A stretch of 64,000 bases of DNA from Dokdonia sp. 4H-3-7-5 (GTDB taxonomy: Bacteria > Bacteroidota > Bacteroidia > Flavobacteriales > Flavobacteriaceae): contig NC_015496.1 of NCBI RefSeq assembly GCF_000212355.1, positions 248,001 through 312,000 on the forward strand, in the 5' to 3' direction. Position numbers and translations under genes: made by a program. This document shows, piece after piece, positions 1-64,000 of the stretch (its first letter is position 1; every line of letters begins with the position of its first letter). Below the pieces are notes generated by a model. That model worked only from the letters and a program-made list of their open reading frames with translations, searched no databases and was not told where the DNA came from.

Positions 1-36
1 TACGGTCTAGAGATTGTAGAGCGTGTAGGGTATTAA
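1..36 (+). CDS. C-terminal end of a protein, possibly GTP cyclohydrolase II (RibA/RibBA)
   Basis: The window opens inside a reading frame whose last eleven codons read YGLEIVERVGY before TAA. GLEIVERV resembles the C-terminus of GTP cyclohydrolase II (riboflavin synthesis), so RibA or fused RibBA is the best guess. With only 11 residues visible the name is weak. That a gene ends here is supported by the intrinsic terminator 25 bases downstream. Confidence 0.45.
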   Translation, partial: YGLEIVERVGY

Positions 37-60
37 ACACTCATACATCATAAATTAAAA

Positions 61-90
61 AGCCATCTCATTATAAGATGGCTTTTTTTT
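61..90 (+). terminator. Rho-independent terminator of the upstream gene
   Basis: The stem AGCCATCT (61-68) pairs with AGATGGCT (75-82) around a 6-base loop and is followed by eight T. It closes the truncated gene at the window edge. Confidence 0.85.
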
Positions 91-100
91 TAAATCTAAA

Positions 101-120
101 TACGCTTTCGCGAAAGCTTA
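101..120. repeat. Dispersed palindrome, 19/20 match
   Basis: Matches TACGCTTTCGCGAAAGCGTA at 19 of 20 positions. It lies between the plus-strand terminator and the terminator of the SRP RNA gene. Confidence 0.85.
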
Positions 121-166
121 AAAAACAAAATCCCAAATTTCAATAGCTTATGAAATTTGGGATTCT
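121..166 (-). terminator. Terminator of the SRP RNA gene
   Basis: A 13-bp perfect stem (129-141 with 152-164). Read on the minus strand it is followed by a T-rich tract (TTTTGTTTTTT). It lies 44 bases beyond the 3' end of the SRP RNA and would end that transcript. Confidence 0.8.
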
Positions 167-209
167 TTATATATAGTGTCAAATTGCTTGACTTGTGCGC
201 ACAAAAAAT

Positions 210-303
210 GGCAAGCTACCTACATCACACCGCTACGACCATCTACCCTTGCTGCGTTCCCACCCTGGGGGATTCGACAGGAGCTGGTTGTGTAGGACTT
301 GCC
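210..303 (-). ncRNA. ffs: Signal recognition particle RNA, small bacterial type (4.5S-like)
   Basis: On the minus strand the tip hairpin reads CAGG-GTG-GGAA-CGC-AGCA. This is the conserved SRP helix 8: symmetric CAGG/AGCA loops below a GGAA tetraloop, which bind Ffh. The ends pair: GGCAAG (303-298) with CTTGCC (215-210), and CCTACA with TGTAGG inside them. Length is about 94 nt, usual for the small form that lacks the Alu domain. The RNA works with Ffh and FtsY to target membrane and secreted proteins. A promoter immediately upstream and a terminator downstream define the unit. It overlaps a TTG-initiated upstream extension of the next gene, which argues against that start. Confidence 0.9.
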
Positions 304-307
304 GCTG

Positions 308-337
308 CAAAGATATAGCTTCTTTGAGAAGTCGCAA
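308..337 (-). promoter_or_regulatory. Bacteroidetes-type promoter of the SRP RNA gene
   Basis: On the minus strand TTG (337-335) is followed after 19 bases by TATCTTTG (315-308), matching the Bacteroidetes -33 TTG / -7 TAnnTTTG consensus. Four bases later comes G303, the first base of the paired SRP RNA end, so the predicted start fits the RNA fold independently. Confidence 0.75.
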
Positions 338-388
338 GGTTTTTTTGCCCGATTTTTTGTTTTAAATTGCCTTAAAATTCAACATCAC

Positions 389-1450
389 ATGACAGCATAC
401 GCTAAGCACCTCATTCTATTACTTTTACCACTTCTTATCATAGGCTGTGGTGATAAAGGATCACTAGATGGAAACTTCACAATCGAGACTAGTGCCATTA
501 AAAGTTCTATAAAAAACGGTGGAAAGATTGCTATTTCGCTTAAAGCGAAAAAAAATATAACAATAGACTCTGTCGTTTATGATCTTGATGGAAAGCGCTT
601 GGGTAGTACTAATGGCACAGGTAAATACACCACTACGCTTACTTCGCCAAAATTAGGTGGCAGAACCTTAACCGCAACTATCTCTACTCCAGATGGAACG
701 ACAACTGCTACTCAAAAAATAAATATACTGCACACTAAAGCTCCTAAAGTATATGGTTATAAAATCATAAATAGATACCCACATCAAACAGATGCCTACA
801 CACAAGGACTAGAATTTGTAGGAGATACACTTTATGAAAGTAATGGCAGCTACGGAGAATCTACACTGCGCAAACTTGACTATAAAACTGGCGAAGTACT
901 TAAAGAAGTAAAGCTAGACAACTCTTATTTTGCAGAAGGCATGACGATCATAGGAGACAATATCTACCAACTCACATGGCAGAAAAATACAGGCTTTATT
1001 TACAACAAAGATACCTTTGAAAAAACAGGCACATTTGCTTACAATCAAAGTAAAGAAGGCTGGGGACTTACTAATGATAGAAACGTTATTTATAAGTCTG
1101 ACGGAACTAGTAAAATCTGGACGCTAGACCCTTCTAATCTTTCAGAGCAATCTTATATAGAGCCTACAGACAATTCTAAAGTAACGAGTAGACTTAATGA
1201 ACTTGAGTGGGTAAATGGCAAAATTTATGCAAATAATTATCAAGTGGATTTAATTTCAATTATAAATCCTATATCTGGAGCTATTGAAGGACTTATAGAT
1301 TTACGAGAACTTAAAAAAGAAGTACAATCAGGGCTTGACCCTGATAATGAAGTTCTCAATGGAATCGCTTATAAAGCAAATGAGGGTCGTCTTTTTGTTA
1401 CTGGAAAACACTGGAACACCTTATTTGAAATAGAGATTGTAGAAAAATAG
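389..1450 (+). CDS. Glutaminyl-peptide cyclotransferase, lipoprotein
   Basis: Converts N-terminal glutamine of peptides to pyroglutamate with release of ammonia (plant/bacterial beta-propeller QC family). The N-terminus is a lipoprotein signal ending LLIIGC with the lipidated Cys at about residue 20. An Ig-like stretch follows at about 30-110. The cyclotransferase propeller runs from about 120 to the end and starts YGYKIINRYPHQTDAYTQGL, with later blocks YESNGSYGES, LTWQ and GWGLTND. I chose ATG 389 because the frame can be extended upstream only to a TTG that lies inside the SRP RNA gene and because 389 gives a good signal. It acts in the periplasm or at the outer membrane. The family call is firm; the substrate is unknown. 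Confidence 0.85.
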   Translation: MTAYAKHLILLLLPLLIIGCGDKGSLDGNFTIETSAIKSSIKNGGKIAISLKAKKNITIDSVVYDLDGKRLGSTNGTGKYTTTLTSPKLGGRTLTATISTPDGTTTATQKINILHTKAPKVYGYKIINRYPHQTDAYTQGLEFVGDTLYESNGSYGESTLRKLDYKTGEVLKEVKLDNSYFAEGMTIIGDNIYQLTWQKNTGFIYNKDTFEKTGTFAYNQSKEGWGLTNDRNVIYKSDGTSKIWTLDPSNLSEQSYIEPTDNSKVTSRLNELEWVNGKIYANNYQVDLISIINPISGAIEGLIDLRELKKEVQSGLDPDNEVLNGIAYKANEGRLFVTGKHWNTLFEIEIVEK

Positions 1451-1541
1451 TCTGTTTACTCACCGTAACCGCGCGTTTACTCATTATGACTATTGGCAAG
1501 ATGCTTGATTAACTAGATTTACATCAGTTAATCAAGACATT

Positions 1542-2288
1542 ATGAAAAAGCCTATCGCCATTACAATCCCAAAGCCATGTCATGAAGACTGGACTAAAAT
1601 GACTCCTACCCAGCAAGGAAAACACTGCGCTGTATGTAGTAAAGAGGTCATTGATTTTACAGCACACACTACAACACAATTACGTGATCATATAGTGAGT
1701 GGAGATTCGATTTGTGGTCGTTTTAGAAAAGACCAGCTAGGTACACCCCTATCTTTATCGCATCATAAAGGCCGTAGTTTTGCGCAATATGCAGCTTCTT
1801 TGTTAGTGCCTATCGCTACACTTTCGGCTGGAGATGCGGCATCTCAAACCACAGAAGAGGTATTTATCACTGGAGACATAGCACCCGTTGAATTACCAAT
1901 TAATGCATATGATAGTTCAGGAATTGGTTCGCTTTCGCGAAAGCATAAAACTCCACAAAAACTAGTAACCATAAAAGGCACTGTTACTGATATGGTTGGC
2001 CCGCTTCCTGGAGTGAACATAACCGTTCATGGAACTTCAAGAGCTTATCAAACAGATTTTGAAGGAAATTATAGTCTCAAAGTGTATCCTGGAGAAACGA
2101 TTAAGTATAGCTTCTTAGGTTACGAACCACATACAATACTCGTAGGCTCACAACTTGAAATAAATGTGAATTTTAAAGATGAGGATCAAAACATTCTTTT
2201 AGGAGAAGTTCTCATACTCGATTACAAACAAATTAAGAAAGAAGAGAGAAGAGAAAAAAGGCGTCTCAAGAAAGAAAAAGGACACTAA
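1542..2288 (+). CDS. CarboxypepD-regulatory-like protein with N-terminal Cys motif
   Basis: 248 aa. The N-terminus carries a block seen in many short Bacteroidetes proteins, CxxDW-KMTP-GKHCAVCxK (CHEDW at about 14, CAVCSK at about 29-34), which may bind a metal. A possible membrane segment lies at about residues 80-100. A carboxypeptidase regulatory-like domain follows at about 140-210 (VTIKGTVTDMVGPLPGVNIT, FEGNYSLKV). The C-terminus is strongly basic (EERREKRRLKKEK). A dispersed palindrome sits in frame just before the domain and encodes SLSRKH. The function is unknown; the domain usually marks surface or TonB-linked proteins. Confidence 0.75.
   Translation: MKKPIAITIPKPCHEDWTKMTPTQQGKHCAVCSKEVIDFTAHTTTQLRDHIVSGDSICGRFRKDQLGTPLSLSHHKGRSFAQYAASLLVPIATLSAGDAASQTTEEVFITGDIAPVELPINAYDSSGIGSLSRKHKTPQKLVTIKGTVTDMVGPLPGVNITVHGTSRAYQTDFEGNYSLKVYPGETIKYSFLGYEPHTILVGSQLEINVNFKDEDQNILLGEVLILDYKQIKKEERREKRRLKKEKGH
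1928..1947. repeat. Dispersed palindrome inside a CDS, 18/20 match
   Basis: In frame within the CarboxypepD-like gene and read as (S)LSRK(H). It lies in a linker just ahead of the regulatory-like domain. Confidence 0.85.
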
Positions 2289-2333
2289 AAACACTACACT
2301 TAATGCTTTATATTTGTTACAAACTACATTCAC

Positions 2334-3890
2334 ATGCGCAGTATATACCTACTCATCGTCCTTGCTGGAATTATAACCTTTAGCTCTTGTCGTAATGATT
2401 TTGAAACGACAGCAAGCACGGGTAATCTTGAGTTCTCTAGAGATACTATTTTTTTAGATACTGTTTTTACAAACATAGGGTCGAGCACCTATAATCTTAA
2501 AGTATATAACCGCAGTGACGAGGATATTTCAATTCCTAGTGTGCGCTTAGGACTAGGTGAATCTTCAAACTATAGACTCAACGTAGATGGAGTGCCTGGT
2601 AGAACTTTTGAAAATGTAGAGATTCTTGCAAATGATAGCATCTTTGTTTTTGTAGAAACTACGCTGGATATAAATAGTGTAGGCGATGGCTCTAATGAGT
2701 TTTTATATACAGATATTATCGAGTTTAATAGCACAGGAACAACGCAACAAGTAGATCTTGTAACCTTGGTTAAAGATGCTATATTTCTTTTTCCAGAACG
2801 TGATGGAGCTACTGGAATAGTAGAAACACTTACGGTAAATAATGTAGAAACTTCACTAGAAGGACGCTATCTCATGGATGATGAGCTTACTTTTACAAAT
2901 GATAAGCCGTATGTAATTTATGGATATATGGCTGTAGGAGATCCTAATGGAATTGACGCTAAAACGCTCAACATAGAAGCTGGCGCACGCATTCACTTCC
3001 ATGCAGATAGCGGCTTACTCATTGCAGATAATGCATCGCTACAAGTAAACGGATTATTAAGCACAGATAGCGTACTTCTTGAAAATGAAGTGATTTTTGA
3101 AAGCGATAGACTTGAGACTGTTTTTTCTAATGTTCCAGGACAGTGGGGAACTATATTACTTACGGATGGAAGTATTAATAACAGCATCAATCATGCGACT
3201 ATTAAAAATGCCACGGTAGGAATTCTTAATGAATCTAGCGCTAACAACTCAGCTACCCCAGGTTTGACACTTAGCAACACTCAGATTTACAATGCATCTG
3301 CTGTGGGGTTACTCAATAGATTTTCGGCAGTGGAAGCTTCTAATACTGTGATTAATAACTGTGGCCAGTTTGCTATGCTTATACAATTAGGCGGTAGCTA
3401 CAATTTCACGCATAGCACCTTTGCGAATTACTGGACGCAGAGTTTCAGAAATACACCCGCAGTATTTATAGACAATACCCTTCTAAGTGGAGACACTCTT
3501 TTAGTAGGCGAACTTGCTCAAGCTAATTTTACAAATTGTATTATATACGGTAATCAGGATGAGGAGCTAGGTTTTAATAAAGATGACAGCGCTCCGTTTA
3601 ACTTCAAGTTTACAAATACTCAGATTCGTTTTGATGATGATTTTGGAGATTTTAATGAAAATCCGTTATTTGATTTTACAAACGTAAGTTTCTATCAAGA
3701 CATTATAAGAGGTGGAGATCCAGATTTCTTTGAGCCAACAGAAAACATGCTCCAAATAGGAGAAAACACAGCAAGCAACGGCCTCGGACTTCAAAGTGCT
3801 TCAAACCAATTCCCGTTAGATATTATAGGCACGAGCCGCACAAGTAATTCAGACTTTGGGGCGTATGAAAGTGTTGTGTTTCCTGAATAA
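2334..3890 (+). CDS. Secreted lipoprotein with right-handed beta-helix-like region
   Basis: 518 aa. The lipoprotein signal is MRSIYLLIVLAGIITFSSC, with Cys at about 19. A beta-sandwich-like N-terminal half (about 25-150: FSRDTIFLDTVFTNIGSS) resembles DUF1573/Ig-like regions that start many flavobacterial lipoproteins. Residues about 200-450 have repeating short strands (GARIHFHADSGLLIADNASL, INHATIKNATVGI, TPGLTLSNTQIYNASAVGLL) typical of parallel beta-helix proteins. The M23 peptidase gene begins 17 bases after its stop and may be co-transcribed. Surface binding or a scaffold role is an inference; no catalytic residues were recognised. Confidence 0.75.
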   Translation: MRSIYLLIVLAGIITFSSCRNDFETTASTGNLEFSRDTIFLDTVFTNIGSSTYNLKVYNRSDEDISIPSVRLGLGESSNYRLNVDGVPGRTFENVEILANDSIFVFVETTLDINSVGDGSNEFLYTDIIEFNSTGTTQQVDLVTLVKDAIFLFPERDGATGIVETLTVNNVETSLEGRYLMDDELTFTNDKPYVIYGYMAVGDPNGIDAKTLNIEAGARIHFHADSGLLIADNASLQVNGLLSTDSVLLENEVIFESDRLETVFSNVPGQWGTILLTDGSINNSINHATIKNATVGILNESSANNSATPGLTLSNTQIYNASAVGLLNRFSAVEASNTVINNCGQFAMLIQLGGSYNFTHSTFANYWTQSFRNTPAVFIDNTLLSGDTLLVGELAQANFTNCIIYGNQDEELGFNKDDSAPFNFKFTNTQIRFDDDFGDFNENPLFDFTNVSFYQDIIRGGDPDFFEPTENMLQIGENTASNGLGLQSASNQFPLDIIGTSRTSNSDFGAYESVVFPE

Positions 3891-3907
3891 TCTTAAAAGA
3901 TCAAATA

Positions 3908-4732
3908 ATGAAAAGAACAACTTTATTACTTGCCCTAATTTGCGCAGTCATGTCTACATCTGCTCAAAGTGAACAGTTTGATATAAAAGCTTATGGAGAA
4001 TTCATAGCAAATGGATATGACTTTTTTGTAGATAATAATGAACCATACCCGATAAGCATCAAAATAAATTTTGACCTTACTAATTTAAAAAGTAAAGATA
4101 AAAACGGTACTGTTTATGTTATTCCAGCTCACTCAAAAAGACAGCTCACTAATTCACTAGCCATAATAAATAAAGTAAAAGCCTATAAATACTCTTACAA
4201 AACCTTTTTTAATAAAGGTAATCACCATAAAACGTTATATGATGAAAATCACATATATGACCTACCATTTAAAAAAGGTGAGGAGTATCTTTTATTTCAA
4301 GGTTACAATGGGAAGCAAACGCATCAAAATGAGAATTCATTAGACTTTAGCATGCCCATGGGGACGTCTATCACTGCGGCGAGAGGAGGCATTGTTACTA
4401 CGGTCATAGTAAATAACAATAAAACGTGTTTTAAGCCAGAATGCAAACAGTTCAATAACAAAATAACCATCTATCACGATGATGGCACATTTGCAGATTA
4501 TGCACACCTAAAATTTAAAGGATCTACTCTCAAGAAAGGCACTGTAGTAAAACAAGGAGAATTAATAGGATACAGTGGTAATGTAGGCTATAGCGATGGA
4601 CCACATCTACACTTTGTAGTTTATAGGCAAGAGATACAAGATAGACATACCATCAAAACTAAATTTAAAATTGATTCAGGTGACACAGTGCAATTTCTAA
4701 AAGAAAAAGAAAATTATAAGAAAGGTTATTAA
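3908..4732 (+). CDS. M23-family zinc metallopeptidase, secreted
   Basis: 274 aa with a signal peptide of about 19 residues (cleavage after STSA). The C-terminal half is an M23/LytM endopeptidase domain: H-x7-D metal site (HQNENSLDF at about 138), SMPMGTSITAARGGIV, YHDDGTFADYAHL, and the HxH site GPHLHFVVY at about 228-236. All expected zinc ligands are present, so it is probably active, cutting peptidoglycan cross-bridges or acting as a cell-wall regulator in the periplasm. The N-terminal part (about 20-110) is unrecognised. It follows the beta-helix lipoprotein by 17 bases and converges on the DUF5686 gene. Confidence 0.85.
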   Translation: MKRTTLLLALICAVMSTSAQSEQFDIKAYGEFIANGYDFFVDNNEPYPISIKINFDLTNLKSKDKNGTVYVIPAHSKRQLTNSLAIINKVKAYKYSYKTFFNKGNHHKTLYDENHIYDLPFKKGEEYLLFQGYNGKQTHQNENSLDFSMPMGTSITAARGGIVTTVIVNNNKTCFKPECKQFNNKITIYHDDGTFADYAHLKFKGSTLKKGTVVKQGELIGYSGNVGYSDGPHLHFVVYRQEIQDRHTIKTKFKIDSGDTVQFLKEKENYKKGY

Positions 4733-4739
4733 AAGAATT

Positions 4740-7217
4740 TTACAAGCTCAACCCTATCAGAAACGCACCATCATTACCTCCTAGCGCTCCTTGACCATAC
4801 ACATAGTCAAAACGCAATAGCCTAAATTTACCCCAACCTACATTTCCTATTCCTACGGTGAACTCTCTGTAGAATGGACTTTCATTTGTGCTAAGTACGT
4901 GAGCTCCTGCTATAAGATTGAAGTTTAGTTTATTTACAAGTGGAATCTTCCCTAGTATCCACCCTTTAAAATTATGCTCGGCATGTCCTTCTACATACCC
5001 TTGGTTTGTACTACGTTCATAATAAGGTAAGACATTAAATCGATTGAGGCGTGATGGCTCAAAAAAGAGCGAGCGATTACCATTAAAATGCTGTCTATCT
5101 ATAAAGCTCACACCTTTTGCGGTGCCTAAGAAGGTCCCAGCGCGCACATCATAAGACATTCTACCCTTATTACTCACATTAAACTCTTGTTGAGCGACAA
5201 CGCGTAGTTGGTCAAAGTTATAATCTGCTATAGAAGCTCCAAAACCTTTTTCATACACTAAGGTAAGTGATGGATATTTTTCTGAGGTAACATTAAATTT
5301 CCCGCTAGGATAACTGTAGTATTTCTGACCAAAATTTGCCGTGGCACTTATAAACAACTTCCCTAAAGAGTGCGCTTCAAAAGCTCCATTCTCAGTATCA
5401 AAAGAATTGAGCGGATTATTACTAGTATACTCACGATCCTCTTTTGGGAAGAATGTTTGGTCTGTAGTGTTGAAAACAGGATTACGCTGCTCGTAAGCAA
5501 TAATGGCGTTTGCTCGCAAGCCATTCACTATTTCTTGTCCATAGTATAGTTGTGCAAATTCCTTTTCGTAATATTTTGCAAAGTTCTTTTCCTGAGTTAA
5601 TGTGAGATATGAATTTATAATAGGGCGTATAGGGTCTGCATTATTCACTTGTAAAATATCAACTCCTCCCGTAGCACTTATAGTGGCTCTATTAGTACGA
5701 TTAAAACGTCTAGTAAATCCTAATGTATAACGCAAACGATCTTCTGAAAATCCATAGTTCGCTTTCGCGAAAGCGGAAAGAGATTTACTATAATCTTCAT
5801 CACTCCAACTAGAATAAGTTGCCTGCATGGTTCCGTTCCAACCTTGAACAGTATTAAACTGAATATTCTGGATAGGTGGCGTGATTCCAAATCGCCATTT
5901 ATTATAAGTATCTGTATAAGAATATCCAAAGATGGGTGAAGTAATCTTAAATCGATTGCCTCGGTCATCTATAGAATCTAGATACTTCTTTGATTTTCTT
6001 ATAACCTGTATGCTATCTTTCTTTACATAATCATTTATTTCAAGTGACGTTAAAGGCACGGGACGACTGCGCTCCCAGAACACACTATCTTTTTTATTTG
6101 CCTGATCTGCAAAAGACAAAATCTCTGCCGAAAAAGAGCCCTTCGTAAACTGAGGAGCAAACTCATAATCAGAATAAGCTGCTGTAAATCTACCATCACC
6201 TTTAAGTCCTAAAAAACCAAAGCTAAAGTCTATGACTTGTGATATTTTTACCCACTGACTAAGTGAGGATTCATATTTAAAATTCTGCTTAAAGTTGAGA
6301 TTTTCAATAAATGGCACTTGAATCGCACTACCATCCGTTTGTAAATCTACGCCATAAAGTTGCCATGAATCTTCTACAATATAGATGGTTCCAGTAAATA
6401 CCCGGTCGTTTTCTCTACGTGGTGTTACCGTTATTTTATTGATGAGTTGGTCGTTTTCAAAAAACGTTCCTTCAAGATTATACTTGTAGTAAGAGAATGC
6501 ATTACTAGCGATAGGAGAAATGATCTGCGTATTGAGATCTAGGGTATTTTCATAAAAAGAGAAGTTTGCATCGCTCGCAGTATTAAAGCTAAAACCGTTA
6601 TCATCTCCACTTACTTTACTCGCTACAATTACCTCGCTAAAATTATCTGGACGCTGATATTTAATATTTGAAATAGTCTCACTTAAATATATTATACCTG
6701 TTCGTGTAGAGTCCAGACCACCGCCTAAATCTCCTACTTCTTGCCCTAAAATTTTATCTGGTGCATCTTTTACCTGCCACAGACCTCTAGAGTAAAAGGA
6801 GGCCGTATACGCTCCTATCTTCTGTAAATTCTTTTTTCTTGAGGCTACTGCTCCTTGTATAATGCGATCTGCGGGATTTATACCACCTTGCACGATTACT
6901 TCATCTAGGGATGTAGAAGATTCTTCCATTACAACAGAAACTGTCATTTCTTCAGAATTTACCTCCACTTCCTTTATAACCGTTGCATAGCCTAGAAACT
7001 GAAAGCTGACATTTAATGTTTCTCCTTGATCTATTACCAGTAATTCTAGAGCGTATTGCCCATCACCATTTGTGGTAGTACCTCGGTTAGTATTTTCTAT
7101 AAACACATTTACAAATGGAAGCGCCTCACCTTCTTTACTTACTACAGTACCTGTAATCTGTGCAGCTGTAACAAAGTAAAAGAGTAGTATAATAACTAAT
7201 GTAAAGTATGTGCGCAT
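4740..7217 (-). CDS. DUF5686 outer-membrane protein with CarboxypepD-regulatory-like domain
   Basis: 825 aa. The signal peptide ends near TAAQ (about 19). A carboxypeptidase regulatory-like domain follows at about 20-95 (ITGTVVSKEGEALPFVNVFI, GQYALELL), then a TonB-box-like SLDEVIVQGG at about 103. The remainder matches the DUF5686 family: a soluble part, then alternating strands ending in FDYVYGQG..GLSL as in an outer-membrane barrel. Length is normal for the family. The gene start lies 24 bases from the end of the next CarboxypepD gene, so the two probably form one transcript. A palindrome copy lies in frame (SAFAKANYG). The transported or bound substrate is unknown. Confidence 0.8.
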   Translation of the reverse strand: MRTYFTLVIILLFYFVTAAQITGTVVSKEGEALPFVNVFIENTNRGTTTNGDGQYALELLVIDQGETLNVSFQFLGYATVIKEVEVNSEEMTVSVVMEESSTSLDEVIVQGGINPADRIIQGAVASRKKNLQKIGAYTASFYSRGLWQVKDAPDKILGQEVGDLGGGLDSTRTGIIYLSETISNIKYQRPDNFSEVIVASKVSGDDNGFSFNTASDANFSFYENTLDLNTQIISPIASNAFSYYKYNLEGTFFENDQLINKITVTPRRENDRVFTGTIYIVEDSWQLYGVDLQTDGSAIQVPFIENLNFKQNFKYESSLSQWVKISQVIDFSFGFLGLKGDGRFTAAYSDYEFAPQFTKGSFSAEILSFADQANKKDSVFWERSRPVPLTSLEINDYVKKDSIQVIRKSKKYLDSIDDRGNRFKITSPIFGYSYTDTYNKWRFGITPPIQNIQFNTVQGWNGTMQATYSSWSDEDYSKSLSAFAKANYGFSEDRLRYTLGFTRRFNRTNRATISATGGVDILQVNNADPIRPIINSYLTLTQEKNFAKYYEKEFAQLYYGQEIVNGLRANAIIAYEQRNPVFNTTDQTFFPKEDREYTSNNPLNSFDTENGAFEAHSLGKLFISATANFGQKYYSYPSGKFNVTSEKYPSLTLVYEKGFGASIADYNFDQLRVVAQQEFNVSNKGRMSYDVRAGTFLGTAKGVSFIDRQHFNGNRSLFFEPSRLNRFNVLPYYERSTNQGYVEGHAEHNFKGWILGKIPLVNKLNFNLIAGAHVLSTNESPFYREFTVGIGNVGWGKFRLLRFDYVYGQGALGGNDGAFLIGLSL
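5758..5777. repeat. Dispersed palindrome inside a CDS, 18/20 match
   Basis: Within the barrel part of the DUF5686 gene; on the coding (minus) strand it reads SAFAKA. Confidence 0.85.
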
Positions 7218-7241
7218 GTAATTGTCTTAGAAAATGAAAAA

Positions 7242-7976
7242 TTATGAATTACTAAAGATAAGATACTGAGCACAAAGCCATATACGAATCTGGTCTTCAT
7301 TATCTTTCTTAAGTAATGCTGTGATGTTTGGGTGGTCCACCAGCTCGTTAAAAAATCGCTTAACCTCGGTATCGTCTATCTCAAACCTATCTTTTACAAA
7401 ATAGGCATGATATTCATATAGACTTTCATAAACGGCGATTTTCTTATCTATTTCTACATAACGTTTAAGCCTTTTAGTACGGCCAGTAATAGCATTAATT
7501 ATAGGGTCTACTTGTAGACTGCCACCTAATAAACTAAGTAGATGAATAGGTTTAAAATCTCCTGCTGTATGTAACCTACGTTCATTTGCAGTTGGAATTT
7601 TTTGTTCTCCCTGTATAATACCTACGCTCTGTACTGTTATATCTGGCTGTTCTTTTATAATCACTTCATCTAGCTCATTTCTTTGTACTTCTAATGAAAT
7701 AGATAACAAAGGTTCATTTGCAAGCTGCTTGTGTATGATAACAAATTTCTCTTTGGCCGAAACATGGGATACAAGTAATACATCACCCACATCTACTTGT
7801 AGCCAGAATATTCCGTTATTATCTGTAGTGGTACTCCCCTGTGAGTTGAGATTAGTCACGTGAGCAGACTCTAGAATTTTATCTTCAAGAGTAACCTGTC
7901 CTTGCATAGACATAGGAAACTGTGCAACAACTTGGAAGGTGATAAATAATAAAAGTAGAAGTAATCTTAAACGCAT
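7242..7976 (-). CDS. Secreted CarboxypepD-regulatory-like protein
   Basis: 244 aa with a signal peptide (MRLRLLLLLLFITFQVVAQ). A carboxypeptidase regulatory-like domain covers about 25-105 (QGQVTLEDKILESAHVTNLN, GIFWLQVDVGD) and ends with the TonB-box-like ELDEVIIKEQ. The C-terminal 130 residues are helical and unrecognised. It sits immediately upstream of the DUF5686 gene on the same strand. The shared domain order suggests the two act together at the outer membrane; no enzyme motif is visible. Confidence 0.75.
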   Translation of the reverse strand: MRLRLLLLLLFITFQVVAQFPMSMQGQVTLEDKILESAHVTNLNSQGSTTTDNNGIFWLQVDVGDVLLVSHVSAKEKFVIIHKQLANEPLLSISLEVQRNELDEVIIKEQPDITVQSVGIIQGEQKIPTANERRLHTAGDFKPIHLLSLLGGSLQVDPIINAITGRTKRLKRYVEIDKKIAVYESLYEYHAYFVKDRFEIDDTEVKRFFNELVDHPNITALLKKDNEDQIRIWLCAQYLIFSNS

Positions 7977-8054
7977 AGAGAATAGTACTCTATAAAAGAC
8001 GTTATAAAATTATAAATAGTTGCCTAACATAATGTTAAACTGAGAAAATGAGTT

Positions 8055-8516
8055 TTAATTATTAAAAGACTTCTTGATGCGATCTAAGTTTTTCTTGTTA
8101 TCTCGATCTTTTATAGTTTCTCGTTTGTCGTAGGTTTTCTTTCCTTTTGCAAGTGCAATTTCAAGCTTTGCAAATCCTTTCTCGTTTGTAAATAAACGTA
8201 GTGGTACAATAGTAAGACCTGATTTATTTACCTCACGTTCCCATTTTTTGAGTTCGCGTTTATTAAGTAATAACTTACGTTGATTTTTAGGCTGGTGATT
8301 AAAATAGGTAGCATGAGAATATTCTTGCACCGTCATATTAATCACAAACATTTCTCCATGATCATTAAACTCACAAAAACTCTCTGCGATGGAGGCTTTA
8401 CCTTCTCGTATTGCTTTAATCTCTGTACCCGCAAGTACGATTCCAGCAACGAGCTTATCGAGTAATTCATACTCAAAGCGCGCCCTTCTATTCTTTATGT
8501 TAACCGTATTTGACAT
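8055..8516 (-). CDS. smpB: SsrA-binding protein SmpB
   Basis: 153 aa. SmpB binds tmRNA and delivers it to stalled ribosomes for trans-translation. Family blocks are clear: NIKNRRARFEYELLDKLVAG, GTEIKAIREGKASIAESF, GEMFVINMTVQEYS, the LLLNKRELKKWE block, GLTIVPLRLF and the C-terminal basic tail KGKKTYDKRETIKDRD. Length is normal. A TACATTTG (-7-like) box lies only five bases before the ATG, so the mRNA may be nearly leaderless. The tmRNA gene itself is not in this window. Confidence 0.95.
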   Translation of the reverse strand: MSNTVNIKNRRARFEYELLDKLVAGIVLAGTEIKAIREGKASIAESFCEFNDHGEMFVINMTVQEYSHATYFNHQPKNQRKLLLNKRELKKWEREVNKSGLTIVPLRLFTNEKGFAKLEIALAKGKKTYDKRETIKDRDNKKNLDRIKKSFNN

Positions 8517-8622
8517 TATAACAAATGTACAAAGTTGAAAAGAAATCTAACCTGAAATTAATCTTCAAATCAAAAAAATCATCTCTTGACTCCTAGTCTT
8601 ATTTTTAACAACAAAGAGATTG

Positions 8623-8630
8623 TATTTTTG
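8623..8630 (+). promoter_or_regulatory. Candidate -7 box for the DUF6503 gene
   Basis: TATTTTTG fits TAnnTTTG and lies 69 bases before the start at 8700. No TTG is present at the expected distance, so only half of the consensus is met. Confidence 0.35.
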
Positions 8631-8699
8631 TAGCCTTAACACAAGCCATTGTAAGAAGTAATTATTTCTAACGACCACACCACTCAGAAAACCCTTTAT

Positions 8700-9452
8700 A
8701 TGTTTCGATTTCTTTCGGCGATTATTTTATTATTCATTATCACAAGTTGTTCTCAAAAAACACCTACTGCACAAGAGATTGTAGATAAGGCCATAGCAGC
8801 TTCTGGAGGTGCTCAAATTGAACATGCTAGTATTCATTTCAAGTTTAGAAATTTCTACTATAGAGCCACTCGCAATGAAGGTTTACGCACCTTAGAACGT
8901 TGTACGGATGCTGAATGTCAGGTACAACAAGACGTTATTAAAGATAATGGAGAATTTGTACGCTTTCGCGAAAGCGCACCTATCCCAGTAGCAGATAGCA
9001 TGAAAAATCGTTATGCAAATAGCGTTAACTCTGTTCATTACTTTTCTGTACTTCCATATGGGTTAAATGATCCAGCAGTAAGAAAAAATCTAGTGGATGA
9101 AGTTACCGTAAAAGGCGAGTCTTATTACCGTATTAAAGTAGCATTTGCAAAAGAAGGTGGTGGTGAGGATTTTCAAGATGAGTACATGTACTGGATTCAT
9201 AAAGAAAATTACAACGTAAATTATCTTGCCTATAACTATCAAACTTCTGAAGGTGGCACGCGTTTTAGAGAAGCTTACAATGAACGTATCATAGAAGGAA
9301 TACGCTTTGTAGATTATCGCAATTACAAACCTGAAGAGCAATTTCCTGCGCTTACCACGCTTGATAATCTCTTTGAAAACAACAAGCTCAATCTTTTAAG
9401 TAAGATTGAGCTTGAGAATATCACTGTAACTATCTGTCCTGATAATTGCTAG
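8700..9452 (+). CDS. DUF6503 family lipoprotein
   Basis: 250 aa. The lipoprotein signal is MFRFLSAIILLFIITSC (Cys at 17). The mature part starts AQEIVDKAIAASGG and continues with blocks (KFRNFYYRATRN, EYMYWIHKENYNVNYLAYNY, RFREAYNERIIEGIRFVDYR) that look like DUF6503, a Bacteroidetes family related in fold to LolA/outer-membrane lipoprotein carriers. The molecular role is unknown. A palindrome copy is in frame and encodes RFRESA. The stop overlaps the stop of the convergent histidine phosphatase gene by 4 bases. Confidence 0.7.
   Translation: MFRFLSAIILLFIITSCSQKTPTAQEIVDKAIAASGGAQIEHASIHFKFRNFYYRATRNEGLRTLERCTDAECQVQQDVIKDNGEFVRFRESAPIPVADSMKNRYANSVNSVHYFSVLPYGLNDPAVRKNLVDEVTVKGESYYRIKVAFAKEGGGEDFQDEYMYWIHKENYNVNYLAYNYQTSEGGTRFREAYNERIIEGIRFVDYRNYKPEEQFPALTTLDNLFENNKLNLLSKIELENITVTICPDNC
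8959..8978. repeat. Dispersed palindrome inside a CDS, 19/20 match
   Basis: In frame within the DUF6503 gene and read as VRFRESA, a reading phase different from the copies that encode AFAK. Confidence 0.9.
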
Positions 9453-9994
9453 TCTACTACCGTTGAAATATTTTTTCTATCGATTATCTCTCCCGTTTCA
9501 TCATTTACAACAAGTTGTACGTGGTAAAGATGGAAATACTCAGACTCATCAATATCTTTAAAAGAGTTTTCACCTAATGCAGCATTTGCAAAATTAGGAG
9601 TGGTATTGCTATGACCTACCACTACGATATTTTTACCTGCAGTATCCATTTTAAAATCTTCTGAATATAAATCTGCTGGGTTATAGGATTGTATCTCAAC
9701 ATTATTTGCCATAGCAGTAGGTGCTGCAGTGCGCATTGTACGTATATAGTCTGTTGAGTACACAGCATCAATATCCTTATCTGTAAAATAAGCCTTCCAT
9801 CGCTCTGCTCTTTCTTCTCCTTCTTTTGTCAGGTCTGGATTACGATTACTAGGATCACTCAAATCTTTTTCTGCATGACGAATAAAGTAATAATTTGTTG
9901 TAATCGTATTAGAAGGTGATTCCTTCTTTTTCTGACCGTCACAGCTTATGGTTGTTGCAGTAACAACAAAGAGAAATAATAGAATGCGCATCAT
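9449..9994 (-). CDS. Histidine phosphatase family lipoprotein (SixA/PhoE-like)
   Basis: 181 aa. The N-terminal signal ends TTISC with Cys at about 18. The histidine phosphatase core has the catalytic RHAEK motif (YFIRHAEK at about 37-44), GEERAERW, STDYIRTMRTAAP (second Arg) and the second His in VVVGHSNTTP. All key residues of the branch-1 superfamily are present, so it is a likely phosphatase in the periplasm; the substrate cannot be told. It is a stand-alone minus-strand gene. Confidence 0.85.
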   Translation of the reverse strand: MMRILLFLFVVTATTISCDGQKKKESPSNTITTNYYFIRHAEKDLSDPSNRNPDLTKEGEERAERWKAYFTDKDIDAVYSTDYIRTMRTAAPTAMANNVEIQSYNPADLYSEDFKMDTAGKNIVVVGHSNTTPNFANAALGENSFKDIDESEYFHLYHVQLVVNDETGEIIDRKNISTVVD

Positions 9995-10110
9995 AATAAT
10001 TTATTTTAAACTCAAAGATACATTTTTGTAAGGTCTCTTATAACCAACCGACATATATAGTGTCTTTCTACTTAGTTTAAGTAGCATAGACAAAATCTGC
10101 TATGAAAAAG

Positions 10111-10144
10111 CAAAATCCGCTTCCATAATTGGGAGCGGATTTTG
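10111..10144 (-). terminator. Strong hairpin, terminator-like on the minus strand
   Basis: A 14-base arm (10111-10124, CAAAATCCGCTTCC) pairs with 10131-10144. Read on the minus strand it is followed by CTTTTTC. It may back up the terminator at 10182-10213 or end a small unrecognised transcript. Confidence 0.5.
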
Positions 10145-10181
10145 TGGTTTATAGGTATTGCAAGACGTTGAGTTATGCGCA

Positions 10182-10213
10182 AAAAAAACACAACTTACGT
10201 TGTGTTTTTTTTC
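10182..10213. terminator. Bidirectional intrinsic terminator
   Basis: A perfect dyad: A8-CACAAC, loop TTAC, GTTGTG-T8. It lies eight bases past the stop of the small membrane protein gene (minus strand). Confidence 0.8.
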
Positions 10214-10220
10214 ATTTACT

Positions 10221-10352
10221 CTACATAGAGAAATACTGTACTAGCGCGTAAGAAGTTATTAAGAATGTGGAGAATATTACATATACCCCTAAAATTAAAT
10301 TTCTTTCTTGCCTAGGATTCTGTAACTGTGTTGTGTGTACTTGAGTTTTCAT
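10221..10352 (-). CDS. Small single-pass membrane protein, 43 aa
   Basis: A short minus-strand frame starting at ATG 10352. The product begins MKTQVHTTQLQNPRQERNLI and continues with one hydrophobic segment (about residues 19-41, LILGVYVIFSTFLITSYALV) to a TAG stop. A polar, basic head plus one helix is typical of small inner-membrane proteins. The bidirectional terminator directly after the stop supports a real transcription unit. No family was recognised. It lies between the DUF349 gene and the phosphatase gene. Confidence 0.6.
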   Translation of the reverse strand: MKTQVHTTQLQNPRQERNLILGVYVIFSTFLITSYALVQYFSM

Positions 10353-10414
10353 AATGTCGATTTTTAAAGATTGATTGATACTATAAAGACGACACTATGC
10401 TCAAAATGTTACAA

Positions 10415-12439
10415 TTATGAATCTGATGTCTCTTCAGCCTCTTCAGTTTCGGTTGTTTCTTCCTCCTCTACTTTCTGGCTTTCTGTGATTGCCATTCTGA
10501 GTTTACGTAACTTAGATTTCCACATATTTAAATCTTCCTTATGGCGTGCAATATTCTTGTGAACCTCTGCAACCATAGGGTTATCATCTGCTACATGCTG
10601 GAAAAAGCCTAGATTATTCTCTAGCTGATTAATCTCTGCTTTTACCTCATCTATCTTCTTACGAATAAAGAAACGTTCTCTCTCAATAGCTCTTTCATCA
10701 TCACTATCAACCATAACACTCATACGGTTCTCGTATTTGATAAGCTCTGCTTCTTTTTTATCTATATCAAGTTGCTTGAAAAGACCGTCGAGAACTTTAT
10801 TAAAGTCCTGATCGATATTTTTCTTTGCATAAGGAACACGGCCTATAGCTTTCCACTCTTCTATAAAAGCCTTGATTGCTATGAGATCTGCATCTCGCTC
10901 GCCAGTCATCTTAGCTTCTTTTACAGTCTTCATTAAAGCTTGCTTCTTCTCTAGGTTGTCTTGCTCACCAGCATTTGCTTGCTTCTTAGAATCCTTCATG
11001 CGATCAAAGAAGTGATTACACGCCTCTTTAAATGCTTTCCAGATCTTATCGCTATCCTTACGAGGTACGTGACCTACTTTTTTCCAGTCTGCTTGGATGC
11101 GTTTCATTACATCTAGCGTTCCAGGAATATCGTCACTATCCTTGTGCTCTTGTGCTATTTTTACAAGTGCTTGTTTCTTTGCAAGGTTATCGTATTGTTC
11201 CTTCTTTTGAGACTTGTAAAAATCATTCTTCTTGTGGTTGAATAATTTTGTTGCCTCTTTAAAAGATGCCCATGTCTCCTCGTTATTTTCTTTAGGAACT
11301 TTACCAGCCTTAAAGAATTCATCACGTAAAGCCTCTACCTTCTTGATTTTGGCTTGTACTGTTTTGTGAGCCTTGATATCATCTTGAGCTACCTCTTTTA
11401 TTTTTGCAATGATTTCATTTTTCTGTTCAAGATTTTGAACCCATACAGCCTCTACTTCCTTCTGTTTCTCATCACGTGCATCATGAATTTTCTTTGTTGC
11501 CACGCTAAATTTGTCCCAGATCTCATCACTATACTCACGTGCAACAGGACCTATCTCCTCTTTCCACATGCGGTGCAGCAATTGTAATTCTTTAAAAGCT
11601 TTATTGATATTAGGCTCTGCTCCTAGCTCTTCTGCTCTTTCTATAAGAAGTAATTTCTTATCAAGATTTTCTTTAAAGTGCTTATCGCGGAAATCACGGT
11701 TTAAGTGCAACAACTCATAAAATGCATCAATATGGAAGTAGTAATCGTTCCATACCAGATTGTAACGATCTCTTGGGATGTTACCTGCATTATTCCAGCG
11801 TTCTTGGATATCCTTAAATTTATTGAACGTAGTGTTTACACTCTCTGCACCTCCTAGTTCATTGCGTAATGCTTTTACCTCTTCTATTAAGTCCTGACGT
11901 TCTCTAAGGTTTGCATTTTGATCTTTACGTTTGCGCTCATAAAATTCTTGACGCTTATTACGGTACTCGTAATACACCTCATTAAACTCCTTTTTAAGCG
12001 GAGAGAAAAATCTAAAATCAATAATATTTCCACCTTCGGCAAGAAATGCTTGTTTAGCCTCCTCTTGCGCTGCGTCAAACTGAGCATTAATCAAGGTATT
12101 AATTTCTTCTACTTGATCTTTTATATCTGTAACTCTTTCATTTTTGATCAGTAATTGCAGCTCTGCAATTAACTCCTCTTTTGAAAGAACGGTATAATCT
12201 TTTTTTGGTACTTCCTTTTTTTCTACAGGCGCCTCCTCAGTAACTGCTGTAGTTTCAGCAGGTGGAGCTTCTGTCGTGGTAGTAGCGTTTCCACTCACTT
12301 CCTCTGTAGATAACTCAGTATCGTTTGCCTCGGCAGCGAGCGCTTCTATTTCTGCATTCATAGTTCGATCTGCGGCAGGAGCCGTTTCTTCTAGATGCTC
12401 TTCAATACTTGGATCTTGGGGTTTCTTCTCTTCAGACAT
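10415..12439 (-). CDS. DUF349 repeat coiled-coil protein
   Basis: 674 aa from ATG 12439 (MSEEKKPQ). The frame can be extended three codons to a TTG, which I do not favour. The first 110 residues are acidic and low-complexity (many E, T, A). The rest is a charged helical array of DUF349 repeats, each with a W near a conserved KxxG-P pattern: RWNNAGNIPRDRYN, MWKEEIGPVAREY, EFFKAGKVPKENNEE, DWKKVGHVPRKDSD, EWKAIGRVPYAKK. It is cytosolic, with no signal or membrane helix. The biochemical role in Bacteroidetes is unknown. It follows aroE on the same strand after a 78-base gap. Confidence 0.85.
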   Translation of the reverse strand: MSEEKKPQDPSIEEHLEETAPAADRTMNAEIEALAAEANDTELSTEEVSGNATTTTEAPPAETTAVTEEAPVEKKEVPKKDYTVLSKEELIAELQLLIKNERVTDIKDQVEEINTLINAQFDAAQEEAKQAFLAEGGNIIDFRFFSPLKKEFNEVYYEYRNKRQEFYERKRKDQNANLRERQDLIEEVKALRNELGGAESVNTTFNKFKDIQERWNNAGNIPRDRYNLVWNDYYFHIDAFYELLHLNRDFRDKHFKENLDKKLLLIERAEELGAEPNINKAFKELQLLHRMWKEEIGPVAREYSDEIWDKFSVATKKIHDARDEKQKEVEAVWVQNLEQKNEIIAKIKEVAQDDIKAHKTVQAKIKKVEALRDEFFKAGKVPKENNEETWASFKEATKLFNHKKNDFYKSQKKEQYDNLAKKQALVKIAQEHKDSDDIPGTLDVMKRIQADWKKVGHVPRKDSDKIWKAFKEACNHFFDRMKDSKKQANAGEQDNLEKKQALMKTVKEAKMTGERDADLIAIKAFIEEWKAIGRVPYAKKNIDQDFNKVLDGLFKQLDIDKKEAELIKYENRMSVMVDSDDERAIERERFFIRKKIDEVKAEINQLENNLGFFQHVADDNPMVAEVHKNIARHKEDLNMWKSKLRKLRMAITESQKVEEEETTETEEAEETSDS

Positions 12440-12517
12440 TTCTTTCAATGTTAGGGTTCTATTTGAATATAGGTAAATATACTATTTAGCGGGCACATAT
12501 GGGCATAATGCAGCTTT

Positions 12518-13306
12518 CTAGCTGTTCCATATTGACCATGAGGCCTCTGCTTGCAATTCTAGCATGCGCAAACCATTAATTATGGTCGCTCCTTGCTCGC
12601 CTGCATATCGTAAAAAAGAAGACTCTGCCGGATTATAAATCAAGTCAAATGCAACATGTGTTTCATTTAAAAATAAATATGGAATATCTGGGGATTCCTC
12701 TACATCCGGATAGGTGCCTAGCGGCGTTGTATTCACTATAAAAGTCTGGCTCTCGATGAGTTCTCTATCTAGATCTTCGTAGGTTATTGTTGATTCTTTA
12801 CGCTTTCGCGAAACAAAAACACATTGCACACCAAGCTGTTGCATTGCATAGTGTACCGCCTTTGATGCTCCTCCTGTTCCTAAAATAAGGCATTTTAAAT
12901 CTCTACTTTTAAAGTTTGGTGTGCCAAAATCTTCAAAAAGAGAGTCTCCAAAGTGCTCCAATAAGGTATCTCTAAAACCAATAAAATCCGTATTATAACC
13001 AGTTAATGTTCCATCACTTTCAACTCTTATGGTGTTTACAGCTCCAATAGCTTCGGCATCTGAATTGAGATTATCTACTAAGGGTATTACATCTTGTTTA
13101 TAAGGGATGGTTACATTATAACCTTTCGCGTAAGCGGGAGAAAAAAGATCTTTTAAGGCTTCTTTCTCGGGAACATCAAAATTTACATATGTTGCCGCTA
13201 TCGCTAGCTTGTCAAACTTATTTTTAAAATACCCTCTAGAAAATGAGTATCCTATATCTTTTCCTATGAGTCCGTACTTATCCACGAGCTTTTGTTCTTG
13301 TTCCAT
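12518..13306 (-). CDS. aroE: Shikimate dehydrogenase
   Basis: 262 aa. It reduces 3-dehydroshikimate to shikimate with NADPH in aromatic amino-acid synthesis. Family motifs: YGLIGKDIGYSFSRGYF (substrate loop), GYNVTIPYK with the catalytic Lys, GAVNTI, GYNTDFIGF, the nucleotide loop LGTGGASKAV, NTTPLGTYP, FDLIYNP, and NGLRMLELQAEASWSIW at the end. The start overlaps the end of the upstream DUF368 gene by 29 bases, so they are probably co-transcribed. It carries one half-site of the dispersed palindrome (FVSRKRK) and a degenerate one near 13119-13138 (PAYAKG). Confidence 0.95.
   Translation of the reverse strand: MEQEQKLVDKYGLIGKDIGYSFSRGYFKNKFDKLAIAATYVNFDVPEKEALKDLFSPAYAKGYNVTIPYKQDVIPLVDNLNSDAEAIGAVNTIRVESDGTLTGYNTDFIGFRDTLLEHFGDSLFEDFGTPNFKSRDLKCLILGTGGASKAVHYAMQQLGVQCVFVSRKRKESTITYEDLDRELIESQTFIVNTTPLGTYPDVEESPDIPYLFLNETHVAFDLIYNPAESSFLRYAGEQGATIINGLRMLELQAEASWSIWNS
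12799..12818. repeat. Dispersed palindrome half-site inside aroE
   Basis: The left half and core are intact (TACGCTTTCGCGAAA) and the right arm is lost. It encodes SRKR on the coding strand. Confidence 0.6.
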
Positions 13307-14306
13307 ATTTCCCTAATGCCACGACCATAAAAATACCGGTGAGGATAAAAAATACCGCGAGCACATTTTCTATATTAATATCTGTAGGCATGTAGCGATC
13401 ATAATTATCTAATATGGGGCTACCATTTCTGTCTATCGCTATCTCCCCTAAGGAGTCCCTTTTAAAAACTTCAAGCTTCCACGGCCAGACTACGCCAAGA
13501 GAGCCTATAATAAAGCCTAGAATCGCAGCATTAGTCGCCCATCTAAATTTCTTGAGTAAGAAACTTAAAAAGTGAGATAAAGTCACGAGACCTGTAAGAG
13601 AGCCCAGCGAAAAAACGATAAGCACCGTAAGTAATCGCATGTGCTCTGGATCATCTATAAAAGTGAAATCACCACCAAAAACGCTAGTCATCGTCACGAA
13701 CAATGCATTTACAGCGTCTACAAGGAGCAGCACATAATTACCTAGAAGTATAAGGATAAACGAGCCTGAGAGCCCTGGCAATGTCATACCAGAAACACCT
13801 ATAATACCACATATAAATACAAAAAATAGGTTGTCATTTTCTTGGGCTGGCTCCATAAGGCTTATAGCAACACCAAATATAATTCCCGAGATGAGCATCA
13901 CAATATTACGCCTTGTCCACTCTTGAAAATCCTTTGCGATATAGTAAATGGAACCTATAATCATTCCAAAAAAAGCACTCCATACGAGTAAAGGATAATT
14001 GCGAATGGCAATATCTAATAGTAGCGACACGCTAAAATAGCTGATAAGCATACCAAGTATAAGTAGCCCTAAAAACTTACCGTTAATATATCTCCAGAAG
14101 CTCTTGAGACGTCCTCCAAAAAGTAACTTTAAAGCTTTACCATTAACTTTTTGAAGTGAGTAAATAAACTCTTCATAAAAACCTGCTACATATGCGACTA
14201 CACCTCCAGAAACTCCAGGCACCTTATTTGCGGCACCCATAGCCAGCCCTTTGAGAACTAGCCAGACTTTATCAGAAAGTGATCTAGTCTCAGTCTGCAT
14301 ATACAT
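13278..14306 (-). CDS. DUF368 membrane protein (PopT-type polyprenyl-phosphate transporter), copy 2
   Basis: 342 aa with about eight to ten hydrophobic helices. The inverted duplicated motif of DUF368 is clear: AMGAANKVPGVSGGVVAYVA near residue 20 and MTLPGLSGSFILILLGNYV near residue 175. DUF368 (PopT) proteins recycle undecaprenyl phosphate across the inner membrane. It overlaps the upstream DUF368 gene by 17 bases and aroE by 29. The C-terminal loop before the last helix is longer than usual. An alternative start is the second Met (MQTETRS). Confidence 0.85.
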   Translation of the reverse strand: MYMQTETRSLSDKVWLVLKGLAMGAANKVPGVSGGVVAYVAGFYEEFIYSLQKVNGKALKLLFGGRLKSFWRYINGKFLGLLILGMLISYFSVSLLLDIAIRNYPLLVWSAFFGMIIGSIYYIAKDFQEWTRRNIVMLISGIIFGVAISLMEPAQENDNLFFVFICGIIGVSGMTLPGLSGSFILILLGNYVLLLVDAVNALFVTMTSVFGGDFTFIDDPEHMRLLTVLIVFSLGSLTGLVTLSHFLSFLLKKFRWATNAAILGFIIGSLGVVWPWKLEVFKRDSLGEIAIDRNGSPILDNYDRYMPTDINIENVLAVFFILTGIFMVVALGKYGTRTKARG

Positions 14307-15264
14307 TTTTTTTAACCGCAGCTCTTTCTAGTAATAAGATTAGTGCAAATCCAATTACGGCAAACACCACCGCGTATAACACTTGAGGATCACCATCAAA
14401 AGAAGATGGTAAAATACTTACAGCCTCTACAGGAACTTCCTCTCCGTGTCTATCTATTCGAGTAGATAGCACTTCCTTCCAAGGCCAGATTTTATTGAGC
14501 GAACCAATCATAAAGCCAGTGAGTACGGCTAGCGTGATTTGCTTTTTGTGTTCAAACATCCATTTGAGAACTTTTGAAAATAACTTGAGCCCAACGATAC
14601 AGCCCATTCCAAAAAGAAATATTTTAAATATTGCAGCGCGTAATAATGCCCAATCTTTTGCTAACAATGCATCTTGAGCATCTGTAATAGTTCCTAAAAC
14701 CATTCCATACGAACCTAACAGCACTAATATAAATGAACCAGAAACTCCAGGAAGTATCATTGCTATAATGGCTATACAACCAGAAAGGAAATAAAACCAC
14801 CATACATTTGGCGCTTCAGATGGTGCGGCAATGGTAATAAAATAAGCTACAGCTACACCTAGAATTAGTGCTATAATTACTGTGGGATTCCACTTAGTGA
14901 TTTGTTTACCTATGTATAAAATACTAGCGAGTACTAAGCCAAAAAAGAATGACCATACCATTATTGGATACACTTCTAATAAGTACTTAAAAACGCGTGC
15001 AAGTGATAAAATACTGATGGCAACCCCAAGAAAAAGGCTTCCTAGGAATTTAAGATTATACTCCTTGATAGCTGCTTTGATTCCTTCCTTCTTCCACACT
15101 TTAAGAACACCAAAATCTAACTTATCAATCGTTTCAATAAGCTCTTGATAGATTCCAGATATAAATGCGATGGTTCCTCCAGATACTCCTGGAACAACAT
15201 CTGCCGCTCCCATGGCCATACCTTTTAAAATTACAAGTAAATAGGAAGCTGATGGTTTAGGCAT
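14290..15264 (-). CDS. DUF368 membrane protein (PopT-type polyprenyl-phosphate transporter), copy 1
   Basis: 324 aa, polytopic. The paired DUF368 motifs AMGAADVVPGVSGGTIAFIS (about residue 17) and MILPGVSGSFILVLLGSYG (about residue 168) are present. It is homologous to the next gene but clearly diverged, so this is an old tandem duplication. It is the first gene of the DUF368-DUF368-aroE(-DUF349) run. The expected role is return of undecaprenyl phosphate to the cytoplasmic face; why two copies are kept is unknown. Confidence 0.85.
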   Translation of the reverse strand: MPKPSASYLLVILKGMAMGAADVVPGVSGGTIAFISGIYQELIETIDKLDFGVLKVWKKEGIKAAIKEYNLKFLGSLFLGVAISILSLARVFKYLLEVYPIMVWSFFFGLVLASILYIGKQITKWNPTVIIALILGVAVAYFITIAAPSEAPNVWWFYFLSGCIAIIAMILPGVSGSFILVLLGSYGMVLGTITDAQDALLAKDWALLRAAIFKIFLFGMGCIVGLKLFSKVLKWMFEHKKQITLAVLTGFMIGSLNKIWPWKEVLSTRIDRHGEEVPVEAVSILPSSFDGDPQVLYAVVFAVIGFALILLLERAAVKKNVYAD

Positions 15265-15344
15265 AGGTTTATATTTTTCGCGTCAAGCTAAAATACTAGC
15301 TTTCACAATAAGCACCTACATTTAATCAAGATTTTAGAATAGTA

Positions 15345-16742
15345 TTAACCTAAGTATTGCTGTACTAGTTCAAGCACTTCTTTTTTACTTGCAGCATAAG
15401 GGAATAGTTCGCCTAATATAATTGAGAATTCTGGTTCTATCTTTAAACCGTTAATTAAAAAATACCGTCCTTGGATATCATTACCATTGCTATAGTTAAG
15501 TCCTGCGAGTCTAAAAGCAATCTCTGCACTTTCAGGATAGAATTCCATTGCCTGCGTAAGATTTGTAATAGAGGCGTCTGGCTCTCCTAATTGCACAAGA
15601 ATATCACTTCTCTGTAACCAAGTTTCAAGCTCATAATTACCAAGTTCTAAGGTGCGACGATATCCTTCCTCTGCTGCTTCTAGAAATTTAAGCTTATGAT
15701 TTATGGTAGCATAGCGTTTCCAGTATAACACATTATCACTATCGATATTTATTGCTTTATTTATAAAAAACAAAGCCTTCTGATAATCTAGTCTCTTTTG
15801 ATAAAAATCTGTAATTGCCATCCACCCATTATCTAGTAATGGATCTTCGTGTACACAACGTTCAAAATGCTTAATTGCAAGCTCATCGCTTCCTAGCTTA
15901 TCATAGCATTTACCCATACGTAGTAACGCAAATGAGGTAGGATCTTCTAGCTCTAAAGTAATTTGATAATTTTCGAGCGCCTCATTGTATCGTCCTAGCT
16001 TTTCTAGCACTTTTCCTTTTTCAAGATAAGCACCTACAAAACGATCATCACTAATGATTGCAAACTCATAAGATGATAATGCTTTCTCGTAATTTTTAAG
16101 TCCGAAGTATTGCTTCCCTATTTGATGCCAAGCTACTTCACAATACGGATTATTATCTAAAAACATATTTAAATAATCTATCGCTCCTTCGTGTTCCTCT
16201 AGAAAATCAAAACAGTAAATCACATTATATAACGCGCTATAATCTTGATCATCTACCTCAAGGCACTTCATGAAGTTAAGCTTTGCATTCTGAAAGTCTT
16301 CTAGAAATAAATATTCCATCCCTATAAGAGAATACACATCTGCAGGGTCGTCTGTAAGATCTATTGCTTGTTCAAGCAGGTGGATGGCCTTCTCATGGTC
16401 ATCCTGCTTACTGTAAATATTTGCTTTTTGAATATAAACTTCTTCGTTATGAGGATCTAGCAAGTGAAGCTCTGTAAGGATAGCATCTGCTTTGTCAAAT
16501 TTATTTTCAAAAATAAAAAGTTCGGCTTTAAAAAGTCTCAAATTTGAAGATGTAGGATGCTGGTCTAGTCCTAACTTGACAGCTTTTCGCGCAAGCGCAA
16601 TCTTACCACTTTCAATATAATGATTAGCAATATCCTCAAATTCCTCAGCATCAAAGAAAATCACGTCATTAGTCTTTAACATAGACTCAAAGCGCGTAAG
16701 CGATATACTATTTCCTTCTTGTCCAAAATCCATAAACGACAT
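15345..16742 (-). CDS. Tetratricopeptide repeat protein
   Basis: 465 aa, cytosolic, with no signal. At least ten TPR units run from about residue 35 to 440 (IALARKAVKLGLDQHP, DKADAILTELHLLDP, EKAIHLLEQAIDLT, EKALSSYEFAI, YNEALENYQITLELEDP). It is a protein-protein interaction scaffold with unknown partners. The second Met (MDFGQEG, start 16733) is an equally good start. It is monocistronic, with a long divergent gap to the next gene. A degenerate palindrome copy near 16580 encodes IALARKA within the first repeats. Confidence 0.85.
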   Translation of the reverse strand: MSFMDFGQEGNSISLTRFESMLKTNDVIFFDAEEFEDIANHYIESGKIALARKAVKLGLDQHPTSSNLRLFKAELFIFENKFDKADAILTELHLLDPHNEEVYIQKANIYSKQDDHEKAIHLLEQAIDLTDDPADVYSLIGMEYLFLEDFQNAKLNFMKCLEVDDQDYSALYNVIYCFDFLEEHEGAIDYLNMFLDNNPYCEVAWHQIGKQYFGLKNYEKALSSYEFAIISDDRFVGAYLEKGKVLEKLGRYNEALENYQITLELEDPTSFALLRMGKCYDKLGSDELAIKHFERCVHEDPLLDNGWMAITDFYQKRLDYQKALFFINKAINIDSDNVLYWKRYATINHKLKFLEAAEEGYRRTLELGNYELETWLQRSDILVQLGEPDASITNLTQAMEFYPESAEIAFRLAGLNYSNGNDIQGRYFLINGLKIEPEFSIILGELFPYAASKKEVLELVQQYLG

Positions 16743-16853
16743 TTTTGAATTACACTTTATATAAATGTAATAATACTTAAGAGTACTGCTTTAAAACTAA
16801 GACTTAGTTGTCAACATAATAATGAACAGCCAAAAATCGAGCCAAATACAACA

Positions 16854-16874
16854 TGTGACAAAATGCACGTCACA
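16854..16874. promoter_or_regulatory. Candidate operator: TGTGAC-N9-GTCACA dyad
   Basis: A perfect 6-bp inverted repeat in the divergent gap between the TPR gene and the 16985 gene. It lies 111 bases before the latter's start. The spacing differs from the classic CRP site (TGTGA-N6-TCACA), so the binding protein is unknown. Confidence 0.35.
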
Positions 16875-16984
16875 ACACTGAAAATCAATTGTTAAAATAG
16901 AATACAACCACTAGCTAACCGTATTATGGTTAATGTTTTAAAATCAGTAATTTTCAATATTACAAATAACAAGCATTATCAATC

Positions 16985-17458
16985 ATGAGAAAAATACGCT
17001 ACAAAGAGACGCAGCCATTTCATCTAATTGTGATTATATGTGCAATCTCGATTGCACTTATGACCTTTTTTATTATCAAGCAATTGATTAATAATGATAC
17101 CATTCCCTATACGCTAATTGCTTGCTGCCTTCTTTTTATTGTTATTCTCATATTATTTTACAAGCTAGAAATCATCATTACAAGTCGGTATGCTATTGCT
17201 AGTTTTGGAATAGGACTACTTTACAAAAAGATTGCCATTAATGAGCTAGATATTACCACTGCGAGAGGTGTAAAGATACCTTGGTACTGGGGTATAGGCA
17301 TCAGGTTTACTCCTGAAGGAACTTTATATAATACTCATACTGGAGGTAATCTCCATATTAAAACTAAAAATAAAATGAATGAGTTTTTTGTAAGCACTAG
17401 CAATGCTTCATCTATAATAACCGCTCTAAGAGAAGCTCAAAACGCTAGTAATACTTAG
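16985..17458 (+). CDS. Membrane protein with two helices and PH-like C-terminal domain
   Basis: 157 aa. Two hydrophobic helices span about 13-33 and 40-60. A soluble domain follows with the pattern of bacterial PH-like domains: ITSRYAIASFGIGLLYKKI, then ITTARGVKIPWYWGIGIRFT. No enzymatic motif is visible. It resembles short flavobacterial hypothetical proteins of the same layout, including the one at 23670-24086. Its 3' end overlaps the convergent gene by 14 bases. Confidence 0.6.
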   Translation: MRKIRYKETQPFHLIVIICAISIALMTFFIIKQLINNDTIPYTLIACCLLFIVILILFYKLEIIITSRYAIASFGIGLLYKKIAINELDITTARGVKIPWYWGIGIRFTPEGTLYNTHTGGNLHIKTKNKMNEFFVSTSNASSIITALREAQNASNT

Positions 17459-18812
17459 ACTTCCCTAAGTACGCTTTTATAATTTCATTCCACTCATTAC
17501 TTATGCGAGCTGCGGTTGTGTATGGAATTTTATACAATGCCTCATAATCTGTATATCCAGTTTTGAGAAGTTCTTCAAGATAAAACAACGTAGCATTTAC
17601 GTCACCTTCTCTTGCACTTAAGGATATTGATTGAATAAATGCATCCTGATTATTTGGATTCACAAGTGATCTCAATACGTTGGCAAATAGCAATTGCTCG
17701 ATTTTAGCATCCTTACGCTGTAATATTTTATACTGCAATTCAACCTCAGATTGCACAAATCTCTTCAAACGCATCGCCGACTTGCGTTTTATAATAGCAT
17801 TATCTGTACTGTCTATTTGCATATCAAGTTCGTCCATCTGGTAACTCCACCACCCTAAATTATTAAAGTAACTATTATTCATATCCTCCCGGATGTTATA
17901 TTGAAACTCCTCTGCCATGAGGTCTTCTCCGTAACTATAAATAGTATAGAGGTCACGATTTGATCTATAATTCTTAAGTCTTTTAATATTTTTTAAAAGC
18001 TCTTTTTGCTCGTCGATGTCCAGTCGCTTTTTATACTTGTCTTTAAGCGTTGATACAAAATCATAGGCTTCTAGACCTTCTTGCTTTCGGTACATTGTTT
18101 TACCGAAAGCAAGATCACTATTGTAATAAGATTGAAGTTTCTCATCACTCGTAGTTTCATCTATCAAAATAGCAGTCAGCGCTTCTGCAGTATAGCCTGC
18201 ACTAGGCCAGTCTACACCATCATAAGTGTGATAACTTACTAGATTCTTTCTCAGTCCATAATTACGGCTGTAAGACCTCAACTTGTAATACTGACTACCT
18301 TCATCTGGAGAGAGTAAAGCTATTTTAAGATTCTCATTACTACGCATGCTTTTTTTATCTAAAAATGCATTTCCTATTCCGATGACACCATAAATCGATT
18401 TATCACCCTGTGCTTGAGCCGTAACAACAAGACCATCCCTACCATATCCAGATAAGATAATTTTATCCTCATTAACGGCATACGTTTGAGATAGCTTTTC
18501 TATAAATTCTTTACTTTGATCAATAGCTACAGAAAGGGTATCATTTAACCTGTAGTTAGGACTAGCCACAATACTTTCAGTTAATCCTGCACCTATAGAA
18601 AATTGCTGTACCGCACTAGCTCCTCGCCCTAGTTCATCATAAATCACAACTACAGGATACGTAGCTGTTTCCGTATAATTTGCGGGTAAAAACAAAGAAT
18701 AATCATTTGTTGCATTATCAAAAGTTACCTGTGGGATAACTACCCCTTTTATAGGTGTAGATTGTGCAACTGCAAGTGATGAAATAAACAAGAATATGTA
18801 AAAGTACCGCAT
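17445..18812 (-). CDS. Secreted alpha/beta-hydrolase-like protein, nucleophile apparently missing
   Basis: 455 aa with a signal peptide (MRYFYIFLFISSLAVAQ). Residues about 20-230 look like a feruloyl-esterase/predicted hydrolase fold: YSLFLPANYTETATYPVVVI, then the nucleophile-elbow region at about 145. There the usual G-x-S-x-G reads SGYGRDG, with Gly where Ser is expected. The C-terminal half is helical and charged and is unrecognised. It may be a non-catalytic relative. It is convergent with the 16985 gene and divergent from the M14 peptidase gene. Confidence 0.55.
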   Translation of the reverse strand: MRYFYIFLFISSLAVAQSTPIKGVVIPQVTFDNATNDYSLFLPANYTETATYPVVVIYDELGRGASAVQQFSIGAGLTESIVASPNYRLNDTLSVAIDQSKEFIEKLSQTYAVNEDKIILSGYGRDGLVVTAQAQGDKSIYGVIGIGNAFLDKKSMRSNENLKIALLSPDEGSQYYKLRSYSRNYGLRKNLVSYHTYDGVDWPSAGYTAEALTAILIDETTSDEKLQSYYNSDLAFGKTMYRKQEGLEAYDFVSTLKDKYKKRLDIDEQKELLKNIKRLKNYRSNRDLYTIYSYGEDLMAEEFQYNIREDMNNSYFNNLGWWSYQMDELDMQIDSTDNAIIKRKSAMRLKRFVQSEVELQYKILQRKDAKIEQLLFANVLRSLVNPNNQDAFIQSISLSAREGDVNATLFYLEELLKTGYTDYEALYKIPYTTAARISNEWNEIIKAYLGKSKYY

Positions 18813-18895
18813 AGCGTTTTTTTGATGAGTCTAGCAGGTATCAAAAACCGTGCACAAATAAAGGTAGCACAAAAACAATATTTTTCAGGCACCGA

Positions 18896-18923
18896 TTGTG
18901 CAAAATTTATTTCTGTATTTTTA
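18896..18923 (+). promoter_or_regulatory. Candidate promoter of the M14 peptidase gene
   Basis: TTG (18896-18898), 17-base spacer, TATTTTTA (18916-18923). This fits the Bacteroidetes consensus except for the last base and ends 19 bases before the ATG at 18943. Confidence 0.45.
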
Positions 18924-18942
18924 AGGAATTAAACCAATCCAA

Positions 18943-21480
18943 ATGAAATACAAAATTCTAGTTGTAAGTGTTTTAGTATTCGCTTTCGCGAAAGCGTTAT
19001 CACCTCAACTACACGCACAAGTGTACTTTACAGGAAAGTACGGACCTTTTGACGCTGCAATCCCGTCTCCGGCACAATATCTTGGTTATGAAATAGGTGA
19101 GCAACACACGCGTCACGATCAGATAGTCTCCTATTTTGAAAAACTAGCCGAGTTATCGCCTAGAGCAACGATAAGTGAGTACGGAAGAACACACGAGAAC
19201 AGAAAACTTGTGATGCTTACCGTAACAAACATAAATAATCAAGAGAACCTACCTGCCCTAAAAAAGCAACACCTCGCTTTTGTAGACACCAAGCAACGTG
19301 CGACTAATTATGATGATATTCCTGTTTTTATACAACTTGGGTATAATGTACATGGCAATGAGCCATCCAGCTCTGAAGCCGCCTTGCTCACGGCATATAC
19401 ACTTGTTGCTTCACAACATCTAGAAATAAAAAAATATAGAGAGAACAGTATCATATTTATAGATCCTACCATAAATCCAGATGGGCGTGATCGACATACA
19501 CAGTGGGCAAATAGCTATAAAGGTAGTCCCCTGGTATCTGATAATATAGACGCAGAGCATACCGAGATGTGGCCCCGCGGACGTACTAACCATTACTGGT
19601 TTGACTTAAACCGTGACTGGCTACTTGCGATAAATCCAGAAAGCCGTGGTAAACTAGATTGGTATCACGAGTGGTATCCAAATGTAGTTACAGATTTCCA
19701 CGAGATGGGAACAAACAGCAGTCACTTTTTTGAGCCTATGCTGCCTATTGGGAGTATGAATCCTATTATGCCCAAGGAAAACTATGAAGACCTCAACAAC
19801 CTTTTTGCTCCTTACTTTTCAAGTGCGCTTGATGAGATAGGTAGTTTTTATTTTACAAAGGAATCTTTTGACGGTACCTACCCTGGATATGGATCTTCAT
19901 ATCCGGATCTTCAGGGAGCACTGGCACTTCTTTTTGAACAAGCGAGCAGTCGCGGGCATCTTCAAGACACAGATTTCGGAACTATAAGTTTCCCTTTTAC
20001 CATAAGAAATCAGTACACCTCTGGGATGGCAACTGTTAAGGCTGCAGTAGAGAATAAAGGAACCTTGCGCAAATACCAGCAAGATTTTTTTAAGTCCGCT
20101 TTCGCGAAAGCAAAAACAGATCAAGCCTCCGCTTATGAATTTGGAGACCCTTATGACGCAAACAGAACCAAGGCTTTTATAGACAAGCTACTCAAGCATC
20201 GCATTAAGTTATATGACAAAGGCGATGGACGTTATGTAGTACCTACACAACAAGCACAAAAAAGAATGGTACAATCCTTCTTTGAAACCTATAAAACATA
20301 CAGAGACAGTGTTTATTATGACGCAAGTGCATGGTCTGTGGGCAACTTCTATAATATGCGTTACAAGGGATTGTCTAGCCCACCGAACTTAGGTAACGAA
20401 GTTACGTCTACAGATGAGCTCACTAAAGTTCAAATGGTAACAAAAACAGATTATGCATACCTCATCGATTATGATGATTATAATGCGCCTGCTTTGCTTG
20501 CTTATTTACAGCGTGAAGGTCTAACAGTGGCGACGGCATTTAAACCTTTTACTGCAAAAACAACGAGTGGTAATCGTGACTTCAACTACGGAACGCTTAT
20601 GCTGCCTGTAAGCCGTCAAGAAAAAACTTCAGAAGAAGTGTATCGCATCGTAATAGCTGGACAACAGCAATTTCAAGTACCTATCTATGCGGCAAATACA
20701 GGTTTTAGCATCAAAGGAATTGACTTAGGTAGTCAGAATTTTCAAAAAGTGGATACTCCTAAAGCGCTTATGATTATAGGAGATGGGACAAGTTCATACG
20801 AAGCTGGTGAGATATGGCATTTACTTGATACACGTGTCCACATGCCTATTACAAAAGTGATGAGTAATAACCTTAACAGAGTAGATTTAAGCAAGTACAA
20901 CACAGTAGTAATGGTTTCTGGAAGCTACGGGGATTTATCAAAGCGATTTCAAGAAAATCTCACTTCATGGGTTTCACAAGGGAACACATTGATTACTTCT
21001 GGAACCGCTAGCAGCTGGGCTATCAAATCAAAAATAGCTACTGGAAAACTTACTAAAGAAGTCAAGAAAGATTCTACAAAAACTATTAAGAGAGAGCCTT
21101 ACGTTAATCAAAGACCTAATCGTGGAAAGGAGCGTCTAGGTGGAGCTATTTTTGAAGTAGACCTAGATCTTACTCATCCGCTAGCATTTGGTTATCGCTA
21201 CAAGCAACTACCTGTGTATAAAAATAACAATGTCTGGTTACAACCTAGCAAGAACGAGTATAACACTGTTGCACAATATTCGGCAACGCCTCATATTGAT
21301 GGTTACATTTCTGATAAAAACCTCAATGACTTTATGAAAAAGAGCGCATCTATTGTGGTCTCTCCTAAAGGACGAGGACGCATAGTGATGTTTGCAGATA
21401 ATCCTAACTTTAGAGGAAGCTGGTATGGAACCAATAAGCTCTTCTTAAACGCAATCTTTTTTGGGAGTCTCATTGATTAA
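18943..21480 (+). CDS. Secreted M14-family zinc carboxypeptidase
   Basis: 845 aa. The signal peptide covers about 1-26, and its hydrophobic core contains FAFAKA, encoded by a copy of the dispersed palindrome. The M14 peptidase domain (about 45-370) has the zinc motif HGNEPSSSE (HxxE), substrate-side DPTINPDGRDR, DLNRDW and the third zinc His in DFHEMGTNSS; the catalytic Glu probably lies in LFEQASSRG. The C-terminal half (about 400-845) includes a glutamine-amidotransferase-like fold (ALMIIGDGTSSYEAGEIWHL, VVMVSGSYGDL, GRGRIVMFADNPNFRGSW), usual for this Bacteroidetes subgroup. It acts outside the cytoplasm on peptides. A second palindrome lies at 20095-20114. Confidence 0.88.
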   Translation: MKYKILVVSVLVFAFAKALSPQLHAQVYFTGKYGPFDAAIPSPAQYLGYEIGEQHTRHDQIVSYFEKLAELSPRATISEYGRTHENRKLVMLTVTNINNQENLPALKKQHLAFVDTKQRATNYDDIPVFIQLGYNVHGNEPSSSEAALLTAYTLVASQHLEIKKYRENSIIFIDPTINPDGRDRHTQWANSYKGSPLVSDNIDAEHTEMWPRGRTNHYWFDLNRDWLLAINPESRGKLDWYHEWYPNVVTDFHEMGTNSSHFFEPMLPIGSMNPIMPKENYEDLNNLFAPYFSSALDEIGSFYFTKESFDGTYPGYGSSYPDLQGALALLFEQASSRGHLQDTDFGTISFPFTIRNQYTSGMATVKAAVENKGTLRKYQQDFFKSAFAKAKTDQASAYEFGDPYDANRTKAFIDKLLKHRIKLYDKGDGRYVVPTQQAQKRMVQSFFETYKTYRDSVYYDASAWSVGNFYNMRYKGLSSPPNLGNEVTSTDELTKVQMVTKTDYAYLIDYDDYNAPALLAYLQREGLTVATAFKPFTAKTTSGNRDFNYGTLMLPVSRQEKTSEEVYRIVIAGQQQFQVPIYAANTGFSIKGIDLGSQNFQKVDTPKALMIIGDGTSSYEAGEIWHLLDTRVHMPITKVMSNNLNRVDLSKYNTVVMVSGSYGDLSKRFQENLTSWVSQGNTLITSGTASSWAIKSKIATGKLTKEVKKDSTKTIKREPYVNQRPNRGKERLGGAIFEVDLDLTHPLAFGYRYKQLPVYKNNNVWLQPSKNEYNTVAQYSATPHIDGYISDKNLNDFMKKSASIVVSPKGRGRIVMFADNPNFRGSWYGTNKLFLNAIFFGSLID
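18979..18998. repeat. Dispersed palindrome inside a signal-peptide coding region, 18/20 match
   Basis: It encodes FAFAKAL within the hydrophobic core of the M14 peptidase signal peptide. Confidence 0.88.
20095..20114. repeat. Dispersed palindrome inside a CDS, 17/20 match
   Basis: The second copy in the M14 peptidase gene, read as SAFAKAK, after the peptidase domain. Confidence 0.85.
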
Positions 21481-21516
21481 TTGCTAGCGCAACGTTTGTT
21501 AATGAGATGTGTTTTT

Positions 21517-21536
21517 TATGCTTTCGCGAAAGCGGG
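21517..21536. repeat. Dispersed palindrome, intergenic, 17/20 match
   Basis: Begins 37 bases after the stop of the M14 peptidase gene and ahead of the small membrane protein gene. Confidence 0.85.
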
Positions 21537-21666
21537 ATGTTAAAAATCACAATAAGGCACTACAAGAAACGTTAAGTTAAGATTACTCTTACAGAAAATT
21601 AATATTCTCACACGCAACCTTTTATATAGTTTTGCATCTATATTTTATAACTAACATTATTTCAAG

Positions 21667-21753
21667 ATGCAAGTAGAAATAAAAAACAAACCTATCCTTA
21701 TTGTTTCAGTAATTGTTCTCTCATTATGTGCGTTATTTTTCTTCTTTCTTTAA
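21667..21753 (+). CDS. Very small hydrophobic membrane peptide, 28 aa
   Basis: ATG at 21667. The product starts MQVEIKNKPILIVSVIVLSL and ends in a Phe-rich stretch (CALFFFFL). A short polar head and one membrane-spanning segment are visible. A TAGTTTTG (-7-like) box lies at 21627-21634 and a strong terminator follows the stop by about 30 bases, so the frame fills a plausible minimal transcription unit. No family was recognised. The chance that this is a random frame is real. Confidence 0.4.
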   Translation: MQVEIKNKPILIVSVIVLSLCALFFFFL

Positions 21754-21784
21754 GAACTTAAAATAACTACCTAATTAAAATAAA

Positions 21785-21822
21785 AATGCCCAGTACTCCT
21801 TCGAGTATTGGGCATTTTTGTT
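21785..21822. terminator. Bidirectional intrinsic terminator
   Basis: AATGCCCAgTACTC pairs with GAGTAtTGGGCATT around CTTC, with T-runs on both strands. It serves the plus-strand unit and the convergent ettA gene that ends at 21838. Confidence 0.85.
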
Positions 21823-21837
21823 GCTAACTGCGAGTAC

Positions 21838-23532
21838 TTACGATCTCACTAGTTTTTTATACTTGATACGCTTAGGCATTAGATCTCCACCTAATCTCTT
21901 CTTCTTATTCTCCTCATACTCAGAGAATCCTCCTTCAAAGAAATACACTTGGCTATCTCCCTCAAAAGCAAGAATGTGTGTACAGATACGATCTAAGAAC
22001 CAACGGTCGTGACTAATTACTACGGCACAACCTGCAAAGTTTTCTAGTCCTTCTTCTAGCGCTCTTAATGTATTTACATCAAGGTCGTTTGTAGGCTCAT
22101 CCAGTAGCAGTACGTTTCCTTCTTCTCTTAGTGTCATTGCAAGGTGTAAGCGGTTACGCTCACCTCCAGATAGTGTTGCAACTTTCTTATTTTGCTCACT
22201 TCCTGAGAAGTTAAATCTACTTAAATACGCTCTAGAATTTACTTCCTTCCCTCCCATCATAACAAGCTCTTGCTCGTCTGAGAAGTTTTGCCAGATAGTT
22301 TTATCTGGATCTATGTTACTGTGACTCTGATCTACATATGCGATTTGAGCAGTATCTCCTACGGTAAAGTTTCCTTTATCTGGAGCTTCTTCACCCATGA
22401 TCATTTTAAAGATGGTAGTTTTACCAGCTCCGTTAGGTCCTATCACTCCTACAATACCAGCTTGTGGAAGGTTGAAGTTTAAGTCTTCATACAGTAATTT
22501 ATCACCAAAAGCTTTACTCACTCCTGATGCTTCAATCACATTTGTACCAAGACGTGGCCCATTAGGGATGTAGATTTCTACTTTTTCATCTACTTGCTTC
22601 TGGTCTTGACTCATCATTTTGTCATAGTTCTGTAGACGCGCTTTTTGCTTAGTCTGACGACCTTTTGCTCCTTGACGTACCCAGTCAAGCTCACGCTCTA
22701 AAGTTTTTTGACGTTTTGAAGCTGTTTTACTTTCTTGTGCCATACGCTTAGACTTCTGATCTAACCAAGAAGAGTAATTTCCTTTCCAAGGAATTCCTTC
22801 TCCTCTATCTAGCTCAAGAATCCATCCTGCTACGTTATCAAGGAAATAACGGTCGTGCGTTACTGCAATCACCGTTCCTTTATATTGTGCTAGGTGGTGC
22901 TCTAACCAGTGTACAGACTCTGCATCAAGGTGGTTAGTAGGCTCATCTAGTAATAATACATCTGGCTCTTGTAATAATAATCTACATAAAGCAACGCGAC
23001 GTTTTTCTCCACCAGAAAGTACACCCACTTTTTGATCTGCAGGAGGCGTACGTAGTGCATCCATTGCAATCTCAAGTTTTGTATCTAGTTCCCATGCTCC
23101 GCGTGCATCTATCTCATCTTGTAAGACAGCCTGGCGTGCCATGAGTTTATCCATCTTATCGGCGTCAGAGTATACTTCTTCTAGTCCAAAAGAGTCATTA
23201 ATCTTATTGTACTCATCAAGAATAGCAACCGTTTCGGCAGCTCCTTCTTTTACAATCTCAAGTACAGTTTTTTCTGGATCAAGCTGAGGCTCTTGCTCAA
23301 GGTATCCTACAGAAAATTCTTTATCTGAAGTTACGTCTCCTTGAAAGTTGGTATCTAATCCTGCGATGATTTTCATCAGCGTAGATTTACCAGAACCGTT
23401 AAGACCTAAAATTCCAATTTTAGCTCCATAAAAAAAGCTTAAATAGATTTTCTTAAGTACTGGTGTTTGTGCGCCTGGAAAGGTTTTTGTAACCCCAGAC
23501 ATTGTAAATATTATTTTTTTATCGTCGCTCAT
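21838..23532 (-). CDS. ettA: Energy-dependent translational throttle protein EttA (ABC-F)
   Basis: 564 aa, close to the usual 555. It is a soluble ABC-F ATPase that binds the ribosomal E site and gates the first elongation step according to ATP/ADP. Two ABC cassettes are present: Walker A GLNGSGKST and GPNGAGKTT, signatures LSGGEKRR and LSGGERNR, Walker B LLLDEPTNHLDA and LLLDEPTNDLDV. Between them lies the charged P-site linker (WLDQKSKRMAQESKTASKRQ). There are no membrane segments. A palindrome copy and a TACCTTTG-like box lie upstream. Confidence 0.95.
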   Translation of the reverse strand: MSDDKKIIFTMSGVTKTFPGAQTPVLKKIYLSFFYGAKIGILGLNGSGKSTLMKIIAGLDTNFQGDVTSDKEFSVGYLEQEPQLDPEKTVLEIVKEGAAETVAILDEYNKINDSFGLEEVYSDADKMDKLMARQAVLQDEIDARGAWELDTKLEIAMDALRTPPADQKVGVLSGGEKRRVALCRLLLQEPDVLLLDEPTNHLDAESVHWLEHHLAQYKGTVIAVTHDRYFLDNVAGWILELDRGEGIPWKGNYSSWLDQKSKRMAQESKTASKRQKTLERELDWVRQGAKGRQTKQKARLQNYDKMMSQDQKQVDEKVEIYIPNGPRLGTNVIEASGVSKAFGDKLLYEDLNFNLPQAGIVGVIGPNGAGKTTIFKMIMGEEAPDKGNFTVGDTAQIAYVDQSHSNIDPDKTIWQNFSDEQELVMMGGKEVNSRAYLSRFNFSGSEQNKKVATLSGGERNRLHLAMTLREEGNVLLLDEPTNDLDVNTLRALEEGLENFAGCAVVISHDRWFLDRICTHILAFEGDSQVYFFEGGFSEYEENKKKRLGGDLMPKRIKYKKLVRS

Positions 23533-23586
23533 AGTTTTACTTTAGGCTCTTAGCTGTATGTTTTAAGCTAGTTGGTTTATTGTTAG

Positions 23587-23606
23587 TACGCTTTCGCGAA
23601 AGCGCA
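23587..23606. repeat. Dispersed palindrome, intergenic, 19/20 match
   Basis: In the leader of ettA, 55 bases before its start codon, between the gene and a candidate -7 box (TACCTTTG, minus strand, 23656-23649). Confidence 0.9.
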
Positions 23607-23669
23607 CTGCGTATTATATCTATAATTGTAAAATAGTATTCTACGATGCAAAGGTAATTAGTTACTCAA

Positions 23670-24086
23670 TCATCCCTTAGCATTAATTGGAATATTATGC
23701 TGTGTTAATTGTCTGAGCATTTCTGGTATATCCGCAGGCTCTAAGTACAAGTTCTTTATTCTCTTATTCTTCAATCTTAAAATCAGAGATCTATGTCCCG
23801 TAAAAGCTGTTTTATCTTGAACATAAGCAATTTCCGAAAGGTCAATCTCTTTCTGCCATGAAATGCGAAAAATACTTGAAACACTCAATATTAAAAGTAT
23901 GCCGCCTAATGATCCAGTGATAATAGTGAGAATATCAACATCACTATTATTAAAACTTTTGTAAGCATATAACAAAAGAAACAGCGAAGTAGATAGACTA
24001 CTAAAGAGTAATAGTTTATCCATGTGCTTATCGTTAATGGATATGCTTTCTTCTTTGAGTTTTATATTTTCTAATGTATTTGCCAT
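23670..24086 (-). CDS. Small membrane protein, two helices, PH-like tail
   Basis: 138 aa. A polar N-terminus is followed by two hydrophobic segments (about 25-43 and 52-72) and a soluble tail (ISWQKEIDLSEIAYVQDKTA, LILRLKNKRIKNLYLEPADI) of bacterial PH-like character. It lies 21 bases after pabB on the same strand and may share its transcript. The function is unknown; its layout resembles that of the 16985-17458 protein. Confidence 0.6.
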   Translation of the reverse strand: MANTLENIKLKEESISINDKHMDKLLLFSSLSTSLFLLLYAYKSFNNSDVDILTIITGSLGGILLILSVSSIFRISWQKEIDLSEIAYVQDKTAFTGHRSLILRLKNKRIKNLYLEPADIPEMLRQLTQHNIPINAKG

Positions 24087-24106
24087 AAGTCGTTTAAAGC
24101 ACTAAT

Positions 24107-25408
24107 TTACAAATCTCCTTCTAAAACTGCACGCATCGCTTTTGCTTTAAGCAAGCATTCTTCGTACTCACTATCTGGATCTGATCCTGCAGTGATGGCT
24201 CCACCTACGGAGTATGAGATATATTCATTTTCTGCATTGTATAAAATACTACGTATGACCACATTAAAATCAAAATCTCCATCTGGCGTAAAGTAACCTA
24301 CAGCGCCACTATACAATCCACGTTTTGACTCTTCTTGTGACTCAATAATTTGCATCGCTCGCAACTTTGGAGCGCCTGTCATGCTTCCCATTGGGAAGGT
24401 ACTTCTAATCGCATCTACCGGAGAAATACCAAGACTTAGCGTCGAGGTTACCGTAGAGATCATTTGGTGCACTTGCTTAAAAGGATAAACTTCGCATAGC
24501 TCTTCTACAATTACAGATCCTTTTTGGGCGGTTTTTGATAGGTCATTTCTTACCAAATCTACTATCATGATATTTTCGGAGCGCTCTTTTGAGTTTTCTT
24601 GTAACGCTTTCGCGAAAGCGGTATCCTCCTTTTCATCCACTCCTCGCTTTGCCGTACCTTTTATGGGCTGTGTAACGATCTTACTCCCTATTTTCTTAAT
24701 ATATCGCTCTGGAGAAGCCGAAAGTAAAAACTGATCCTCAAGCTTAAGATAAGTGCCAAATGGCGGCGAACTAATCGCATTAAGGCGTTTGTATATTTTT
24801 AATGGGTTTATGGTTCCCAGCGCATAGAACTCTTGACATAAGTTTGCCTCATAAATATCTCCACGATAAATATGCTGTAACATGCTGCGCACTTTTTCCT
24901 TGTAAGCCTCTTTGTGAATCTTAAGTTTTATGGATAATGGTTGCGCTTGGGAGTTAGTTTCAGAAGATTTGGTGGCAGTTATTTCCTCAAAATCTTCATC
25001 CATCTCATCATCTACCATCCCTAGATATAACATCTCGAGTGTGTTTCCTTTGAGTAAGAATAACTTTTTAGGTTGAAAAAAATGAAGGTCTGCAAAGTCT
25101 AGCTTATCATCATTTTTTGAGGTTAAGCGTTCTGTGTCATTCTTAAGGTCATAACTTAAATAGCCAAATATCCAATCCTTTATCGTACTTTGATACTCCT
25201 CCAGCTGATCAAAAGCACCTTGATAATCAGTCTTTAAACTTGTAAAAGCATCTACTGCAAGAATTGCTTCATACTCGGGATAATTCTGACGTTCGTAGCT
25301 ATTACTATCAAGCCAAACGACCTCTTCAAATTGTTGAGACCACGATAACAATTGCTCTTTAAGCACTGTTATATCACTAATAGAAATAATTTTTGAAGTA
25401 CGATTCAT
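24107..25408 (-). CDS. pabB: Aminodeoxychorismate synthase component I
   Basis: 433 aa. It makes 4-amino-4-deoxychorismate from chorismate for folate synthesis, with a glutaminase partner not in this window. Chorismate-binding motifs: IYEANLCQEFYA, PIKGTAKRG, ENIMIVDLVRNDLSKTA, TFPMGSMTGAPKLRAMQIIE, RGLYSGAVGYF. Length and the lack of a TrpE regulatory N-terminus favour PabB over anthranilate synthase, although the two families are close. A palindrome copy encodes TAFAKALQ in a variable helix just before the ENIMIVDL motif. Confidence 0.88.
   Translation of the reverse strand: MNRTSKIISISDITVLKEQLLSWSQQFEEVVWLDSNSYERQNYPEYEAILAVDAFTSLKTDYQGAFDQLEEYQSTIKDWIFGYLSYDLKNDTERLTSKNDDKLDFADLHFFQPKKLFLLKGNTLEMLYLGMVDDEMDEDFEEITATKSSETNSQAQPLSIKLKIHKEAYKEKVRSMLQHIYRGDIYEANLCQEFYALGTINPLKIYKRLNAISSPPFGTYLKLEDQFLLSASPERYIKKIGSKIVTQPIKGTAKRGVDEKEDTAFAKALQENSKERSENIMIVDLVRNDLSKTAQKGSVIVEELCEVYPFKQVHQMISTVTSTLSLGISPVDAIRSTFPMGSMTGAPKLRAMQIIESQEESKRGLYSGAVGYFTPDGDFDFNVVIRSILYNAENEYISYSVGGAITAGSDPDSEYEECLLKAKAMRAVLEGDL
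24603..24622. repeat. Dispersed palindrome inside pabB, 17/20 match
   Basis: Read as DTAFAKALQ on the coding strand, in the segment between the GTAKRG and ENIMIVDL motifs. Confidence 0.85.
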
Positions 25409-25535
25409 TACTGTAAAAATACATAAGAATCTGTCGCAATTAAATTGATGTTAAAAAACAATTATTAAGTAATTTGCACATAATCCTACCGACTAAGTAG
25501 ACTTATAAAAATCTAACGACTAACATACTGATATT

Positions 25536-27146
25536 ATGGTGTCAAAAACACTACAAACCACTTATAGAGAACGCCTTTTTAGACATCTAGACGGTATTGT
25601 GACAGCGCCATCTGCGTTTTCACTATATAAAAATGGAGTAACCGATTTTATTTTGCAAGAAAAAGAAGTGAGCCTAACTACTTTGAGCAACGCTTTTACT
25701 GTAAACGAAGGCTACTTGAACGTAGCATTACGTGTGCTTGCATCTCAAGGATGGATTGAGCAATCTTTGAATAATGAGGATAATGAAGTGGTTTATAAGG
25801 TAAACGAATTATCTCCAATTGCTTTTGCACTGTTTCCACTATATGAAGATGTGACTGCATTGCAAAAGCTTTCTGAGAATTACCATTTCAGAAAATTTGA
25901 GGCAGCTCCATTTAAGAAACTCCAAGATATTTTTGAGAAATACAAAGACGCTTATGGCCTCAATTTATCTTCAAATACTCAAGAACGCGAAATTCAAGAG
26001 CAGATACTTGCGCATATAGAAGGAAATATTCTAGGCCCAACGCTTGTGCACTTATCAATGAATGGTGCCTTTCATAAATACTTTATGCAAGCCAGCTTTA
26101 AGCCTGAAGAGTTTCATGCAGACGGAGAAAACTTTAAAAAGCTTCTTGACATACTCTCGTATTTTGAACTTTTTAATAAGAAAGGACAGACGTATCAGTT
26201 TACAGACAAAGGACTATTCTTTGCAAAAAGAGCAAGCTCTTACGGAGTGACTGTATCGTACATACCAACATTACGCAAACTTGATAATCTTATTTTTGGC
26301 GATGCATTGAGTGCAAAAAACCATGGCGATGGCGAACAAGAAGGCCATGTAGACAGAGCTATGAACGTCTGGGGAAGTGGTGGTGCACATGCTACCTATT
26401 TCAAAGTGGTAGATACCATCATCTTAGATATTTTTAATAAACCACTAGATGAACAACCTAAAGGTATTCTCGATATGGGCTGTGGTAATGGTGCATTTTT
26501 AATTCACCTTTACAACCTCATCGAGCGTCATACTCTACGAGGTAAACATCTAGATGAATACCCACTCATACTAGTAGGAGCAGACTACAACCAAGCTGCC
26601 ATAGATATTACTAAGCAAAATGTAATACAATCTGAAATCTGGGCAAAAGTAATGTGGGGAGATATAGGTGATCCAGAAAGACTGGCGACAGATTTACAAG
26701 AGGAGTATGATATCACGCTAGGCGATTTATTAAATGTACGCTCCTTCTTAGACCACAATCGTGTATGGAAAGCACCAGAGAAAAAGCTTGAGCATGCAAG
26801 CACCTCAACGGGAGCATTTTCATATGAAGGGAAACGACTATCTAACAATGACGTGGAGGCATCTCTTGCAGCTCACTTTAGTAAGTGGTCACCTTACGTA
26901 GGGAAACATGGGTTATTACTTATAGAACTACACAGTATTCCTCCAGCAGTAGCCGCTCGTAATATAGGACGCACAGCAGTTACGGCTTATGATGCTACAC
27001 ATGGATATTCTGATCAATATATTGTAGAAGTGCCAGTCTTTCATGATACCCTTGCCGCTATTGGAATGAAAAGAGATGAAACCTTAAGTGCTAAGTTTCC
27101 AAATACAGAAGCAGCTACGGTAACGGTGAATCTTTTTAGACAATAG
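25536..27146 (+). CDS. Class I SAM-dependent methyltransferase with N-terminal winged-helix-like region
   Basis: 536 aa, cytosolic. The C-terminal half has a Rossmann methyltransferase core: motif I ILDMGCGNGAFLIHLYN at about 310, the acidic residue in VGADYNQAAID, then GDIGDPERLA and LLIELHSIPP. The N-terminal 230 residues contain a winged-helix-like segment (SLTTLSNAFTVNEGYLNVAL), as in methyltransferases that carry a dimerisation domain. The layout recalls AprA-like/polyketide-associated methyltransferases, but there is no polyketide gene nearby, so the substrate is open. It is divergent from pabB. Confidence 0.7.
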   Translation: MVSKTLQTTYRERLFRHLDGIVTAPSAFSLYKNGVTDFILQEKEVSLTTLSNAFTVNEGYLNVALRVLASQGWIEQSLNNEDNEVVYKVNELSPIAFALFPLYEDVTALQKLSENYHFRKFEAAPFKKLQDIFEKYKDAYGLNLSSNTQEREIQEQILAHIEGNILGPTLVHLSMNGAFHKYFMQASFKPEEFHADGENFKKLLDILSYFELFNKKGQTYQFTDKGLFFAKRASSYGVTVSYIPTLRKLDNLIFGDALSAKNHGDGEQEGHVDRAMNVWGSGGAHATYFKVVDTIILDIFNKPLDEQPKGILDMGCGNGAFLIHLYNLIERHTLRGKHLDEYPLILVGADYNQAAIDITKQNVIQSEIWAKVMWGDIGDPERLATDLQEEYDITLGDLLNVRSFLDHNRVWKAPEKKLEHASTSTGAFSYEGKRLSNNDVEASLAAHFSKWSPYVGKHGLLLIELHSIPPAVAARNIGRTAVTAYDATHGYSDQYIVEVPVFHDTLAAIGMKRDETLSAKFPNTEAATVTVNLFRQ

Positions 27147-27153
27147 TTTCTTT

Positions 27154-27161
27154 TATCTTTG
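27154..27161 (+). promoter_or_regulatory. Candidate -7 box of the VF530 gene
   Basis: TATCTTTG followed by CAGC, the same 12-mer as at the SRP RNA promoter. It ends six bases before the ATG, implying a leaderless or near-leaderless mRNA. No clear TTG at -33. Confidence 0.4.
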
Positions 27162-27167
27162 CAGCCT

Positions 27168-27389
27168 ATGGAAGAGAAAAAAGCACAACCTAACAATCCG
27201 CTGCACGGTGTAAAGCTTGCAGATATACTTGAATTTCTAGTTGAAAAATATGGCTGGAAAGAAATGAGTTTGCAGGTAGATATTAATTGTTTTAAAAAGG
27301 ATCCTACCATAAAATCTAGCTTAAAGTTTTTAAGAAGAACTCCATGGGCAAGAGAGAAAGTAGAGTATTTATACTTACAGTCTATATAA
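27168..27389 (+). CDS. VF530 family (DUF2132) DNA-binding-like protein
   Basis: 73 aa. It matches the short VF530 family along its length: [56 protein letters not shown]. The fold is a small helical domain proposed to bind DNA; the role is unproven. ATG 27168 is preferred over an upstream TTG, which lies inside the -7-like box. It starts 21 bases after the methyltransferase stop. Confidence 0.85.
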
Positions 27390-27392
27390 AGA

Positions 27393-27423
27393 AATAGCGC
27401 ACTGCTTTACACAGTGCGCTATT
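27393..27423. terminator. Hairpin between convergent genes
   Basis: A 12-bp perfect stem (AATAGCGCACTG with CAGTGCGCTATT, 7-base loop) directly after the VF530 stop. T-tracts are weak on both strands, so termination is likely but not certain. Confidence 0.55.
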
Positions 27424-27449
27424 AATCATCCACAAAAAAAACACTACTC

Positions 27450-28903
27450 TTAAACAGCAGTTTGCACACCTGCATACTGCTCTATAAATCGCACCATTAG
27501 ATCATTAAGCTTTTCTACTTTAAAACTTTCTGTAGTGGCTTCTATGTGATCATTTCCTATACCACTGTCGTCAGTTAAGAACACATATGTTGCACTAGTT
27601 GACACACTAAAGGATCTCATTAAAAACTCTACTTCCTTATTTGCTCCACTGGCAACTACTGGAATAATTTTTATACCCTGCTCTTTTGCTTTTGCAATTT
27701 GACTTTTAATCATCGCAACGTTTTCTTGGTTAAAATGAGGTGGAGCATCTAACATCAAAAAGAGTATTCTAGCTTTTGCTTTCTCGTTCCATGACTGTGA
27801 CAATGATACCTTAAGTGCCTCCTCTACTGCTTCTTCATAATCTCCACCACCTGCAGCATGCTGCGCCGAAAGGAAGTCTTTTACTTCATTTACATCACTA
27901 CTAAAATCTATTGCACGAGTTACATAATCATCACCATGGTCTCTGTACACAGTAAGCGCTACTCTCTTTTGCTCAACACTAGCATCTATCCTGCTCATTA
28001 TATTCTTGAGCTCTGATTTGAGATATGAAATCTCATCACCCATGGAACCTGTAGCATCTACTGCAAATAATATGTCGATAGCATTACTAGCTTGATGCTC
28101 ATTAATTGTAAAAGAGACTTGTTTCTGATTTCTAGAAATTTTCTTTCCTTCTATTTTTCCACTATAATACAGTTGTACTAAATAAGTATCAGTTGGACTA
28201 TTTTTTCCTTTAAACAGCATACTCATTCCCGAAGCATCTGTCATTCCTTTCATTAAGAGGTTATTATTTTTATAAAGAGCAACACCAACGTTTGCTATTG
28301 GCAGTCCGCTATTATCGGTTACTTGGATATCAGTTCTACCATCATGATTAAACTCCCACTTCTTTGCGATTTCCTTTGCTTCTCCGGAGTTGTAGATTTT
28401 TACAAACTCAGCGTATTTCTCTACATCATTTTAATTCACCAGCTGTTAGTTGGCCATAAGCTGGATCATTCTGAGAAATTCCAGGTGAAGGTTTTCCATC
28501 TGTAATATGTATTCCAGATACTTTGCCCTTTAAGCGCTCTGAAGCGACAATACTTACAGATGCCGTCGTCATTGTCTTAGTACGTCGTCCGTATCCCATT
28601 ACCACTACTTCGTCTAACACACTACTCTATTCTAAAATGACATTTATAGTAGTCTGAGCATACAAGAATCTCTTTTGATTTAAAACCAACGTACGTAAAA
28701 ACTAATGTATCTGTGGCAGCCGCTTTAATCTCGTAGTTTCCATCAAAGTCTGACTGAGTTCCTACTACACTGTTTTTTATAAGAATATTAGCTCCTGGAA
28801 GAGGTTCGCCATCATCTGATACCGTTCCTGAAATTGTTATTTCTTGCGCATGTACTTCTATTATAAATAGGAGCAGCGTTATGAATGTGCTAAGTGTTTT
28901 CAT
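27450..28903 (-). pseudogene. Broken CarboxypepD-VWA surface protein gene
   Basis: Three frames line up as one protein. Part 1 (28903-28622) has a signal peptide and a regulatory-like domain (ISGTVSDDGEPLPGANILI). Part 2 (to 28426) carries the linker LDEVVVMGYGRR. Part 3 (ends 27450) is a von Willebrand A domain with the MIDAS-like DATGSMGDEIS. Lesions: a shift after EILVCS (the other frame reads QTTINVILE), an in-frame TAG before SSVLDEVV, and a one-base loss in an A-run after GELK (the other frame continues NDVEKYAEF). Three separate lesions argue for decay rather than sequencing error. The VWA part alone is open but has lost its export signal. A hexanucleotide repeat lies 104 bases before its start codon. 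Confidence 0.8.
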
Positions 28904-29006
28904 ATCCTTTGGTTTTTAATTATGAGGTGAAATTAGAGTAGACACCACCTTTTAAAAACCTAGATTGAGGGAACAGGATGTTTGAGTGAGGGAAGTAGAC
29001 CTCAAG

Positions 29007-29113
29007 TTGAAGTTGAAGTTGAAGTTGAAGTTGAAGTTGAAGTTGAAGTTGAAGTTGAAGTTGAAGTTGAAGTTGAAGTTGAAGTTGAAGTTGAAGTTGA
29101 AGTTGAAGTTGAA
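29007..29113. repeat. TTGAAG tandem hexanucleotide repeat, about 18 copies
   Basis: An uninterrupted array of TTGAAG (107 bases) between the start of the broken VWA gene and the end of mazG. Unit length and purity suggest slipped-strand copy-number change. On the plus strand it can be read as a Leu-Lys repeat, which I regard as non-coding. Confidence 0.97.
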
Positions 29114-29150
29114 TATTAATTACTTCTCAAAATATTTCATTAAAAACCGA

Positions 29151-29924
29151 TTACAACTTCTTAGCCTCTTCCCAAAAAGCATCCATTTCTGCCAATGTCA
29201 TGTCTGAAAGGTCTTTGCCCAGCTCTTTTGCTTTACCTTCTAAGTATTGAAAACGTTTTATAAATTTCTTATTAGTGCGTTCTAGTGCGCTTTCTGGATC
29301 TACTTTTAAGAACCGTGCGTAGTTAATCATTGAGAACAGCACATCACCAAACTCGGCTTCAATCTTTTCTTGATTGTTTTCGTTGACTTCGTGCTGTAGC
29401 TCCTCAAGTTCTTCTTGTACTTTTTCAAATACTTGTTGAGGCTCTTCCCAGTCAAATCCTACACCTGCTACTTTATCTTGAATTCGGCTGGCTTTTACAA
29501 GTGCTGGCAATCCCTTTGGAACTCCTTCTAGTACAGACTTCTTACCTTCTTTAAGCTTAAGTTTTTCCCAGTTGCGCTCTACTTCCTTAGCATCTGCCAC
29601 ATCAATACCTCCATAAATATGAGGGTGGCGAGAAACAAGTTTATCAGAAATACTATTTGCAACATCTGCGATATCAAAATCCTTAGTCTCGCTTCCTATC
29701 TTGGCATAGAATACAATGTGTAATAAGAGATCACCAAGCTCCTTTTTCACCTCTTCTAGATCATTATCAAGAATAGCATCGCCTAGCTCATAGGTTTCCT
29801 CAATGGTGAGGTGACGCAAGCTTTCCATGGTTTGCTTTTTATCCCAAGGACAACCTACGCGTAGTTCGTCCATTATGGTTAGTAATCTATCAAAGGCTTT
29901 TAATTGCGTCTCTCTTGTATTCAT
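29151..29924 (-). CDS. mazG: Nucleoside triphosphate pyrophosphohydrolase MazG
   Basis: 257 aa. It hydrolyses (d)NTPs to monophosphates and pyrophosphate, clearing aberrant nucleotides. MazG signatures: CPWDKKQTMESLRHLTIEE, the metal-binding EETYELGDAI and VKKELGDLLLHIVFYAKI (EExxE...ExxD), GVGFDWEEPQ, and a second acidic set EFGDVLFSMINYARF. The length fits the two-domain form. It is separated from the ruvX-def-DUF5606 genes by a bidirectional terminator. Confidence 0.93.
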   Translation of the reverse strand: MNTRETQLKAFDRLLTIMDELRVGCPWDKKQTMESLRHLTIEETYELGDAILDNDLEEVKKELGDLLLHIVFYAKIGSETKDFDIADVANSISDKLVSRHPHIYGGIDVADAKEVERNWEKLKLKEGKKSVLEGVPKGLPALVKASRIQDKVAGVGFDWEEPQQVFEKVQEELEELQHEVNENNQEKIEAEFGDVLFSMINYARFLKVDPESALERTNKKFIKRFQYLEGKAKELGKDLSDMTLAEMDAFWEEAKKL

Positions 29925-30031
29925 AGTCAGGGTGGTAATTGCAGGAATAATTTACTATTACCTTAAGTTAATGTTATTTATGGTGTGGGTGCTTATCACA
30001 TTTTCGCAAAAGCGTACTCATCTTTAAAACT

Positions 30032-30067
30032 AAAAAAGCCTTTACAAATAAACTGTAAAGGCTTTTT
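30032..30067. terminator. Bidirectional intrinsic terminator
   Basis: AAAAAGCCTTTACA pairs with TGTAAAGGCTTTTT around AATAAAC. It ends the DUF5606 transcript on the minus strand, just before mazG. Confidence 0.85.
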
Positions 30068-30088
30068 AATATTATAAAAAGTTATGCA

Positions 30089-30514
30089 CTATTCCTCTTC
30101 TCCGCTTGCTGCTGCGGGAGCTGCTGGCGCGTCAAAGTTAAGCATATCTTTTGCTTGTAAAATGTTGTACCACTGTACTACTTTCTTAATGTCACTAGCA
30201 TATACACGATCCTCGTCATAATCTGGAATCACATTGAAGAAAAACTCTTCAAGTTCATCTTTTGAGACCTTATGATTAATAGTAGGCGCTCCATTTTCCT
30301 TGTCTTTTATGGCTTGTAACACCTCTCTAAGTGGCTTCTCCTCACTTAAGGTGTAGATAGCAATTTCAGAAAGTACACTTACGTTATGACGGATACCTAC
30401 GGTAATTCTCTTACCATCTACTAGAGATTCTGCCACAAAACCACTGCGTGTTTGTTGCTTTAACTCATATATTCCAGGCTTTCCAGCGATTGCAATTACT
30501 TTATCTAAACTCAT
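30089..30514 (-). CDS. DUF5606 family protein
   Basis: 141 aa, cytosolic. The N-terminal domain starts MSLDKVIAIAGKPGIYEL and continues VAESLVDGKRITVGIRHNVS; a helical part (LREVLQAIKDKENG, DELEEFFFNVIPDYDEDRVY) and an Ala/Glu-rich tail follow. This is the Bacteroidetes DUF5606 family of unknown function, commonly found beside def and mazG. It is the last gene of the ruvX-def-DUF5606 run, 99 bases after def. Confidence 0.85.
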   Translation of the reverse strand: MSLDKVIAIAGKPGIYELKQQTRSGFVAESLVDGKRITVGIRHNVSVLSEIAIYTLSEEKPLREVLQAIKDKENGAPTINHKVSKDELEEFFFNVIPDYDEDRVYASDIKKVVQWYNILQAKDMLNFDAPAAPAAASGEEE

Positions 30515-30613
30515 ATATTATTCAAATTGGGTGGCAAAGATGCACTTTGCGATACATATTTACAAATTTTGTTTGCAAGGATTCGTTAATCTTTACACGA
30601 GACTTTAAGAATA

Positions 30614-31204
30614 CTAGCGCTTTTTTGACGCTGCTGGAAAACGCATGCGATACTCTGCATTACACTTACCTTTTGAGATATTTACAAGCTTTCCTTTTAT
30701 TAAGCGCTTTTTAAGACTTGAGAGTTTATCTGTAAAAAGGACCCCTTCTATATGATCATACTCATGCTGGATTACTCGAGCAATAAGTCCATCATAAGTC
30801 TCTGTGTACTCTTTAAAGTTCTCATCTCGATACCTAATAGTTACCTTAGGTTTTCTAAAAACATCTTCATTAATACCAGGTATGCTCAAGCAGCCTTCAG
30901 AAAATGCCCACTCCTCTCCTTCTTCTTCAAGAATCTCTGCATTTACAAAGGTTTTCTTGAAGTTTGCAAGCTGTTCCTGCTCTTCTGGAGTATAACTTTC
31001 ATCTTCTGCAAACGGTGTTGTATCAACTAGAAACACACGTATAGGTAAACCTATTTGAGGTGCTGCAAGCCCTACACCGTGAGCTTCATACATCGTATCA
31101 TACATATTCTCTATGAGCTCGCTAAATTTAGGATACTCCGGAGTAATATCTTTTGCTTTTTTCTTAAGTACGGGATCTCCGTACGCCACAATTGGTATAA
31201 TCAT
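30614..31204 (-). CDS. def: Peptide deformylase
   Basis: 196 aa. It removes the formyl group from N-terminal Met of new proteins. All three family motifs are intact: GVGLAAPQIG, EGCLSIPG (metal Cys) and QHEYDHIEGVLF (HExxH metal/catalytic). An insert between motifs 1 and 2 (TPFAEDESYTPEEQEQLANF) is typical of Bacteroidetes enzymes. It starts two bases after the ruvX stop, indicating co-transcription. Confidence 0.95.
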   Translation of the reverse strand: MIIPIVAYGDPVLKKKAKDITPEYPKFSELIENMYDTMYEAHGVGLAAPQIGLPIRVFLVDTTPFAEDESYTPEEQEQLANFKKTFVNAEILEEEGEEWAFSEGCLSIPGINEDVFRKPKVTIRYRDENFKEYTETYDGLIARVIQHEYDHIEGVLFTDKLSSLKKRLIKGKLVNISKGKCNAEYRMRFPAASKKR

Positions 31205-31206
31205 AT

Positions 31207-31617
31207 CTACTTATTATACAGGTAATCCTGAAGGATAATCGTTGCACTTATTTGATCTACAAGTGCTTTATTTTGTCTTTTCTTTTTACCGATACCACTG
31301 TCTAACATGGTCTGGAATGCCATCTTTGAAGTAAACCTCTCATCTTGTCTAATGATGGTTAACTCTGGATGTTTTTTTTCTACGCTTTCGCGAAAGCGTA
31401 CAATATCTACCTCCACATCACTCGCCTCATTATTCATGCGCTTAGGCTCACCTATCACCATAGCCTCTACCTTCTCTTCTGAAAGATATTTCTTTAAAAA
31501 GGTGAAAATATCTTTTGTTTCAACCGTTGTAAGACCTGAAGCGATCATCTGCAACTCGTCTGTCACTGCTATACCAGTGCGCTTTGTTCCGTAATCTATT
31601 GCAATGATGCGTGCCAT
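31207..31617 (-). CDS. ruvX: Putative pre-16S rRNA nuclease / Holliday junction resolvase-like YqgF
   Basis: 136 aa from ATG 31617, which begins MARIIAIDYGTKRTGIAVTD, the conserved YqgF start. The frame is open 29 codons further upstream, but that part shows no homology. RNase-H-fold motifs: DYGTKRTG, VIGEPKRMNNEASDVEVDIV, IRQDERFTSKMA, KALVDQISATIIL. YqgF is implicated in 16S rRNA 5' maturation. A perfect 20/20 copy of the dispersed palindrome lies in the gene and encodes VRFRESV. It is the first gene of the operon with def. Confidence 0.9.
   Translation of the reverse strand: MARIIAIDYGTKRTGIAVTDELQMIASGLTTVETKDIFTFLKKYLSEEKVEAMVIGEPKRMNNEASDVEVDIVRFRESVEKKHPELTIIRQDERFTSKMAFQTMLDSGIGKKKRQNKALVDQISATIILQDYLYNK
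31381..31400. repeat. Dispersed palindrome inside ruvX, perfect 20/20
   Basis: The only perfect TACGCTTTCGCGAAAGCGTA in the window. It is read as VRFRESV between the GEPKRMNNEAS and IIRQDERFTS motifs. Confidence 0.95.
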
Positions 31618-31870
31618 CTGTAAAATTTGTGCAAAAATAAGGAAAAACAAGCTATAAGGTTGTGCATCGCAATAGCTTTCATAATAGCAAGGTCTTGCAA
31701 TCACAAAAAAGCAGCTACTTACAGAGTGGTCTATCTTTTAACAGCTAAGTTACTTCATAGCTTCACAATGCACATTACGAGAGCGCACCACTTGTTTTAT
31801 ATATAACAAGAAAGCCTTAACTTGTTTAAGTTTTGCACCACTAGAAACTATCAAAAAGCATTTGAAACTT

Positions 31871-31878
31871 TATCTTTG
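31871..31878 (+). promoter_or_regulatory. Candidate -7 box of dapD
   Basis: TATCTTTG, 62 bases before the dapD ATG. No TTG at the usual spacing; only the -7 half is supported. Confidence 0.4.
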
Positions 31879-31940
31879 AACATCCATTAACGATTACTGA
31901 GAAGAGCTAACTTATCTTACTCAGCGCTTAAAAATATCAA

Positions 31941-32756
31941 ATGACACAACTTAGAAACATCATCGAAGAGGCTTGGGAGGATCGCTCGCTCCTTACTAAT
32001 CCAGTAACAATAAATGCTATACGTGAGGTAGTAGACATGCTAGACCGTGGTACGCTACGCGTTGCAGAACCTACAGAAGACGGATGGCAAGTAAATGAGT
32101 GGGTAAAAAAGGCGGTTGTACTTTATTTCCCTATCCAAAAAATGGAAACTCTGGAAGCTGGAATCTTTGAATATCACGATAAAATTCCATTAAAGAGAGA
32201 CTTTGCAAATCGCGGTATTCGTGTAGTGCCTAATGCTGTTGCACGTCACGGAGCTTATATCTCTAAAGGGGTAATCTTGATGCCAAGTTATGTAAACATA
32301 GGAGCTTATGTAGATGAGGGAACTATGGTTGATACATGGGCAACCGTAGGAAGCTGCGCACAAATAGGTAAAAACGTACACCTAAGTGGTGGTGTAGGTA
32401 TAGGTGGTGTTCTAGAACCACTACAAGCATCTCCAGTAATTATAGAAGATGGTGCTTTTATAGGATCTAGATGTATTGTTGTAGAAGGTGTACACGTTGA
32501 GAAAGAAGCTGTCTTAGGCGCAAACGTAGTACTTACAATGAGCACAAAAATTATTGACGTTACTGGTGATGAGCCTGTAGAAATGAAAGGACGCGTACCT
32601 GCAAGATCTGTAGTAATCCCTGGAAGTTATACTAAGAAATTTGCTGCAGGAGAGTACCAAGTTCCTTGTGCACTAATTATAGGTAAACGTAAAGAGAGCA
32701 CTAACAAAAAGACGTCTCTTAATGATGCCTTAAGAGAGTACGACGTAGCAGTTTAA
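31941..32756 (+). CDS. dapD: 2,3,4,5-tetrahydropyridine-2,6-dicarboxylate N-succinyltransferase
   Basis: 271 aa. It succinylates tetrahydrodipicolinate with succinyl-CoA on the route to meso-diaminopimelate and lysine. The N-terminal helical part ends with VKKAVVLYFPIQKM. The left-handed beta-helix follows (GAYISKGVILMPSYVNIGAY, VDTWATVGSCAQIGKNVHLS, GGVGIGGVLEPLQASPVIIE, GSRCIVVEGV), then the C-terminal GSYTKKFAAGEYQVPCALII. The length is typical. The Stealth-family gene begins one base after the stop. Confidence 0.96.
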   Translation: MTQLRNIIEEAWEDRSLLTNPVTINAIREVVDMLDRGTLRVAEPTEDGWQVNEWVKKAVVLYFPIQKMETLEAGIFEYHDKIPLKRDFANRGIRVVPNAVARHGAYISKGVILMPSYVNIGAYVDEGTMVDTWATVGSCAQIGKNVHLSGGVGIGGVLEPLQASPVIIEDGAFIGSRCIVVEGVHVEKEAVLGANVVLTMSTKIIDVTGDEPVEMKGRVPARSVVIPGSYTKKFAAGEYQVPCALIIGKRKESTNKKTSLNDALREYDVAV

Positions 32757-32757
32757 T

Positions 32758-33759
32758 ATGACAACGGAGCAAACTAATGACATGATTATAGATGCGGTTA
32801 TCACATGGGTAAATGGTGATGACTTAACATGGCAACATAAAATCAATACGTATCTAGATACTAAAATTGATTTCTCTAAAAAAGCAGAAAGTACTCGCTA
32901 CAATGCAATAGGCGAAGTGCAGATTGCAATAGCATCGATTATCAAGTTTGCTCCGTTTATTAAAAACATATATGTCGTTACCGACAACCAGGTACCACAA
33001 GATTTTGATGTCTTATCTACAAAGGCTCAAGAACAAGGTGTCAACCTAAAAATTATAGATCACACGGTGATTTTTAAAAATTATGAAGAGGCTTTACCTA
33101 GTTTCAACTCTATTTCTATAGAGATAATGCTCTATAGAATCCCAAATCTATCTGAGCATTTTGTGGTTTTTAATGATGACTTCTTCTTAATGAGAGCTAC
33201 GGCCCCAGAAGATTTCTTTATCAATGGCATGCCCGTATTGCGTGGCTCATGGGAAAAGTTTAATGAAGATAGAACACTTAGAGTATACTATCAAAAGCTG
33301 CTCAAGCTTATAGGAAAGGAACCTGACCCAAATAGACCAAGCTTTAAAAGGCTACAGCAGCAAAGCGCTATGCTAGCTGGCACAAAGAAGTATGTCAGAA
33401 GATATCACACCCCTATGAGTGTAAGAAAATCTACCCTAGTAGATTATTTTAACGCACATGAGGACTTGCTCAAAAATAATATTTCATTTAGATTCCGCGA
33501 TAAGAGTCAGTTTTTATTGTCCTCTTTATCTGAGCATCTCGAAATTAAAAAAGGAACCTTTCACTACTCAAAAGACACGCGACTAACTTATTTCAGATCT
33601 TACAAGAAACCTTCAAGTGTAAAAAAGAAGTTGGCTCAATTTATAGAAGATCCATCTAAAATATTTATCACCTTCCAGAGCTTAGAAAGAGCAGATCCTG
33701 CTTTACTTACACATATTAAAAACTGGATATCTAGTAGACTAGATCAAGATCTCCGCTAG
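32758..33759 (+). CDS. Stealth-family sugar-phosphate transferase
   Basis: 333 aa, cytosolic. It matches the Stealth conserved regions: CR1 IDAVITWVNGDDLTWQHK, CR2 RYNAIGEVQIAIASIIKFAP followed by YVVTDNQVP, and CR3 LSEHFVVFNDDFFLMRA. This family transfers hexose-1-phosphate in capsular or surface phosphoglycan synthesis. The start is one base past the dapD stop, implying translational coupling to a lysine/DAP gene, an unusual pairing. Two glycosyltransferases lie convergently beyond its end. Confidence 0.85.
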   Translation: MTTEQTNDMIIDAVITWVNGDDLTWQHKINTYLDTKIDFSKKAESTRYNAIGEVQIAIASIIKFAPFIKNIYVVTDNQVPQDFDVLSTKAQEQGVNLKIIDHTVIFKNYEEALPSFNSISIEIMLYRIPNLSEHFVVFNDDFFLMRATAPEDFFINGMPVLRGSWEKFNEDRTLRVYYQKLLKLIGKEPDPNRPSFKRLQQQSAMLAGTKKYVRRYHTPMSVRKSTLVDYFNAHEDLLKNNISFRFRDKSQFLLSSLSEHLEIKKGTFHYSKDTRLTYFRSYKKPSSVKKKLAQFIEDPSKIFITFQSLERADPALLTHIKNWISSRLDQDLR

Positions 33760-33782
33760 GAAATTAATTTTTGATAGAAAAA

Positions 33783-33810
33783 AGAACTTTCTATGCAAAG
33801 TCATAGAAAA
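33783..33810 (-). terminator. Possible terminator of the glycosyltransferase pair
   Basis: TTTCTATG and CATAGAAA form an 8-bp stem with a 6-base loop. On the minus strand it is followed by GTTCTTTTTTC. The T-run is a few bases away from the stem. Confidence 0.4.
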
Positions 33811-33837
33811 ACAAATCCATGATACACAAAAAGATTC

Positions 33838-34665
33838 CTACTTTTCTTTTAAGTCTATATTAAAATGTAACGCTAGGTTTTCCCACTGTACTCTATTTCG
33901 ATCTTCGTTAACGTTTGTTTTTTTAAGAGCAACCTTTTGACTACCTACTAGTGGTATAGGGTCTTCCACAGTATATGGTGCAAATCGAGATAATGTCCCA
34001 TTTAAAAGTGCCATTGTTTTAAACCAGAGATCATCACTTTTGGGAGATAATTCTTGAAAAAGATCTACATTTAAAACTTGTTTATTAAGAGATCCTACAG
34101 GATATAAAACTCCACATACTCCTACAGGCATCATCGTCATATCTTCTCTGGAAGAAGAGGTTACATGTTTCCATTGTTTATAAGGAAGGACTTCTCCTTG
34201 TTCATTGTATGATATACTTCTTACTCTATTTGCAATAACATCCTTTGGATATTCTAGGTGGGACTTATACAATTGTCCTAATAAATTAGGATGATACATC
34301 ACATCATCGTCAACGGTCACGATTATTTTATCAGGAAAAAGCTCTAAAGAATGGATAAGCTTTCGGTGAGAAAAAGTATAGGGCGAGTATCTTATCTCAA
34401 ACACATCACCTTCTAACGCTTTGAGTCCTGCTGGCACAGCACTTTCTAAGTCTTCGTTAAGCCAAAGAATAATTTTATCTGGCTGAGGATTTGCACAAAG
34501 CAGACTCCTCACTGTATATTGAACAAGCTTAAGACGAGAAGGAATTGTGGTAAGTGACACAATCAATGGCACCGTATTCTTGTTTCTTGACTTAATCTTA
34601 CTAACAGATTTGTTTTTTAACGCAAAACTTTTAAGTATGGATGGAAAATATTCTTTTAACTTCAT
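33838..34665 (-). CDS. Glycosyltransferase (GT-A fold)
   Basis: 275 aa without a signal. The N-terminus has a basic stretch, then a GT-A core: VPLIVSLTTIPSRLKLVQYT, the nucleotide-sugar region PDKIILWLNEDL, and the metal site VTVDDDVMYHPNLLGQL (DxD). Later PVGVCGVLYPVGSL and SPKSDDLWFKTMALL look like the acceptor side. The donor and acceptor are unknown; the neighbours suggest polysaccharide synthesis. It is probably in one transcript with the next upstream gene (23-base gap). Confidence 0.75.
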   Translation of the reverse strand: MKLKEYFPSILKSFALKNKSVSKIKSRNKNTVPLIVSLTTIPSRLKLVQYTVRSLLCANPQPDKIILWLNEDLESAVPAGLKALEGDVFEIRYSPYTFSHRKLIHSLELFPDKIIVTVDDDVMYHPNLLGQLYKSHLEYPKDVIANRVRSISYNEQGEVLPYKQWKHVTSSSREDMTMMPVGVCGVLYPVGSLNKQVLNVDLFQELSPKSDDLWFKTMALLNGTLSRFAPYTVEDPIPLVGSQKVALKKTNVNEDRNRVQWENLALHFNIDLKEK

Positions 34666-34688
34666 AATTCAATAAAAATAGCGGCTAT

Positions 34689-35531
34689 CTAAATAGTAAC
34701 ATCATGATTTTTATTGATACCATGAATTGCGTAAGTCACTTTATTGTCACGAGTATTTTTTCTAATAGCGGCATTTTTGTCAAGAGTTTCTTGTGTCTTG
34801 TATCCCCTTGCGTGATCTAAATGAACACAAATTGCAGTATAACGTATCTGAATGGATTTTATGCCAGAATTCATCAAGCGCTCACCAAGTTCTCTATCTT
34901 GTCCTCCGTACTGCATGCGCTCATCAAAACCATTTACCCTCACAATATCTTCTTTCCAACCGCTAGCGTTGTGACCATTCCAACTAGCATTTGTAGGAGT
35001 AAGAAAATTTAGGGCTCTTGAAGTAAATTTGCCAGCCGTGAGTTTTTTGTTTTTAAATGAAGATTTTAAACCACGTTCTTTTAACCAGTTTACATCAAAA
35101 CAATTTTGATTCTGGATATCTGGTAAATTTATTGAATTTGATATATCTAAAGGAAGTTTGAAATAACCTCCCGAAAGAAAATAACCTTTCCTTCTATGTT
35201 TTAAATGCTCTTCAACAAAGTTATTTTTTGGTATACAATCACCATCACTCATTAATATGTAATCCGAGTTACAGGCAACTATTGCTTTATTGAGAATACG
35301 GGATTTTTGAAAACCCTCATCTTCCTGCCATACATGTATAATAGGAACTGGAAAATCTTTTGAAAATTCTTCTAAAAGCTCTTTTGTCTGTGGTCCAGAT
35401 CCATCATCTGCTATAACAATTTCAAAATCAAAGGTGGTTTGAAATTGATATCCCCAAAGTGTTTTTTCTAACCAATCAACAGCATTATACGTGCTTAATA
35501 TGACGGAAACTGATGGCTTAAGTGATTTCAT
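34689..35531 (-). CDS. Family 2 glycosyltransferase
   Basis: 280 aa. Typical GT2 start VSVILSTYNAVDWLEKTL, donor site FEIVIADDGSGPQTKELLEE, metal-binding LMSDGDCIPKNNFVEEH, and a C-terminal galactosyltransferase-like block NASGWKEDIVRVNGFDERMQ followed by GGQDRELGERL. No membrane helices are seen. It lies upstream of the 33838 glycosyltransferase on the same strand. With the Stealth gene it forms a small surface-sugar gene set beside rpsA. Confidence 0.85.
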   Translation of the reverse strand: MKSLKPSVSVILSTYNAVDWLEKTLWGYQFQTTFDFEIVIADDGSGPQTKELLEEFSKDFPVPIIHVWQEDEGFQKSRILNKAIVACNSDYILMSDGDCIPKNNFVEEHLKHRRKGYFLSGGYFKLPLDISNSINLPDIQNQNCFDVNWLKERGLKSSFKNKKLTAGKFTSRALNFLTPTNASWNGHNASGWKEDIVRVNGFDERMQYGGQDRELGERLMNSGIKSIQIRYTAICVHLDHARGYKTQETLDKNAAIRKNTRDNKVTYAIHGINKNHDVTI

Positions 35532-35680
35532 AGGCAGGAGACAAAACTAGCTAATTATTCATAAAATAGCTAGCATATTTAGTACAATAGAACAACGTAC
35601 ACCATAACACAAAGCATTAACTCTATTGCTAAGTGATGATGCCCATTTTAATCAATATATTATTCAAAGGAAAGCAAAAA

Positions 35681-35710
35681 AAAAGCCTCTCAGTTTCCTG
35701 AGAGGCTTTT
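35681..35710 (-). terminator. Terminator of rpsA
   Basis: AAAAGCCTCTCAG pairs with CTGAGAGGCTTTT around TTTC, with a long T-run on the minus strand. It lies 25 bases beyond the rpsA stop. Confidence 0.88.
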
Positions 35711-35734
35711 AGTATAAGAACTAGATGGTGAGAA

Positions 35735-37567
35735 TTACTCTCCTCCTTCCATTTTCTTTTTAAGAGCTGCAAGAGCATCGTTTGCATCACCTAAAGTAGG
35801 CTTAGACTCATCTGCTTGAGTTTTAGCTTTCTTAGCTTGTTGCTTAACGATCTTAGCTTCTTCTTCTTTATGGATAACCATATGTGAAGCAACTACACGC
35901 TTGAAGTCTTTGTTGAATTCAATAATTTGGAATTCTGCTTCTTCTCCTTTTCCTAATTTAGTTCCGTCTTCTTTTTCAAGGTGACGAGTAGGAACAAATG
36001 CAGTAATATCCTCGTTAAAATCGATAGTAGCTCCTTTGTCTACAATCTCTGTGATTGCAGCTTTGTGAGTAGTACCCATTTTGAACTCATCCTCGTACTT
36101 ATCCCAAGGATTTGCTTCGATTTGTTTGTGACCTAAAGATAATTTACGTCCATCTACGTCAAGCTCAAGAACCACTACTTCTAGTTTATCTCCTACCTCA
36201 CAGAATTCTGATGGATGCTTCACTTTCTTAGTCCAAGAAAGATCTGAGATGTAAATTAATCCATCAATACCTTCTTCTAGTTCTAAGAACACACCGAAGT
36301 TTGTAAAGTTACGTACGATACCTTCGTGACGTGAACCTACAGGGTATTTTGAAGTAATATCTGTCCATGGATCTTGCGTTAATTGCTTGATACCAAGACT
36401 CATCTTACGATCTTCACGATCTAAAGTAAGGATTTGAGCATCTACTACGTCTCCTACTTTTACGAAGTCTTGAGCGCTACGTAAGTGCGTAGACCATGAC
36501 ATTTCTGATACGTGGATAAGACCTTCTACTCCTTCTTCTACTTCGATAAATGCACCGTAATCTGCGATTACAACTACTTTACCTTTTACATTATCACCTA
36601 CTTTAAGCTCTTCTCCTAAGGCCTCCCATGGGTGCTTAGAAAGTTGCTTAAGACCTAACTGGATACGTGTTTTATCCTCATCAAAGTCAAGGATTACAAC
36701 ATTCAGTTTCTGATCAAGCTCAACGATTTCATTCGGGTGGTTGATACGTGACCAAGAAAGGTCTGTAATGTGTACCAGTCCATCAACACCTCCAAGATCA
36801 ACAAATACACCGTATGAAGTGATGTTTTTAACAACACCTTCAAGTACTTGTCCTTTTTCAAGCTGCCCGATGATCTCCTTCTTCTGCTCTTCGATATCTG
36901 CTTCGATAAGCGCTTTGTGAGATACTACAACGTTTTTAAACTCGTGGTTGATTTTTACAACCTTGAATTCCATCGTTTTGTTTACATACTGATCGTAATC
37001 ACGTATAGGCTTCACATCAATTTGTGAACCTGGTAAGAATGCTTCGATACCGAATACATCTACGATCATACCTCCTTTAGTACGTGCTTTTACAAATCCG
37101 TTTACGATAGTTCCCTCATCGTGTGCAGCGTTAACGCGATCCCAAGCCTTGATAACACGCGCCTTACGGTGTGATAATATCAATTGCCCAGTTGCATCCT
37201 CACGTACATCGATAAGTACTTCTACTTTATCACCTACTTTAAGGTCTGGATTGTAACGGAATTCATTAAGAGAGATTACCCCTTCAGACTTAGCGTTAAT
37301 GTCAATGATTGCATCACGATCAGTAAGTGTAATTACTGTTCCTTCTACAACATCGTCATCAAGTGTATCTACAAAGTTACTTGCTACAAGCGCTTCAAAT
37401 TCTTCAAGTTGCTTGTCATCTACTGTATCGATTCCTTCTTCGTACTTCTCCCAGTTAAAGTCTTTAAGAAATTGTTCTGGGTTCTCTTGAGCTGGAGATA
37501 GCTCAACTTTTGGTGCTACTACTGCAGCTTCTTCCTGAACTTCAGGATTTTTTGTTTCTTCAGCCAT
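35735..37567 (-). CDS. rpsA: 30S ribosomal protein S1
   Basis: 610 aa, within the Bacteroidetes range. An acidic N-terminal extension is followed by about six S1/OB repeats; clear ones are GQVLEGVVKNITSYGVFVDL with HITDLSWSRI, GDNVKGKVVVIADYGAFIEV with HVSEMSWSTHL, and GSRHEGIVRNFTNFGVFLEL with YISDLSWTKKV. The C-terminal tail is Lys/Ala-rich. It binds mRNA on the small subunit; in Bacteroidetes, where Shine-Dalgarno use is low, S1 is thought to be important for start selection. It is monocistronic with a strong terminator. Confidence 0.96.
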   Translation of the reverse strand: MAEETKNPEVQEEAAVVAPKVELSPAQENPEQFLKDFNWEKYEEGIDTVDDKQLEEFEALVASNFVDTLDDDVVEGTVITLTDRDAIIDINAKSEGVISLNEFRYNPDLKVGDKVEVLIDVREDATGQLILSHRKARVIKAWDRVNAAHDEGTIVNGFVKARTKGGMIVDVFGIEAFLPGSQIDVKPIRDYDQYVNKTMEFKVVKINHEFKNVVVSHKALIEADIEEQKKEIIGQLEKGQVLEGVVKNITSYGVFVDLGGVDGLVHITDLSWSRINHPNEIVELDQKLNVVILDFDEDKTRIQLGLKQLSKHPWEALGEELKVGDNVKGKVVVIADYGAFIEVEEGVEGLIHVSEMSWSTHLRSAQDFVKVGDVVDAQILTLDREDRKMSLGIKQLTQDPWTDITSKYPVGSRHEGIVRNFTNFGVFLELEEGIDGLIYISDLSWTKKVKHPSEFCEVGDKLEVVVLELDVDGRKLSLGHKQIEANPWDKYEDEFKMGTTHKAAITEIVDKGATIDFNEDITAFVPTRHLEKEDGTKLGKGEEAEFQIIEFNKDFKRVVASHMVIHKEEEAKIVKQQAKKAKTQADESKPTLGDANDALAALKKKMEGGE

Positions 37568-38216
37568 TTGCTAAAATTTACATCTACCTAAAAACAAGCG
37601 TTTTATAGACAGATGGGTTTTGTATTTTACGTTTCTGCGAAAGCTTAATAAACCTAGAAACCGTAAAAGGGTTTGTTTTGTTTTTTAAATACCTCACTGG
37701 CAGCTTTCTAAAGGTGGCCAAAAAGGAGTGCAAAAATACACCCTTTATCTTGATTTACAAAGGGGTTTTGAGATAAAAATTAGCACTGCTAATTATGCTG
37801 TATTCTTACAACTATCAGTTTAACTAATTAATAAACTAACCAGTACTAATCACAACAATGCTATATACTCCTTAAATCCCATTCAGACAAAGCTCTACAT
37901 AACTCATTATTGTAAATTTCATTGTATATTTAGAATCATTAAAAACCTTTAATAAAGAAAAGCCGTCTAATAGATAATTGTAATAATTACCAGTAATTTT
38001 TTGAACAAAACAACCTTGCTTTGGTCTACAGCTTTCTTCTGTATTTATTATAGCGCTTAGATGAACAATAAGATTAATTCTATTTTAACGCTTATCGTAG
38101 TTAAAAAGAGAATTAGTACTAAAATTAAATTGCAAGTAATGTTAGGTAAATAGCTAGAGACGGAATTTATGCACACTAATAATCTTATATAGAATAAAAG
38201 TAGCAACAAACGCATT
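37568..38216. other. Long intergenic region, rpsA leader and accessory-region edge
   Basis: 649 bases without a credible gene. Close to rpsA lies a degenerate palindrome copy (about 37629-37646, ACGTTTCTGCGAAAGCTTA). Near 37817-37837 there is a dyad AGTTTA-N9-TAAACT. The rest is AT-rich with no recognisable RNA or terminator. The GH5 pseudogene starts at its end. Confidence 0.5.
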
Positions 38217-39283
38217 ATGTATCCTTCCATACTTAATTATAGAACTTTAATGAGACAGGTTAAGACATTCTACTCTTTTATATTGCTAATTATTACTTGC
38301 TTGAGCTGTTCGCAAGATGATTATTCAAATAATAATGTTGCTGAACAAACCACTGATCCTTTTACTATTTCTGGACCACATCTACTTTACAATATGAAAT
38401 CACTTTCTACAAAGGAGTTAATGCAATGCAAACCTTTGGTTTAGTAGACCCTGGTTTGATGAATGAATGGAAGGTAGAAATTGTAAGAGAGTTTGTTGGA
38501 AATCTTCGTGAACAACCTATTGATAGCGACCCTATTCAGGCTAGTGATAACAAGTGGTACCACTCTCTTCAGACTATTGTTAATCAAAATCGAGACAACA
38601 ATAAAATTACAATAATTTGTCCTTTCGGCTGGGTTGATAATGAAGGACACCAAATACTCTTTACTGGTCTAAATCCCTCTTCGCAATACTTTTATGCTGA
38701 TTATAAAACAAAAATGAAAGAAATAGCCGAGCATTTTAAAGACCAACCAGATGTCTGGATTGAAGTTTGGAATGAACCGTATCATTGGAATAATGAAAAT
38801 AATTATACTCATAATTTGTGGCTGTCAGATATGACAGACATGGTAGAAAATTTGAGGCAAGTGCCCGGTTTTCGTAATATAGTAATCGTTCCTGGAAATG
38901 AACAAGGTCAATCTGAAGAAGCTATTCTTGCAAAAGGAAATACTCTTATAGAGGATAAGTTTAATGTATTATTTGATCTACATGCTTATGAGAAGTGGCT
39001 GGTTAATACTACTGAGTCTCAAATTATTTCTAGACTCAATAATTTAAAAGAAAATGATATCCCTTTCTTTATAGGCGAGATTGGGGTCAAAAATGTGGGT
39101 GATATCATGCCTATTCAAAATTTCCTAAATGCCGTTAATTCTGAACAAGTAAGCACATTAGCATGGTTATGGAATCAAAATAGTAATTATAGTAATGCTT
39201 TATTAACTAATGACGGATTACCGAACTCAAATTTTAATAATAATTATTGGGGATTGACGTACAAGGAATTTCTTGATGATTAA
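38217..39283 (+). pseudogene. GH5-like glycosidase lipoprotein gene with one frameshift
   Basis: Two overlapping frames form one protein. The first (38217-38444) gives a lipoprotein signal (YSFILLIITCLSC) and ISGPHLLYN. The second (open through 38426 to 39283) continues ITFYKGVNAMQTFG, a typical GH5 start. Restoring one A near 38391-38394 would read YNNEITFYKG. The catalytic part is otherwise complete: EVWNEPYHW (acid/base Glu) and FFIGEIGVK (nucleophile Glu), ending WGLTYKEFLDD. It would be an outer-membrane or secreted beta-glycanase. With only one lesion, a sequencing error or a fresh mutation are both possible. Alternative start: ATG 38250 (MRQVKTF). Confidence 0.75.
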
Positions 39284-39687
39284 TAACTGGTCACAAAAAA
39301 CAGAGCCACGTAAAACTTACTACTTTCTTATCTTATTCGAAAAGATAAATGGTTGCAAACATTAATCAAGAGAATCTGAAAATAATACTTGCATAGCGAT
39401 TACTTAAAGAAGAACTTTTTTACTTCAAACAAACTCCACCGAGGCTAGTTTCTTTCTCGAACCTTCCATTATCTTTTATCTATAGTTCTAAAGCTTAGCT
39501 TTCTATAGTATAACATTGAATTTACTAAGAAATAACACGTCTAAAGGAAAACCTTAAGGAAATGTGAGCACGTAATTGTAGATTAGCTCTATCAAATTGA
39601 CTTCGTCTAACACATAGATTACAGCTTAATTTTTTACGCTTGCGCGAAAGCGTAAGTTGTTTAATAAGCAGTCAAAAAAACATAACT
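39284..39687. other. Intergenic region with diverged repeat
   Basis: 404 bases. Near 39542-39585 the pattern AAAGGAAAACCTTAA..CACGTA..GTAGATTAGC resembles 40410-40455, and TATAACATTGA near 39510 recurs near 41367. These look like remnants of duplicated upstream regions. A near-perfect palindrome ends the region. No gene was seen. Confidence 0.45.
39635..39654. repeat. Dispersed palindrome, intergenic, 19/20 match
   Basis: TACGCTTGCGCGAAAGCGTA, one change inside the core. It ends 33 bases before the ATG of the next lipoprotein gene. Confidence 0.85.
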
Positions 39688-40251
39688 ATGAAACTCTTTC
39701 TATACCTAATTTTAGCTTGCACACTCCTACTTATCTCTTGTGGTAGTGATGATGATACCACAAATATCGATAACCTATCAACTCTAACAGACTTGAATGG
39801 TGAAACTGGTTTATCTTATGAAGAAAGTTTAAGCAAGTGGTCAGACTTAAAAAGTAATCATGGAAAATCATACATCTATCAAACAGATATTATCTCCTTT
39901 ACAGGTGATGGAAGCACCACAGAAATTAAAGTAATAGAAAACAGTGTTGTCTCTCGAGTATATCAAACTTTTACCATAGATGGTGAGACTGGGGAGCGAT
40001 TGATTACAGACACCTATTCTGAAAACGAAGCTGCATTAGGAACAAACCAAGAAGGCGCTGCTCCGCTCACAATAGACGAGTTATATGATTCTTGTGTAAG
40101 CGAATACCTCGTAGTAGACCAGGAGAACAACACGATATACTTACAGACTGAAGTAAATGGGTTACTTACATTATGCGGTTTCATACCTAATAATTGTGCA
40201 GATGATTGTTTTAGCGGCATTTCTATAAAAGCCTTTGGCTGGATTAACTAA
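39688..40251 (+). CDS. Small lipoprotein, DUF6174-like
   Basis: 187 aa from ATG 39688, giving the lipoprotein signal MKLFLYLILACTLLLISC. The frame can be extended to a TTG inside the palindrome, which I reject. The mature part has Asp-rich SDDDTT, then SLSKWSDLKSNHGKSYIYQT and STTEIKVIENSVVSRVYQTF, a pattern seen in DUF6174 lipoproteins (W..Y...V.V..N.VV). Four Cys lie near the C-terminus (DSCVSEY, LCGF, NNCADDCF). The function is unknown; it is likely anchored in a membrane facing the periplasm. Confidence 0.65.
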   Translation: MKLFLYLILACTLLLISCGSDDDTTNIDNLSTLTDLNGETGLSYEESLSKWSDLKSNHGKSYIYQTDIISFTGDGSTTEIKVIENSVVSRVYQTFTIDGETGERLITDTYSENEAALGTNQEGAAPLTIDELYDSCVSEYLVVDQENNTIYLQTEVNGLLTLCGFIPNNCADDCFSGISIKAFGWIN

Positions 40252-40507
40252 TCTTACTTTAAAGTATTGCATATACTTATGAAGTGGACTACTTCAAAAA
40301 AATATTTCCTAGTGTGACACATCTATCAGCAGCTCCATTAAAAGAACTACAGTTACCGTAACTAATCATAATATTGTGCGTTTATATTTTACAAAAACAA
40401 TACATATAAAGGAAAGCCGTAAATTAATTCACGTATATAGTTGTAGATTTGCCATCAGAAATCTACTTCTTACAATTGCCTAATAAGTAGACTGTTATAA
40501 AAAACTT

Positions 40508-41101
40508 ATGAAAACAATAAGAATACTACTGTTTATACTTTTTATATTATTAGTGAGCATAAGCTATAGTCAAAACTATAAGTTTGATAAAATTGTAAAG
40601 AGCAGTTTTTCCACACAATTATTTCCCAATCAAGAATGGACTCATTTTTTTAATTCTGAGGATGATTCATATCATATGTATATATACAAACGCAATGATT
40701 CTCTAGTCTCTAGAATTTTTGATACCAAAGAAAATGAGGAGCATTACTTTCACATTGATAAATCGAATTCTTTAAATTTTATTGAAACAAAAAACTTATC
40801 AAAAAAAGTAAATGGACATAAATTTGAATTCTCTAAAATAGAACAGCGTAAAGGAAATAAGGAAATCACTTTTAAAATTCTCAACGACAGAGATAAAAAA
40901 ATTGCTAATTACAAGCTTAAGATTAAAGAAACTGATGAAGATTTTTTCTCAATATATAAGCTATCTGCTCTTGAGAATCAATTATTCAATAAAATCAAAC
41001 CTTCCAAACACTTTATCGTTTTAGAAGCTAAAAGAAATTCAACAAAATACAAACTTGACTCCATTGAGGATATAAATTTGACAGTTACAATTCCTCATTA
41101 A
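40508..41101 (+). CDS. Secreted protein of unknown function
   Basis: 197 aa. The signal peptide (MKTIRILLFILFILLVSISYSQ) ends near residue 22. The mature protein is Lys/Asp-rich with strands (WTHFFNSEDDSYHMYIYKRN, KEITFKILNDRDKKIANYKL) and no recognised family. The base composition is more AT-rich than the housekeeping genes. It has isolated gaps on both sides and is part of the 38-45 kb accessory stretch. Confidence 0.65.
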   Translation: MKTIRILLFILFILLVSISYSQNYKFDKIVKSSFSTQLFPNQEWTHFFNSEDDSYHMYIYKRNDSLVSRIFDTKENEEHYFHIDKSNSLNFIETKNLSKKVNGHKFEFSKIEQRKGNKEITFKILNDRDKKIANYKLKIKETDEDFFSIYKLSALENQLFNKIKPSKHFIVLEAKRNSTKYKLDSIEDINLTVTIPH

Positions 41102-41472
41102 AACTAGTTCTACCCATAGACGTAGGGCCCATTTGCTATAACAACCAAATTAAAATAACAAACAGACTCCTAAATTGAAGCTCGAACAAAGACAAAACCT
41201 CAATTTATAGAAGGTGTAGAGAAAGTTATCAAAGAGGCTAAAGCTCCCTTATCTGGAAAGGATGCTCTCAAACCAATCTCTTAACTTAGGTCTATCAATA
41301 ACATAAACTGCACAGATACGCTTTCACGAAAGCAAATTGCACTAGTTTCTTACACCGAGCGTAAGTATAACATTGATTTTTTACCTTAGATAAAATAAAC
41401 CTTAAAATAAGCTAGCAATCGTAAGTACACATATTTGTATTACACACAAAAATTAATTGGTATTAGAACAAC
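41102..41472. other. Intergenic region with possible gene remnant and palindrome
   Basis: 371 bases. The frame 41174-41284 is open to a TAA and reads like real protein (QFIEGVEKVIKEAKAPLSGK, then DALKPIS) but has no start codon, so it may be the 3' tail of a lost gene. A palindrome copy and a TATAACATTGA repeat follow. No complete gene. Confidence 0.4.
41317..41336. repeat. Dispersed palindrome, intergenic, 17/20 match
   Basis: TACGCTTTCACGAAAGCAAA, with one change in the core. It lies about 136 bases before the 41473 gene. Confidence 0.75.
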
Positions 41473-42462
41473 ATGGATTGGAGCAGCTTTGAGATAGACG
41501 ATAAAATATTTAAGTGGGAACAAACATTTAATGATGTCTTTGAAGTCTTTGAACACAAAAACCTTAACAAGAATACGAGCTCTTGGAAACTTCACAAAGT
41601 ACCTTCAAACGAGTTTTTAGGCTTAGATACTGTTTCGTGTGAATTCTACGGACCTTCTTATGACAGACCTATTTCCTCTATTTCATTTGGATTAAAACCT
41701 ATTAAAAAAGGATGGTTTCAACAGCACCACTCGCCGTATATGAAACAGCTCATATCTATACTAGGCGAACCTGATAAAGTTCAAGAAAATCCATTAACAG
41801 ATGGTAAAAAGTATAACGAGGGATATAGTAGCGGCAGTGTAATTTATGCTGCACACTGGTGGTTTGGCGATATTAGGATTGGCCTCTCTGCGTATGGAGG
41901 AATCAGAAATGAGTCATTAGGAGAAACAGCGGCACTCCTCCACATAGGTTGGTACAATGAGATAGCAATGGCTAAGCCATACATCAATGACTTTTATAAT
42001 AGAGAAGCTCGCATAAGCAAACAACTTACTTTGATAGAAACCTTTACCCTCAGCTATGGTCAATTAAAAATGTTGCGTAGGTCTTATGAGTTACCTAGTG
42101 ATTTGCTGGCAGGTAAGGAAGATGAAATTCACCTAGCACAGCTCGCTTTATACCACGCTAACGTTTATAGAACCCCAAAGGAGCTAGCACAACAAATGCA
42201 ACCCAACCAGCTGCGGCTTTTATCTCTAGACACTACGCAACAATACGCACTAGCCACTAAGCACGACTTCACGGTCTTTGACTATGGTAGCGAAATCGTC
42301 TTTACTAATATACTACCAGCAAAAGGAGCCGGAGCAACAGAAATCACTGTAAACAACTTAACATATAGAGACAGTCCTAATAGTGTCCCGTTATCTGAAC
42401 TAAGAACCAAACTTAAAGCTTTAGGTTTCACCATTAAAACCGCCGAGTTTTTCGATGCTTGA
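41473..42462 (+). CDS. Cytosolic protein of unknown function
   Basis: 329 aa, with no signal or membrane segment. It starts MDWSSFEIDDKIFKWEQTFN. Aromatic-rich strands follow (VSCEFYGPSYDRPISSISFG, SVIYAAHWWFGDIRIGLSAY), then a helical part (about 165-240) and an alpha/beta C-terminus (VPLSELRTKLKALGFTIKTA). No family was recognised. The early part looks like immunity-type or housekeeping hypothetical proteins found singly in Bacteroidetes, but I will not assign a role. It stands alone between long gaps. Confidence 0.65.
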   Translation: MDWSSFEIDDKIFKWEQTFNDVFEVFEHKNLNKNTSSWKLHKVPSNEFLGLDTVSCEFYGPSYDRPISSISFGLKPIKKGWFQQHHSPYMKQLISILGEPDKVQENPLTDGKKYNEGYSSGSVIYAAHWWFGDIRIGLSAYGGIRNESLGETAALLHIGWYNEIAMAKPYINDFYNREARISKQLTLIETFTLSYGQLKMLRRSYELPSDLLAGKEDEIHLAQLALYHANVYRTPKELAQQMQPNQLRLLSLDTTQQYALATKHDFTVFDYGSEIVFTNILPAKGAGATEITVNNLTYRDSPNSVPLSELRTKLKALGFTIKTAEFFDA

Positions 42463-42537
42463 TGATTACAAATGACGTTCATAACTCCTTTATCAAGTTC
42501 GCATTCTACAACATATTCCGATTAAAATGAGTGGAGT

Positions 42538-42557
42538 TAGGCTTTCGCGAAAATGTT
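42538..42557. repeat. Dispersed palindrome half-site, intergenic
   Basis: GCTTTCGCGAAAA: intact core, right arm lost. It lies about 75 bases after the stop of the 41473 gene. Confidence 0.6.
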
Positions 42558-42739
42558 CTCTCAACCACTATTTCTAGTAGCGATACACGCTGCGCAAGAT
42601 TTATAAATAAGTGTATATTTAGACAATCAATTAAAAAACAACTAATTACATATCTTTTCTGTGATATCAAAATTTTCAATGAGCCTTCTATGATTTGAAC
42701 TCTGGCTGCTTTATAAGATTGCTTTTTATCCACTCACAA

Positions 42740-44188
42740 ATGAAAAATATATACACAATACTTTTACTTCTTGCACTTCTAAGTTGTTCCGAAAAAAAGT
42801 TAAGCACTCCCTACGAGCCTCTAGTCACCAATAAAGATGCAATTGAAAAGAGAAATGAGGTATTTATAAAAGTACATGACAGTGTGGATTCTTTCTTTAC
42901 AAATTTAACGCTGGATGAGATGCAAGCTATGCCTGACATTTTATACCTAGGCAAAAAGGAGAATAAGTCATCTATAACAATTCCTACAGACACTACAGTT
43001 TATATAATAGGTGGAGACCCTTTCATTTCAATATTTTACAAACTTGAAATTGATAAAGGCGACAGCATTTTAATTGACGTGGAAAACTTAAAAGTCAACT
43101 CCTCTAAGCAAGTTCAATATCCAGTCTTTACACACTTAAATAGTGATAAACCATGGAGCGAAACTAACTTTGATTATCTTCTGTTCAAGCAAAATCTAAA
43201 TAGTGAGGCAATCGTAATCGACGAAGATAAATTTCAAAACAAAGAGTTCTCAATAAAACAAATACATGAAAACTCAAACTTGCTATTGGATAGTCTAAAA
43301 GCTATTAATAGTATCTCAGATGAGTTCTACAGAAGTACAAAGCTTGACCAGCAACTTAAGTACGCAACATCGAAAGTAAGAGAAGCTAGAAAGCAGCATT
43401 TACAATTGGATATTGATACTTTAGATATAAAAATAAATAGTGAAGAATTATTTGAACGCAATGAATACGTAAGTTTTTTAAAAGCTTTGGTGTTATATAA
43501 ATATTTTCAAACCGATAAAAGAGTTTCAAACACTGTACAATTTGATGTTGTTACTAAAGAAACAAAGCTATTTAATCAGTCAACAAAAGAAATGTTACTA
43601 AGCGCTTATCTTAAAAGCATTTATTTTTTAGAAAAATCAAAGTTTGACAATTATTTAGAAAAGTTTTACACTTTAAATACTAGCAATAAGTTGGAAGACA
43701 AATGGAAGACAATTGTCGAAAATCAACAAGAAAACATTGAGAAATTAGACATAAATGATCGTACTATTGGGGTTTTATCAAATTTAGTAAATGACAACCA
43801 ATTGACATTTGAGGAGATTCTTTTAAGAGAAAAAGGAAAAATAGTGCTAGTTGATTTTTGGGCAAGTTGGTGTGCACCTTGTAGAAAAGAAATGCCATTT
43901 TTAGAAGATTTAAAAACAAGATTTGATAAAACAGAATTTGAAATTATTCAAATTTCAATTGACAAAGAATACGCAGCTTGGCTTCGAGCAAGTACATTAG
44001 AAAATCTATCAACTGAAGAGAATAATTATATAATTGCCAACTGGAAAAAGTCAAAACTATATAATAATTACAATATAAAGACAATACCACGGTATCTGCT
44101 TTTTGATAAATTTGGAAAAATCATTGATGACAATGCCCCAAGACCAAGTGATAATGAACTTGCATCCTTGATTATAGCTAACTTATAA
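42740..44188 (+). CDS. Thioredoxin-like (TlpA/ResA type) lipoprotein
   Basis: 482 aa from ATG 42740 (lipoprotein signal MKNIYTILLLLALLSC); an upstream TTG extension is rejected. Residues about 20-350 are a charged, helical region of unknown fold. The C-terminal 130 residues are a thioredoxin domain with KIVLVDFWASWCAPCRKEMP (CxxC redox pair), the cis-Pro loop KTIPRYLLFDKFGKI and DNAPRPSDNELA. This layout is common in Bacteroidetes periplasmic thiol-disulfide proteins. The reduction partner is unknown. Confidence 0.85.
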   Translation: MKNIYTILLLLALLSCSEKKLSTPYEPLVTNKDAIEKRNEVFIKVHDSVDSFFTNLTLDEMQAMPDILYLGKKENKSSITIPTDTTVYIIGGDPFISIFYKLEIDKGDSILIDVENLKVNSSKQVQYPVFTHLNSDKPWSETNFDYLLFKQNLNSEAIVIDEDKFQNKEFSIKQIHENSNLLLDSLKAINSISDEFYRSTKLDQQLKYATSKVREARKQHLQLDIDTLDIKINSEELFERNEYVSFLKALVLYKYFQTDKRVSNTVQFDVVTKETKLFNQSTKEMLLSAYLKSIYFLEKSKFDNYLEKFYTLNTSNKLEDKWKTIVENQQENIEKLDINDRTIGVLSNLVNDNQLTFEEILLREKGKIVLVDFWASWCAPCRKEMPFLEDLKTRFDKTEFEIIQISIDKEYAAWLRASTLENLSTEENNYIIANWKKSKLYNNYNIKTIPRYLLFDKFGKIIDDNAPRPSDNELASLIIANL

Positions 44189-44384
44189 GAAATACCATTA
44201 ATACTTATAAACTCCGCAGTTGCACGGTGTACTTCATAATCAGGATTCTGACACACCATTATCAACCTAACTAATAAAGAGTAATGTGACTAAAAAGGAA
44301 TTGGGACTATAAAAACAAAATCAACCCTGCTTCATTTCCGTAAATTCAACCCAACTTTTGATTTTCTAAGCTTTGGAGCAATTC

Positions 44385-44404
44385 CCTATTTTCGCGAAAG
44401 CGTA
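44385..44404. repeat. Dispersed palindrome, right half plus core, intergenic
   Basis: CCTATTTTCGCGAAAGCGTA, identical over 20 bases to the copy at 44976-44995. It ends 38 bases before the ATG of the 44443 gene. Confidence 0.75.
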
Positions 44405-44442
44405 AACAACTATCATAAACAATAAATCACCTCATTTCCTCA

Positions 44443-44940
44443 ATGAAAAATTCCCTAAAAACAATATTTCTTCTTGTAACCTTATTTGCATTTCACACTG
44501 CCACTGGACAAGAAAATTTTGAAAAAACAACACTAGTCAAGAACATCTTCTCTGCGCTGAAAAGCCAAGATGATACAAAGGTCATTGAAAGTCTGGCTAC
44601 CAAAGATGACATCTTATACCTCATCCCTATTGTACAAGCAAATTCTAGCGAAAAAATACCTGAAGTAGCAACCATAATAGCCAATTTTAAAACAGAAGCA
44701 GCCAAGGATTTTAAAGAAGTACTGAGAAAGGGATCCGCCTTTAAGGTGCAATGGGAAGATATGCAGTTACAGACCGTACGTTATGAACCTCAACCAGACG
44801 ATAATATCGCTATTGAGAAGGGACATATCATTCTAGTATGTAGTAGTAATGACGTTAACTTTGAAGTGATTTTAAGAAAATCTATCAAAATAAAAGACCA
44901 CTGGCGATTAATGGATAGAATGAAGTTTAGACTGCTGTAA
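44443..44940 (+). CDS. Secreted protein of unknown function
   Basis: 165 aa with a signal peptide (MKNSLKTIFLLVTLFAFHTA, cut near TGQ). The mature part starts with helices (LVKNIFSALKSQDDTKVIES) and ends in strands (GHIILVCSSNDVNFEVILRK, DHWRLMDRMKFRLL), a layout like NTF2-type or SnoaL-like small domains. No active-site signature is visible. A palindrome half-copy lies just upstream in the promoter region. Confidence 0.65.
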   Translation: MKNSLKTIFLLVTLFAFHTATGQENFEKTTLVKNIFSALKSQDDTKVIESLATKDDILYLIPIVQANSSEKIPEVATIIANFKTEAAKDFKEVLRKGSAFKVQWEDMQLQTVRYEPQPDDNIAIEKGHIILVCSSNDVNFEVILRKSIKIKDHWRLMDRMKFRLL

Positions 44941-44975
44941 TTACATAAATGCCTTAACAAAGATTTAATCGAAAT

Positions 44976-44995
44976 CCTATTTTCGCGAAAGCGTA
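44976..44995. repeat. Dispersed palindrome, right half plus core, upstream of the pterin dehydratase
   Basis: CCTATTTTCGCGAAAGCGTA, a duplicate of the copy at 44385-44404. It ends 37 bases before the ATG at 45033 and sits just upstream of a TATCTTTA (-7-like) box at 45002-45009, i.e. in the -33 region. Confidence 0.78.
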
Positions 44996-45032
44996 ATTAT
45001 CTATCTTTATCTAGCACTTTAAAAACAAGCAT

Positions 45033-45314
45033 ATGAAACTTACAGACGATCAAATCAACAATAGACTAGAAGATTTTCCAGACTGGGAGTATGACGATAA
45101 CGCGATACACACCACGATTGAGTTTGAAAACTTCCGCGAGGTGTTTGCAACCATGACGCGTATTGCCTTTGAGTGTGAGAAAATGGATCACCACCCTACC
45201 TGGACAAACACGTATAATGAGCTAGAAATCTCTCTTAACACACACGATGCAGATGGTGTGACAGAAAAGGATTTTGACCTTGCAGCGGCTATAGATGATA
45301 TTTTAGGCGCATAA
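45033..45314 (+). CDS. Pterin-4a-carbinolamine dehydratase
   Basis: 93 aa, the full length of the family. It dehydrates 4a-hydroxytetrahydropterin, recycling pterin cofactor for aromatic amino-acid hydroxylases. Active-site signature ECEKMDHHPTWTNTYNELEI (E-K-x2-HHP with the second His downstream), preceded by FREVFATMTRIAF. An amino-acid hydroxylase gene is not in the window, so the partner enzyme lies elsewhere. A terminator follows. Confidence 0.93.
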   Translation: MKLTDDQINNRLEDFPDWEYDDNAIHTTIEFENFREVFATMTRIAFECEKMDHHPTWTNTYNELEISLNTHDADGVTEKDFDLAAAIDDILGA

Positions 45315-45358
45315 AGGACTATAAATTTTAAAGAAATCAACCGATTTCATATTTTTAC

Positions 45359-45392
45359 CGCGGTCAATACTATTTGTATTGATCGCGTTTTT
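45359..45392 (+). terminator. Terminator of the pterin dehydratase gene
   Basis: CGCGGTCAATAC pairs with GTATTGATCGCG (one G-T pair) around TATTT, followed by five T. Confidence 0.85.
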
Positions 45393-45454
45393 AATTACAC
45401 TATTATTAAAAAAGAGATTTTTGCTTACGCGAAAATATCTATTACTTTATAAAC

Positions 45455-46183
45455 ATGGGAAGAGCATTTGAGTTTAGAAAAGCACGTAAAATGAAGCGCT
45501 GGAGCGCAATGTCTAAGGCATTTACACGCATAGGTAAGGATATTGTAATGGCCGTTAAAGAAGGTGGTCCAGATCCAGACTCAAACTCGAGACTACGTGC
45601 GGTAATACAGAATGCTAAGGCGGTAAATATGCCTAAGGATAACGTAGAACGTGCCATTAAAAGAGCGTCAGATAAGAGCCAAGGCGACTACAAGGAAGTA
45701 ATCTTTGAAGGATATGCACAACATGGTATCGCCATACTTGTAGAAACCGCTACAGATAACAACACACGTACGGTGGCAAATGTGAGAGCTGCTTTTAATA
45801 AATGTGACGGTAACCTAGGTACTTCTGGATCTGTAGTATTTATGTTTGACCACACTTGTACCTTCCGCGTGAATGCAGAGGGACAAGATGTAGAAGAGAT
45901 AGAACTTGAGTTTATAGACTTTGGTGCCGAAGAAGTTTTTGAAGACGAAGACGGGATACATATCTATGCGCCTTTCGAAAGCTACGGAGCGATACAAAGC
46001 GCCCTTGAAGAAAAAGGGATTGAGATCTTAGAATCTGGTTTTGACCGTATACCACAAGTAACGAAGCAACTTACTCCAGAGGAAGAGGCAGACGTAAACA
46101 AGCTTATCGATAAGCTTGATGAAGATGATGATGTGCAGAATGTATTCTCTACTATGCAAGCAAATGCGGAGGAAGAGGAATAA
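45455..46183 (+). CDS. YebC/PmpR (TACO1) family protein
   Basis: 242 aa. It starts MGRAFEFRKARKMKRWSAMS, then SKAFTRIGKDIVMAVKEGGP, NAKAVNMPKDNVERAIKRAS and FEGYAQHGIAILVETATDNN, all conserved in YebC. It is described as a transcription regulator, and the family has more recently been tied to relief of ribosome stalling at proline stretches; which applies here is not visible. The length fits. A degenerate palindrome copy (TTACGCGAAAA, near 45425) lies 25 bases before the start. Confidence 0.93.
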   Translation: MGRAFEFRKARKMKRWSAMSKAFTRIGKDIVMAVKEGGPDPDSNSRLRAVIQNAKAVNMPKDNVERAIKRASDKSQGDYKEVIFEGYAQHGIAILVETATDNNTRTVANVRAAFNKCDGNLGTSGSVVFMFDHTCTFRVNAEGQDVEEIELEFIDFGAEEVFEDEDGIHIYAPFESYGAIQSALEEKGIEILESGFDRIPQVTKQLTPEEEADVNKLIDKLDEDDDVQNVFSTMQANAEEEE

Positions 46184-46200
46184 AAAACTAGAACGCATAA

Positions 46201-46232
46201 AAAAACCCTCAAGAAATATCTTGAGGGTTTTT
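46201..46232. terminator. Bidirectional terminator between convergent genes
   Basis: AAAAACCCTCAAGA pairs with TCTTGAGGGTTTTT around AATA. It ends both the YebC gene and the convergent lipoprotein gene. Confidence 0.88.
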
Positions 46233-46251
46233 TATTGGAATTATGTGATTA

Positions 46252-47277
46252 CTATTCTTGGTATAAATACAAAGATGAAGCTCCAGCTAATTCATTGTTT
46301 ACTGCTGGTGCAAGGTCTCCTCCTGCTTGTACGCTTGCAAATGCTAGTACTCTTCCTCCTCCATTTGCTCTCTCTGCAATATATACGATATCGTTTACTG
46401 CGTCATACTCTGCACTAATTGGATTTCCTAAGAACGTAGCTGCTCCTGCAACTCTTACTTGGTTTCCAGCTACGGCTAGTGTTTCACCATTTTCAACAGC
46501 GTCAAATTTTGAAGCAAAGTTTGAAATAACGTGGAAACCACCATCTGAATCAACACCTGCATCTCCAATATCTGTAAGAATCATTGTACCATCAGTTTCT
46601 GCAATACCGTGTGTTCTTACAATTCCTTCTATAGTAATTCTCTTACTCGCTGAAACAGTTGCATCTGCACTGTTATCTAAAAAGTCTTCAAATTCTGCTA
46701 CATCAGATGTTTTATCAACTACTGCATATAGAGAAGATCCCACAAACTCAATTCCCCATAAAGCAAATTCAGTTGTTACCGTGTTTCTCAATGTAAAGTT
46801 TCCTCCAGATTTTTGGAAGATAAAGATTCTACCGTCTGCTGTATCTGGATCTCCATCTACATCTGCATTGTCTGAAACTACGTAGAAATCACCACTTACG
46901 GCAAGATCACGTGGGCTTACTAATACTGCACTACTACTTACTGTTGCAGTAAGGTTTACTCCTGCAGTAGAAAGTAGTACGTTTCCGTAAGCGTTTAATT
47001 GTAGTCCTGATCTAGATGCCTGAGTTACCTCATCACTAGAACCATCATAATAGATACCTTCTGCATCTGTAGAAACTGTTCCAAAGCTAGCAGCTGTAAT
47101 ATTTGATGTATCTCTCACATCATACACCGTTACATCACCATCACTATTACTTGATGCATAAAGTTCTGCACGTGAGTCTGCAGTTACAACAGTTGTTCCT
47201 CCTTCATCGTCAGATGAACAGCTTGCAGCTACTAATGCTGCTCCTAAAAGTAATCCACAAATTTTTATTGATTTCAT
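46252..47277 (-). CDS. Beta-propeller-like lipoprotein
   Basis: 341 aa. The lipoprotein signal is MKSIKICGLLLGAALVAASC (Cys at 20), followed by SSDDEGG. The mature protein has propeller-like repeats: ELYASSNSDGDVTVYDVRDT, AEGIYYDGSSDEV, VSPRDLAVSGDFYVVSDNAD, FALWGIEFVGSSLYAVVD, ISAEYDAVNDIVYIAERANG. Asp/Gly-rich loops may bind calcium. Such proteins are often induced surface lipoproteins; no substrate or partner can be named. It is monocistronic. Confidence 0.75.
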   Translation of the reverse strand: MKSIKICGLLLGAALVAASCSSDDEGGTTVVTADSRAELYASSNSDGDVTVYDVRDTSNITAASFGTVSTDAEGIYYDGSSDEVTQASRSGLQLNAYGNVLLSTAGVNLTATVSSSAVLVSPRDLAVSGDFYVVSDNADVDGDPDTADGRIFIFQKSGGNFTLRNTVTTEFALWGIEFVGSSLYAVVDKTSDVAEFEDFLDNSADATVSASKRITIEGIVRTHGIAETDGTMILTDIGDAGVDSDGGFHVISNFASKFDAVENGETLAVAGNQVRVAGAATFLGNPISAEYDAVNDIVYIAERANGGGRVLAFASVQAGGDLAPAVNNELAGASSLYLYQE

Positions 47278-47878
47278 AAACGTAATTTTTAAAGTTAAAT
47301 TGATTATTGTTCTGCATATGTACGTTGAAAAAAGGTTGAAAGGTTTTCTAGGAATACGAGATTAACACAGTTTAACGATTAACACACCTATTTGGCTGTC
47401 ATTTAACGAGCGCAAAATTTATTTATTAACAATAATTTTATGAATATGGCCTCCTCATTATTAAGAATATAGCGACCCGTATTTGAGCGCCCAAATATTA
47501 CTAACAACAATAAATAGTTAATTTTTTGTTAATTACTTGACAGGCTATTTCACCAATTAAAATTTGAGTTTATGTTTGCCGCGCAAAATAAGTTCGTTCA
47601 ATCGAGCTTATTGCCTACTCTAAAATGAAAAACGATTTCATATTCGGGCTTAGGATGATCACAAAGTCTAATCCAAAAGCTGCCCAAAGATTTGGGAACC
47701 GAATGTTATGGCCGGCTTGTAACATCAATATCGCTATAAAGCGTTTAGAAGAATTTGCATTCTCTCCATTTACTGTATTTATTTTCCGCATCTGAGGTTC
47801 ATAGAATTAACTTTTTCTTAAAGGGAATATCTCCCTCATTTCTATACCTTTTATACCTTACACATTTAAAACTAATTA
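47278..47878. promoter_or_regulatory. Long upstream region of the arginine decarboxylase gene with hairpins
   Basis: 601 bases. A -7-like TATGTTTG lies at 47571-47578. Just after it AATAAGTTCG (47587-47596) pairs with CGAGCTTATT (47603-47612, one G-T). A second small hairpin CCCAAAGATTTGGG follows near 47681. If transcription starts near 47583 the leader of speA would be about 295 bases. It also contains an unassigned 56-codon frame (47625-47795). No known riboswitch was recognised. Confidence 0.4.
47625..47795 (+). CDS. Possible 56-aa leader peptide or small protein
   Basis: ATG 47625 to TGA 47795. The product starts MKNDFIFGLRMITKSNPKAA and is basic with three Phe near the end (FAFSPFTVFIFRI). 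It lies directly after the hairpin in the speA leader. No family was recognised and no coding bias was tested, so this may be a chance frame. Confidence 0.25.
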   Translation: MKNDFIFGLRMITKSNPKAAQRFGNRMLWPACNINIAIKRLEEFAFSPFTVFIFRI

Positions 47879-49270
47879 ATGAAGACCAAGTACATTGATC
47901 TCATCGAGCAGACGTATTATTTCCCACAAGAGGAATTTAACCTTAATAAAAACCACTTAGAGTTTCATGGCATAGACCTTATGAAACTTGTAGAGCAATA
48001 CGGTGCACCACTTAAGTTTACTTATTTACCTAAAATCTCTGATAACATACAGCGAGCAAAAAAATGGTTTGCAGATGCTATCCAGGCAAATGGTTATGAA
48101 GGAAGTTATAACTATTGCTACTGTACAAAAAGCTCACACTTTAAGCACGTGCTTAACGAAGCACTTTCTAATGATATACATATCGAGACTTCGTCTGCAT
48201 TTGATATAGATATTGTAGAGAGTTTAAAAGCTGCGGGAAAAATCACAGACGATACATACGTAATAAGCAATGGGTTTAAACGTGAGAGGTATGTAGAAAA
48301 CATTGCTCGTCTTATTAATAACGGGCATAAAAATGCAATTCCGGTAATTGACAATTACGAAGAGATTGACCTTCTAAGCAACCAGATTAATGGCAAATTT
48401 AAGGTAGGAATTCGTATAGCATCTGAGGAGGAGCCTAAGTTTGAATTCTATACTTCAAGACTTGGAATAGGTTACAAAAACATCGTTCCATTCTTTAATA
48501 ACCAGATTAAAAATAACGAGAAGGTTGAGCTTAAAATGCTTCACTTCTTTATTAACACAGGGATACGCGACACGGCTTATTACTGGAACGAGCTCATGAA
48601 GTGTATCAAAGTGTACATCAATCTTAAAAAGATTTGTCCGTCACTTGATAGCCTAAACATAGGTGGAGGTTTCCCTATAAAGAACTCACTTGCTTTTGAG
48701 TATGATTATGCATACATGATTAATGAAATCATCGCACAGATCAAACAAGCTTGTGATGATGCAGATGTAAAGGTGCCTAACATTTTTACAGAATTTGGCA
48801 GCTTTACCGTTGGCGAAAGCGGCGGAGCTATTTATGAAGTACTGTACCAGAAGCAACAAAACGACCGTGAAAAGTGGAACATGATAAACTCTTCATTTAT
48901 CACAACATTACCAGATACTTGGGCTATAAACAAACGTTTTATCATGCTAGCCGTAAACCGCTGGAATGAGGAATATGAGCGTGTTTTATTAGGTGGTCTT
49001 ACCTGCGATAGTGATGACTACTATAACAGTGAGCAGCACATGAACGCGATTTATATGCCTAAGTATAAAAAAGATAAACCACTTTACATTGGTTTCTTTA
49101 ATACAGGAGCATATCAAGAGTCTATAGGAGGTTTTGGCGGACTGCAACACTGCCTTGTTCCTTCTCCTAAGCACATCCTCATTGACCGCAATGAAGATGG
49201 AGAGATTACCACAGAAATATTTGCAGAACAGCAAACGAGTGAGCAATTATTAGGTATCTTAGGGTATTAA
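47879..49270 (+). CDS. speA: Arginine decarboxylase (PLP-dependent)
   Basis: 463 aa. It converts arginine to agmatine, the first step of polyamine synthesis here. It is an alanine-racemase-fold PLP decarboxylase: PLP Lys region YNYCYCTKSSHFKHV at about 80, IETSSAFDIDIV, FKVGIRIASEEEPKFEFYTS, the Gly-rich phosphate site LNIGGGFPI, and GLTCDSDD with the active-site Cys. It is shorter than E. coli SpeA (about 630) and is of the type usual in Bacteroidetes. It is followed by agmatinase and a DHS-like gene. Confidence 0.88.
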   Translation: MKTKYIDLIEQTYYFPQEEFNLNKNHLEFHGIDLMKLVEQYGAPLKFTYLPKISDNIQRAKKWFADAIQANGYEGSYNYCYCTKSSHFKHVLNEALSNDIHIETSSAFDIDIVESLKAAGKITDDTYVISNGFKRERYVENIARLINNGHKNAIPVIDNYEEIDLLSNQINGKFKVGIRIASEEEPKFEFYTSRLGIGYKNIVPFFNNQIKNNEKVELKMLHFFINTGIRDTAYYWNELMKCIKVYINLKKICPSLDSLNIGGGFPIKNSLAFEYDYAYMINEIIAQIKQACDDADVKVPNIFTEFGSFTVGESGGAIYEVLYQKQQNDREKWNMINSSFITTLPDTWAINKRFIMLAVNRWNEEYERVLLGGLTCDSDDYYNSEQHMNAIYMPKYKKDKPLYIGFFNTGAYQESIGGFGGLQHCLVPSPKHILIDRNEDGEITTEIFAEQQTSEQLLGILGY

Positions 49271-49271
49271 A

Positions 49272-49291
49272 TACGCTTTCGCGAAAGCAAA
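49272..49291. repeat. Dispersed palindrome between speA and speB, 18/20 match
   Basis: Begins right after the speA stop, in the 112-base gap before agmatinase. Confidence 0.88.
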
Positions 49292-49382
49292 ATAAAAAAT
49301 ATTAAATCAATTATATAACCACTAACAGTAACAACACCGAGAAAACAATATTCTCACTTTACATCTAACATCTAGTATCACC

Positions 49383-50312
49383 ATGAAAACGTACGCAGGC
49401 ATACCACAAGAATATGCAGGAGCTGAAAAAGCTAAAATTGTTTTACTTCCAGTTCCTTATGACGGAACTAGTACTTGGGGCAAAGGAGCAGACAAGGGTC
49501 CTGAAGCATTTTTACATGCTTCTGAAAATATGGAGCTTTACGACATAGAAACTGAAAGCGAAGTTTACAAACAAGGGATACACCTTGCAGATCCTATCAA
49601 AGAAAATACATCACCAGAAGCAATGGTGGAAGCTGTACACAAGATTGTAAAGAAAAACATTAAACGTAACAAGTTTGTTACCATGTTTGGTGGAGAGCAT
49701 TCTGTATCTATAGGTGCTATTCGTGCATTTAATGAAACATTTGATAATCTTACGGTATTACAACTAGATGCGCATGCAGATTTACGTGAGTCTTATGAAG
49801 GTTCTACTTGCAATCACGCTTGTGCCGTGTATGAAGCAAACCAAACTACAAATCTTGTACAAGTAGGAATACGTAGTATGGATGCCATTGAAAAAACAGT
49901 GATGAATGAAGATAATGTTTTCTTTGCTCACGAGATGGCAACAGACGATTACTGGATGGATAATGCGATTGAGGCAATGACAGAAAATGTATATGTAACA
50001 TTTGATCTAGATGCCTTTGATCCATCTGTACTTTCTGCTACTGGAACTCCAGAACCTGGAGGATTATTCTGGTATGAAACGTTAGACTTCTTACGTCGCG
50101 TGTTTGCAGAGAAGAATGTTGTAGGTTTTGATATTGTAGAGCTTTGCCCTAATGGAAATAGCAAGCCTTCTGAGTTTGCAGCGGCAAAATTATACTACAA
50201 AATGCTTAGCTATAAGTTTGAGCAAGAAGATGCTGGAGAAGAGTACGAAGTAAGCGGATTACAAGAAAAAAGCAAAAAAATTAATCAAGAAGAAGACGAT
50301 TATAATGACTAA
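49383..50312 (+). CDS. speB: Agmatinase
   Basis: 309 aa. It hydrolyses agmatine to putrescine and urea. Ureohydrolase motifs with all manganese ligands: FGGEHSVSIG, LDAHADLRESYEG, and VTFDLDAFDPS followed by GTPEPGG. The C-terminal acidic/basic tail after YKFEQE is longer than usual. It overlaps the next gene by 8 bases, showing a shared transcript. The adjacent arginine decarboxylase supports agmatine rather than arginine as the substrate. Confidence 0.93.
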   Translation: MKTYAGIPQEYAGAEKAKIVLLPVPYDGTSTWGKGADKGPEAFLHASENMELYDIETESEVYKQGIHLADPIKENTSPEAMVEAVHKIVKKNIKRNKFVTMFGGEHSVSIGAIRAFNETFDNLTVLQLDAHADLRESYEGSTCNHACAVYEANQTTNLVQVGIRSMDAIEKTVMNEDNVFFAHEMATDDYWMDNAIEAMTENVYVTFDLDAFDPSVLSATGTPEPGGLFWYETLDFLRRVFAEKNVVGFDIVELCPNGNSKPSEFAAAKLYYKMLSYKFEQEDAGEEYEVSGLQEKSKKINQEEDDYND

Positions 50313-51279
50313 TAAAGGAGCAATATCACAATTTATTGAGAAGTACTATCTACACTTTAACTCAGCTGCGCTAGTAGATGCTGCCAAAGGGTATGAAGCA
50401 CAACTAGAAAAAGGATCAAAAATGCTTGTTTCTCTTGCCGGAGCAATGAGTACTGCAGAGATAGGAAAAATCTTTGCAGAGATGATACGCCAGAAAAAAG
50501 TGCATATCATTTCTTGTACAGGTGCAAACCTTGAAGAAGATATCATGAATCTTGTGGCTCACAGTCACTACAAGCGTGTACCTAACTATAGAGATCTTAC
50601 TCCTCAAGATGAGTGGGATTTACTAGAAAAAGGACTCAACCGTGTTACAGACACATGTATTCCAGAAGAAGAAGCTTTTCGTCGTATTCAAGAGCATATC
50701 GTAAAGATATGGCAAGATGCAGAGGCTGCTGGTGAGCGTTATTTACCGCATGAGTACATGTATAAGCTGTTACTTTCTGGAGTATTAGAGCAGTACTACG
50801 AGATAGACATCAAGGATAGCTGGATGTATGCAGCTGCAGAGGCAAACTTACCTATTATCTGCCCAGGTTGGGAAGATAGTACTATGGGTAACATCTTTGC
50901 GAGCTACGTGATGAAAGGCGAACTTAAAGCTACGACTATGAAGTCTGGAATTGAGTACATGACATTCCTTGCAGACTGGTATACAGCAAACTCAGAAAAA
51001 GGAATCGGTTTCTTCCAGATAGGTGGAGGTATTGCTGGTGATTTCCCTATTTGTGTCGTGCCTATGCTTTATCAAGATATGGAGCGCACGGAAACTCCTT
51101 TCTGGAGCTATTTCTGCCAGATAAGTGACTCAACTACTAGTTATGGATCTTATTCTGGAGCGGTACCTAATGAAAAAATCACTTGGGGAAAACTAGATAT
51201 GGATACTCCTAAATTTATCATTGAGAGTGATGCGACTATTGTAGCGCCATTAATCTTTGCTTACCTCTTAGATATGTAA
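50305..51279 (+). CDS. Deoxyhypusine synthase-like protein, probable homospermidine synthase
   Basis: 324 aa. Clear DHS family: LVSLAGAMSTAEIGKIFAEM, ISCTGANLEEDIMNL, PIICPGWEDSTMGNIF, FFQIGGGIAGDFPI, WGKLDMDTPKFIIESDATIV. Eukaryotic DHS modifies eIF5A, which bacteria lack, so a small-molecule polyamine reaction is likely. Flavobacteria commonly contain homospermidine, and the gene overlaps agmatinase, which would make putrescine. The catalytic Lys of human DHS (GGGVVKHH) is replaced here: the sequence is GGGIAGDF. The mechanism or substrate may therefore differ from classical DHS. Confidence 0.8.
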   Translation: MTNKGAISQFIEKYYLHFNSAALVDAAKGYEAQLEKGSKMLVSLAGAMSTAEIGKIFAEMIRQKKVHIISCTGANLEEDIMNLVAHSHYKRVPNYRDLTPQDEWDLLEKGLNRVTDTCIPEEEAFRRIQEHIVKIWQDAEAAGERYLPHEYMYKLLLSGVLEQYYEIDIKDSWMYAAAEANLPIICPGWEDSTMGNIFASYVMKGELKATTMKSGIEYMTFLADWYTANSEKGIGFFQIGGGIAGDFPICVVPMLYQDMERTETPFWSYFCQISDSTTSYGSYSGAVPNEKITWGKLDMDTPKFIIESDATIVAPLIFAYLLDM

Positions 51280-51317
51280 ATAAGGTGTCTCAACACATCT
51301 TTAATAATAAACGCATA

Positions 51318-51635
51318 ATGAAAAAACCAAGTAACCTAAGACGCGTCATTGTAGACTATGCAAAACTCAATGATGATATATTAAATTTACTAGTAGCAAA
51401 GTATCCAGATGGATATGAGTCTCATCATATTATCTCTTTTAAAAATGCTCAAGGTGAGATGGTAGATTGTGTAGAAGTAACTACAGAAGACACCTTGTAC
51501 CTTGTTAAAGTAAGTAAGCGCCTAGTTGTGGCGATGGAGGACTTTGACCAAGATGAGTATGACGATGATGATACGGATGATGACGATCTAGATCTCGATA
51601 TAGAAGACGAGGATCAAGAAGAACGAGAGGATTAA
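51318..51635 (+). CDS. Small protein with highly acidic tail, polyamine cluster
   Basis: 105 aa from ATG 51318; a GTG start 11 codons earlier is possible but less likely. The N-terminal 75 residues start MKKPSNLRRVIVDYAKLNDD and look like a compact alpha/beta domain (ILNLLVAKYPDGYESHHIIS, CVEVTTEDTLYLVKVSKRLV). The last 30 residues are almost all Asp/Glu. Relatives in Flavobacteria are sometimes labelled DNA primase, for which I see no motif. It lies 38 bases after the DHS-like gene and is probably in the same operon. The function is unknown. Confidence 0.75.
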   Translation: MKKPSNLRRVIVDYAKLNDDILNLLVAKYPDGYESHHIISFKNAQGEMVDCVEVTTEDTLYLVKVSKRLVVAMEDFDQDEYDDDDTDDDDLDLDIEDEDQEERED

Positions 51636-51661
51636 AAATAATTGCAATTATTTAAAAAAAA

Positions 51662-51746
51662 TGTAACACCTTTTGTAACATTCTTATCTCCCACTACGTA
51701 TAAGGTATAGGGTAAAATCCTAGATTGGGAAATCTATTTGATAGTG
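51662..51746 (+). promoter_or_regulatory. Direct repeats and hairpin-rich leader of the 51798 gene
   Basis: TGTAACA occurs twice (51662-51668 and 51674-51680, 12-base period). Downstream CCACTA (51691-51696) and TAGTGG (51741-51746) bracket an inner hairpin TAGATT-GGGA-AATCTA. This is a possible regulator site plus a structured leader; no known family was recognised. Confidence 0.35.
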
Positions 51747-51797
51747 GTCGCACACGCGGCAATTTTAAATTAACAACACTTTTTAATTTACACTATT

Positions 51798-52100
51798 ATG
51801 AAAACAATGTTTATTGCCCTTTTTACAGTGGTTACACTAGCTCTTAATGTACAGACAACAGATAGCGTTACCGCTACTTTTACTGGCTATGCAGAAGGTA
51901 CGTTCTATTTTGAAGATGCAGATGAGCTTACACATTCTTTTGATGCCATGAGTGATGCTGCTGCAAAGCAATTTGATCTTACTACTGAGGCGTTTCAAGG
52001 GCAAATGTTTAAAGTAACGTACACTACAACTTCAGAGATTAATGAAGATGATGAGGAGTATGAAGTACTTTCTATTACTGCTCTTGAGTTAATTAAATAA
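51798..52100 (+). CDS. Small secreted acidic protein
   Basis: 100 aa with a signal peptide (MKTMFIALFTVVTLALNVQT). The mature part is a small beta-rich acidic domain (ATFTGYAEGTFYFEDADELT, MFKVTYTTTSEINEDDEEYE). It resembles short flavobacterial hypothetical secreted proteins. A good terminator follows, so it is its own transcript. The function is unknown. Confidence 0.7.
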   Translation: MKTMFIALFTVVTLALNVQTTDSVTATFTGYAEGTFYFEDADELTHSFDAMSDAAAKQFDLTTEAFQGQMFKVTYTTTSEINEDDEEYEVLSITALELIK

Positions 52101-52119
52101 GCTCAATAACTTTATAACC

Positions 52120-52155
52120 ATAGGGCAGTTGGTAATACCTTCTGCCCTATTTTTA
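52120..52155 (+). terminator. Terminator of the small secreted protein gene
   Basis: ATAGGGCAG pairs with CTGCCCTAT across a 13-base loop, followed by a T-run. Confidence 0.7.
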
Positions 52156-52166
52156 TGGATTTAATG

Positions 52167-52186
52167 TACGCTTTCGCGAAAGCGGT
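52167..52186. repeat. Dispersed palindrome, intergenic, 18/20 match
   Basis: Between the terminator and the threonine-synthase-like gene, 47 bases before that gene's ATG. Confidence 0.88.
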
Positions 52187-52233
52187 ATTCCCTCCACACT
52201 AAGTAGCACTCCACAAGTTTAAGTTTTAAAATT

Positions 52234-53295
52234 ATGAATCTTAAAGACGGTGTAAAATCATCAGACAATAAAGTATCCTCAGAAGCGATGGCACTTAGTC
52301 TGTTTGTAAAAGACACCACAAAATCACTTACAGACCGTTTAGAATCTTACGAAGACATTATCAACTTAGAAGTAGGCGATACGGGTCTTACAAGAGCAAA
52401 ATCTCTTGAACGTGAGTTTGATATTAGACAATTATACATCAAATACGAGGGTGATAACCCTACGGGAACACAAAAAGATAGAATTGCCTTTGCACAAGTT
52501 TATGATGCGCTGCGCAGAGATTTTCACACCATGTCACTCGCCACCTGCGGTAACTACGGTGTCGCAGTTGCACTTGCTGCAAAGTTAGGCGGAATTGCTT
52601 GTAACATTTACATCCCAGAGTCCTATCACACAGATCGTATCATAGAGATGGAACGTCTAGGAGCTACGATTTTTAGGCTACAAGGTAGTTATGAGGAGGT
52701 AGTTACTGCCAGCAGCAAACTAGCACAAGAACATGAATGGTATGACGCAAATCCTGGAGGTGCAAACACACCGTTACAGATATCTGCATACTCACAAATT
52801 GCTGTAGAGATTGTAGATGAGCTGGGTGATGCGCCACAGTATTGTGCTGCTCCAGTATCTAATGGAACTTTATTTGCTGGGATTTATAGAGGCTTTGTGA
52901 GTTTATACAAACGAGGTAAAACCTCTCGCATTCCTAAAATGATTGCAGCTTCTTCTACAGGTAAAAATCCTATTATTCAATCTCATAAAGAAGGACTAGA
53001 CCACTGTCGTGATCTTGATCCAGATAAGATTAAAGAAACTAAGTACAATGAGCCACTTATAAACTGGCACAGCTTTGATGGAGAGGAAGCTCTGTATGCT
53101 ATCCAGCAATCTGATGGAAAAGCATTTAACATTAGTGATAAAAAAATGCGAGAGATGAGTACGCTCCTACTTAAAAAAGAGGGACTACGCATTCTTCCTG
53201 CATCAACTGCTGGGCTTATCGCTCTCTTAGAACTTGATGAGAAGGAGAACCTCGCTCCAGATCGTTTTGTAGCAGTACTTACCGCAAAAAATTAA
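52234..53295 (+). CDS. Threonine synthase-like PLP-dependent enzyme
   Basis: 353 aa, fold-type II PLP enzyme: GDTGLTRAKSLEREF, the Lys loop YEGDNPTGTQKDRIAF, ATCGNYGVAVALAAKLGGIA, APVSNGTLFAGIYRGF (phosphate/Gly site), ILPASTAGLIALLEL. The sequence is nearest to threonine synthase. However, it lies in a unit with DUF1611 and epimerase-type genes instead of thrA/thrB, so another amino-acid lyase, dehydratase or racemase role is possible. The stop-to-start distance to the DUF1611 gene is 60 bases. Confidence 0.75.
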   Translation: MNLKDGVKSSDNKVSSEAMALSLFVKDTTKSLTDRLESYEDIINLEVGDTGLTRAKSLEREFDIRQLYIKYEGDNPTGTQKDRIAFAQVYDALRRDFHTMSLATCGNYGVAVALAAKLGGIACNIYIPESYHTDRIIEMERLGATIFRLQGSYEEVVTASSKLAQEHEWYDANPGGANTPLQISAYSQIAVEIVDELGDAPQYCAAPVSNGTLFAGIYRGFVSLYKRGKTSRIPKMIAASSTGKNPIIQSHKEGLDHCRDLDPDKIKETKYNEPLINWHSFDGEEALYAIQQSDGKAFNISDKKMREMSTLLLKKEGLRILPASTAGLIALLELDEKENLAPDRFVAVLTAKN

Positions 53296-53355
53296 CTACT
53301 ACCAGCAGTCGCTGGATATAACTTTAAAACATACCTGTTTAGTCAGGACACATAT

Positions 53356-54429
53356 ATGAAAAAATCAATAGATGGAAATGCTCTTGTATACTGTCAAGGC
53401 GCTTTTAACACTCCAAACGGAAAAACTGCTCACGGCTTAGTGCGCTTTACAGAACGTTATAATGTCGTGGGAATTATAGATAGTACGTATACTGGCAAAG
53501 ATGCTGGCGAAGTGCTGGACGGGAAACCTAATGGAATACTAATTTTTGAAAACATCGAGACTGCTATTTCATCATTACAAGGCGAAAAAGAGTTTCCTAA
53601 ATCACTTGTGATCGGTCTTGCGCCTGATGGTGGGCGTCTTCCTAAGGAAGCAAGAGCAACTATTGCAACAGCGATTAAACAAGGCTGGAATATCGATAGT
53701 GGTCTGCATGATTTCCTTACTAATGATGAGCATCTTGTAGCGCTAAGTAAGGAGCACAACATTCAAATACGTGACGTGCGTAAAACTCCAGATCGCGACA
53801 CCCTTCATTTTTTCTCCGGCGAAATAGAAAAAGTAAACTGCCTTAAGATTGCTGTTTTAGGTACAGATAGCGCTATTGGTAAACGAACAACCTCATGGTT
53901 AATCGTACACGGACTACGCAACGGCGGAAAAAAAGCGGAGATGATTGGTACCGGTCAAACTGCGTGGATGCAAGGAGCAAAATACAGCATGGTAATGGAT
54001 AGCTGCATTAACGACTTTGTGTCTGGAGAGATAGAGCACGCAGTAGTGAGTGCATACAATAATGAGCAACCTGATGTAATCGTGATAGAAGGCCAAGGAA
54101 GTCTTATGAACCCAGCATACCCTGGAGGATTTGAAATACTTGCAGCTGGAAGACCAGATTATGTAATCTTACAACACGCTCCTACACGTCTGGAATATGA
54201 TGGATTCCCTGGCTATAAATTGCACACATTACAAGAGCAGATTAATGCCATCGAGGTAATCTCTGGCAAGAAGGTCATTGCGGTGACAGTAAACCACGAG
54301 AATATGACACCAGAACAAATTGAACCAGCTTGTAAAGCGATTACAGACGAGACAGGCCTTCCCGCTTTTGATGTACTTGCTCATGGCGTAGAAGGGTTGA
54401 TAAAGGTTCTTGAACAACACATTAAGTAA
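53356..54429 (+). CDS. DUF1611 family protein, DgcN-like
   Basis: 357 aa, cytosolic. The N-terminal Rossmann-like part (GLVRFTERYNVVGIIDSTYT, KSLVIGLAPDGGRLPKEARA) is followed by a P-loop-like domain (IAVLGTDSAIGKRTTSWLIV, IGTGQTAWMQGA, VIVIEGQGSLMNPAYPGG). This is the DUF1611 architecture; one member, DgcN, was described as a D-glutamate N-acetyltransferase acting with the enolase-superfamily DgcA. The next gene, three bases on, is exactly such an enolase-superfamily enzyme, so the pair matches dgcN-dgcA. The substrate here is unproven. Confidence 0.78.
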   Translation: MKKSIDGNALVYCQGAFNTPNGKTAHGLVRFTERYNVVGIIDSTYTGKDAGEVLDGKPNGILIFENIETAISSLQGEKEFPKSLVIGLAPDGGRLPKEARATIATAIKQGWNIDSGLHDFLTNDEHLVALSKEHNIQIRDVRKTPDRDTLHFFSGEIEKVNCLKIAVLGTDSAIGKRTTSWLIVHGLRNGGKKAEMIGTGQTAWMQGAKYSMVMDSCINDFVSGEIEHAVVSAYNNEQPDVIVIEGQGSLMNPAYPGGFEILAAGRPDYVILQHAPTRLEYDGFPGYKLHTLQEQINAIEVISGKKVIAVTVNHENMTPEQIEPACKAITDETGLPAFDVLAHGVEGLIKVLEQHIK

Positions 54430-54432
54430 TCA

Positions 54433-55494
54433 ATGAAAATCACAAACGTTAGTTACGAGCGGCTAGAACTTACACTCACTGCACCTTATACGATTGCTTA
54501 TGAGACTGTATCGCAGGCAACTAATTTTATTCTCAAAATAGAGACAGACAGCAACAACATAGGTTTAGGTTGCGCTGCTCCAGATCTTGAGGTAACTAAG
54601 GAAACTGGTGATGATGTGGCTAGAGCGCTAGACCTTGTGATCATTCCATATCTTAAAGGTAAAAATGCACTCAACTATGCGCGCATTCTTGATGAGTTAA
54701 AACCACTGCTCAGCGTTATCTCCTCTGCGCTGGCGATGGTGGACATGGCGTTGCTAGACATTGCTTCAAAAAAGATGAATGTGCCGCTTTATCAATTTTT
54801 AGGCGGTTATCGTGATAGTATTGCAACGAGTATTACAATAGGTATTTTAAGTGTAGAAGAGACTTTGAAGCAAGCTCAAGAATATGTAGACCAAGGATTT
54901 ACAATTATTAAGCTCAAAGGAGGATTATCGCTGGAGGAGGATGTAGAAAAAATACACCGCTTGCGCGAAAATCATCCACACCTCACCCTACGTTTTGATG
55001 GAAACCAAGGCTACACCGTAGCGCAAGCTGTGACATTTGTTGAACAAACAAGAGCGTCTCGCATAGAGATACTCGAACAACCTACCCTAGTCGCAGACGA
55101 AGAAAAACTAGGAGAAGTAACGAGAAAAGTTCACATCCCAGTTATGGCAGATGAAAGTTTAAAATCACTGAAAGATGCCTTTAGACTTGCTCAAAACAGC
55201 CGTATGAATATGGTAAATATCAAGATTCAAAAGGTAGGTGGCATTATGGAAGCAATGCATATCAACTCTGTAGCGAGAGCTGCTGGACTAGAAGCAATGA
55301 TAGGCTGTATTGATGAGTGTAGACTTGGCATTTCCTCAGGATTGCACTTTGCATTATCTCGTCCTAATACAGTGTATGCAGATCTTGATGGACATCTAGA
55401 TTTTGAGAATGATCCTTTTAAAGGATTGTTTAGCCTAGAGAAAGGAATCTTAAGACCTAATGGAAAAGCTGGCTTGGGATTGAGTGATTTTTAG
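54433..55494 (+). CDS. Enolase-superfamily epimerase (dipeptide epimerase / DgcA-like)
   Basis: 353 aa. A muconate-lactonizing-like enolase subgroup: N-terminal cap, then the barrel with KxK (FTIIKLKGG, about 158), metal ligands RFDGNQG, ILEQP and VMADES, the second base NIKIQKVGG (Lys), and the family end YADLDGHLDF. Its relatives are L-Ala-D/L-Glu dipeptide epimerases and the N-acetyl-D-glutamate racemase DgcA. Adjacency to a DUF1611 gene favours the second, while murein-peptide recycling remains an alternative. It starts three bases after the DUF1611 stop. Confidence 0.85.
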   Translation: MKITNVSYERLELTLTAPYTIAYETVSQATNFILKIETDSNNIGLGCAAPDLEVTKETGDDVARALDLVIIPYLKGKNALNYARILDELKPLLSVISSALAMVDMALLDIASKKMNVPLYQFLGGYRDSIATSITIGILSVEETLKQAQEYVDQGFTIIKLKGGLSLEEDVEKIHRLRENHPHLTLRFDGNQGYTVAQAVTFVEQTRASRIEILEQPTLVADEEKLGEVTRKVHIPVMADESLKSLKDAFRLAQNSRMNMVNIKIQKVGGIMEAMHINSVARAAGLEAMIGCIDECRLGISSGLHFALSRPNTVYADLDGHLDFENDPFKGLFSLEKGILRPNGKAGLGLSDF

Positions 55495-55520
55495 GGAATA
55501 ATTCTAACTGTAAAAATAAG

Positions 55521-55560
55521 CGTCTATTGTGATTCATACTTATCGCGGTAGACGTTTTTA
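55521..55560 (+). terminator. Weak terminator-like hairpin after the epimerase gene
   Basis: CGTCTA (55521-55526) pairs with TAGACG (55549-55554) across a large loop, followed by TTTTTA. Short stem, so only tentative. Confidence 0.35.
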
Positions 55561-55665
55561 TTATATTGAGATTTACAAATAAGCAGCAACTTATCAATCA
55601 CTTAAAGATTGATCGTGTTGATTATTCGGATTATGTCATAATTGTCAAGTATCAATTGGTAAATA

Positions 55666-56055
55666 TCATTCTTCAATATCATAAAATCTAAGATTCCATA
55701 AACCCCACCACATCATGACAGCTTCGGCTATCATTCCTGCGCCGTATTGTGGTGACCAGCCATCTAGAATGGTGCTGACTAGCCTTCCTCCTGCGAGACC
55801 ACCCATAAATAGTATGTTTACTATGGTTGCAGATCTCCAGTGGTTTTTATTAATAATACCATAAATCCAGTAACCACCAAAGGCGATGTAGATTCCCATA
55901 ATCGCTCTAAAGATATTCTTGAGCTCTAAGTCTCGAACTTCAAAACCAAATATATAAGGCAGTATAACACTGGGATGCGCTCCATAAATAAATGACATGG
56001 CTATCACAATACATGCAGATAGCGCTAGTTGTAAATTTTTAGGGAGCCTAGACAT
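55666..56055 (-). CDS. DUF4345 membrane protein
   Basis: 129 aa with four hydrophobic helices (about 9-27, 45-66, 75-93, 103-121). Conserved blocks HPSVILPYIFGFEV, NIFRAIMGIYIAFGGYWIYG and GLAGGRLVSTILDGWS match the DUF4345 family (about 130 aa) of unknown function. The start overlaps the cmk stop by one base (TAATG), so it is translated with cmk. Confidence 0.8.
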   Translation of the reverse strand: MSRLPKNLQLALSACIVIAMSFIYGAHPSVILPYIFGFEVRDLELKNIFRAIMGIYIAFGGYWIYGIINKNHWRSATIVNILFMGGLAGGRLVSTILDGWSPQYGAGMIAEAVMMWWGLWNLRFYDIEE

Positions 56056-56756
56056 TATCGATTAACGAGACGTTTTGCAATACGATCTTTTGCCAGTTGT
56101 AAGATAGTATGAAACTGATCTTCAATATTAGTTTCTGTATTGTCTATCTCAATAGCATCGGCTGCTTTTACGAGTGGAGAATCTTCACGAGTAGTATCTA
56201 TGTGATCTCGCTCTACTACGTTAGAAAGTACTGCTTCGTAACTCACTTTATCACCTCTTTCTACAAGCTCATTGTAACGACGCTTTGCACGCTCCTCTGC
56301 ACTAGCAGTCATAAATATTTTAAGCTCAGCTTTAGGAAATACTACGGTACCTATATCACGACCGTCCATCACGATTCCTTTTTCTTCTCCCATGCGTTGC
56401 TGCTGCTCTACAAGTTTAGCGCGCACTTCTGAGATGGTAGCTATAGGACTCACAAAGGAAGAAACTTCTAGGGTTCTTATGTACTTCTCAACATTCTTCC
56501 CGTTAAGACAAACCTCTGCTTTTCCAGAAGCGGTATCTCTTGTAAATGAAATCTCGATATCATCAAGCCTTTTTACTAGAGTTTCTTTGTCAAAAAAACC
56601 GTCGGAAATAAGGCTATTTTCCATTGCATATAAGGTTAGTGCGCGATACATTGCTCCAGTATCTACGTAAATGTATTCTAGCCAGTCTGCAAGTTGTTTG
56701 GCTACTGTACTTTTTCCTGTGGATGAATATCCGTCTATGGCAATGGTAATTTTCAA
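56055..56756 (-). CDS. cmk: Cytidylate kinase
   Basis: 233 aa. It phosphorylates CMP and dCMP with ATP. P-loop IAIDGYSSTGKSTVAKQLA, YVDTGAMYRALTLYA, GIVMDGRDIGTVVFPKAELK, the lid ASAEERAKRRYNEL, and RDHIDTTREDSPLVKAADAI. The apparent start codon is TTG at 56756, giving the family-typical MKITIAIDGYSSTG; no ATG fits, so a TTG start is likely real. A flavobacterial structured repeat lies upstream. Confidence 0.93.
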   Translation of the reverse strand: MKITIAIDGYSSTGKSTVAKQLADWLEYIYVDTGAMYRALTLYAMENSLISDGFFDKETLVKRLDDIEISFTRDTASGKAEVCLNGKNVEKYIRTLEVSSFVSPIATISEVRAKLVEQQQRMGEEKGIVMDGRDIGTVVFPKAELKIFMTASAEERAKRRYNELVERGDKVSYEAVLSNVVERDHIDTTREDSPLVKAADAIEIDNTETNIEDQFHTILQLAKDRIAKRLVNR

Positions 56757-56883
56757 GAGTATGTGTTTTACACAAAAATAGGAAAACGTATGCTAGTGCT
56801 TACCATATAGATTTAAAGATTATTTCTACTAGTATAGATGAGCATACTCGCTTCTTTAAATGGAAGAAAGCGACAGCATGACT

Positions 56884-56966
56884 CGCTAGCCCCGATTGCA
56901 ATGAAAATCCCGCAGTGTAGCGATAGCGCAACGAGGAATTGTAATGAAAAACGGGAAACCACCTTG
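56884..56966 (+). ncRNA. Structured element resembling flavobacterial GCCCCGATTG...GGGA repeat RNAs (flavo-1-like)
   Basis: The motif TAGCCCCGATTGCAATG at 56887-56903 is matched downstream by GGAATTGTAATGAAAAACGGGA. CCCG pairs with CGGG, and ATTGCAAT pairs with ATTGTAAT (one G-T), leaving an inner GC-rich arm. I recall this kind of element as common in Flavobacteriaceae intergenic regions and associate it with the flavo-1 RNA motif; the name is from memory. It lies between porQ (3' side) and cmk (5' side), so transcription direction is uncertain. Confidence 0.5.
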
Positions 56967-57007
56967 CAAATATGCACAAAATGGACTGCTCCTAAAATTG
57001 AAAAGAA

Positions 57008-58024
57008 TTATTGTAAGTCGATGCCTAGACCAAAAAAACTACTTGCCGCAGCGCTGTTGTAACGAGCATATGCATAATTGAAACGCATCTTGTTAATCTT
57101 GATTCCAAAGCCTGCACTGATACCAGCAAAACTACGCTGATTGATAATACGCAGCTCTTCACTCCTGCGGAAGTTGTAGCCCAGTCGCACGTTAAAACCA
57201 CCTTTAGGAAACAACTCTACGCCTACAATCGCGTGACGAATTACATTATCGAGAATTCCTATTTTTTCTGTGGTGGTATTGCCGTCAAGATCTGTGGTAC
57301 CTCTAGCTTCATTTTCGAAGGCGATGTTCCATAATTGAAGGTTTTCTAGCGTGACATGCCAGCGTATAGGCACGTTAGGTAAAATCTGAGAAATACCAGC
57401 GTCTACCTCTAGCGGAAGCTTCTCAAAAGTATCTACATAGGGTGTAAACTGGGTTCCTATATTACGTACCACTAATGCTGCATTGAGATCCCAATCTTCG
57501 TAATTATAGGTAAGTCCAAGATCTATCGCTCCTCCCGCCGAAGAATACTCGGCTAATGTGGAGGTGATTAATTTTACGTTTGCCCCTACGTGAAAATCTG
57601 TGTACGGAATATTAAGCGCGTAACCCAATGAAAGCGACGCCTCACTACCACCAAAATCTCCAGTAGAGTTCCCATTCTCATCCCTACCATCAAAGGTTCC
57701 ATAATTTACGTAAGTGATTCCCGCATGCAAGACCTGCGTGCGTCTATCCCATAAATAGGCATAAGATGCCGTCCCATAATTGATGTCTGCCAGATAATTT
57801 ACATAGTTTACAGAAAGCTGATTATCCATCCTATAATTAATGTTGGCTGGATTATAGAGCGCAGAGTCTGGGTCGTAGTCGTAGTTTGTAATGATTTTCC
57901 CTCCTAAAGCAGCTTGCCTGGGAGATGACATCAAATTGAGAAACTGATAGGTAGCACGTCCTCCTAACTGGCTATAAGCCGTTAGTGAACACGCAAACAA
58001 CAATAAAAAGAGTCTCTTTTTCAT
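57008..58024 (-). CDS. porQ: Type IX secretion system protein PorQ
   Basis: 338 aa. The signal peptide (MKKRLFLLLFACSLTAYSQ) is followed by an outer-membrane barrel of the PorQ/PorV type: YQFLNLMSSPRQAALGGKII, DSALYNPANI, LSVNYVNYLADINYGTASYA, HAIVGVELFPKGGFNVRLGY, and a C-terminus ending in aromatic-rich strands. PorQ belongs to the outer-membrane machinery that exports and attaches cargo with type IX C-terminal domains. Length is typical. It is probably monocistronic and ends a minus-strand group after lon. Confidence 0.88.
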   Translation of the reverse strand: MKKRLFLLLFACSLTAYSQLGGRATYQFLNLMSSPRQAALGGKIITNYDYDPDSALYNPANINYRMDNQLSVNYVNYLADINYGTASYAYLWDRRTQVLHAGITYVNYGTFDGRDENGNSTGDFGGSEASLSLGYALNIPYTDFHVGANVKLITSTLAEYSSAGGAIDLGLTYNYEDWDLNAALVVRNIGTQFTPYVDTFEKLPLEVDAGISQILPNVPIRWHVTLENLQLWNIAFENEARGTTDLDGNTTTEKIGILDNVIRHAIVGVELFPKGGFNVRLGYNFRRSEELRIINQRSFAGISAGFGIKINKMRFNYAYARYNSAAASSFFGLGIDLQ

Positions 58025-58111
58025 TAATCAGTACTGCATCATGATACATAACGATTGCAATGATAGTATATTTTGAGAGGGATGGGAAATAAATAGAACT
58101 ATAGGATAAAG

Positions 58112-58144
58112 AAAAAGGGAAACTCGTAATGAGTTTCCCTTTTA
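58112..58144. terminator. Bidirectional terminator between lon and porQ
   Basis: AAAAGGGAAACTC pairs with GAGTTTCCCTTTT around GTAAT. It ends the lon transcript on the minus strand. Confidence 0.85.
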
Positions 58145-58151
58145 TAATTTT

Positions 58152-58171
58152 TACGCTTTCGCGAAAAATTG
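58152..58171. repeat. Dispersed palindrome half-site downstream of lon
   Basis: TACGCTTTCGCGAAAAATTG: left arm and core intact. It lies 12 bases past the lon stop, before its terminator. Confidence 0.65.
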
Positions 58172-58182
58172 ACAATCTAACC

Positions 58183-60636
58183 TTAAGCTAGTGTTTTAGC
58201 ATTCTTTACTTTTTGCTTAGTAAGTGCTAGTTCTAACACCTCGCTCATGTCACTTACGTAGTGAAATGTTAAGCCTTTTAAGTAGTCTTGCTTGATCTCT
58301 TCTATATCACGACGGTTTTGCTCACATAAGAGTATTTCCTTGATTCTAGCACGTTTGGCAGCAAGAATCTTTTCTTTAATACCACCTACAGGCAGTACTT
58401 TTCCTCTCAGGGTAATCTCACCCGTCATCGCTAGATTTTTCTTCACTTTACGTTGTGTAAATAAAGAAACTAAAGATGTAAGCATGGTAATACCTGCACT
58501 AGGACCATCCTTAGGAGTTGCTCCCTCTGGTACGTGAATGTGCACATTATAATTATCAAAAATGGTAGGCTCTAGTCCTAAAACCTCTGCATTTGCTTTA
58601 ATGTACTCCATCGCTATGGTAGCACTTTCTTTCATCACTTTACCTAAGTTTCCTGTGATAGATAGTGTTCCTTTACCTTTTGATAAAGCAGATTCTATAA
58701 ATAAGATATCTCCTCCTACTCGTGTCCACGCAAGCCCTGTAACTACTCCAGCAACTTCGTTATTTTCATATTTGTTACGTTCCATTTTTGGAGAGCCTAG
58801 TATCTCGATAACATCTTCATTAGATATTTTCACATTATACTCCTCTTCCATCGCAAGGTTTTTTGCCCCGTAACGCACCATTTTTGCAACTTGCTTTTCT
58901 AGTCCGCGCACTCCAGACTCTCTTGTATATCCTTCTACAATTTTTTCTAGTTGTGGCTTTGCTATTTTAAGCTGGTCATCTGTCATACCATGCTCTTTAA
59001 GCTGCTTTGGTAATAAGTGACGTTTTGCAATCTCTGTCTTCTCCTCTATCGTGTATCCAGTAACGTTTATAATCTCCATACGATCTAGCAGCGCTGGCTG
59101 TATGGTATTTAAACTATTTGAAGTTGCAATAAACATCACTTTAGAAAGGTCATAACCCATCTCAAGGAAGTTATCGTGAAACTCACTATTCTGCTCTGGA
59201 TCTAGCACTTCTAGTAATGCAGAAGACGGATCTCCCTGACTTCCTGTACTTAATTTATCAATCTCATCAAGTACAAAAACTGGATTACTAGTTCCTGCCT
59301 TGCGCAAGCTCTGGATAATACGTCCTGGCATTGCTCCTATGTACGTTTTTCTATGCCCGCGTATTTCAGACTCGTCACGCATCCCGCCTAGACTTACTCG
59401 TACATACTCACGACCTAACGCTTCTGCTACAGATTTACCCAGTGAAGTTTTACCTACTCCTGGAGGTCCGTATAAACATAAAATAGGCGACTTCATGTCG
59501 TTACGTAATTTTAGTACCGCTAGGTATTCTATAATACGCTTCTTCACATCATCAAGACCGTAATGATCACGGTCTAAAATTTTCATCGCACGTTTTAAAT
59601 CAAATTTGTCTTTAGAAAACTCATTCCAAGGAAGGTCTAAAAACAAATCAAGGTAATTGCGCTGTATGCTATACTCAGCTACCTGAGGATTCATGCGTTG
59701 CATTTTTGAAAGCTCCTTGTTAAAGTGCTTCTCTACTTTTGCATCCCACTTCTTTTTCTTTGCACGTACACGCATTTCTTCTAGATCATCCTCAGAGCTA
59801 GCTCCACCCAATTCTTCTTGGATAGTCTTCATCTGCTGGTGTAAGAAATACTCACGCTGCTGCTGGCTCATATCATTTTGAACCTTGCTTTGAATATCAT
59901 TTTTGAGCTCCAACTTCTGGCGCTCCATATCCATAAACTTGAGCGTTTCTAGCGCGCGTTTATGTAAGTCATCTATATTGAGTAGCTCTTGCTTCTCTGC
60001 AACAGAGAGGTTCATATTTGAACTCACAAAGTTGATTAAGAAAGAGTCACTCTGGATATTCTTAATTGCAAATGAAGCCTCCGAAGGAATATTTGGAGAA
60101 TCTTGGATAATCTTAAGCGACAATTCTTTTATAGAATCGATAACTGCTTTAAAACCTTGATCACCTGCTTCTGGGCGTACTTCTACATATTCCTTAATAG
60201 TAGCCTTCATGTAAGGCTCTACTTGCGTTACTTGATCTACTTCAAAGCGTTTTTTACCTTGGATAATAACTGTTACGTTACCATCTGGCATTTTAAGCAC
60301 ACGTAAAATACGCGCTACTACACCTACTTTATGAATGTCATCTTCACCTGGGTTTTCTACCTCTTCATCTTTTTGAGCAACTACTCCTACTACTTTCCCA
60401 CCTTTATTTGCCTCATCTATAAGCTTTATAGAAGTATCTCTTCCTGCCGAAATAGGAATGACTACTCCTGGAAAAAGCACGGTGTTGCGCAAAGGTAAAA
60501 TAGGCAAGCTCTCTGGAAGCTCCTCGTTATTAATTGCCTCCTCGTCTTCTGGAGTCATTAAGGGGATTAATTCTGCATCTCCATCTATCTCTTGCAGTGA
60601 CAATCTGTCTAATGTTGTAAATTTTGGTTTTGCCAT
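58183..60636 (-). CDS. lon: ATP-dependent protease Lon
   Basis: 817 aa from ATG 60636 ([10 protein letters not shown]); the frame can be extended six codons upstream, which is not needed. The N-terminal substrate domain starts [21 protein letters not shown] coiled coil follows, then the AAA+ core with Walker [14 protein letters not shown], Walker [11 protein letters not shown] and sensor/arginine region [15 protein letters not shown]. The protease domain has catalytic Ser in [14 protein letters not shown] and Lys in [15 protein letters not shown]. It degrades damaged and regulatory proteins in the cytoplasm. Confidence 0.96.
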
Positions 60637-60950
60637 ATATAAAGTGTGCCACAATGTCGTGTACTGCTACGCGCCTTGTGGATGTATAACTATTAGTATT
60701 TTCTTTAAATCTAGTGAGTTTAGCCTATCATAAGATAATGGATACCCTCACTGTACGCTTTAATTCAATTGTTGTGCCAAGGGAGTATTTTGCTTTCGCA
60801 AAAATTTGAAGAACCATCACAAATGCGCGTTCTTTATCTATGAAGTAAATACCTCTTTACAATCAACAGATTCAAAATAATGTTGCCAAATTTTCACGAA
60901 AGTGTAACAAAGAAATAAAACACGCATCTTTACTATAGAATGAACCAAAA
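60637..60950. promoter_or_regulatory. Divergent intergenic region between lon and the ECF sigma gene
   Basis: 314 bases. Two degenerate palindrome remnants are visible: TTTTGCTTTCGCAAAAATTT at about 60789-60808 and TTTTCACGAAAGTGTAA at about 60891-60907. The second lies 44 bases before the sigma-factor start. No full Bacteroidetes promoter was recognised on either strand, as might be expected if lon and the sigma gene use alternative sigma factors. Confidence 0.4.
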
Positions 60951-61529
60951 GTGAATTTTACCAACCATCAAATAACGGAATTAATAACACTGTGCCAGCA
61001 AGGTAATCAGGGTGCTCAAATGGAGGTGTATAACCGCTACTATAAAGCGATGTACAATACTTCGTTACGCATTGTGAAACACGAAGCAGAAGCAGAGGAT
61101 ATTATGCAAGAGTCCTTCTTAAGTGCTTTTACAAAGCTGGATAGTTATAAGGGTGAGGCATCTTTTGGGAGTTGGTTAAAACGTATTGTGGTAAATAATA
61201 GCCTCAATGCTTACAATAAAGGAAAGAAACTAGATGAAACACCGCTAGAAGATCATTTATATAAGATAGAAGATGACGCAGAAGGTGTGAGTGAGGTAGA
61301 CCTCACAAGTGTGAGAGCACAAGAAGTAGTAAAAGCTATGAGTATGCTTAAGGATAATTACAGACAATCACTGTCTTTACATCTTATAGAAGGCTACGAC
61401 TACGAGGAAATGAGTGAGATTATGAATGTAAGCTATGCAAACTGTAGAACAATGGTGTCAAGAGCAAAAGATAGCTTACGCAAACTATTAAATAATAATG
61501 AAAAAGGAACCTATAGATCAAGTATTTAA
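60951..61529 (+). CDS. ECF-type RNA polymerase sigma factor
   Basis: 192 aa with a GTG start (the nearby ATG at 60940 is out of frame). Sigma region 2: VYNRYYKAMYNTSLRIVKHE, EAEDIMQESFLSAFTKLDSY, and GSWLKRIVVNNSLNAY. Region 4: LKDNYRQSLSLHLIEGYDYE, then MSEIMNVSYANCRTMVSRAK. The gene overlaps the next one by 32 bases. Its likely control target includes the downstream secreted-protein genes; that is an inference from position. Confidence 0.9.
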   Translation: MNFTNHQITELITLCQQGNQGAQMEVYNRYYKAMYNTSLRIVKHEAEAEDIMQESFLSAFTKLDSYKGEASFGSWLKRIVVNNSLNAYNKGKKLDETPLEDHLYKIEDDAEGVSEVDLTSVRAQEVVKAMSMLKDNYRQSLSLHLIEGYDYEEMSEIMNVSYANCRTMVSRAKDSLRKLLNNNEKGTYRSSI

Positions 61530-62058
61530 ACGTCTGGAAGGACGTCTCGATACAGCTGCACCTAGTGCAGATCACAAAGCTAATTTTCTAGCAAAATTAC
61601 AGGCGCAAACTACAGAAGATATTCCTGCAAAGGAAACAAAAGCAATACAGTGGATGCGACCACTGTTTATTGCGGCAAGTGTGATTCTTATTGCAGGATT
61701 AATGCTCACACAGTTTAACAACACACCGCAAGCTAAAGAACTGGCAGATGTTTCTCCAGAGATGGAAAACACGCAAGATTTCTTTACAAAAACCATAGAA
61801 CGTGAGCTCTTTGATATTAAAGAGAACATGAATCCTGAGAACCAAGCCATGGTAATGGATGCCATAAAACAACTTGAAATCTTAGAGAAGAACTATGATA
61901 ATTTAAAGAAAGACCTTTCTGAAAGTGGAGAAGATAAGCGTGTGATCTACGCAATGATAGACAACTTCCAGAATAGAATTGACCTCCTACAGCACGTAGT
62001 AGAACAAATGGATGCCATCAAAGAATTAAATACTATTGAAAAAGCCGTAACGCTTTAG
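61498..62058 (+). CDS. Probable membrane-anchored anti-sigma factor
   Basis: 186 aa. A short cytosolic N-terminus (about 1-50: FKRLEGRLDTAAPSADHKAN) is followed by one membrane helix (about 55-74, PLFIAASVILIAGLMLTQF) and an extracytoplasmic helical tail (NTQDFFTKTIERELFDIKEN, LEILEKNYDNLKKDLSESGE). Overlap with the sigma gene and this topology fit an anti-sigma regulator, although no zinc-binding ZAS motif is present. The start is within the 3' end of the sigma gene. Confidence 0.7.
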   Translation: MKKEPIDQVFKRLEGRLDTAAPSADHKANFLAKLQAQTTEDIPAKETKAIQWMRPLFIAASVILIAGLMLTQFNNTPQAKELADVSPEMENTQDFFTKTIERELFDIKENMNPENQAMVMDAIKQLEILEKNYDNLKKDLSESGEDKRVIYAMIDNFQNRIDLLQHVVEQMDAIKELNTIEKAVTL

Positions 62059-62077
62059 TTACTTAAATAATAATCTT

Positions 62078-63166
62078 ATGAAAAAGAAAATAACGCAACT
62101 CTTACTTATAGCGCTCATGATCCCTTCTATCATGATGGCCGCAAGTGTAGATCCTCAGGGAAAATACACTAAGGAAAAGAGAATCAAAAAAGAATATACT
62201 GTAAATCCTGATGTAAAACTGGTGATTGACAATAGCTACGGAAATGTTAATATGGTGAGCTGGAACGAAAACAGAATCGTCATTGAAGTTCTAGTAAAAA
62301 CTAATGGTAACGATGAGGAGCGTGTAAAAGAAAAACTAGACGAGATAGATGTCAATTTTGAAGGGTCAAGTAGCTATGTGAGCGCAAAAACAAACTTCGA
62401 AAAAAGCAGCAGTAGATCATGGTGGAACAGTTGGAAAAATAGCAATGTAAATATGGAAATCAACTATACTATTAAACTTCCAGCAACTAGTATGGTAGAT
62501 GTAAGCAATGATTATGGAGGTATAAATATTGATCGGTTAGAAGGTAATGCAAAAATAAATTGTGACTATGGGAAAATCACGATAGGCGAACTTCTTGCAG
62601 AAAACAACTACCTCAACTTTGACTACACTAAGAATAGCACTATAGGCTATATGAAGAGCGGACGTATTAATGCTGATTATTCAAGCTTTTTCTTAGAAAG
62701 AGGAGGTGACATTGAGCTTAATGCCGATTATAGTAAATCTGAATTTGGACGTATAGATAATCTAAACTATAACTGTGACTACGGCTCTGTAATTACTGGA
62801 GACAGTAAAGATATTATAGGTCGAGGAGATTACATCTCTGCAAAAATTGGTATAGTACACGGAGACCTTAACATCAATGCAGATTATGGAAGCATACGTA
62901 TAGAGGAGCTAGCGAGCGATGCTGGAGACGTATCGATACAAAGTGACTACACCGGTATTAAAGTGGGTTATAATTCTCAATACAACTTTACTTTTGCTAT
63001 TAAACTTGAGTATGCTGGATTAAGCGGTAAGGAGGATCTTACTTTTAATAAGGAGCGCATAGAATCTTCAGACAAATACTACGAAGGATATAGAGGAAAC
63101 TCTAATACTAATAATCATGTGAACATCAACTCAGAATACGGTGGTGTCACTTTATTTAAAAACTAA
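62078..63166 (+). CDS. Secreted DUF4097-like repeat protein
   Basis: 362 aa with a signal peptide (MKKKITQLLLIALMIPSIMM, cut near AAS). After a strand-rich start (VKLVIDNSYGNVNMVSWNEN), about nine copies of a short motif N-x-D/E-Y-G/S/T recur roughly every 20-25 residues: NDYGGINI, NCDYGKITI, NFDYTKNST, NADYSSFFL, NADYSKSEF, NCDYGSVIT, NADYGSIRI, QSDYTGIKV, NSEYGGVTL. This indicates a beta-solenoid with stacked Asp-Tyr ladders. It is in one unit with the sigma/anti-sigma genes (19-base gap). The function is unknown; it may be an envelope-stress or surface protein. Confidence 0.75.
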   Translation: MKKKITQLLLIALMIPSIMMAASVDPQGKYTKEKRIKKEYTVNPDVKLVIDNSYGNVNMVSWNENRIVIEVLVKTNGNDEERVKEKLDEIDVNFEGSSSYVSAKTNFEKSSSRSWWNSWKNSNVNMEINYTIKLPATSMVDVSNDYGGINIDRLEGNAKINCDYGKITIGELLAENNYLNFDYTKNSTIGYMKSGRINADYSSFFLERGGDIELNADYSKSEFGRIDNLNYNCDYGSVITGDSKDIIGRGDYISAKIGIVHGDLNINADYGSIRIEELASDAGDVSIQSDYTGIKVGYNSQYNFTFAIKLEYAGLSGKEDLTFNKERIESSDKYYEGYRGNSNTNNHVNINSEYGGVTLFKN

Positions 63167-63191
63167 TAATCAATCATCAAAAACAACAATC

Positions 63192-63917
63192 ATGAAAAAA
63201 TTAATCACACTAAGTATTATTCTTTTAGCAAGTACGCAGATACACGCACAATGGTGGGGAAAAGGAATAAAAGGTAATGGTCAAGTAGAAACAGAAACGC
63301 GTAGCGTAGGTGAGTATGATGAGATAAGCATTGCGGGATTCTTTGATGTAACACTCGTTGCTGGAGAAGAAGGAGAAATCACTTTACAAGGTGAAAGCAA
63401 CCTCCTTGATTATGTAGAGACAGAAGTGAGCGGCGATAGACTTACTATCAAAGTTCAAAACAAGCAAAATCTAAAGACGAGCTACGGAAAGGATATTAAA
63501 ATTAAAATTCCTTTTAGAGATTTAGATCGAGTGTCATTATCAGGATCTGGGGAGATTATGAGTGATGATGTGATAAAATCAAATACTTTTGAAGTTTCTG
63601 TCTCTGGATCTGGAGATGTTGCTCTTATTGTGGAAGCAAATCGTACTGAGAGTCGTGTTACAGGATCTGGTGACCTTATTCTTAAAGGCTACACAAAAGA
63701 CCACACTGTAAAAGTTACAGGCTCTGGTGATATAGAAGCTGGGCGTTTTAAAGCAGAGACGGTAGATGCTCAGGTTACAGGTTCTGGTGACATACGCGTA
63801 GCTTGTGAAAAAAGTATCAAAGCCCGTGTAACTGGTTCTGGTGACATAGAGTACGTAGGAAACCCATCAAAACAAGACACTAAGGTCTCTGGTTCTGGAG
63901 ATATTACAAGGGGATAA
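63192..63917 (+). CDS. Secreted DUF2807 (head GIN domain) protein with SGSGD repeats
   Basis: 241 aa from ATG 63192, giving the signal peptide MKKLITLSIILLASTQIHAQ; an upstream start inside the previous gene is rejected. The DUF2807 domain starts ETRSVGEYDEISIAGFFDVT, continues with EGEITLQGESNLLDYVETEV, then a run of seven V/L-x-GSGD/E turns: LSGSGEI, VSGSGDV, VTGSGDL, VTGSGDI (three times), VSGSGDI. The fold is a right-handed beta-solenoid. It is the last gene of the sigma-factor unit and is followed by a terminator. The biochemical role is unknown. Confidence 0.85.
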   Translation: MKKLITLSIILLASTQIHAQWWGKGIKGNGQVETETRSVGEYDEISIAGFFDVTLVAGEEGEITLQGESNLLDYVETEVSGDRLTIKVQNKQNLKTSYGKDIKIKIPFRDLDRVSLSGSGEIMSDDVIKSNTFEVSVSGSGDVALIVEANRTESRVTGSGDLILKGYTKDHTVKVTGSGDIEAGRFKAETVDAQVTGSGDIRVACEKSIKARVTGSGDIEYVGNPSKQDTKVSGSGDITRG

Positions 63918-63944
63918 TCCTTAAAAACATTTCTTTACAAGAAT

Positions 63945-63976
63945 AAAAAATGCCCTCATCTGAGGGCATTTTTTAT
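63945..63976. terminator. Bidirectional terminator after the DUF2807 gene
   Basis: AAAAAATGCCCTCA pairs with TGAGGGCATTTTTT around TC. It ends the sigma-factor unit at the window's end. Confidence 0.88.
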
Positions 63977-64000
63977 TGACTTACATCTCGTAATACTTAT

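Follow-up and report, generated by a model that had tools for sequence, protein, structure and literature searches.

A palindrome repeated throughout chromosomes of certain marine Flavobacteriaceae genera: a putative protein-binding site that may mark self DNA

To our knowledge, few bacterial lineages fill their chromosomes with about 1000 copies of one word. The closest described systems are the uptake sequences of Haemophilus (USS) and Neisseria (DUS) and the palindromes (HIP1 and alternate HIPs) of cyanobacteria. Known DUS and USS are described as non-palindromic in a passage of PMC1939737, which also places 65% of USS within genes and cites Karlin for their even spacing. Genes hold 34-42% of DUS, closely spaced DUS bring no added transformation efficiency, and Neisseria genomes contain 562-818 one-off copies versus 1888-2245 DUS, counted as 10-mers (excerpts of PMC2397512). 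Riemerella columbina, a member of the same family as Dokdonia, transforms preferentially with DNA of its own (PMC7965970). HIPs accompany cognate methyltransferases (PMC4390886).

The stretch analysed here, referred to as the window, comprises 64,000 nucleotides of Dokdonia DNA. The core TTTCGCGAAA was present in 17 exact copies, against a mean of 0.09 and a maximum of 1 in 100 dinucleotide shuffles; all 17 core starts listed in an earlier note on this DNA were exact. A genome-wide count, which that note had left to be made, gave 1012 copies in 3,389,993 bp and 10 of the reversed word, a roughly 100-fold difference that rules out a near-chance number. The 20-mer, searched at up to three mismatches, was found 14 times in the window with 0 expected, the one-base variants noted earlier at 39635 and 41317 being among the matches. 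Of the seven degenerate relatives noted earlier, the four placed near 30001, 37629, 45425 and 60789 aligned with intact congener cores (at 30002, 37633, 45425 and 60794). The sites, none of which is assigned a strand, are given below with their state in the five congeners against which they were aligned (G152, G154, G164, G149 and G155).

106-115: core site (14-mer 104-117); kept in G164, G149 and G155
1933-1942: core site in ORF 1542-2288, reading LSRK; core kept in G164 and G149
5763-5772: core site in DUF5686 gene 4740-7217, reading AFAK; 14/14 bases in G164, G149 and G155, with flanks 66-77% identical
8964-8973: core site in ORF 8700-9452 (DUF6503), reading FRES; kept in G164, G149 and G155
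12804-12813: core site in a shikimate-dehydrogenase-like gene, one outer GC being CA; kept in G164 and G155, one substitution in G149
18984-18993: core site near the start of M14 peptidase gene 18943-21480; kept in G152, G154, G164 and G149
20100-20109: core site, also in M14 peptidase gene 18943-21480; kept in G152 and G154, same length with 5/14 (G164) and 4/14 (G149) bases different
21522-21531: intergenic core site between convergent genes; kept in G154, one substitution in G152
23592-23601: intergenic core site; kept in G152, G154, G164 and G149
24608-24617: core site in chorismate-binding enzyme gene 24107-25408; 14/14 in 5/5 congeners
30002-30011: one-mismatch core that has probably decayed; core intact in 5/5 congeners
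31386-31395: core site in RuvX-like gene 31207-31704, exact 20-mer; 14/14 in 5/5 congeners
37633-37642: degenerate relative; intact in G155 only
39640-39649: one-mismatch core TTGCGCGAAA, the rest of the 20-mer (39635-39654) full; from the 20-mer search
41322-41331: one-mismatch core TTTCACGAAA within 41317-41336; from the 20-mer search
42543-42552: intergenic core site, one outer GC being AT; kept in G152 and G154
44390-44399: intergenic core site, one outer GC being AT; kept in G152 and G154
44981-44990: core site lying 41 bp beyond the ORF 44443-44940 stop; lost in G155, where an intact site is found 444 bp off
45425-45434: degenerate relative; intact in G155 only
49277-49286: core site just past the ORF 47879-49270 stop; lost in G155, where the alignment is gapped and another site lies 40 bp off
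52172-52181: intergenic core site; kept in G152, G154 and G155
58157-58166: core site close to lon (58183-60654, minus strand), on its downstream side; one-base variant in G154, where the upstream site is kept
60794-60803: one-mismatch core on the upstream side of lon, probably decayed; intact in G152, G154, G164 and G149

The conserved unit was the 14-mer GCTTTCGCGAAAGC with biased flanks. Similarity had been claimed earlier for 17-20 of 20 bases in most copies; the outer bases of the 20-mer were weak (A 57%, T 68% in the sampled stretches). GCTTTCGCGAAAGC sits within a symmetric region of about 50 bp, in which the 5' arm of either strand is C-poor and G/T-rich over about 16 bp next to the 14-mer. 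T was enriched in the flanks about every 3 nt in a strand-specific manner, in data that do not separate a period of 3 from one of 3.5. The flanks were no more conserved than DNA farther away, which counts against a fixed flank sequence, and the two arms did not covary (148 sites, 30 arm positions; no z above 1.7). The mismatch spectrum of the 14-mer was near all-or-none: Dokdonia had 12 one-mismatch (5 of them within the ten-base core) and 32 two-mismatch copies versus 111 exact 14-mers, and G169, of the second carrier genus described below, had 6 one-mismatch versus 52 exact copies. Near-misses were relatively commoner in G229 (6 one-mismatch versus 18 exact). The short GC-rich palindrome TTCGCGAA was confined to the longer motif in 21 of 21 sampled stretches.

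Conservation at orthologous places, a check suggested by the earlier note, was observed for 51 of the 58 aligned window sites, the flanks in the distant congeners being about 73% identical. The seven losses each had another site 40-3840 bp away (raw distances; the seven are not all independent). One-sided differences were same-length substitutions in 17 of 22 cases and gapped in five, one of the five gaps spanning exactly 10 bases where the DNA aligned poorly. For the cores at 30002 (intact in 5/5 congeners) and 60794 (4/5), decay in the window's genome would be the simpler reading of the alignments. At 37633 and 45425, intact in G155 alone, a site may have been either gained or lost.

ORFs contained 53% of the sites, bearing out the earlier statement that copies lie in genes and in gaps. 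Since all three frames were used, a shared coding motif, the objection that the note had raised against itself, is no explanation. Sites were enriched between genes, about 7-fold in convergent gaps. Their density in Dokdonia DNA was 1 per 3135 bp and their spacing was even, with an inter-site coefficient of variation (CV) of 0.57 versus 0.98±0.07 expected with intergenic weighting, and with 3.1% of gaps under 500 bp versus 18.3% expected. The CV was 0.56 in G169, and 0.83 and 0.97 for two other words in Dokdonia DNA. Over the first 100 listed sites (92 in G166) it was 0.63 in the window's genome (G000), 0.83 in G149 and 0.76 in G166 versus 0.99±0.10. G229 (30 sites) gave a CV of 0.66 and no depletion of gaps under 500 bp. 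Count variance per 20 kb was a weak measure, being low also for the control word TTTTAAAA (1.72 at a mean of 4.78). When density was mapped against origin and terminus, as the earlier note had suggested, no clear trend was seen (6.8 versus 6.3 per 20 kb; r -0.27, 20 stretches). Density, at about one site per 3 kb, appears to be under selection rather than any particular place; under such selection a second site nearby would add little.

High counts were obtained for 18/18 Dokdonia genomes, for 23/23 of a second genus (probably Nonlabens, judged from a 24-mer scan) and for a single genome of a third; the 41 genomes of the first two genera hold roughly 31,000 cores in all. The 397 family and 395 phylum genomes searched yielded no further genus with high counts. 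Copies in G101, G102, G374, G093 and G324, of other genera, were clustered, and the proteins scanned in G102 included conjugation genes (TraG, coupling protein, RadC), so these copies have the look of islands that were imported. Those of G366 and G354 were scattered and mostly one-mismatch; G042 had 25 copies. No dialect word was detected in 100 kb each of the motif-poor family genomes G087, G240, G253 and G025, and a single Nonlabens phage that was examined lacked the core. Four copies of the motif were seen in G240. At the parB locus a site lay 39 bp past the stop in 8/9 Dokdonia loci and in G229, and inside parB in 6/7 loci of the second genus; these different positions suggest that each of the two lineages filled up on its own. 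The lon locus (about 5.45 kb) contained at least one core, at shifting positions, in 19/19 carriers for which it was returned (21 searched). Among the matches listed in literature searches there was no description of the palindrome, no title on the carrier genera for TTTCGCGAAA and longer forms as text, and nothing about the competence of Dokdonia or Nonlabens.

That the palindrome is bound, along the whole chromosome, by a symmetric DNA-reading protein, whether dimeric or two-armed, is a well-supported proposal. The reading that we tentatively prefer is a density-selected protein-binding site acting like a DNA-uptake or self-recognition sequence. The site would mark self DNA for uptake and/or recombination, as the USS and DUS do; fragments with one site would be preferentially taken up or recombined, and the frequency of the site would rise. 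One site per fragment would then be enough, and two lineages could separately fill their genomes with the same word. The even spacing, the kept sites, the cores at the lon locus and the in-gene share were counted in favour, as were the phage without a core, the differing parB positions of the two lineages and the self-preference of Riemerella columbina. As with DUS and USS, about 1000-2000 copies per genome lie in genes and gaps, over-represented in restricted lineages, and sites are conserved amid diverging flanks and evenly spaced (reported for USS). Unlike DUS and USS, the motif is a palindromic 14-mer with two biased arms and few one-off copies, and its palindromic form and few near-misses count against the uptake reading, as do the undepleted short gaps and relatively frequent near-misses of G229, the lack of dialect words, the failure to find a reader and the lack of a competence paper among the matches listed. 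The host is also a member of the Bacteroidota. PF00437 (type IV pilus/T2SS ATPase) scored over the cut-off in 6/21 carriers and was absent from G000; its lack in 15/21 counts against the uptake reading, and this ATPase was rejected as the common uptake engine.

Close behind the uptake reading comes a chromosome-organising protein, a possibility that we regard as somewhat doubtful. A dimer of a lineage-specific nucleoid or segregation protein would occupy about 1000 evenly placed 50-bp sites, structuring or anchoring the chromosome every few kb. Independent half-sites (arms without covariation) in a palindrome, the symmetric biased region of about 50 bp, the near all-or-none mismatch spectrum, the very even spacing, the lack of a clear origin/terminus trend and the presence of sites both within and between genes speak for such a protein. 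However, no candidate reader was found (ParB family, PF00145 and PF00437 examined), the motif is limited to three genera among the genomes searched, and the filling of separate lineages from zero sites is hard to picture. A close pair of sites, the 33-bp pair of G149, lies between ORFs of 257 and 95 aa and was set aside as a pointer to a reader gene.

ParB and Noc looked promising at first because ParB profile scores were mostly lower in carriers. The parS and Noc sites are palindromes with TTTC...GAAA halves, as is the present motif, but here the centre is 2 bp rather than 4 bp and about 1000 sites are found around the whole chromosome. Neither an extra ParB paralogue nor an HTH change common to carriers was found by profile search and alignment. 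The HTH of the second genus reads KSRSAI for KNRSTI, and those of Dokdonia and G229 read like non-carriers. The parS-like sites are kept, near one place in Dokdonia and G229 and with 2-3 counted in the second genus (control 0-3). ParB itself is unlikely as the reader and ParB/Noc was rejected. Of the roles proposed earlier, the recognition or uptake signal and the nucleoid or segregation site both remain candidates, the latter without ParB and without an origin/terminus trend.

It is improbable that the motif is a two-way Chi-like site, at which a repair nuclease would read the palindrome from either side and RecA would be loaded beside it on the G/T-rich strand ending 3'. RecA favours GT-rich DNA, and on each strand the arm that would carry RecA has little C and much G/T, T being enriched about every 3 nt; a G/T-rich recombining strand would fit, and the density is near that of E. 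coli Chi (1/3135 bp versus 1/3968 bp, the latter in 250 kb). On the other hand, the T rhythm is compatible with a period of 3 or 3.5 alike, the Chi words known to us are short and asymmetric, that of E. coli being 8 bp, and in 250 kb the 63 E. coli sites were randomly spaced (CV 1.03) and without such flank bias. The four motif-poor family genomes also lacked a rival word (100 kb each). The evidence counts against plain Chi.

Still less probable is a HIP1-like word made and kept by a methyltransferase-linked process. The motif resembles HIP1 and the alternate HIPs, of unknown function, as a highly iterated chromosome-wide palindrome in genes and gaps, and the association of HIPs with cognate methyltransferases speaks for this reading; but the unit is 14 bp with biased flanks rather than 8 bp, near-misses are few, and the PF00145 m5C methylase was absent from 11/21 carriers, including the window's genome. 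In a 464-kb sample TCGCGA occurred 178 times, 148 in the motif and 30 outside it versus about 54 expected by base composition; it is not enriched outside the motif, and the short palindrome TTCGCGAA, confined to the longer motif, is not over-represented by itself. The m5C methylase was rejected as a cause, and with it the m5C kind of methylation-linked site suggested earlier.

A regulatory or terminator hairpin, or a small mobile repeat of the REP/MITE type (the non-autonomous palindrome of the earlier note), is very improbable: the intergenic enrichment (about 7-fold in convergent gaps) and window position 10179, where precisely the ten core bases of an aligned G149 site are missing, would suit it, but that locus is intergenic, about 65% identical and otherwise gapped in G164 and G155, half of the sites lie within genes, the arms show no compensatory changes, orthologous places are kept, and clean empty sites are not the rule, 17/22 one-sided differences being same-length substitutions.

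It is finely balanced whether the Bacteroidota possess a sequence-tag system not described before. In it, a palindromic, density-regulated 50-bp site with a putative reader, acquired by two lineages independently, would act either as a self mark for DNA uptake or recombination without a pilus or as an anchor of the chromosome throughout the genome. The strand-specific flank rhythm of about 3 nt hints at a filament or a single-strand reader. The palindromic class, as represented by HIP1, is still without a settled function, and a strict, evenly spaced and apparently twice-gained motif, absent from the related genera searched, offers a clean comparison. If an uptake tag, it would be palindromic, unlike DUS and USS, and would imply a route on which the customary pilus ATPase can be dispensed with; an architectural site would provide a regular genome-wide marker of chromosome folding.

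All 17 exact cores that the earlier note had placed in the window were confirmed at their positions (0.09 were found per shuffled window), and a genome-wide count, which that note had suggested as a check, gave 1012 cores in the single-contig genome of 3,389,993 bp (G000) and 10 copies of the backward word. The window covers positions 248001–312000 of this genome. A 464-kb sample of this genome (twenty 20-kb stretches plus the window) contained 148 cores. When these were aligned on their centres, the symmetrised consensus was T(68%)-A(57%)-C(75%)-G(89%)-C(89%)-TTTCGCGAAA with its mirror image, and in this sample TTCGCGAA did not occur outside TTTCGCGAAA. The 14-mer GCTTTCGCGAAAGC was present in the sample in 111 exact copies. 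Copies with one mismatch numbered 12 (five with the mismatch in the ten-base core) and those with two mismatches 32, mostly with the outer GC of one arm changed to AT or AA; three-mismatch copies were close to background (29 vs 24 in the reversed sequence).

With one genome taken per genus of the family (n = 149), G000 had 1012 cores, G010 had 595 and every other genome at most 34. Counts per genome were 481–1195 in 18 of 18 genomes of Dokdonia and 319–893 in 23 of 23 of a second genus, probably Nonlabens. Among 397 family genomes (237 genera), the 14-mer with at most one mismatch occurred 536–1017 times in six genomes of three genera and at most 29 times in the rest; the third carrier genus is represented by one genome, G229. 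The exact 14-mer was present in 22 of 395 phylum genomes, with 757 copies in G000 and at most six in each other. A 24-base form was found in at least 12 stretches of a collection of named genomes (Dokdonia, 4; Nonlabens, 6; a 'Flavobacteriaceae bacterium' MAG; 'Flavobacteria bacterium BBFL7'). In a Lon protein tree (30 rows, midpoint root), Dokdonia and G229 clustered (94/85) and the second genus was separate (100/100).

The 148 cores were classified against mechanically called ORFs.

Placement of cores, observed and expected
In ORFs: 78 observed, 124.5 expected
In co-directional gaps: 35 observed, 10.3 expected
In convergent gaps: 17 observed, 2.3 expected
In divergent gaps: 9 observed, 3.4 expected
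Unclassified, at stretch ends: 9 observed, 7.6 expected

In-gene cores used all three frames (15/21/42) and were translated to FRES, LSRK or AFAK within unrelated proteins. Spacing in G000 was over-regular (CV 0.57 vs 0.98 ± 0.07 under a null weighted for genic and intergenic DNA), and gaps below 500 bp made up 3.1% vs 18.3% under the null. The mean per 20 kb was 6.55 with a variance of 2.58, which is less telling because the control word TTTTAAAA was also low (variance 1.72, mean 4.78). The CV was 0.56 in G169 of the second genus (55 sites), 0.83 and 0.97 for two control words in Dokdonia DNA, and 1.03 for E. coli Chi over 250 kb. In longer contiguous lists, congeners showed a smaller effect (G149, 0.83; G166, 0.76; with G000 itself at 0.63; vs 0.99 ± 0.10), and G229 (30 sites) had a CV of 0.66 with no depletion of gaps below 500 bp. 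The origin of G000 was set at about 1.347 Mb by its parS-like sites:

1345881, parS-like site
1347790, parS-like site
1348895, parS-like site

No clear origin-to-terminus trend in core density was seen (6.8 vs 6.3 cores per 20 kb, r −0.27).

Across five congeners, 51 of the 58 window sites in aligned columns retained the core (11/12, 11/12, 11/12, 10/12 and 8/10); this count covers those five, the stretches of G151, G161 and G229 having no core in aligned DNA. Retained sites mostly kept 14 of 14 bases although their 60-bp flanks were 55–100% identical. In the three more distant species these flanks averaged about 73% identity, at which chance retention of an intact 14-mer is about one per cent. 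The one-sided differences (n = 22) comprised 17 same-length substitutions and five with gaps; one of the five, at window position 10179, is a ten-base gap in the window opposite the whole core of a G149 site, within intergenic DNA of about 65% identity for which the G164 and G155 alignments differ. Six of the seven core losses in congeners were by substitution. The lost sites lay 40, 444, 1116, 1116, 1422, 2637 and 3840 bp from another site; both 1116-bp losses are a single event in the close pair G164/G149. All 19 carrier lon loci returned had at least one core, at shifting positions: G000 has an intact downstream site and a one-mismatch relic upstream, and the congener G154 the reverse. At parB, a site lay 39 bp past the stop in eight of nine Dokdonia loci and in G229, and within the gene in six of seven loci of the second genus. 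From these shifting places, selection seems to act on local density, not on position, and, at the two loci compared, the Dokdonia and second-genus lineages seem to have been filled separately.

Arm covariation beyond composition was absent at all 30 positions of the 148 sites, so the motif is not a conserved hairpin. Each strand is biased on its 5' side: between −5 and roughly −20, C fell to 6–9% (background 19%) and G and T were raised, at genic and intergenic sites alike; the bias was equal in the second genus (C 6–9%) and weaker in G229 (12–19% vs 22%). T peaked about every three bases (−6, −9, −12, −15). A phase-free test of this rhythm (−20 to −7, a 14-base stretch too short to tell period 3 from 3.5) gave p 0.001 with the 80 intergenic arms of Dokdonia and p 0.0035 with 32 such arms from the second genus; when 120 intergenic arms were pooled, there was no match in 2000 shuffles; for G229, with too few intergenic arms alone, all 60 gave p 0.018. 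Interspecies conservation of the flanks was no higher than farther out, so the bias reflects either a loose preference in base composition or a footprint of mutation. Given the strict palindrome, independent half-sites and 50-bp symmetric bias, the motif is most simply read as a site bound by a protein.

Because the sites are evenly spaced and can replace one another, the benefit of a site would saturate within a few kb, and uptake sequences are likewise evenly spaced with a benefit saturating over a short distance. PMC1939737 cites Karlin for even spacing of USS (Haemophilus/Pasteurellaceae), and PMC2397512 describes closely spaced DUS (Neisseria) as having no added effect and DUS as strongly conserved in permissive places; a Flavobacteriaceae member transforms preferentially with its own DNA, according to PMC7965970. 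An uptake-sequence-like role is thus put forward tentatively, and molecular drive would then have filled a genome from zero sites. Against it stand the palindromic form, the scarcity of one-off copies and the missing pilus ATPase: type IV pilus/T2SS ATPases exceeded the cut-off in six of 21 carriers and three of 21 others, and none did so in G000. Complete PilB/GspE-type ATPases were patchy among species of Dokdonia and the second genus.

Genomes with ATPase matches
G150
G155
G157
G161
G165
G166
G102
G127
G253

That a chromosome-organising protein reads the sites is rather unlikely; it accounts for their anatomy equally well but leaves the double filling unexplained. No extra ParB copy was common to carriers. 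The ParB HTH of Dokdonia and G229 resembled that of non-carriers; in the second genus (L181–L187) it read KSRSAI in 7 of 7, and KNRSTI or KKRSTI in the other 26 aligned proteins. parS-like sites were present in Dokdonia and G229, the second genus being known by counts alone (2–3). Among the matches listed, those of Dokdonia and G229 mostly had one GAAACA half (TGTTCCACGTGAAACA), as did similar sites in non-carriers G144, G025 and G073; two GGAACA halves were seen in non-carriers G240, G253 and G074 and one each of G027, G087 and G012. A Chi-like site, improbable overall, would account for the G/T-rich arms but not for the even spacing.

No m5C methylases were found in 11 of 21 carriers, G000 included. 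In four motif-poor family genomes (100 kb each), no equivalent word was found. For 40 of the window's 54 ORFs of 120 aa or longer, the Pfam matches, which include an ECF sigma factor and a protein of YebC type, pointed to no obvious reader. Two further window features were recorded:

25536–27146, one protein in which Pfam identifies an AprA N-terminal, a winged-helix and an MT2-like methyltransferase domain (Flavobacteriaceae chromosome)
37800–44400, accessory stretch with a weak match in more distant congeners, carrying a cellulase-like gene (GH5) and several ORFs that match no Pfam family

The Nonlabens phage L160 (35.7 kb) had no cores and no 14-mers at up to two mismatches, with 8–11 cores expected at host-like density. 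The exact 20-mer was found in one stretch of a viral contig collection, a weak search, as the exact 20-mer accounts for just one of the window's 17 sites. The few copies in several non-carrier genera sit in clusters, which look like islands imported from carriers. Motif-bearing blocks of tens of kb were observed in four otherwise motif-poor genomes: G102 (L055–L057), G374 (L051–L054), G093 (L058–L060) and G101 (L061–L065). Ten proteins of the G102 block were scanned and included conjugation genes (TraG, coupling protein, DUF5712, RadC); the motif may thus be a tracer of DNA exported from Dokdonia- or Nonlabens-like hosts.
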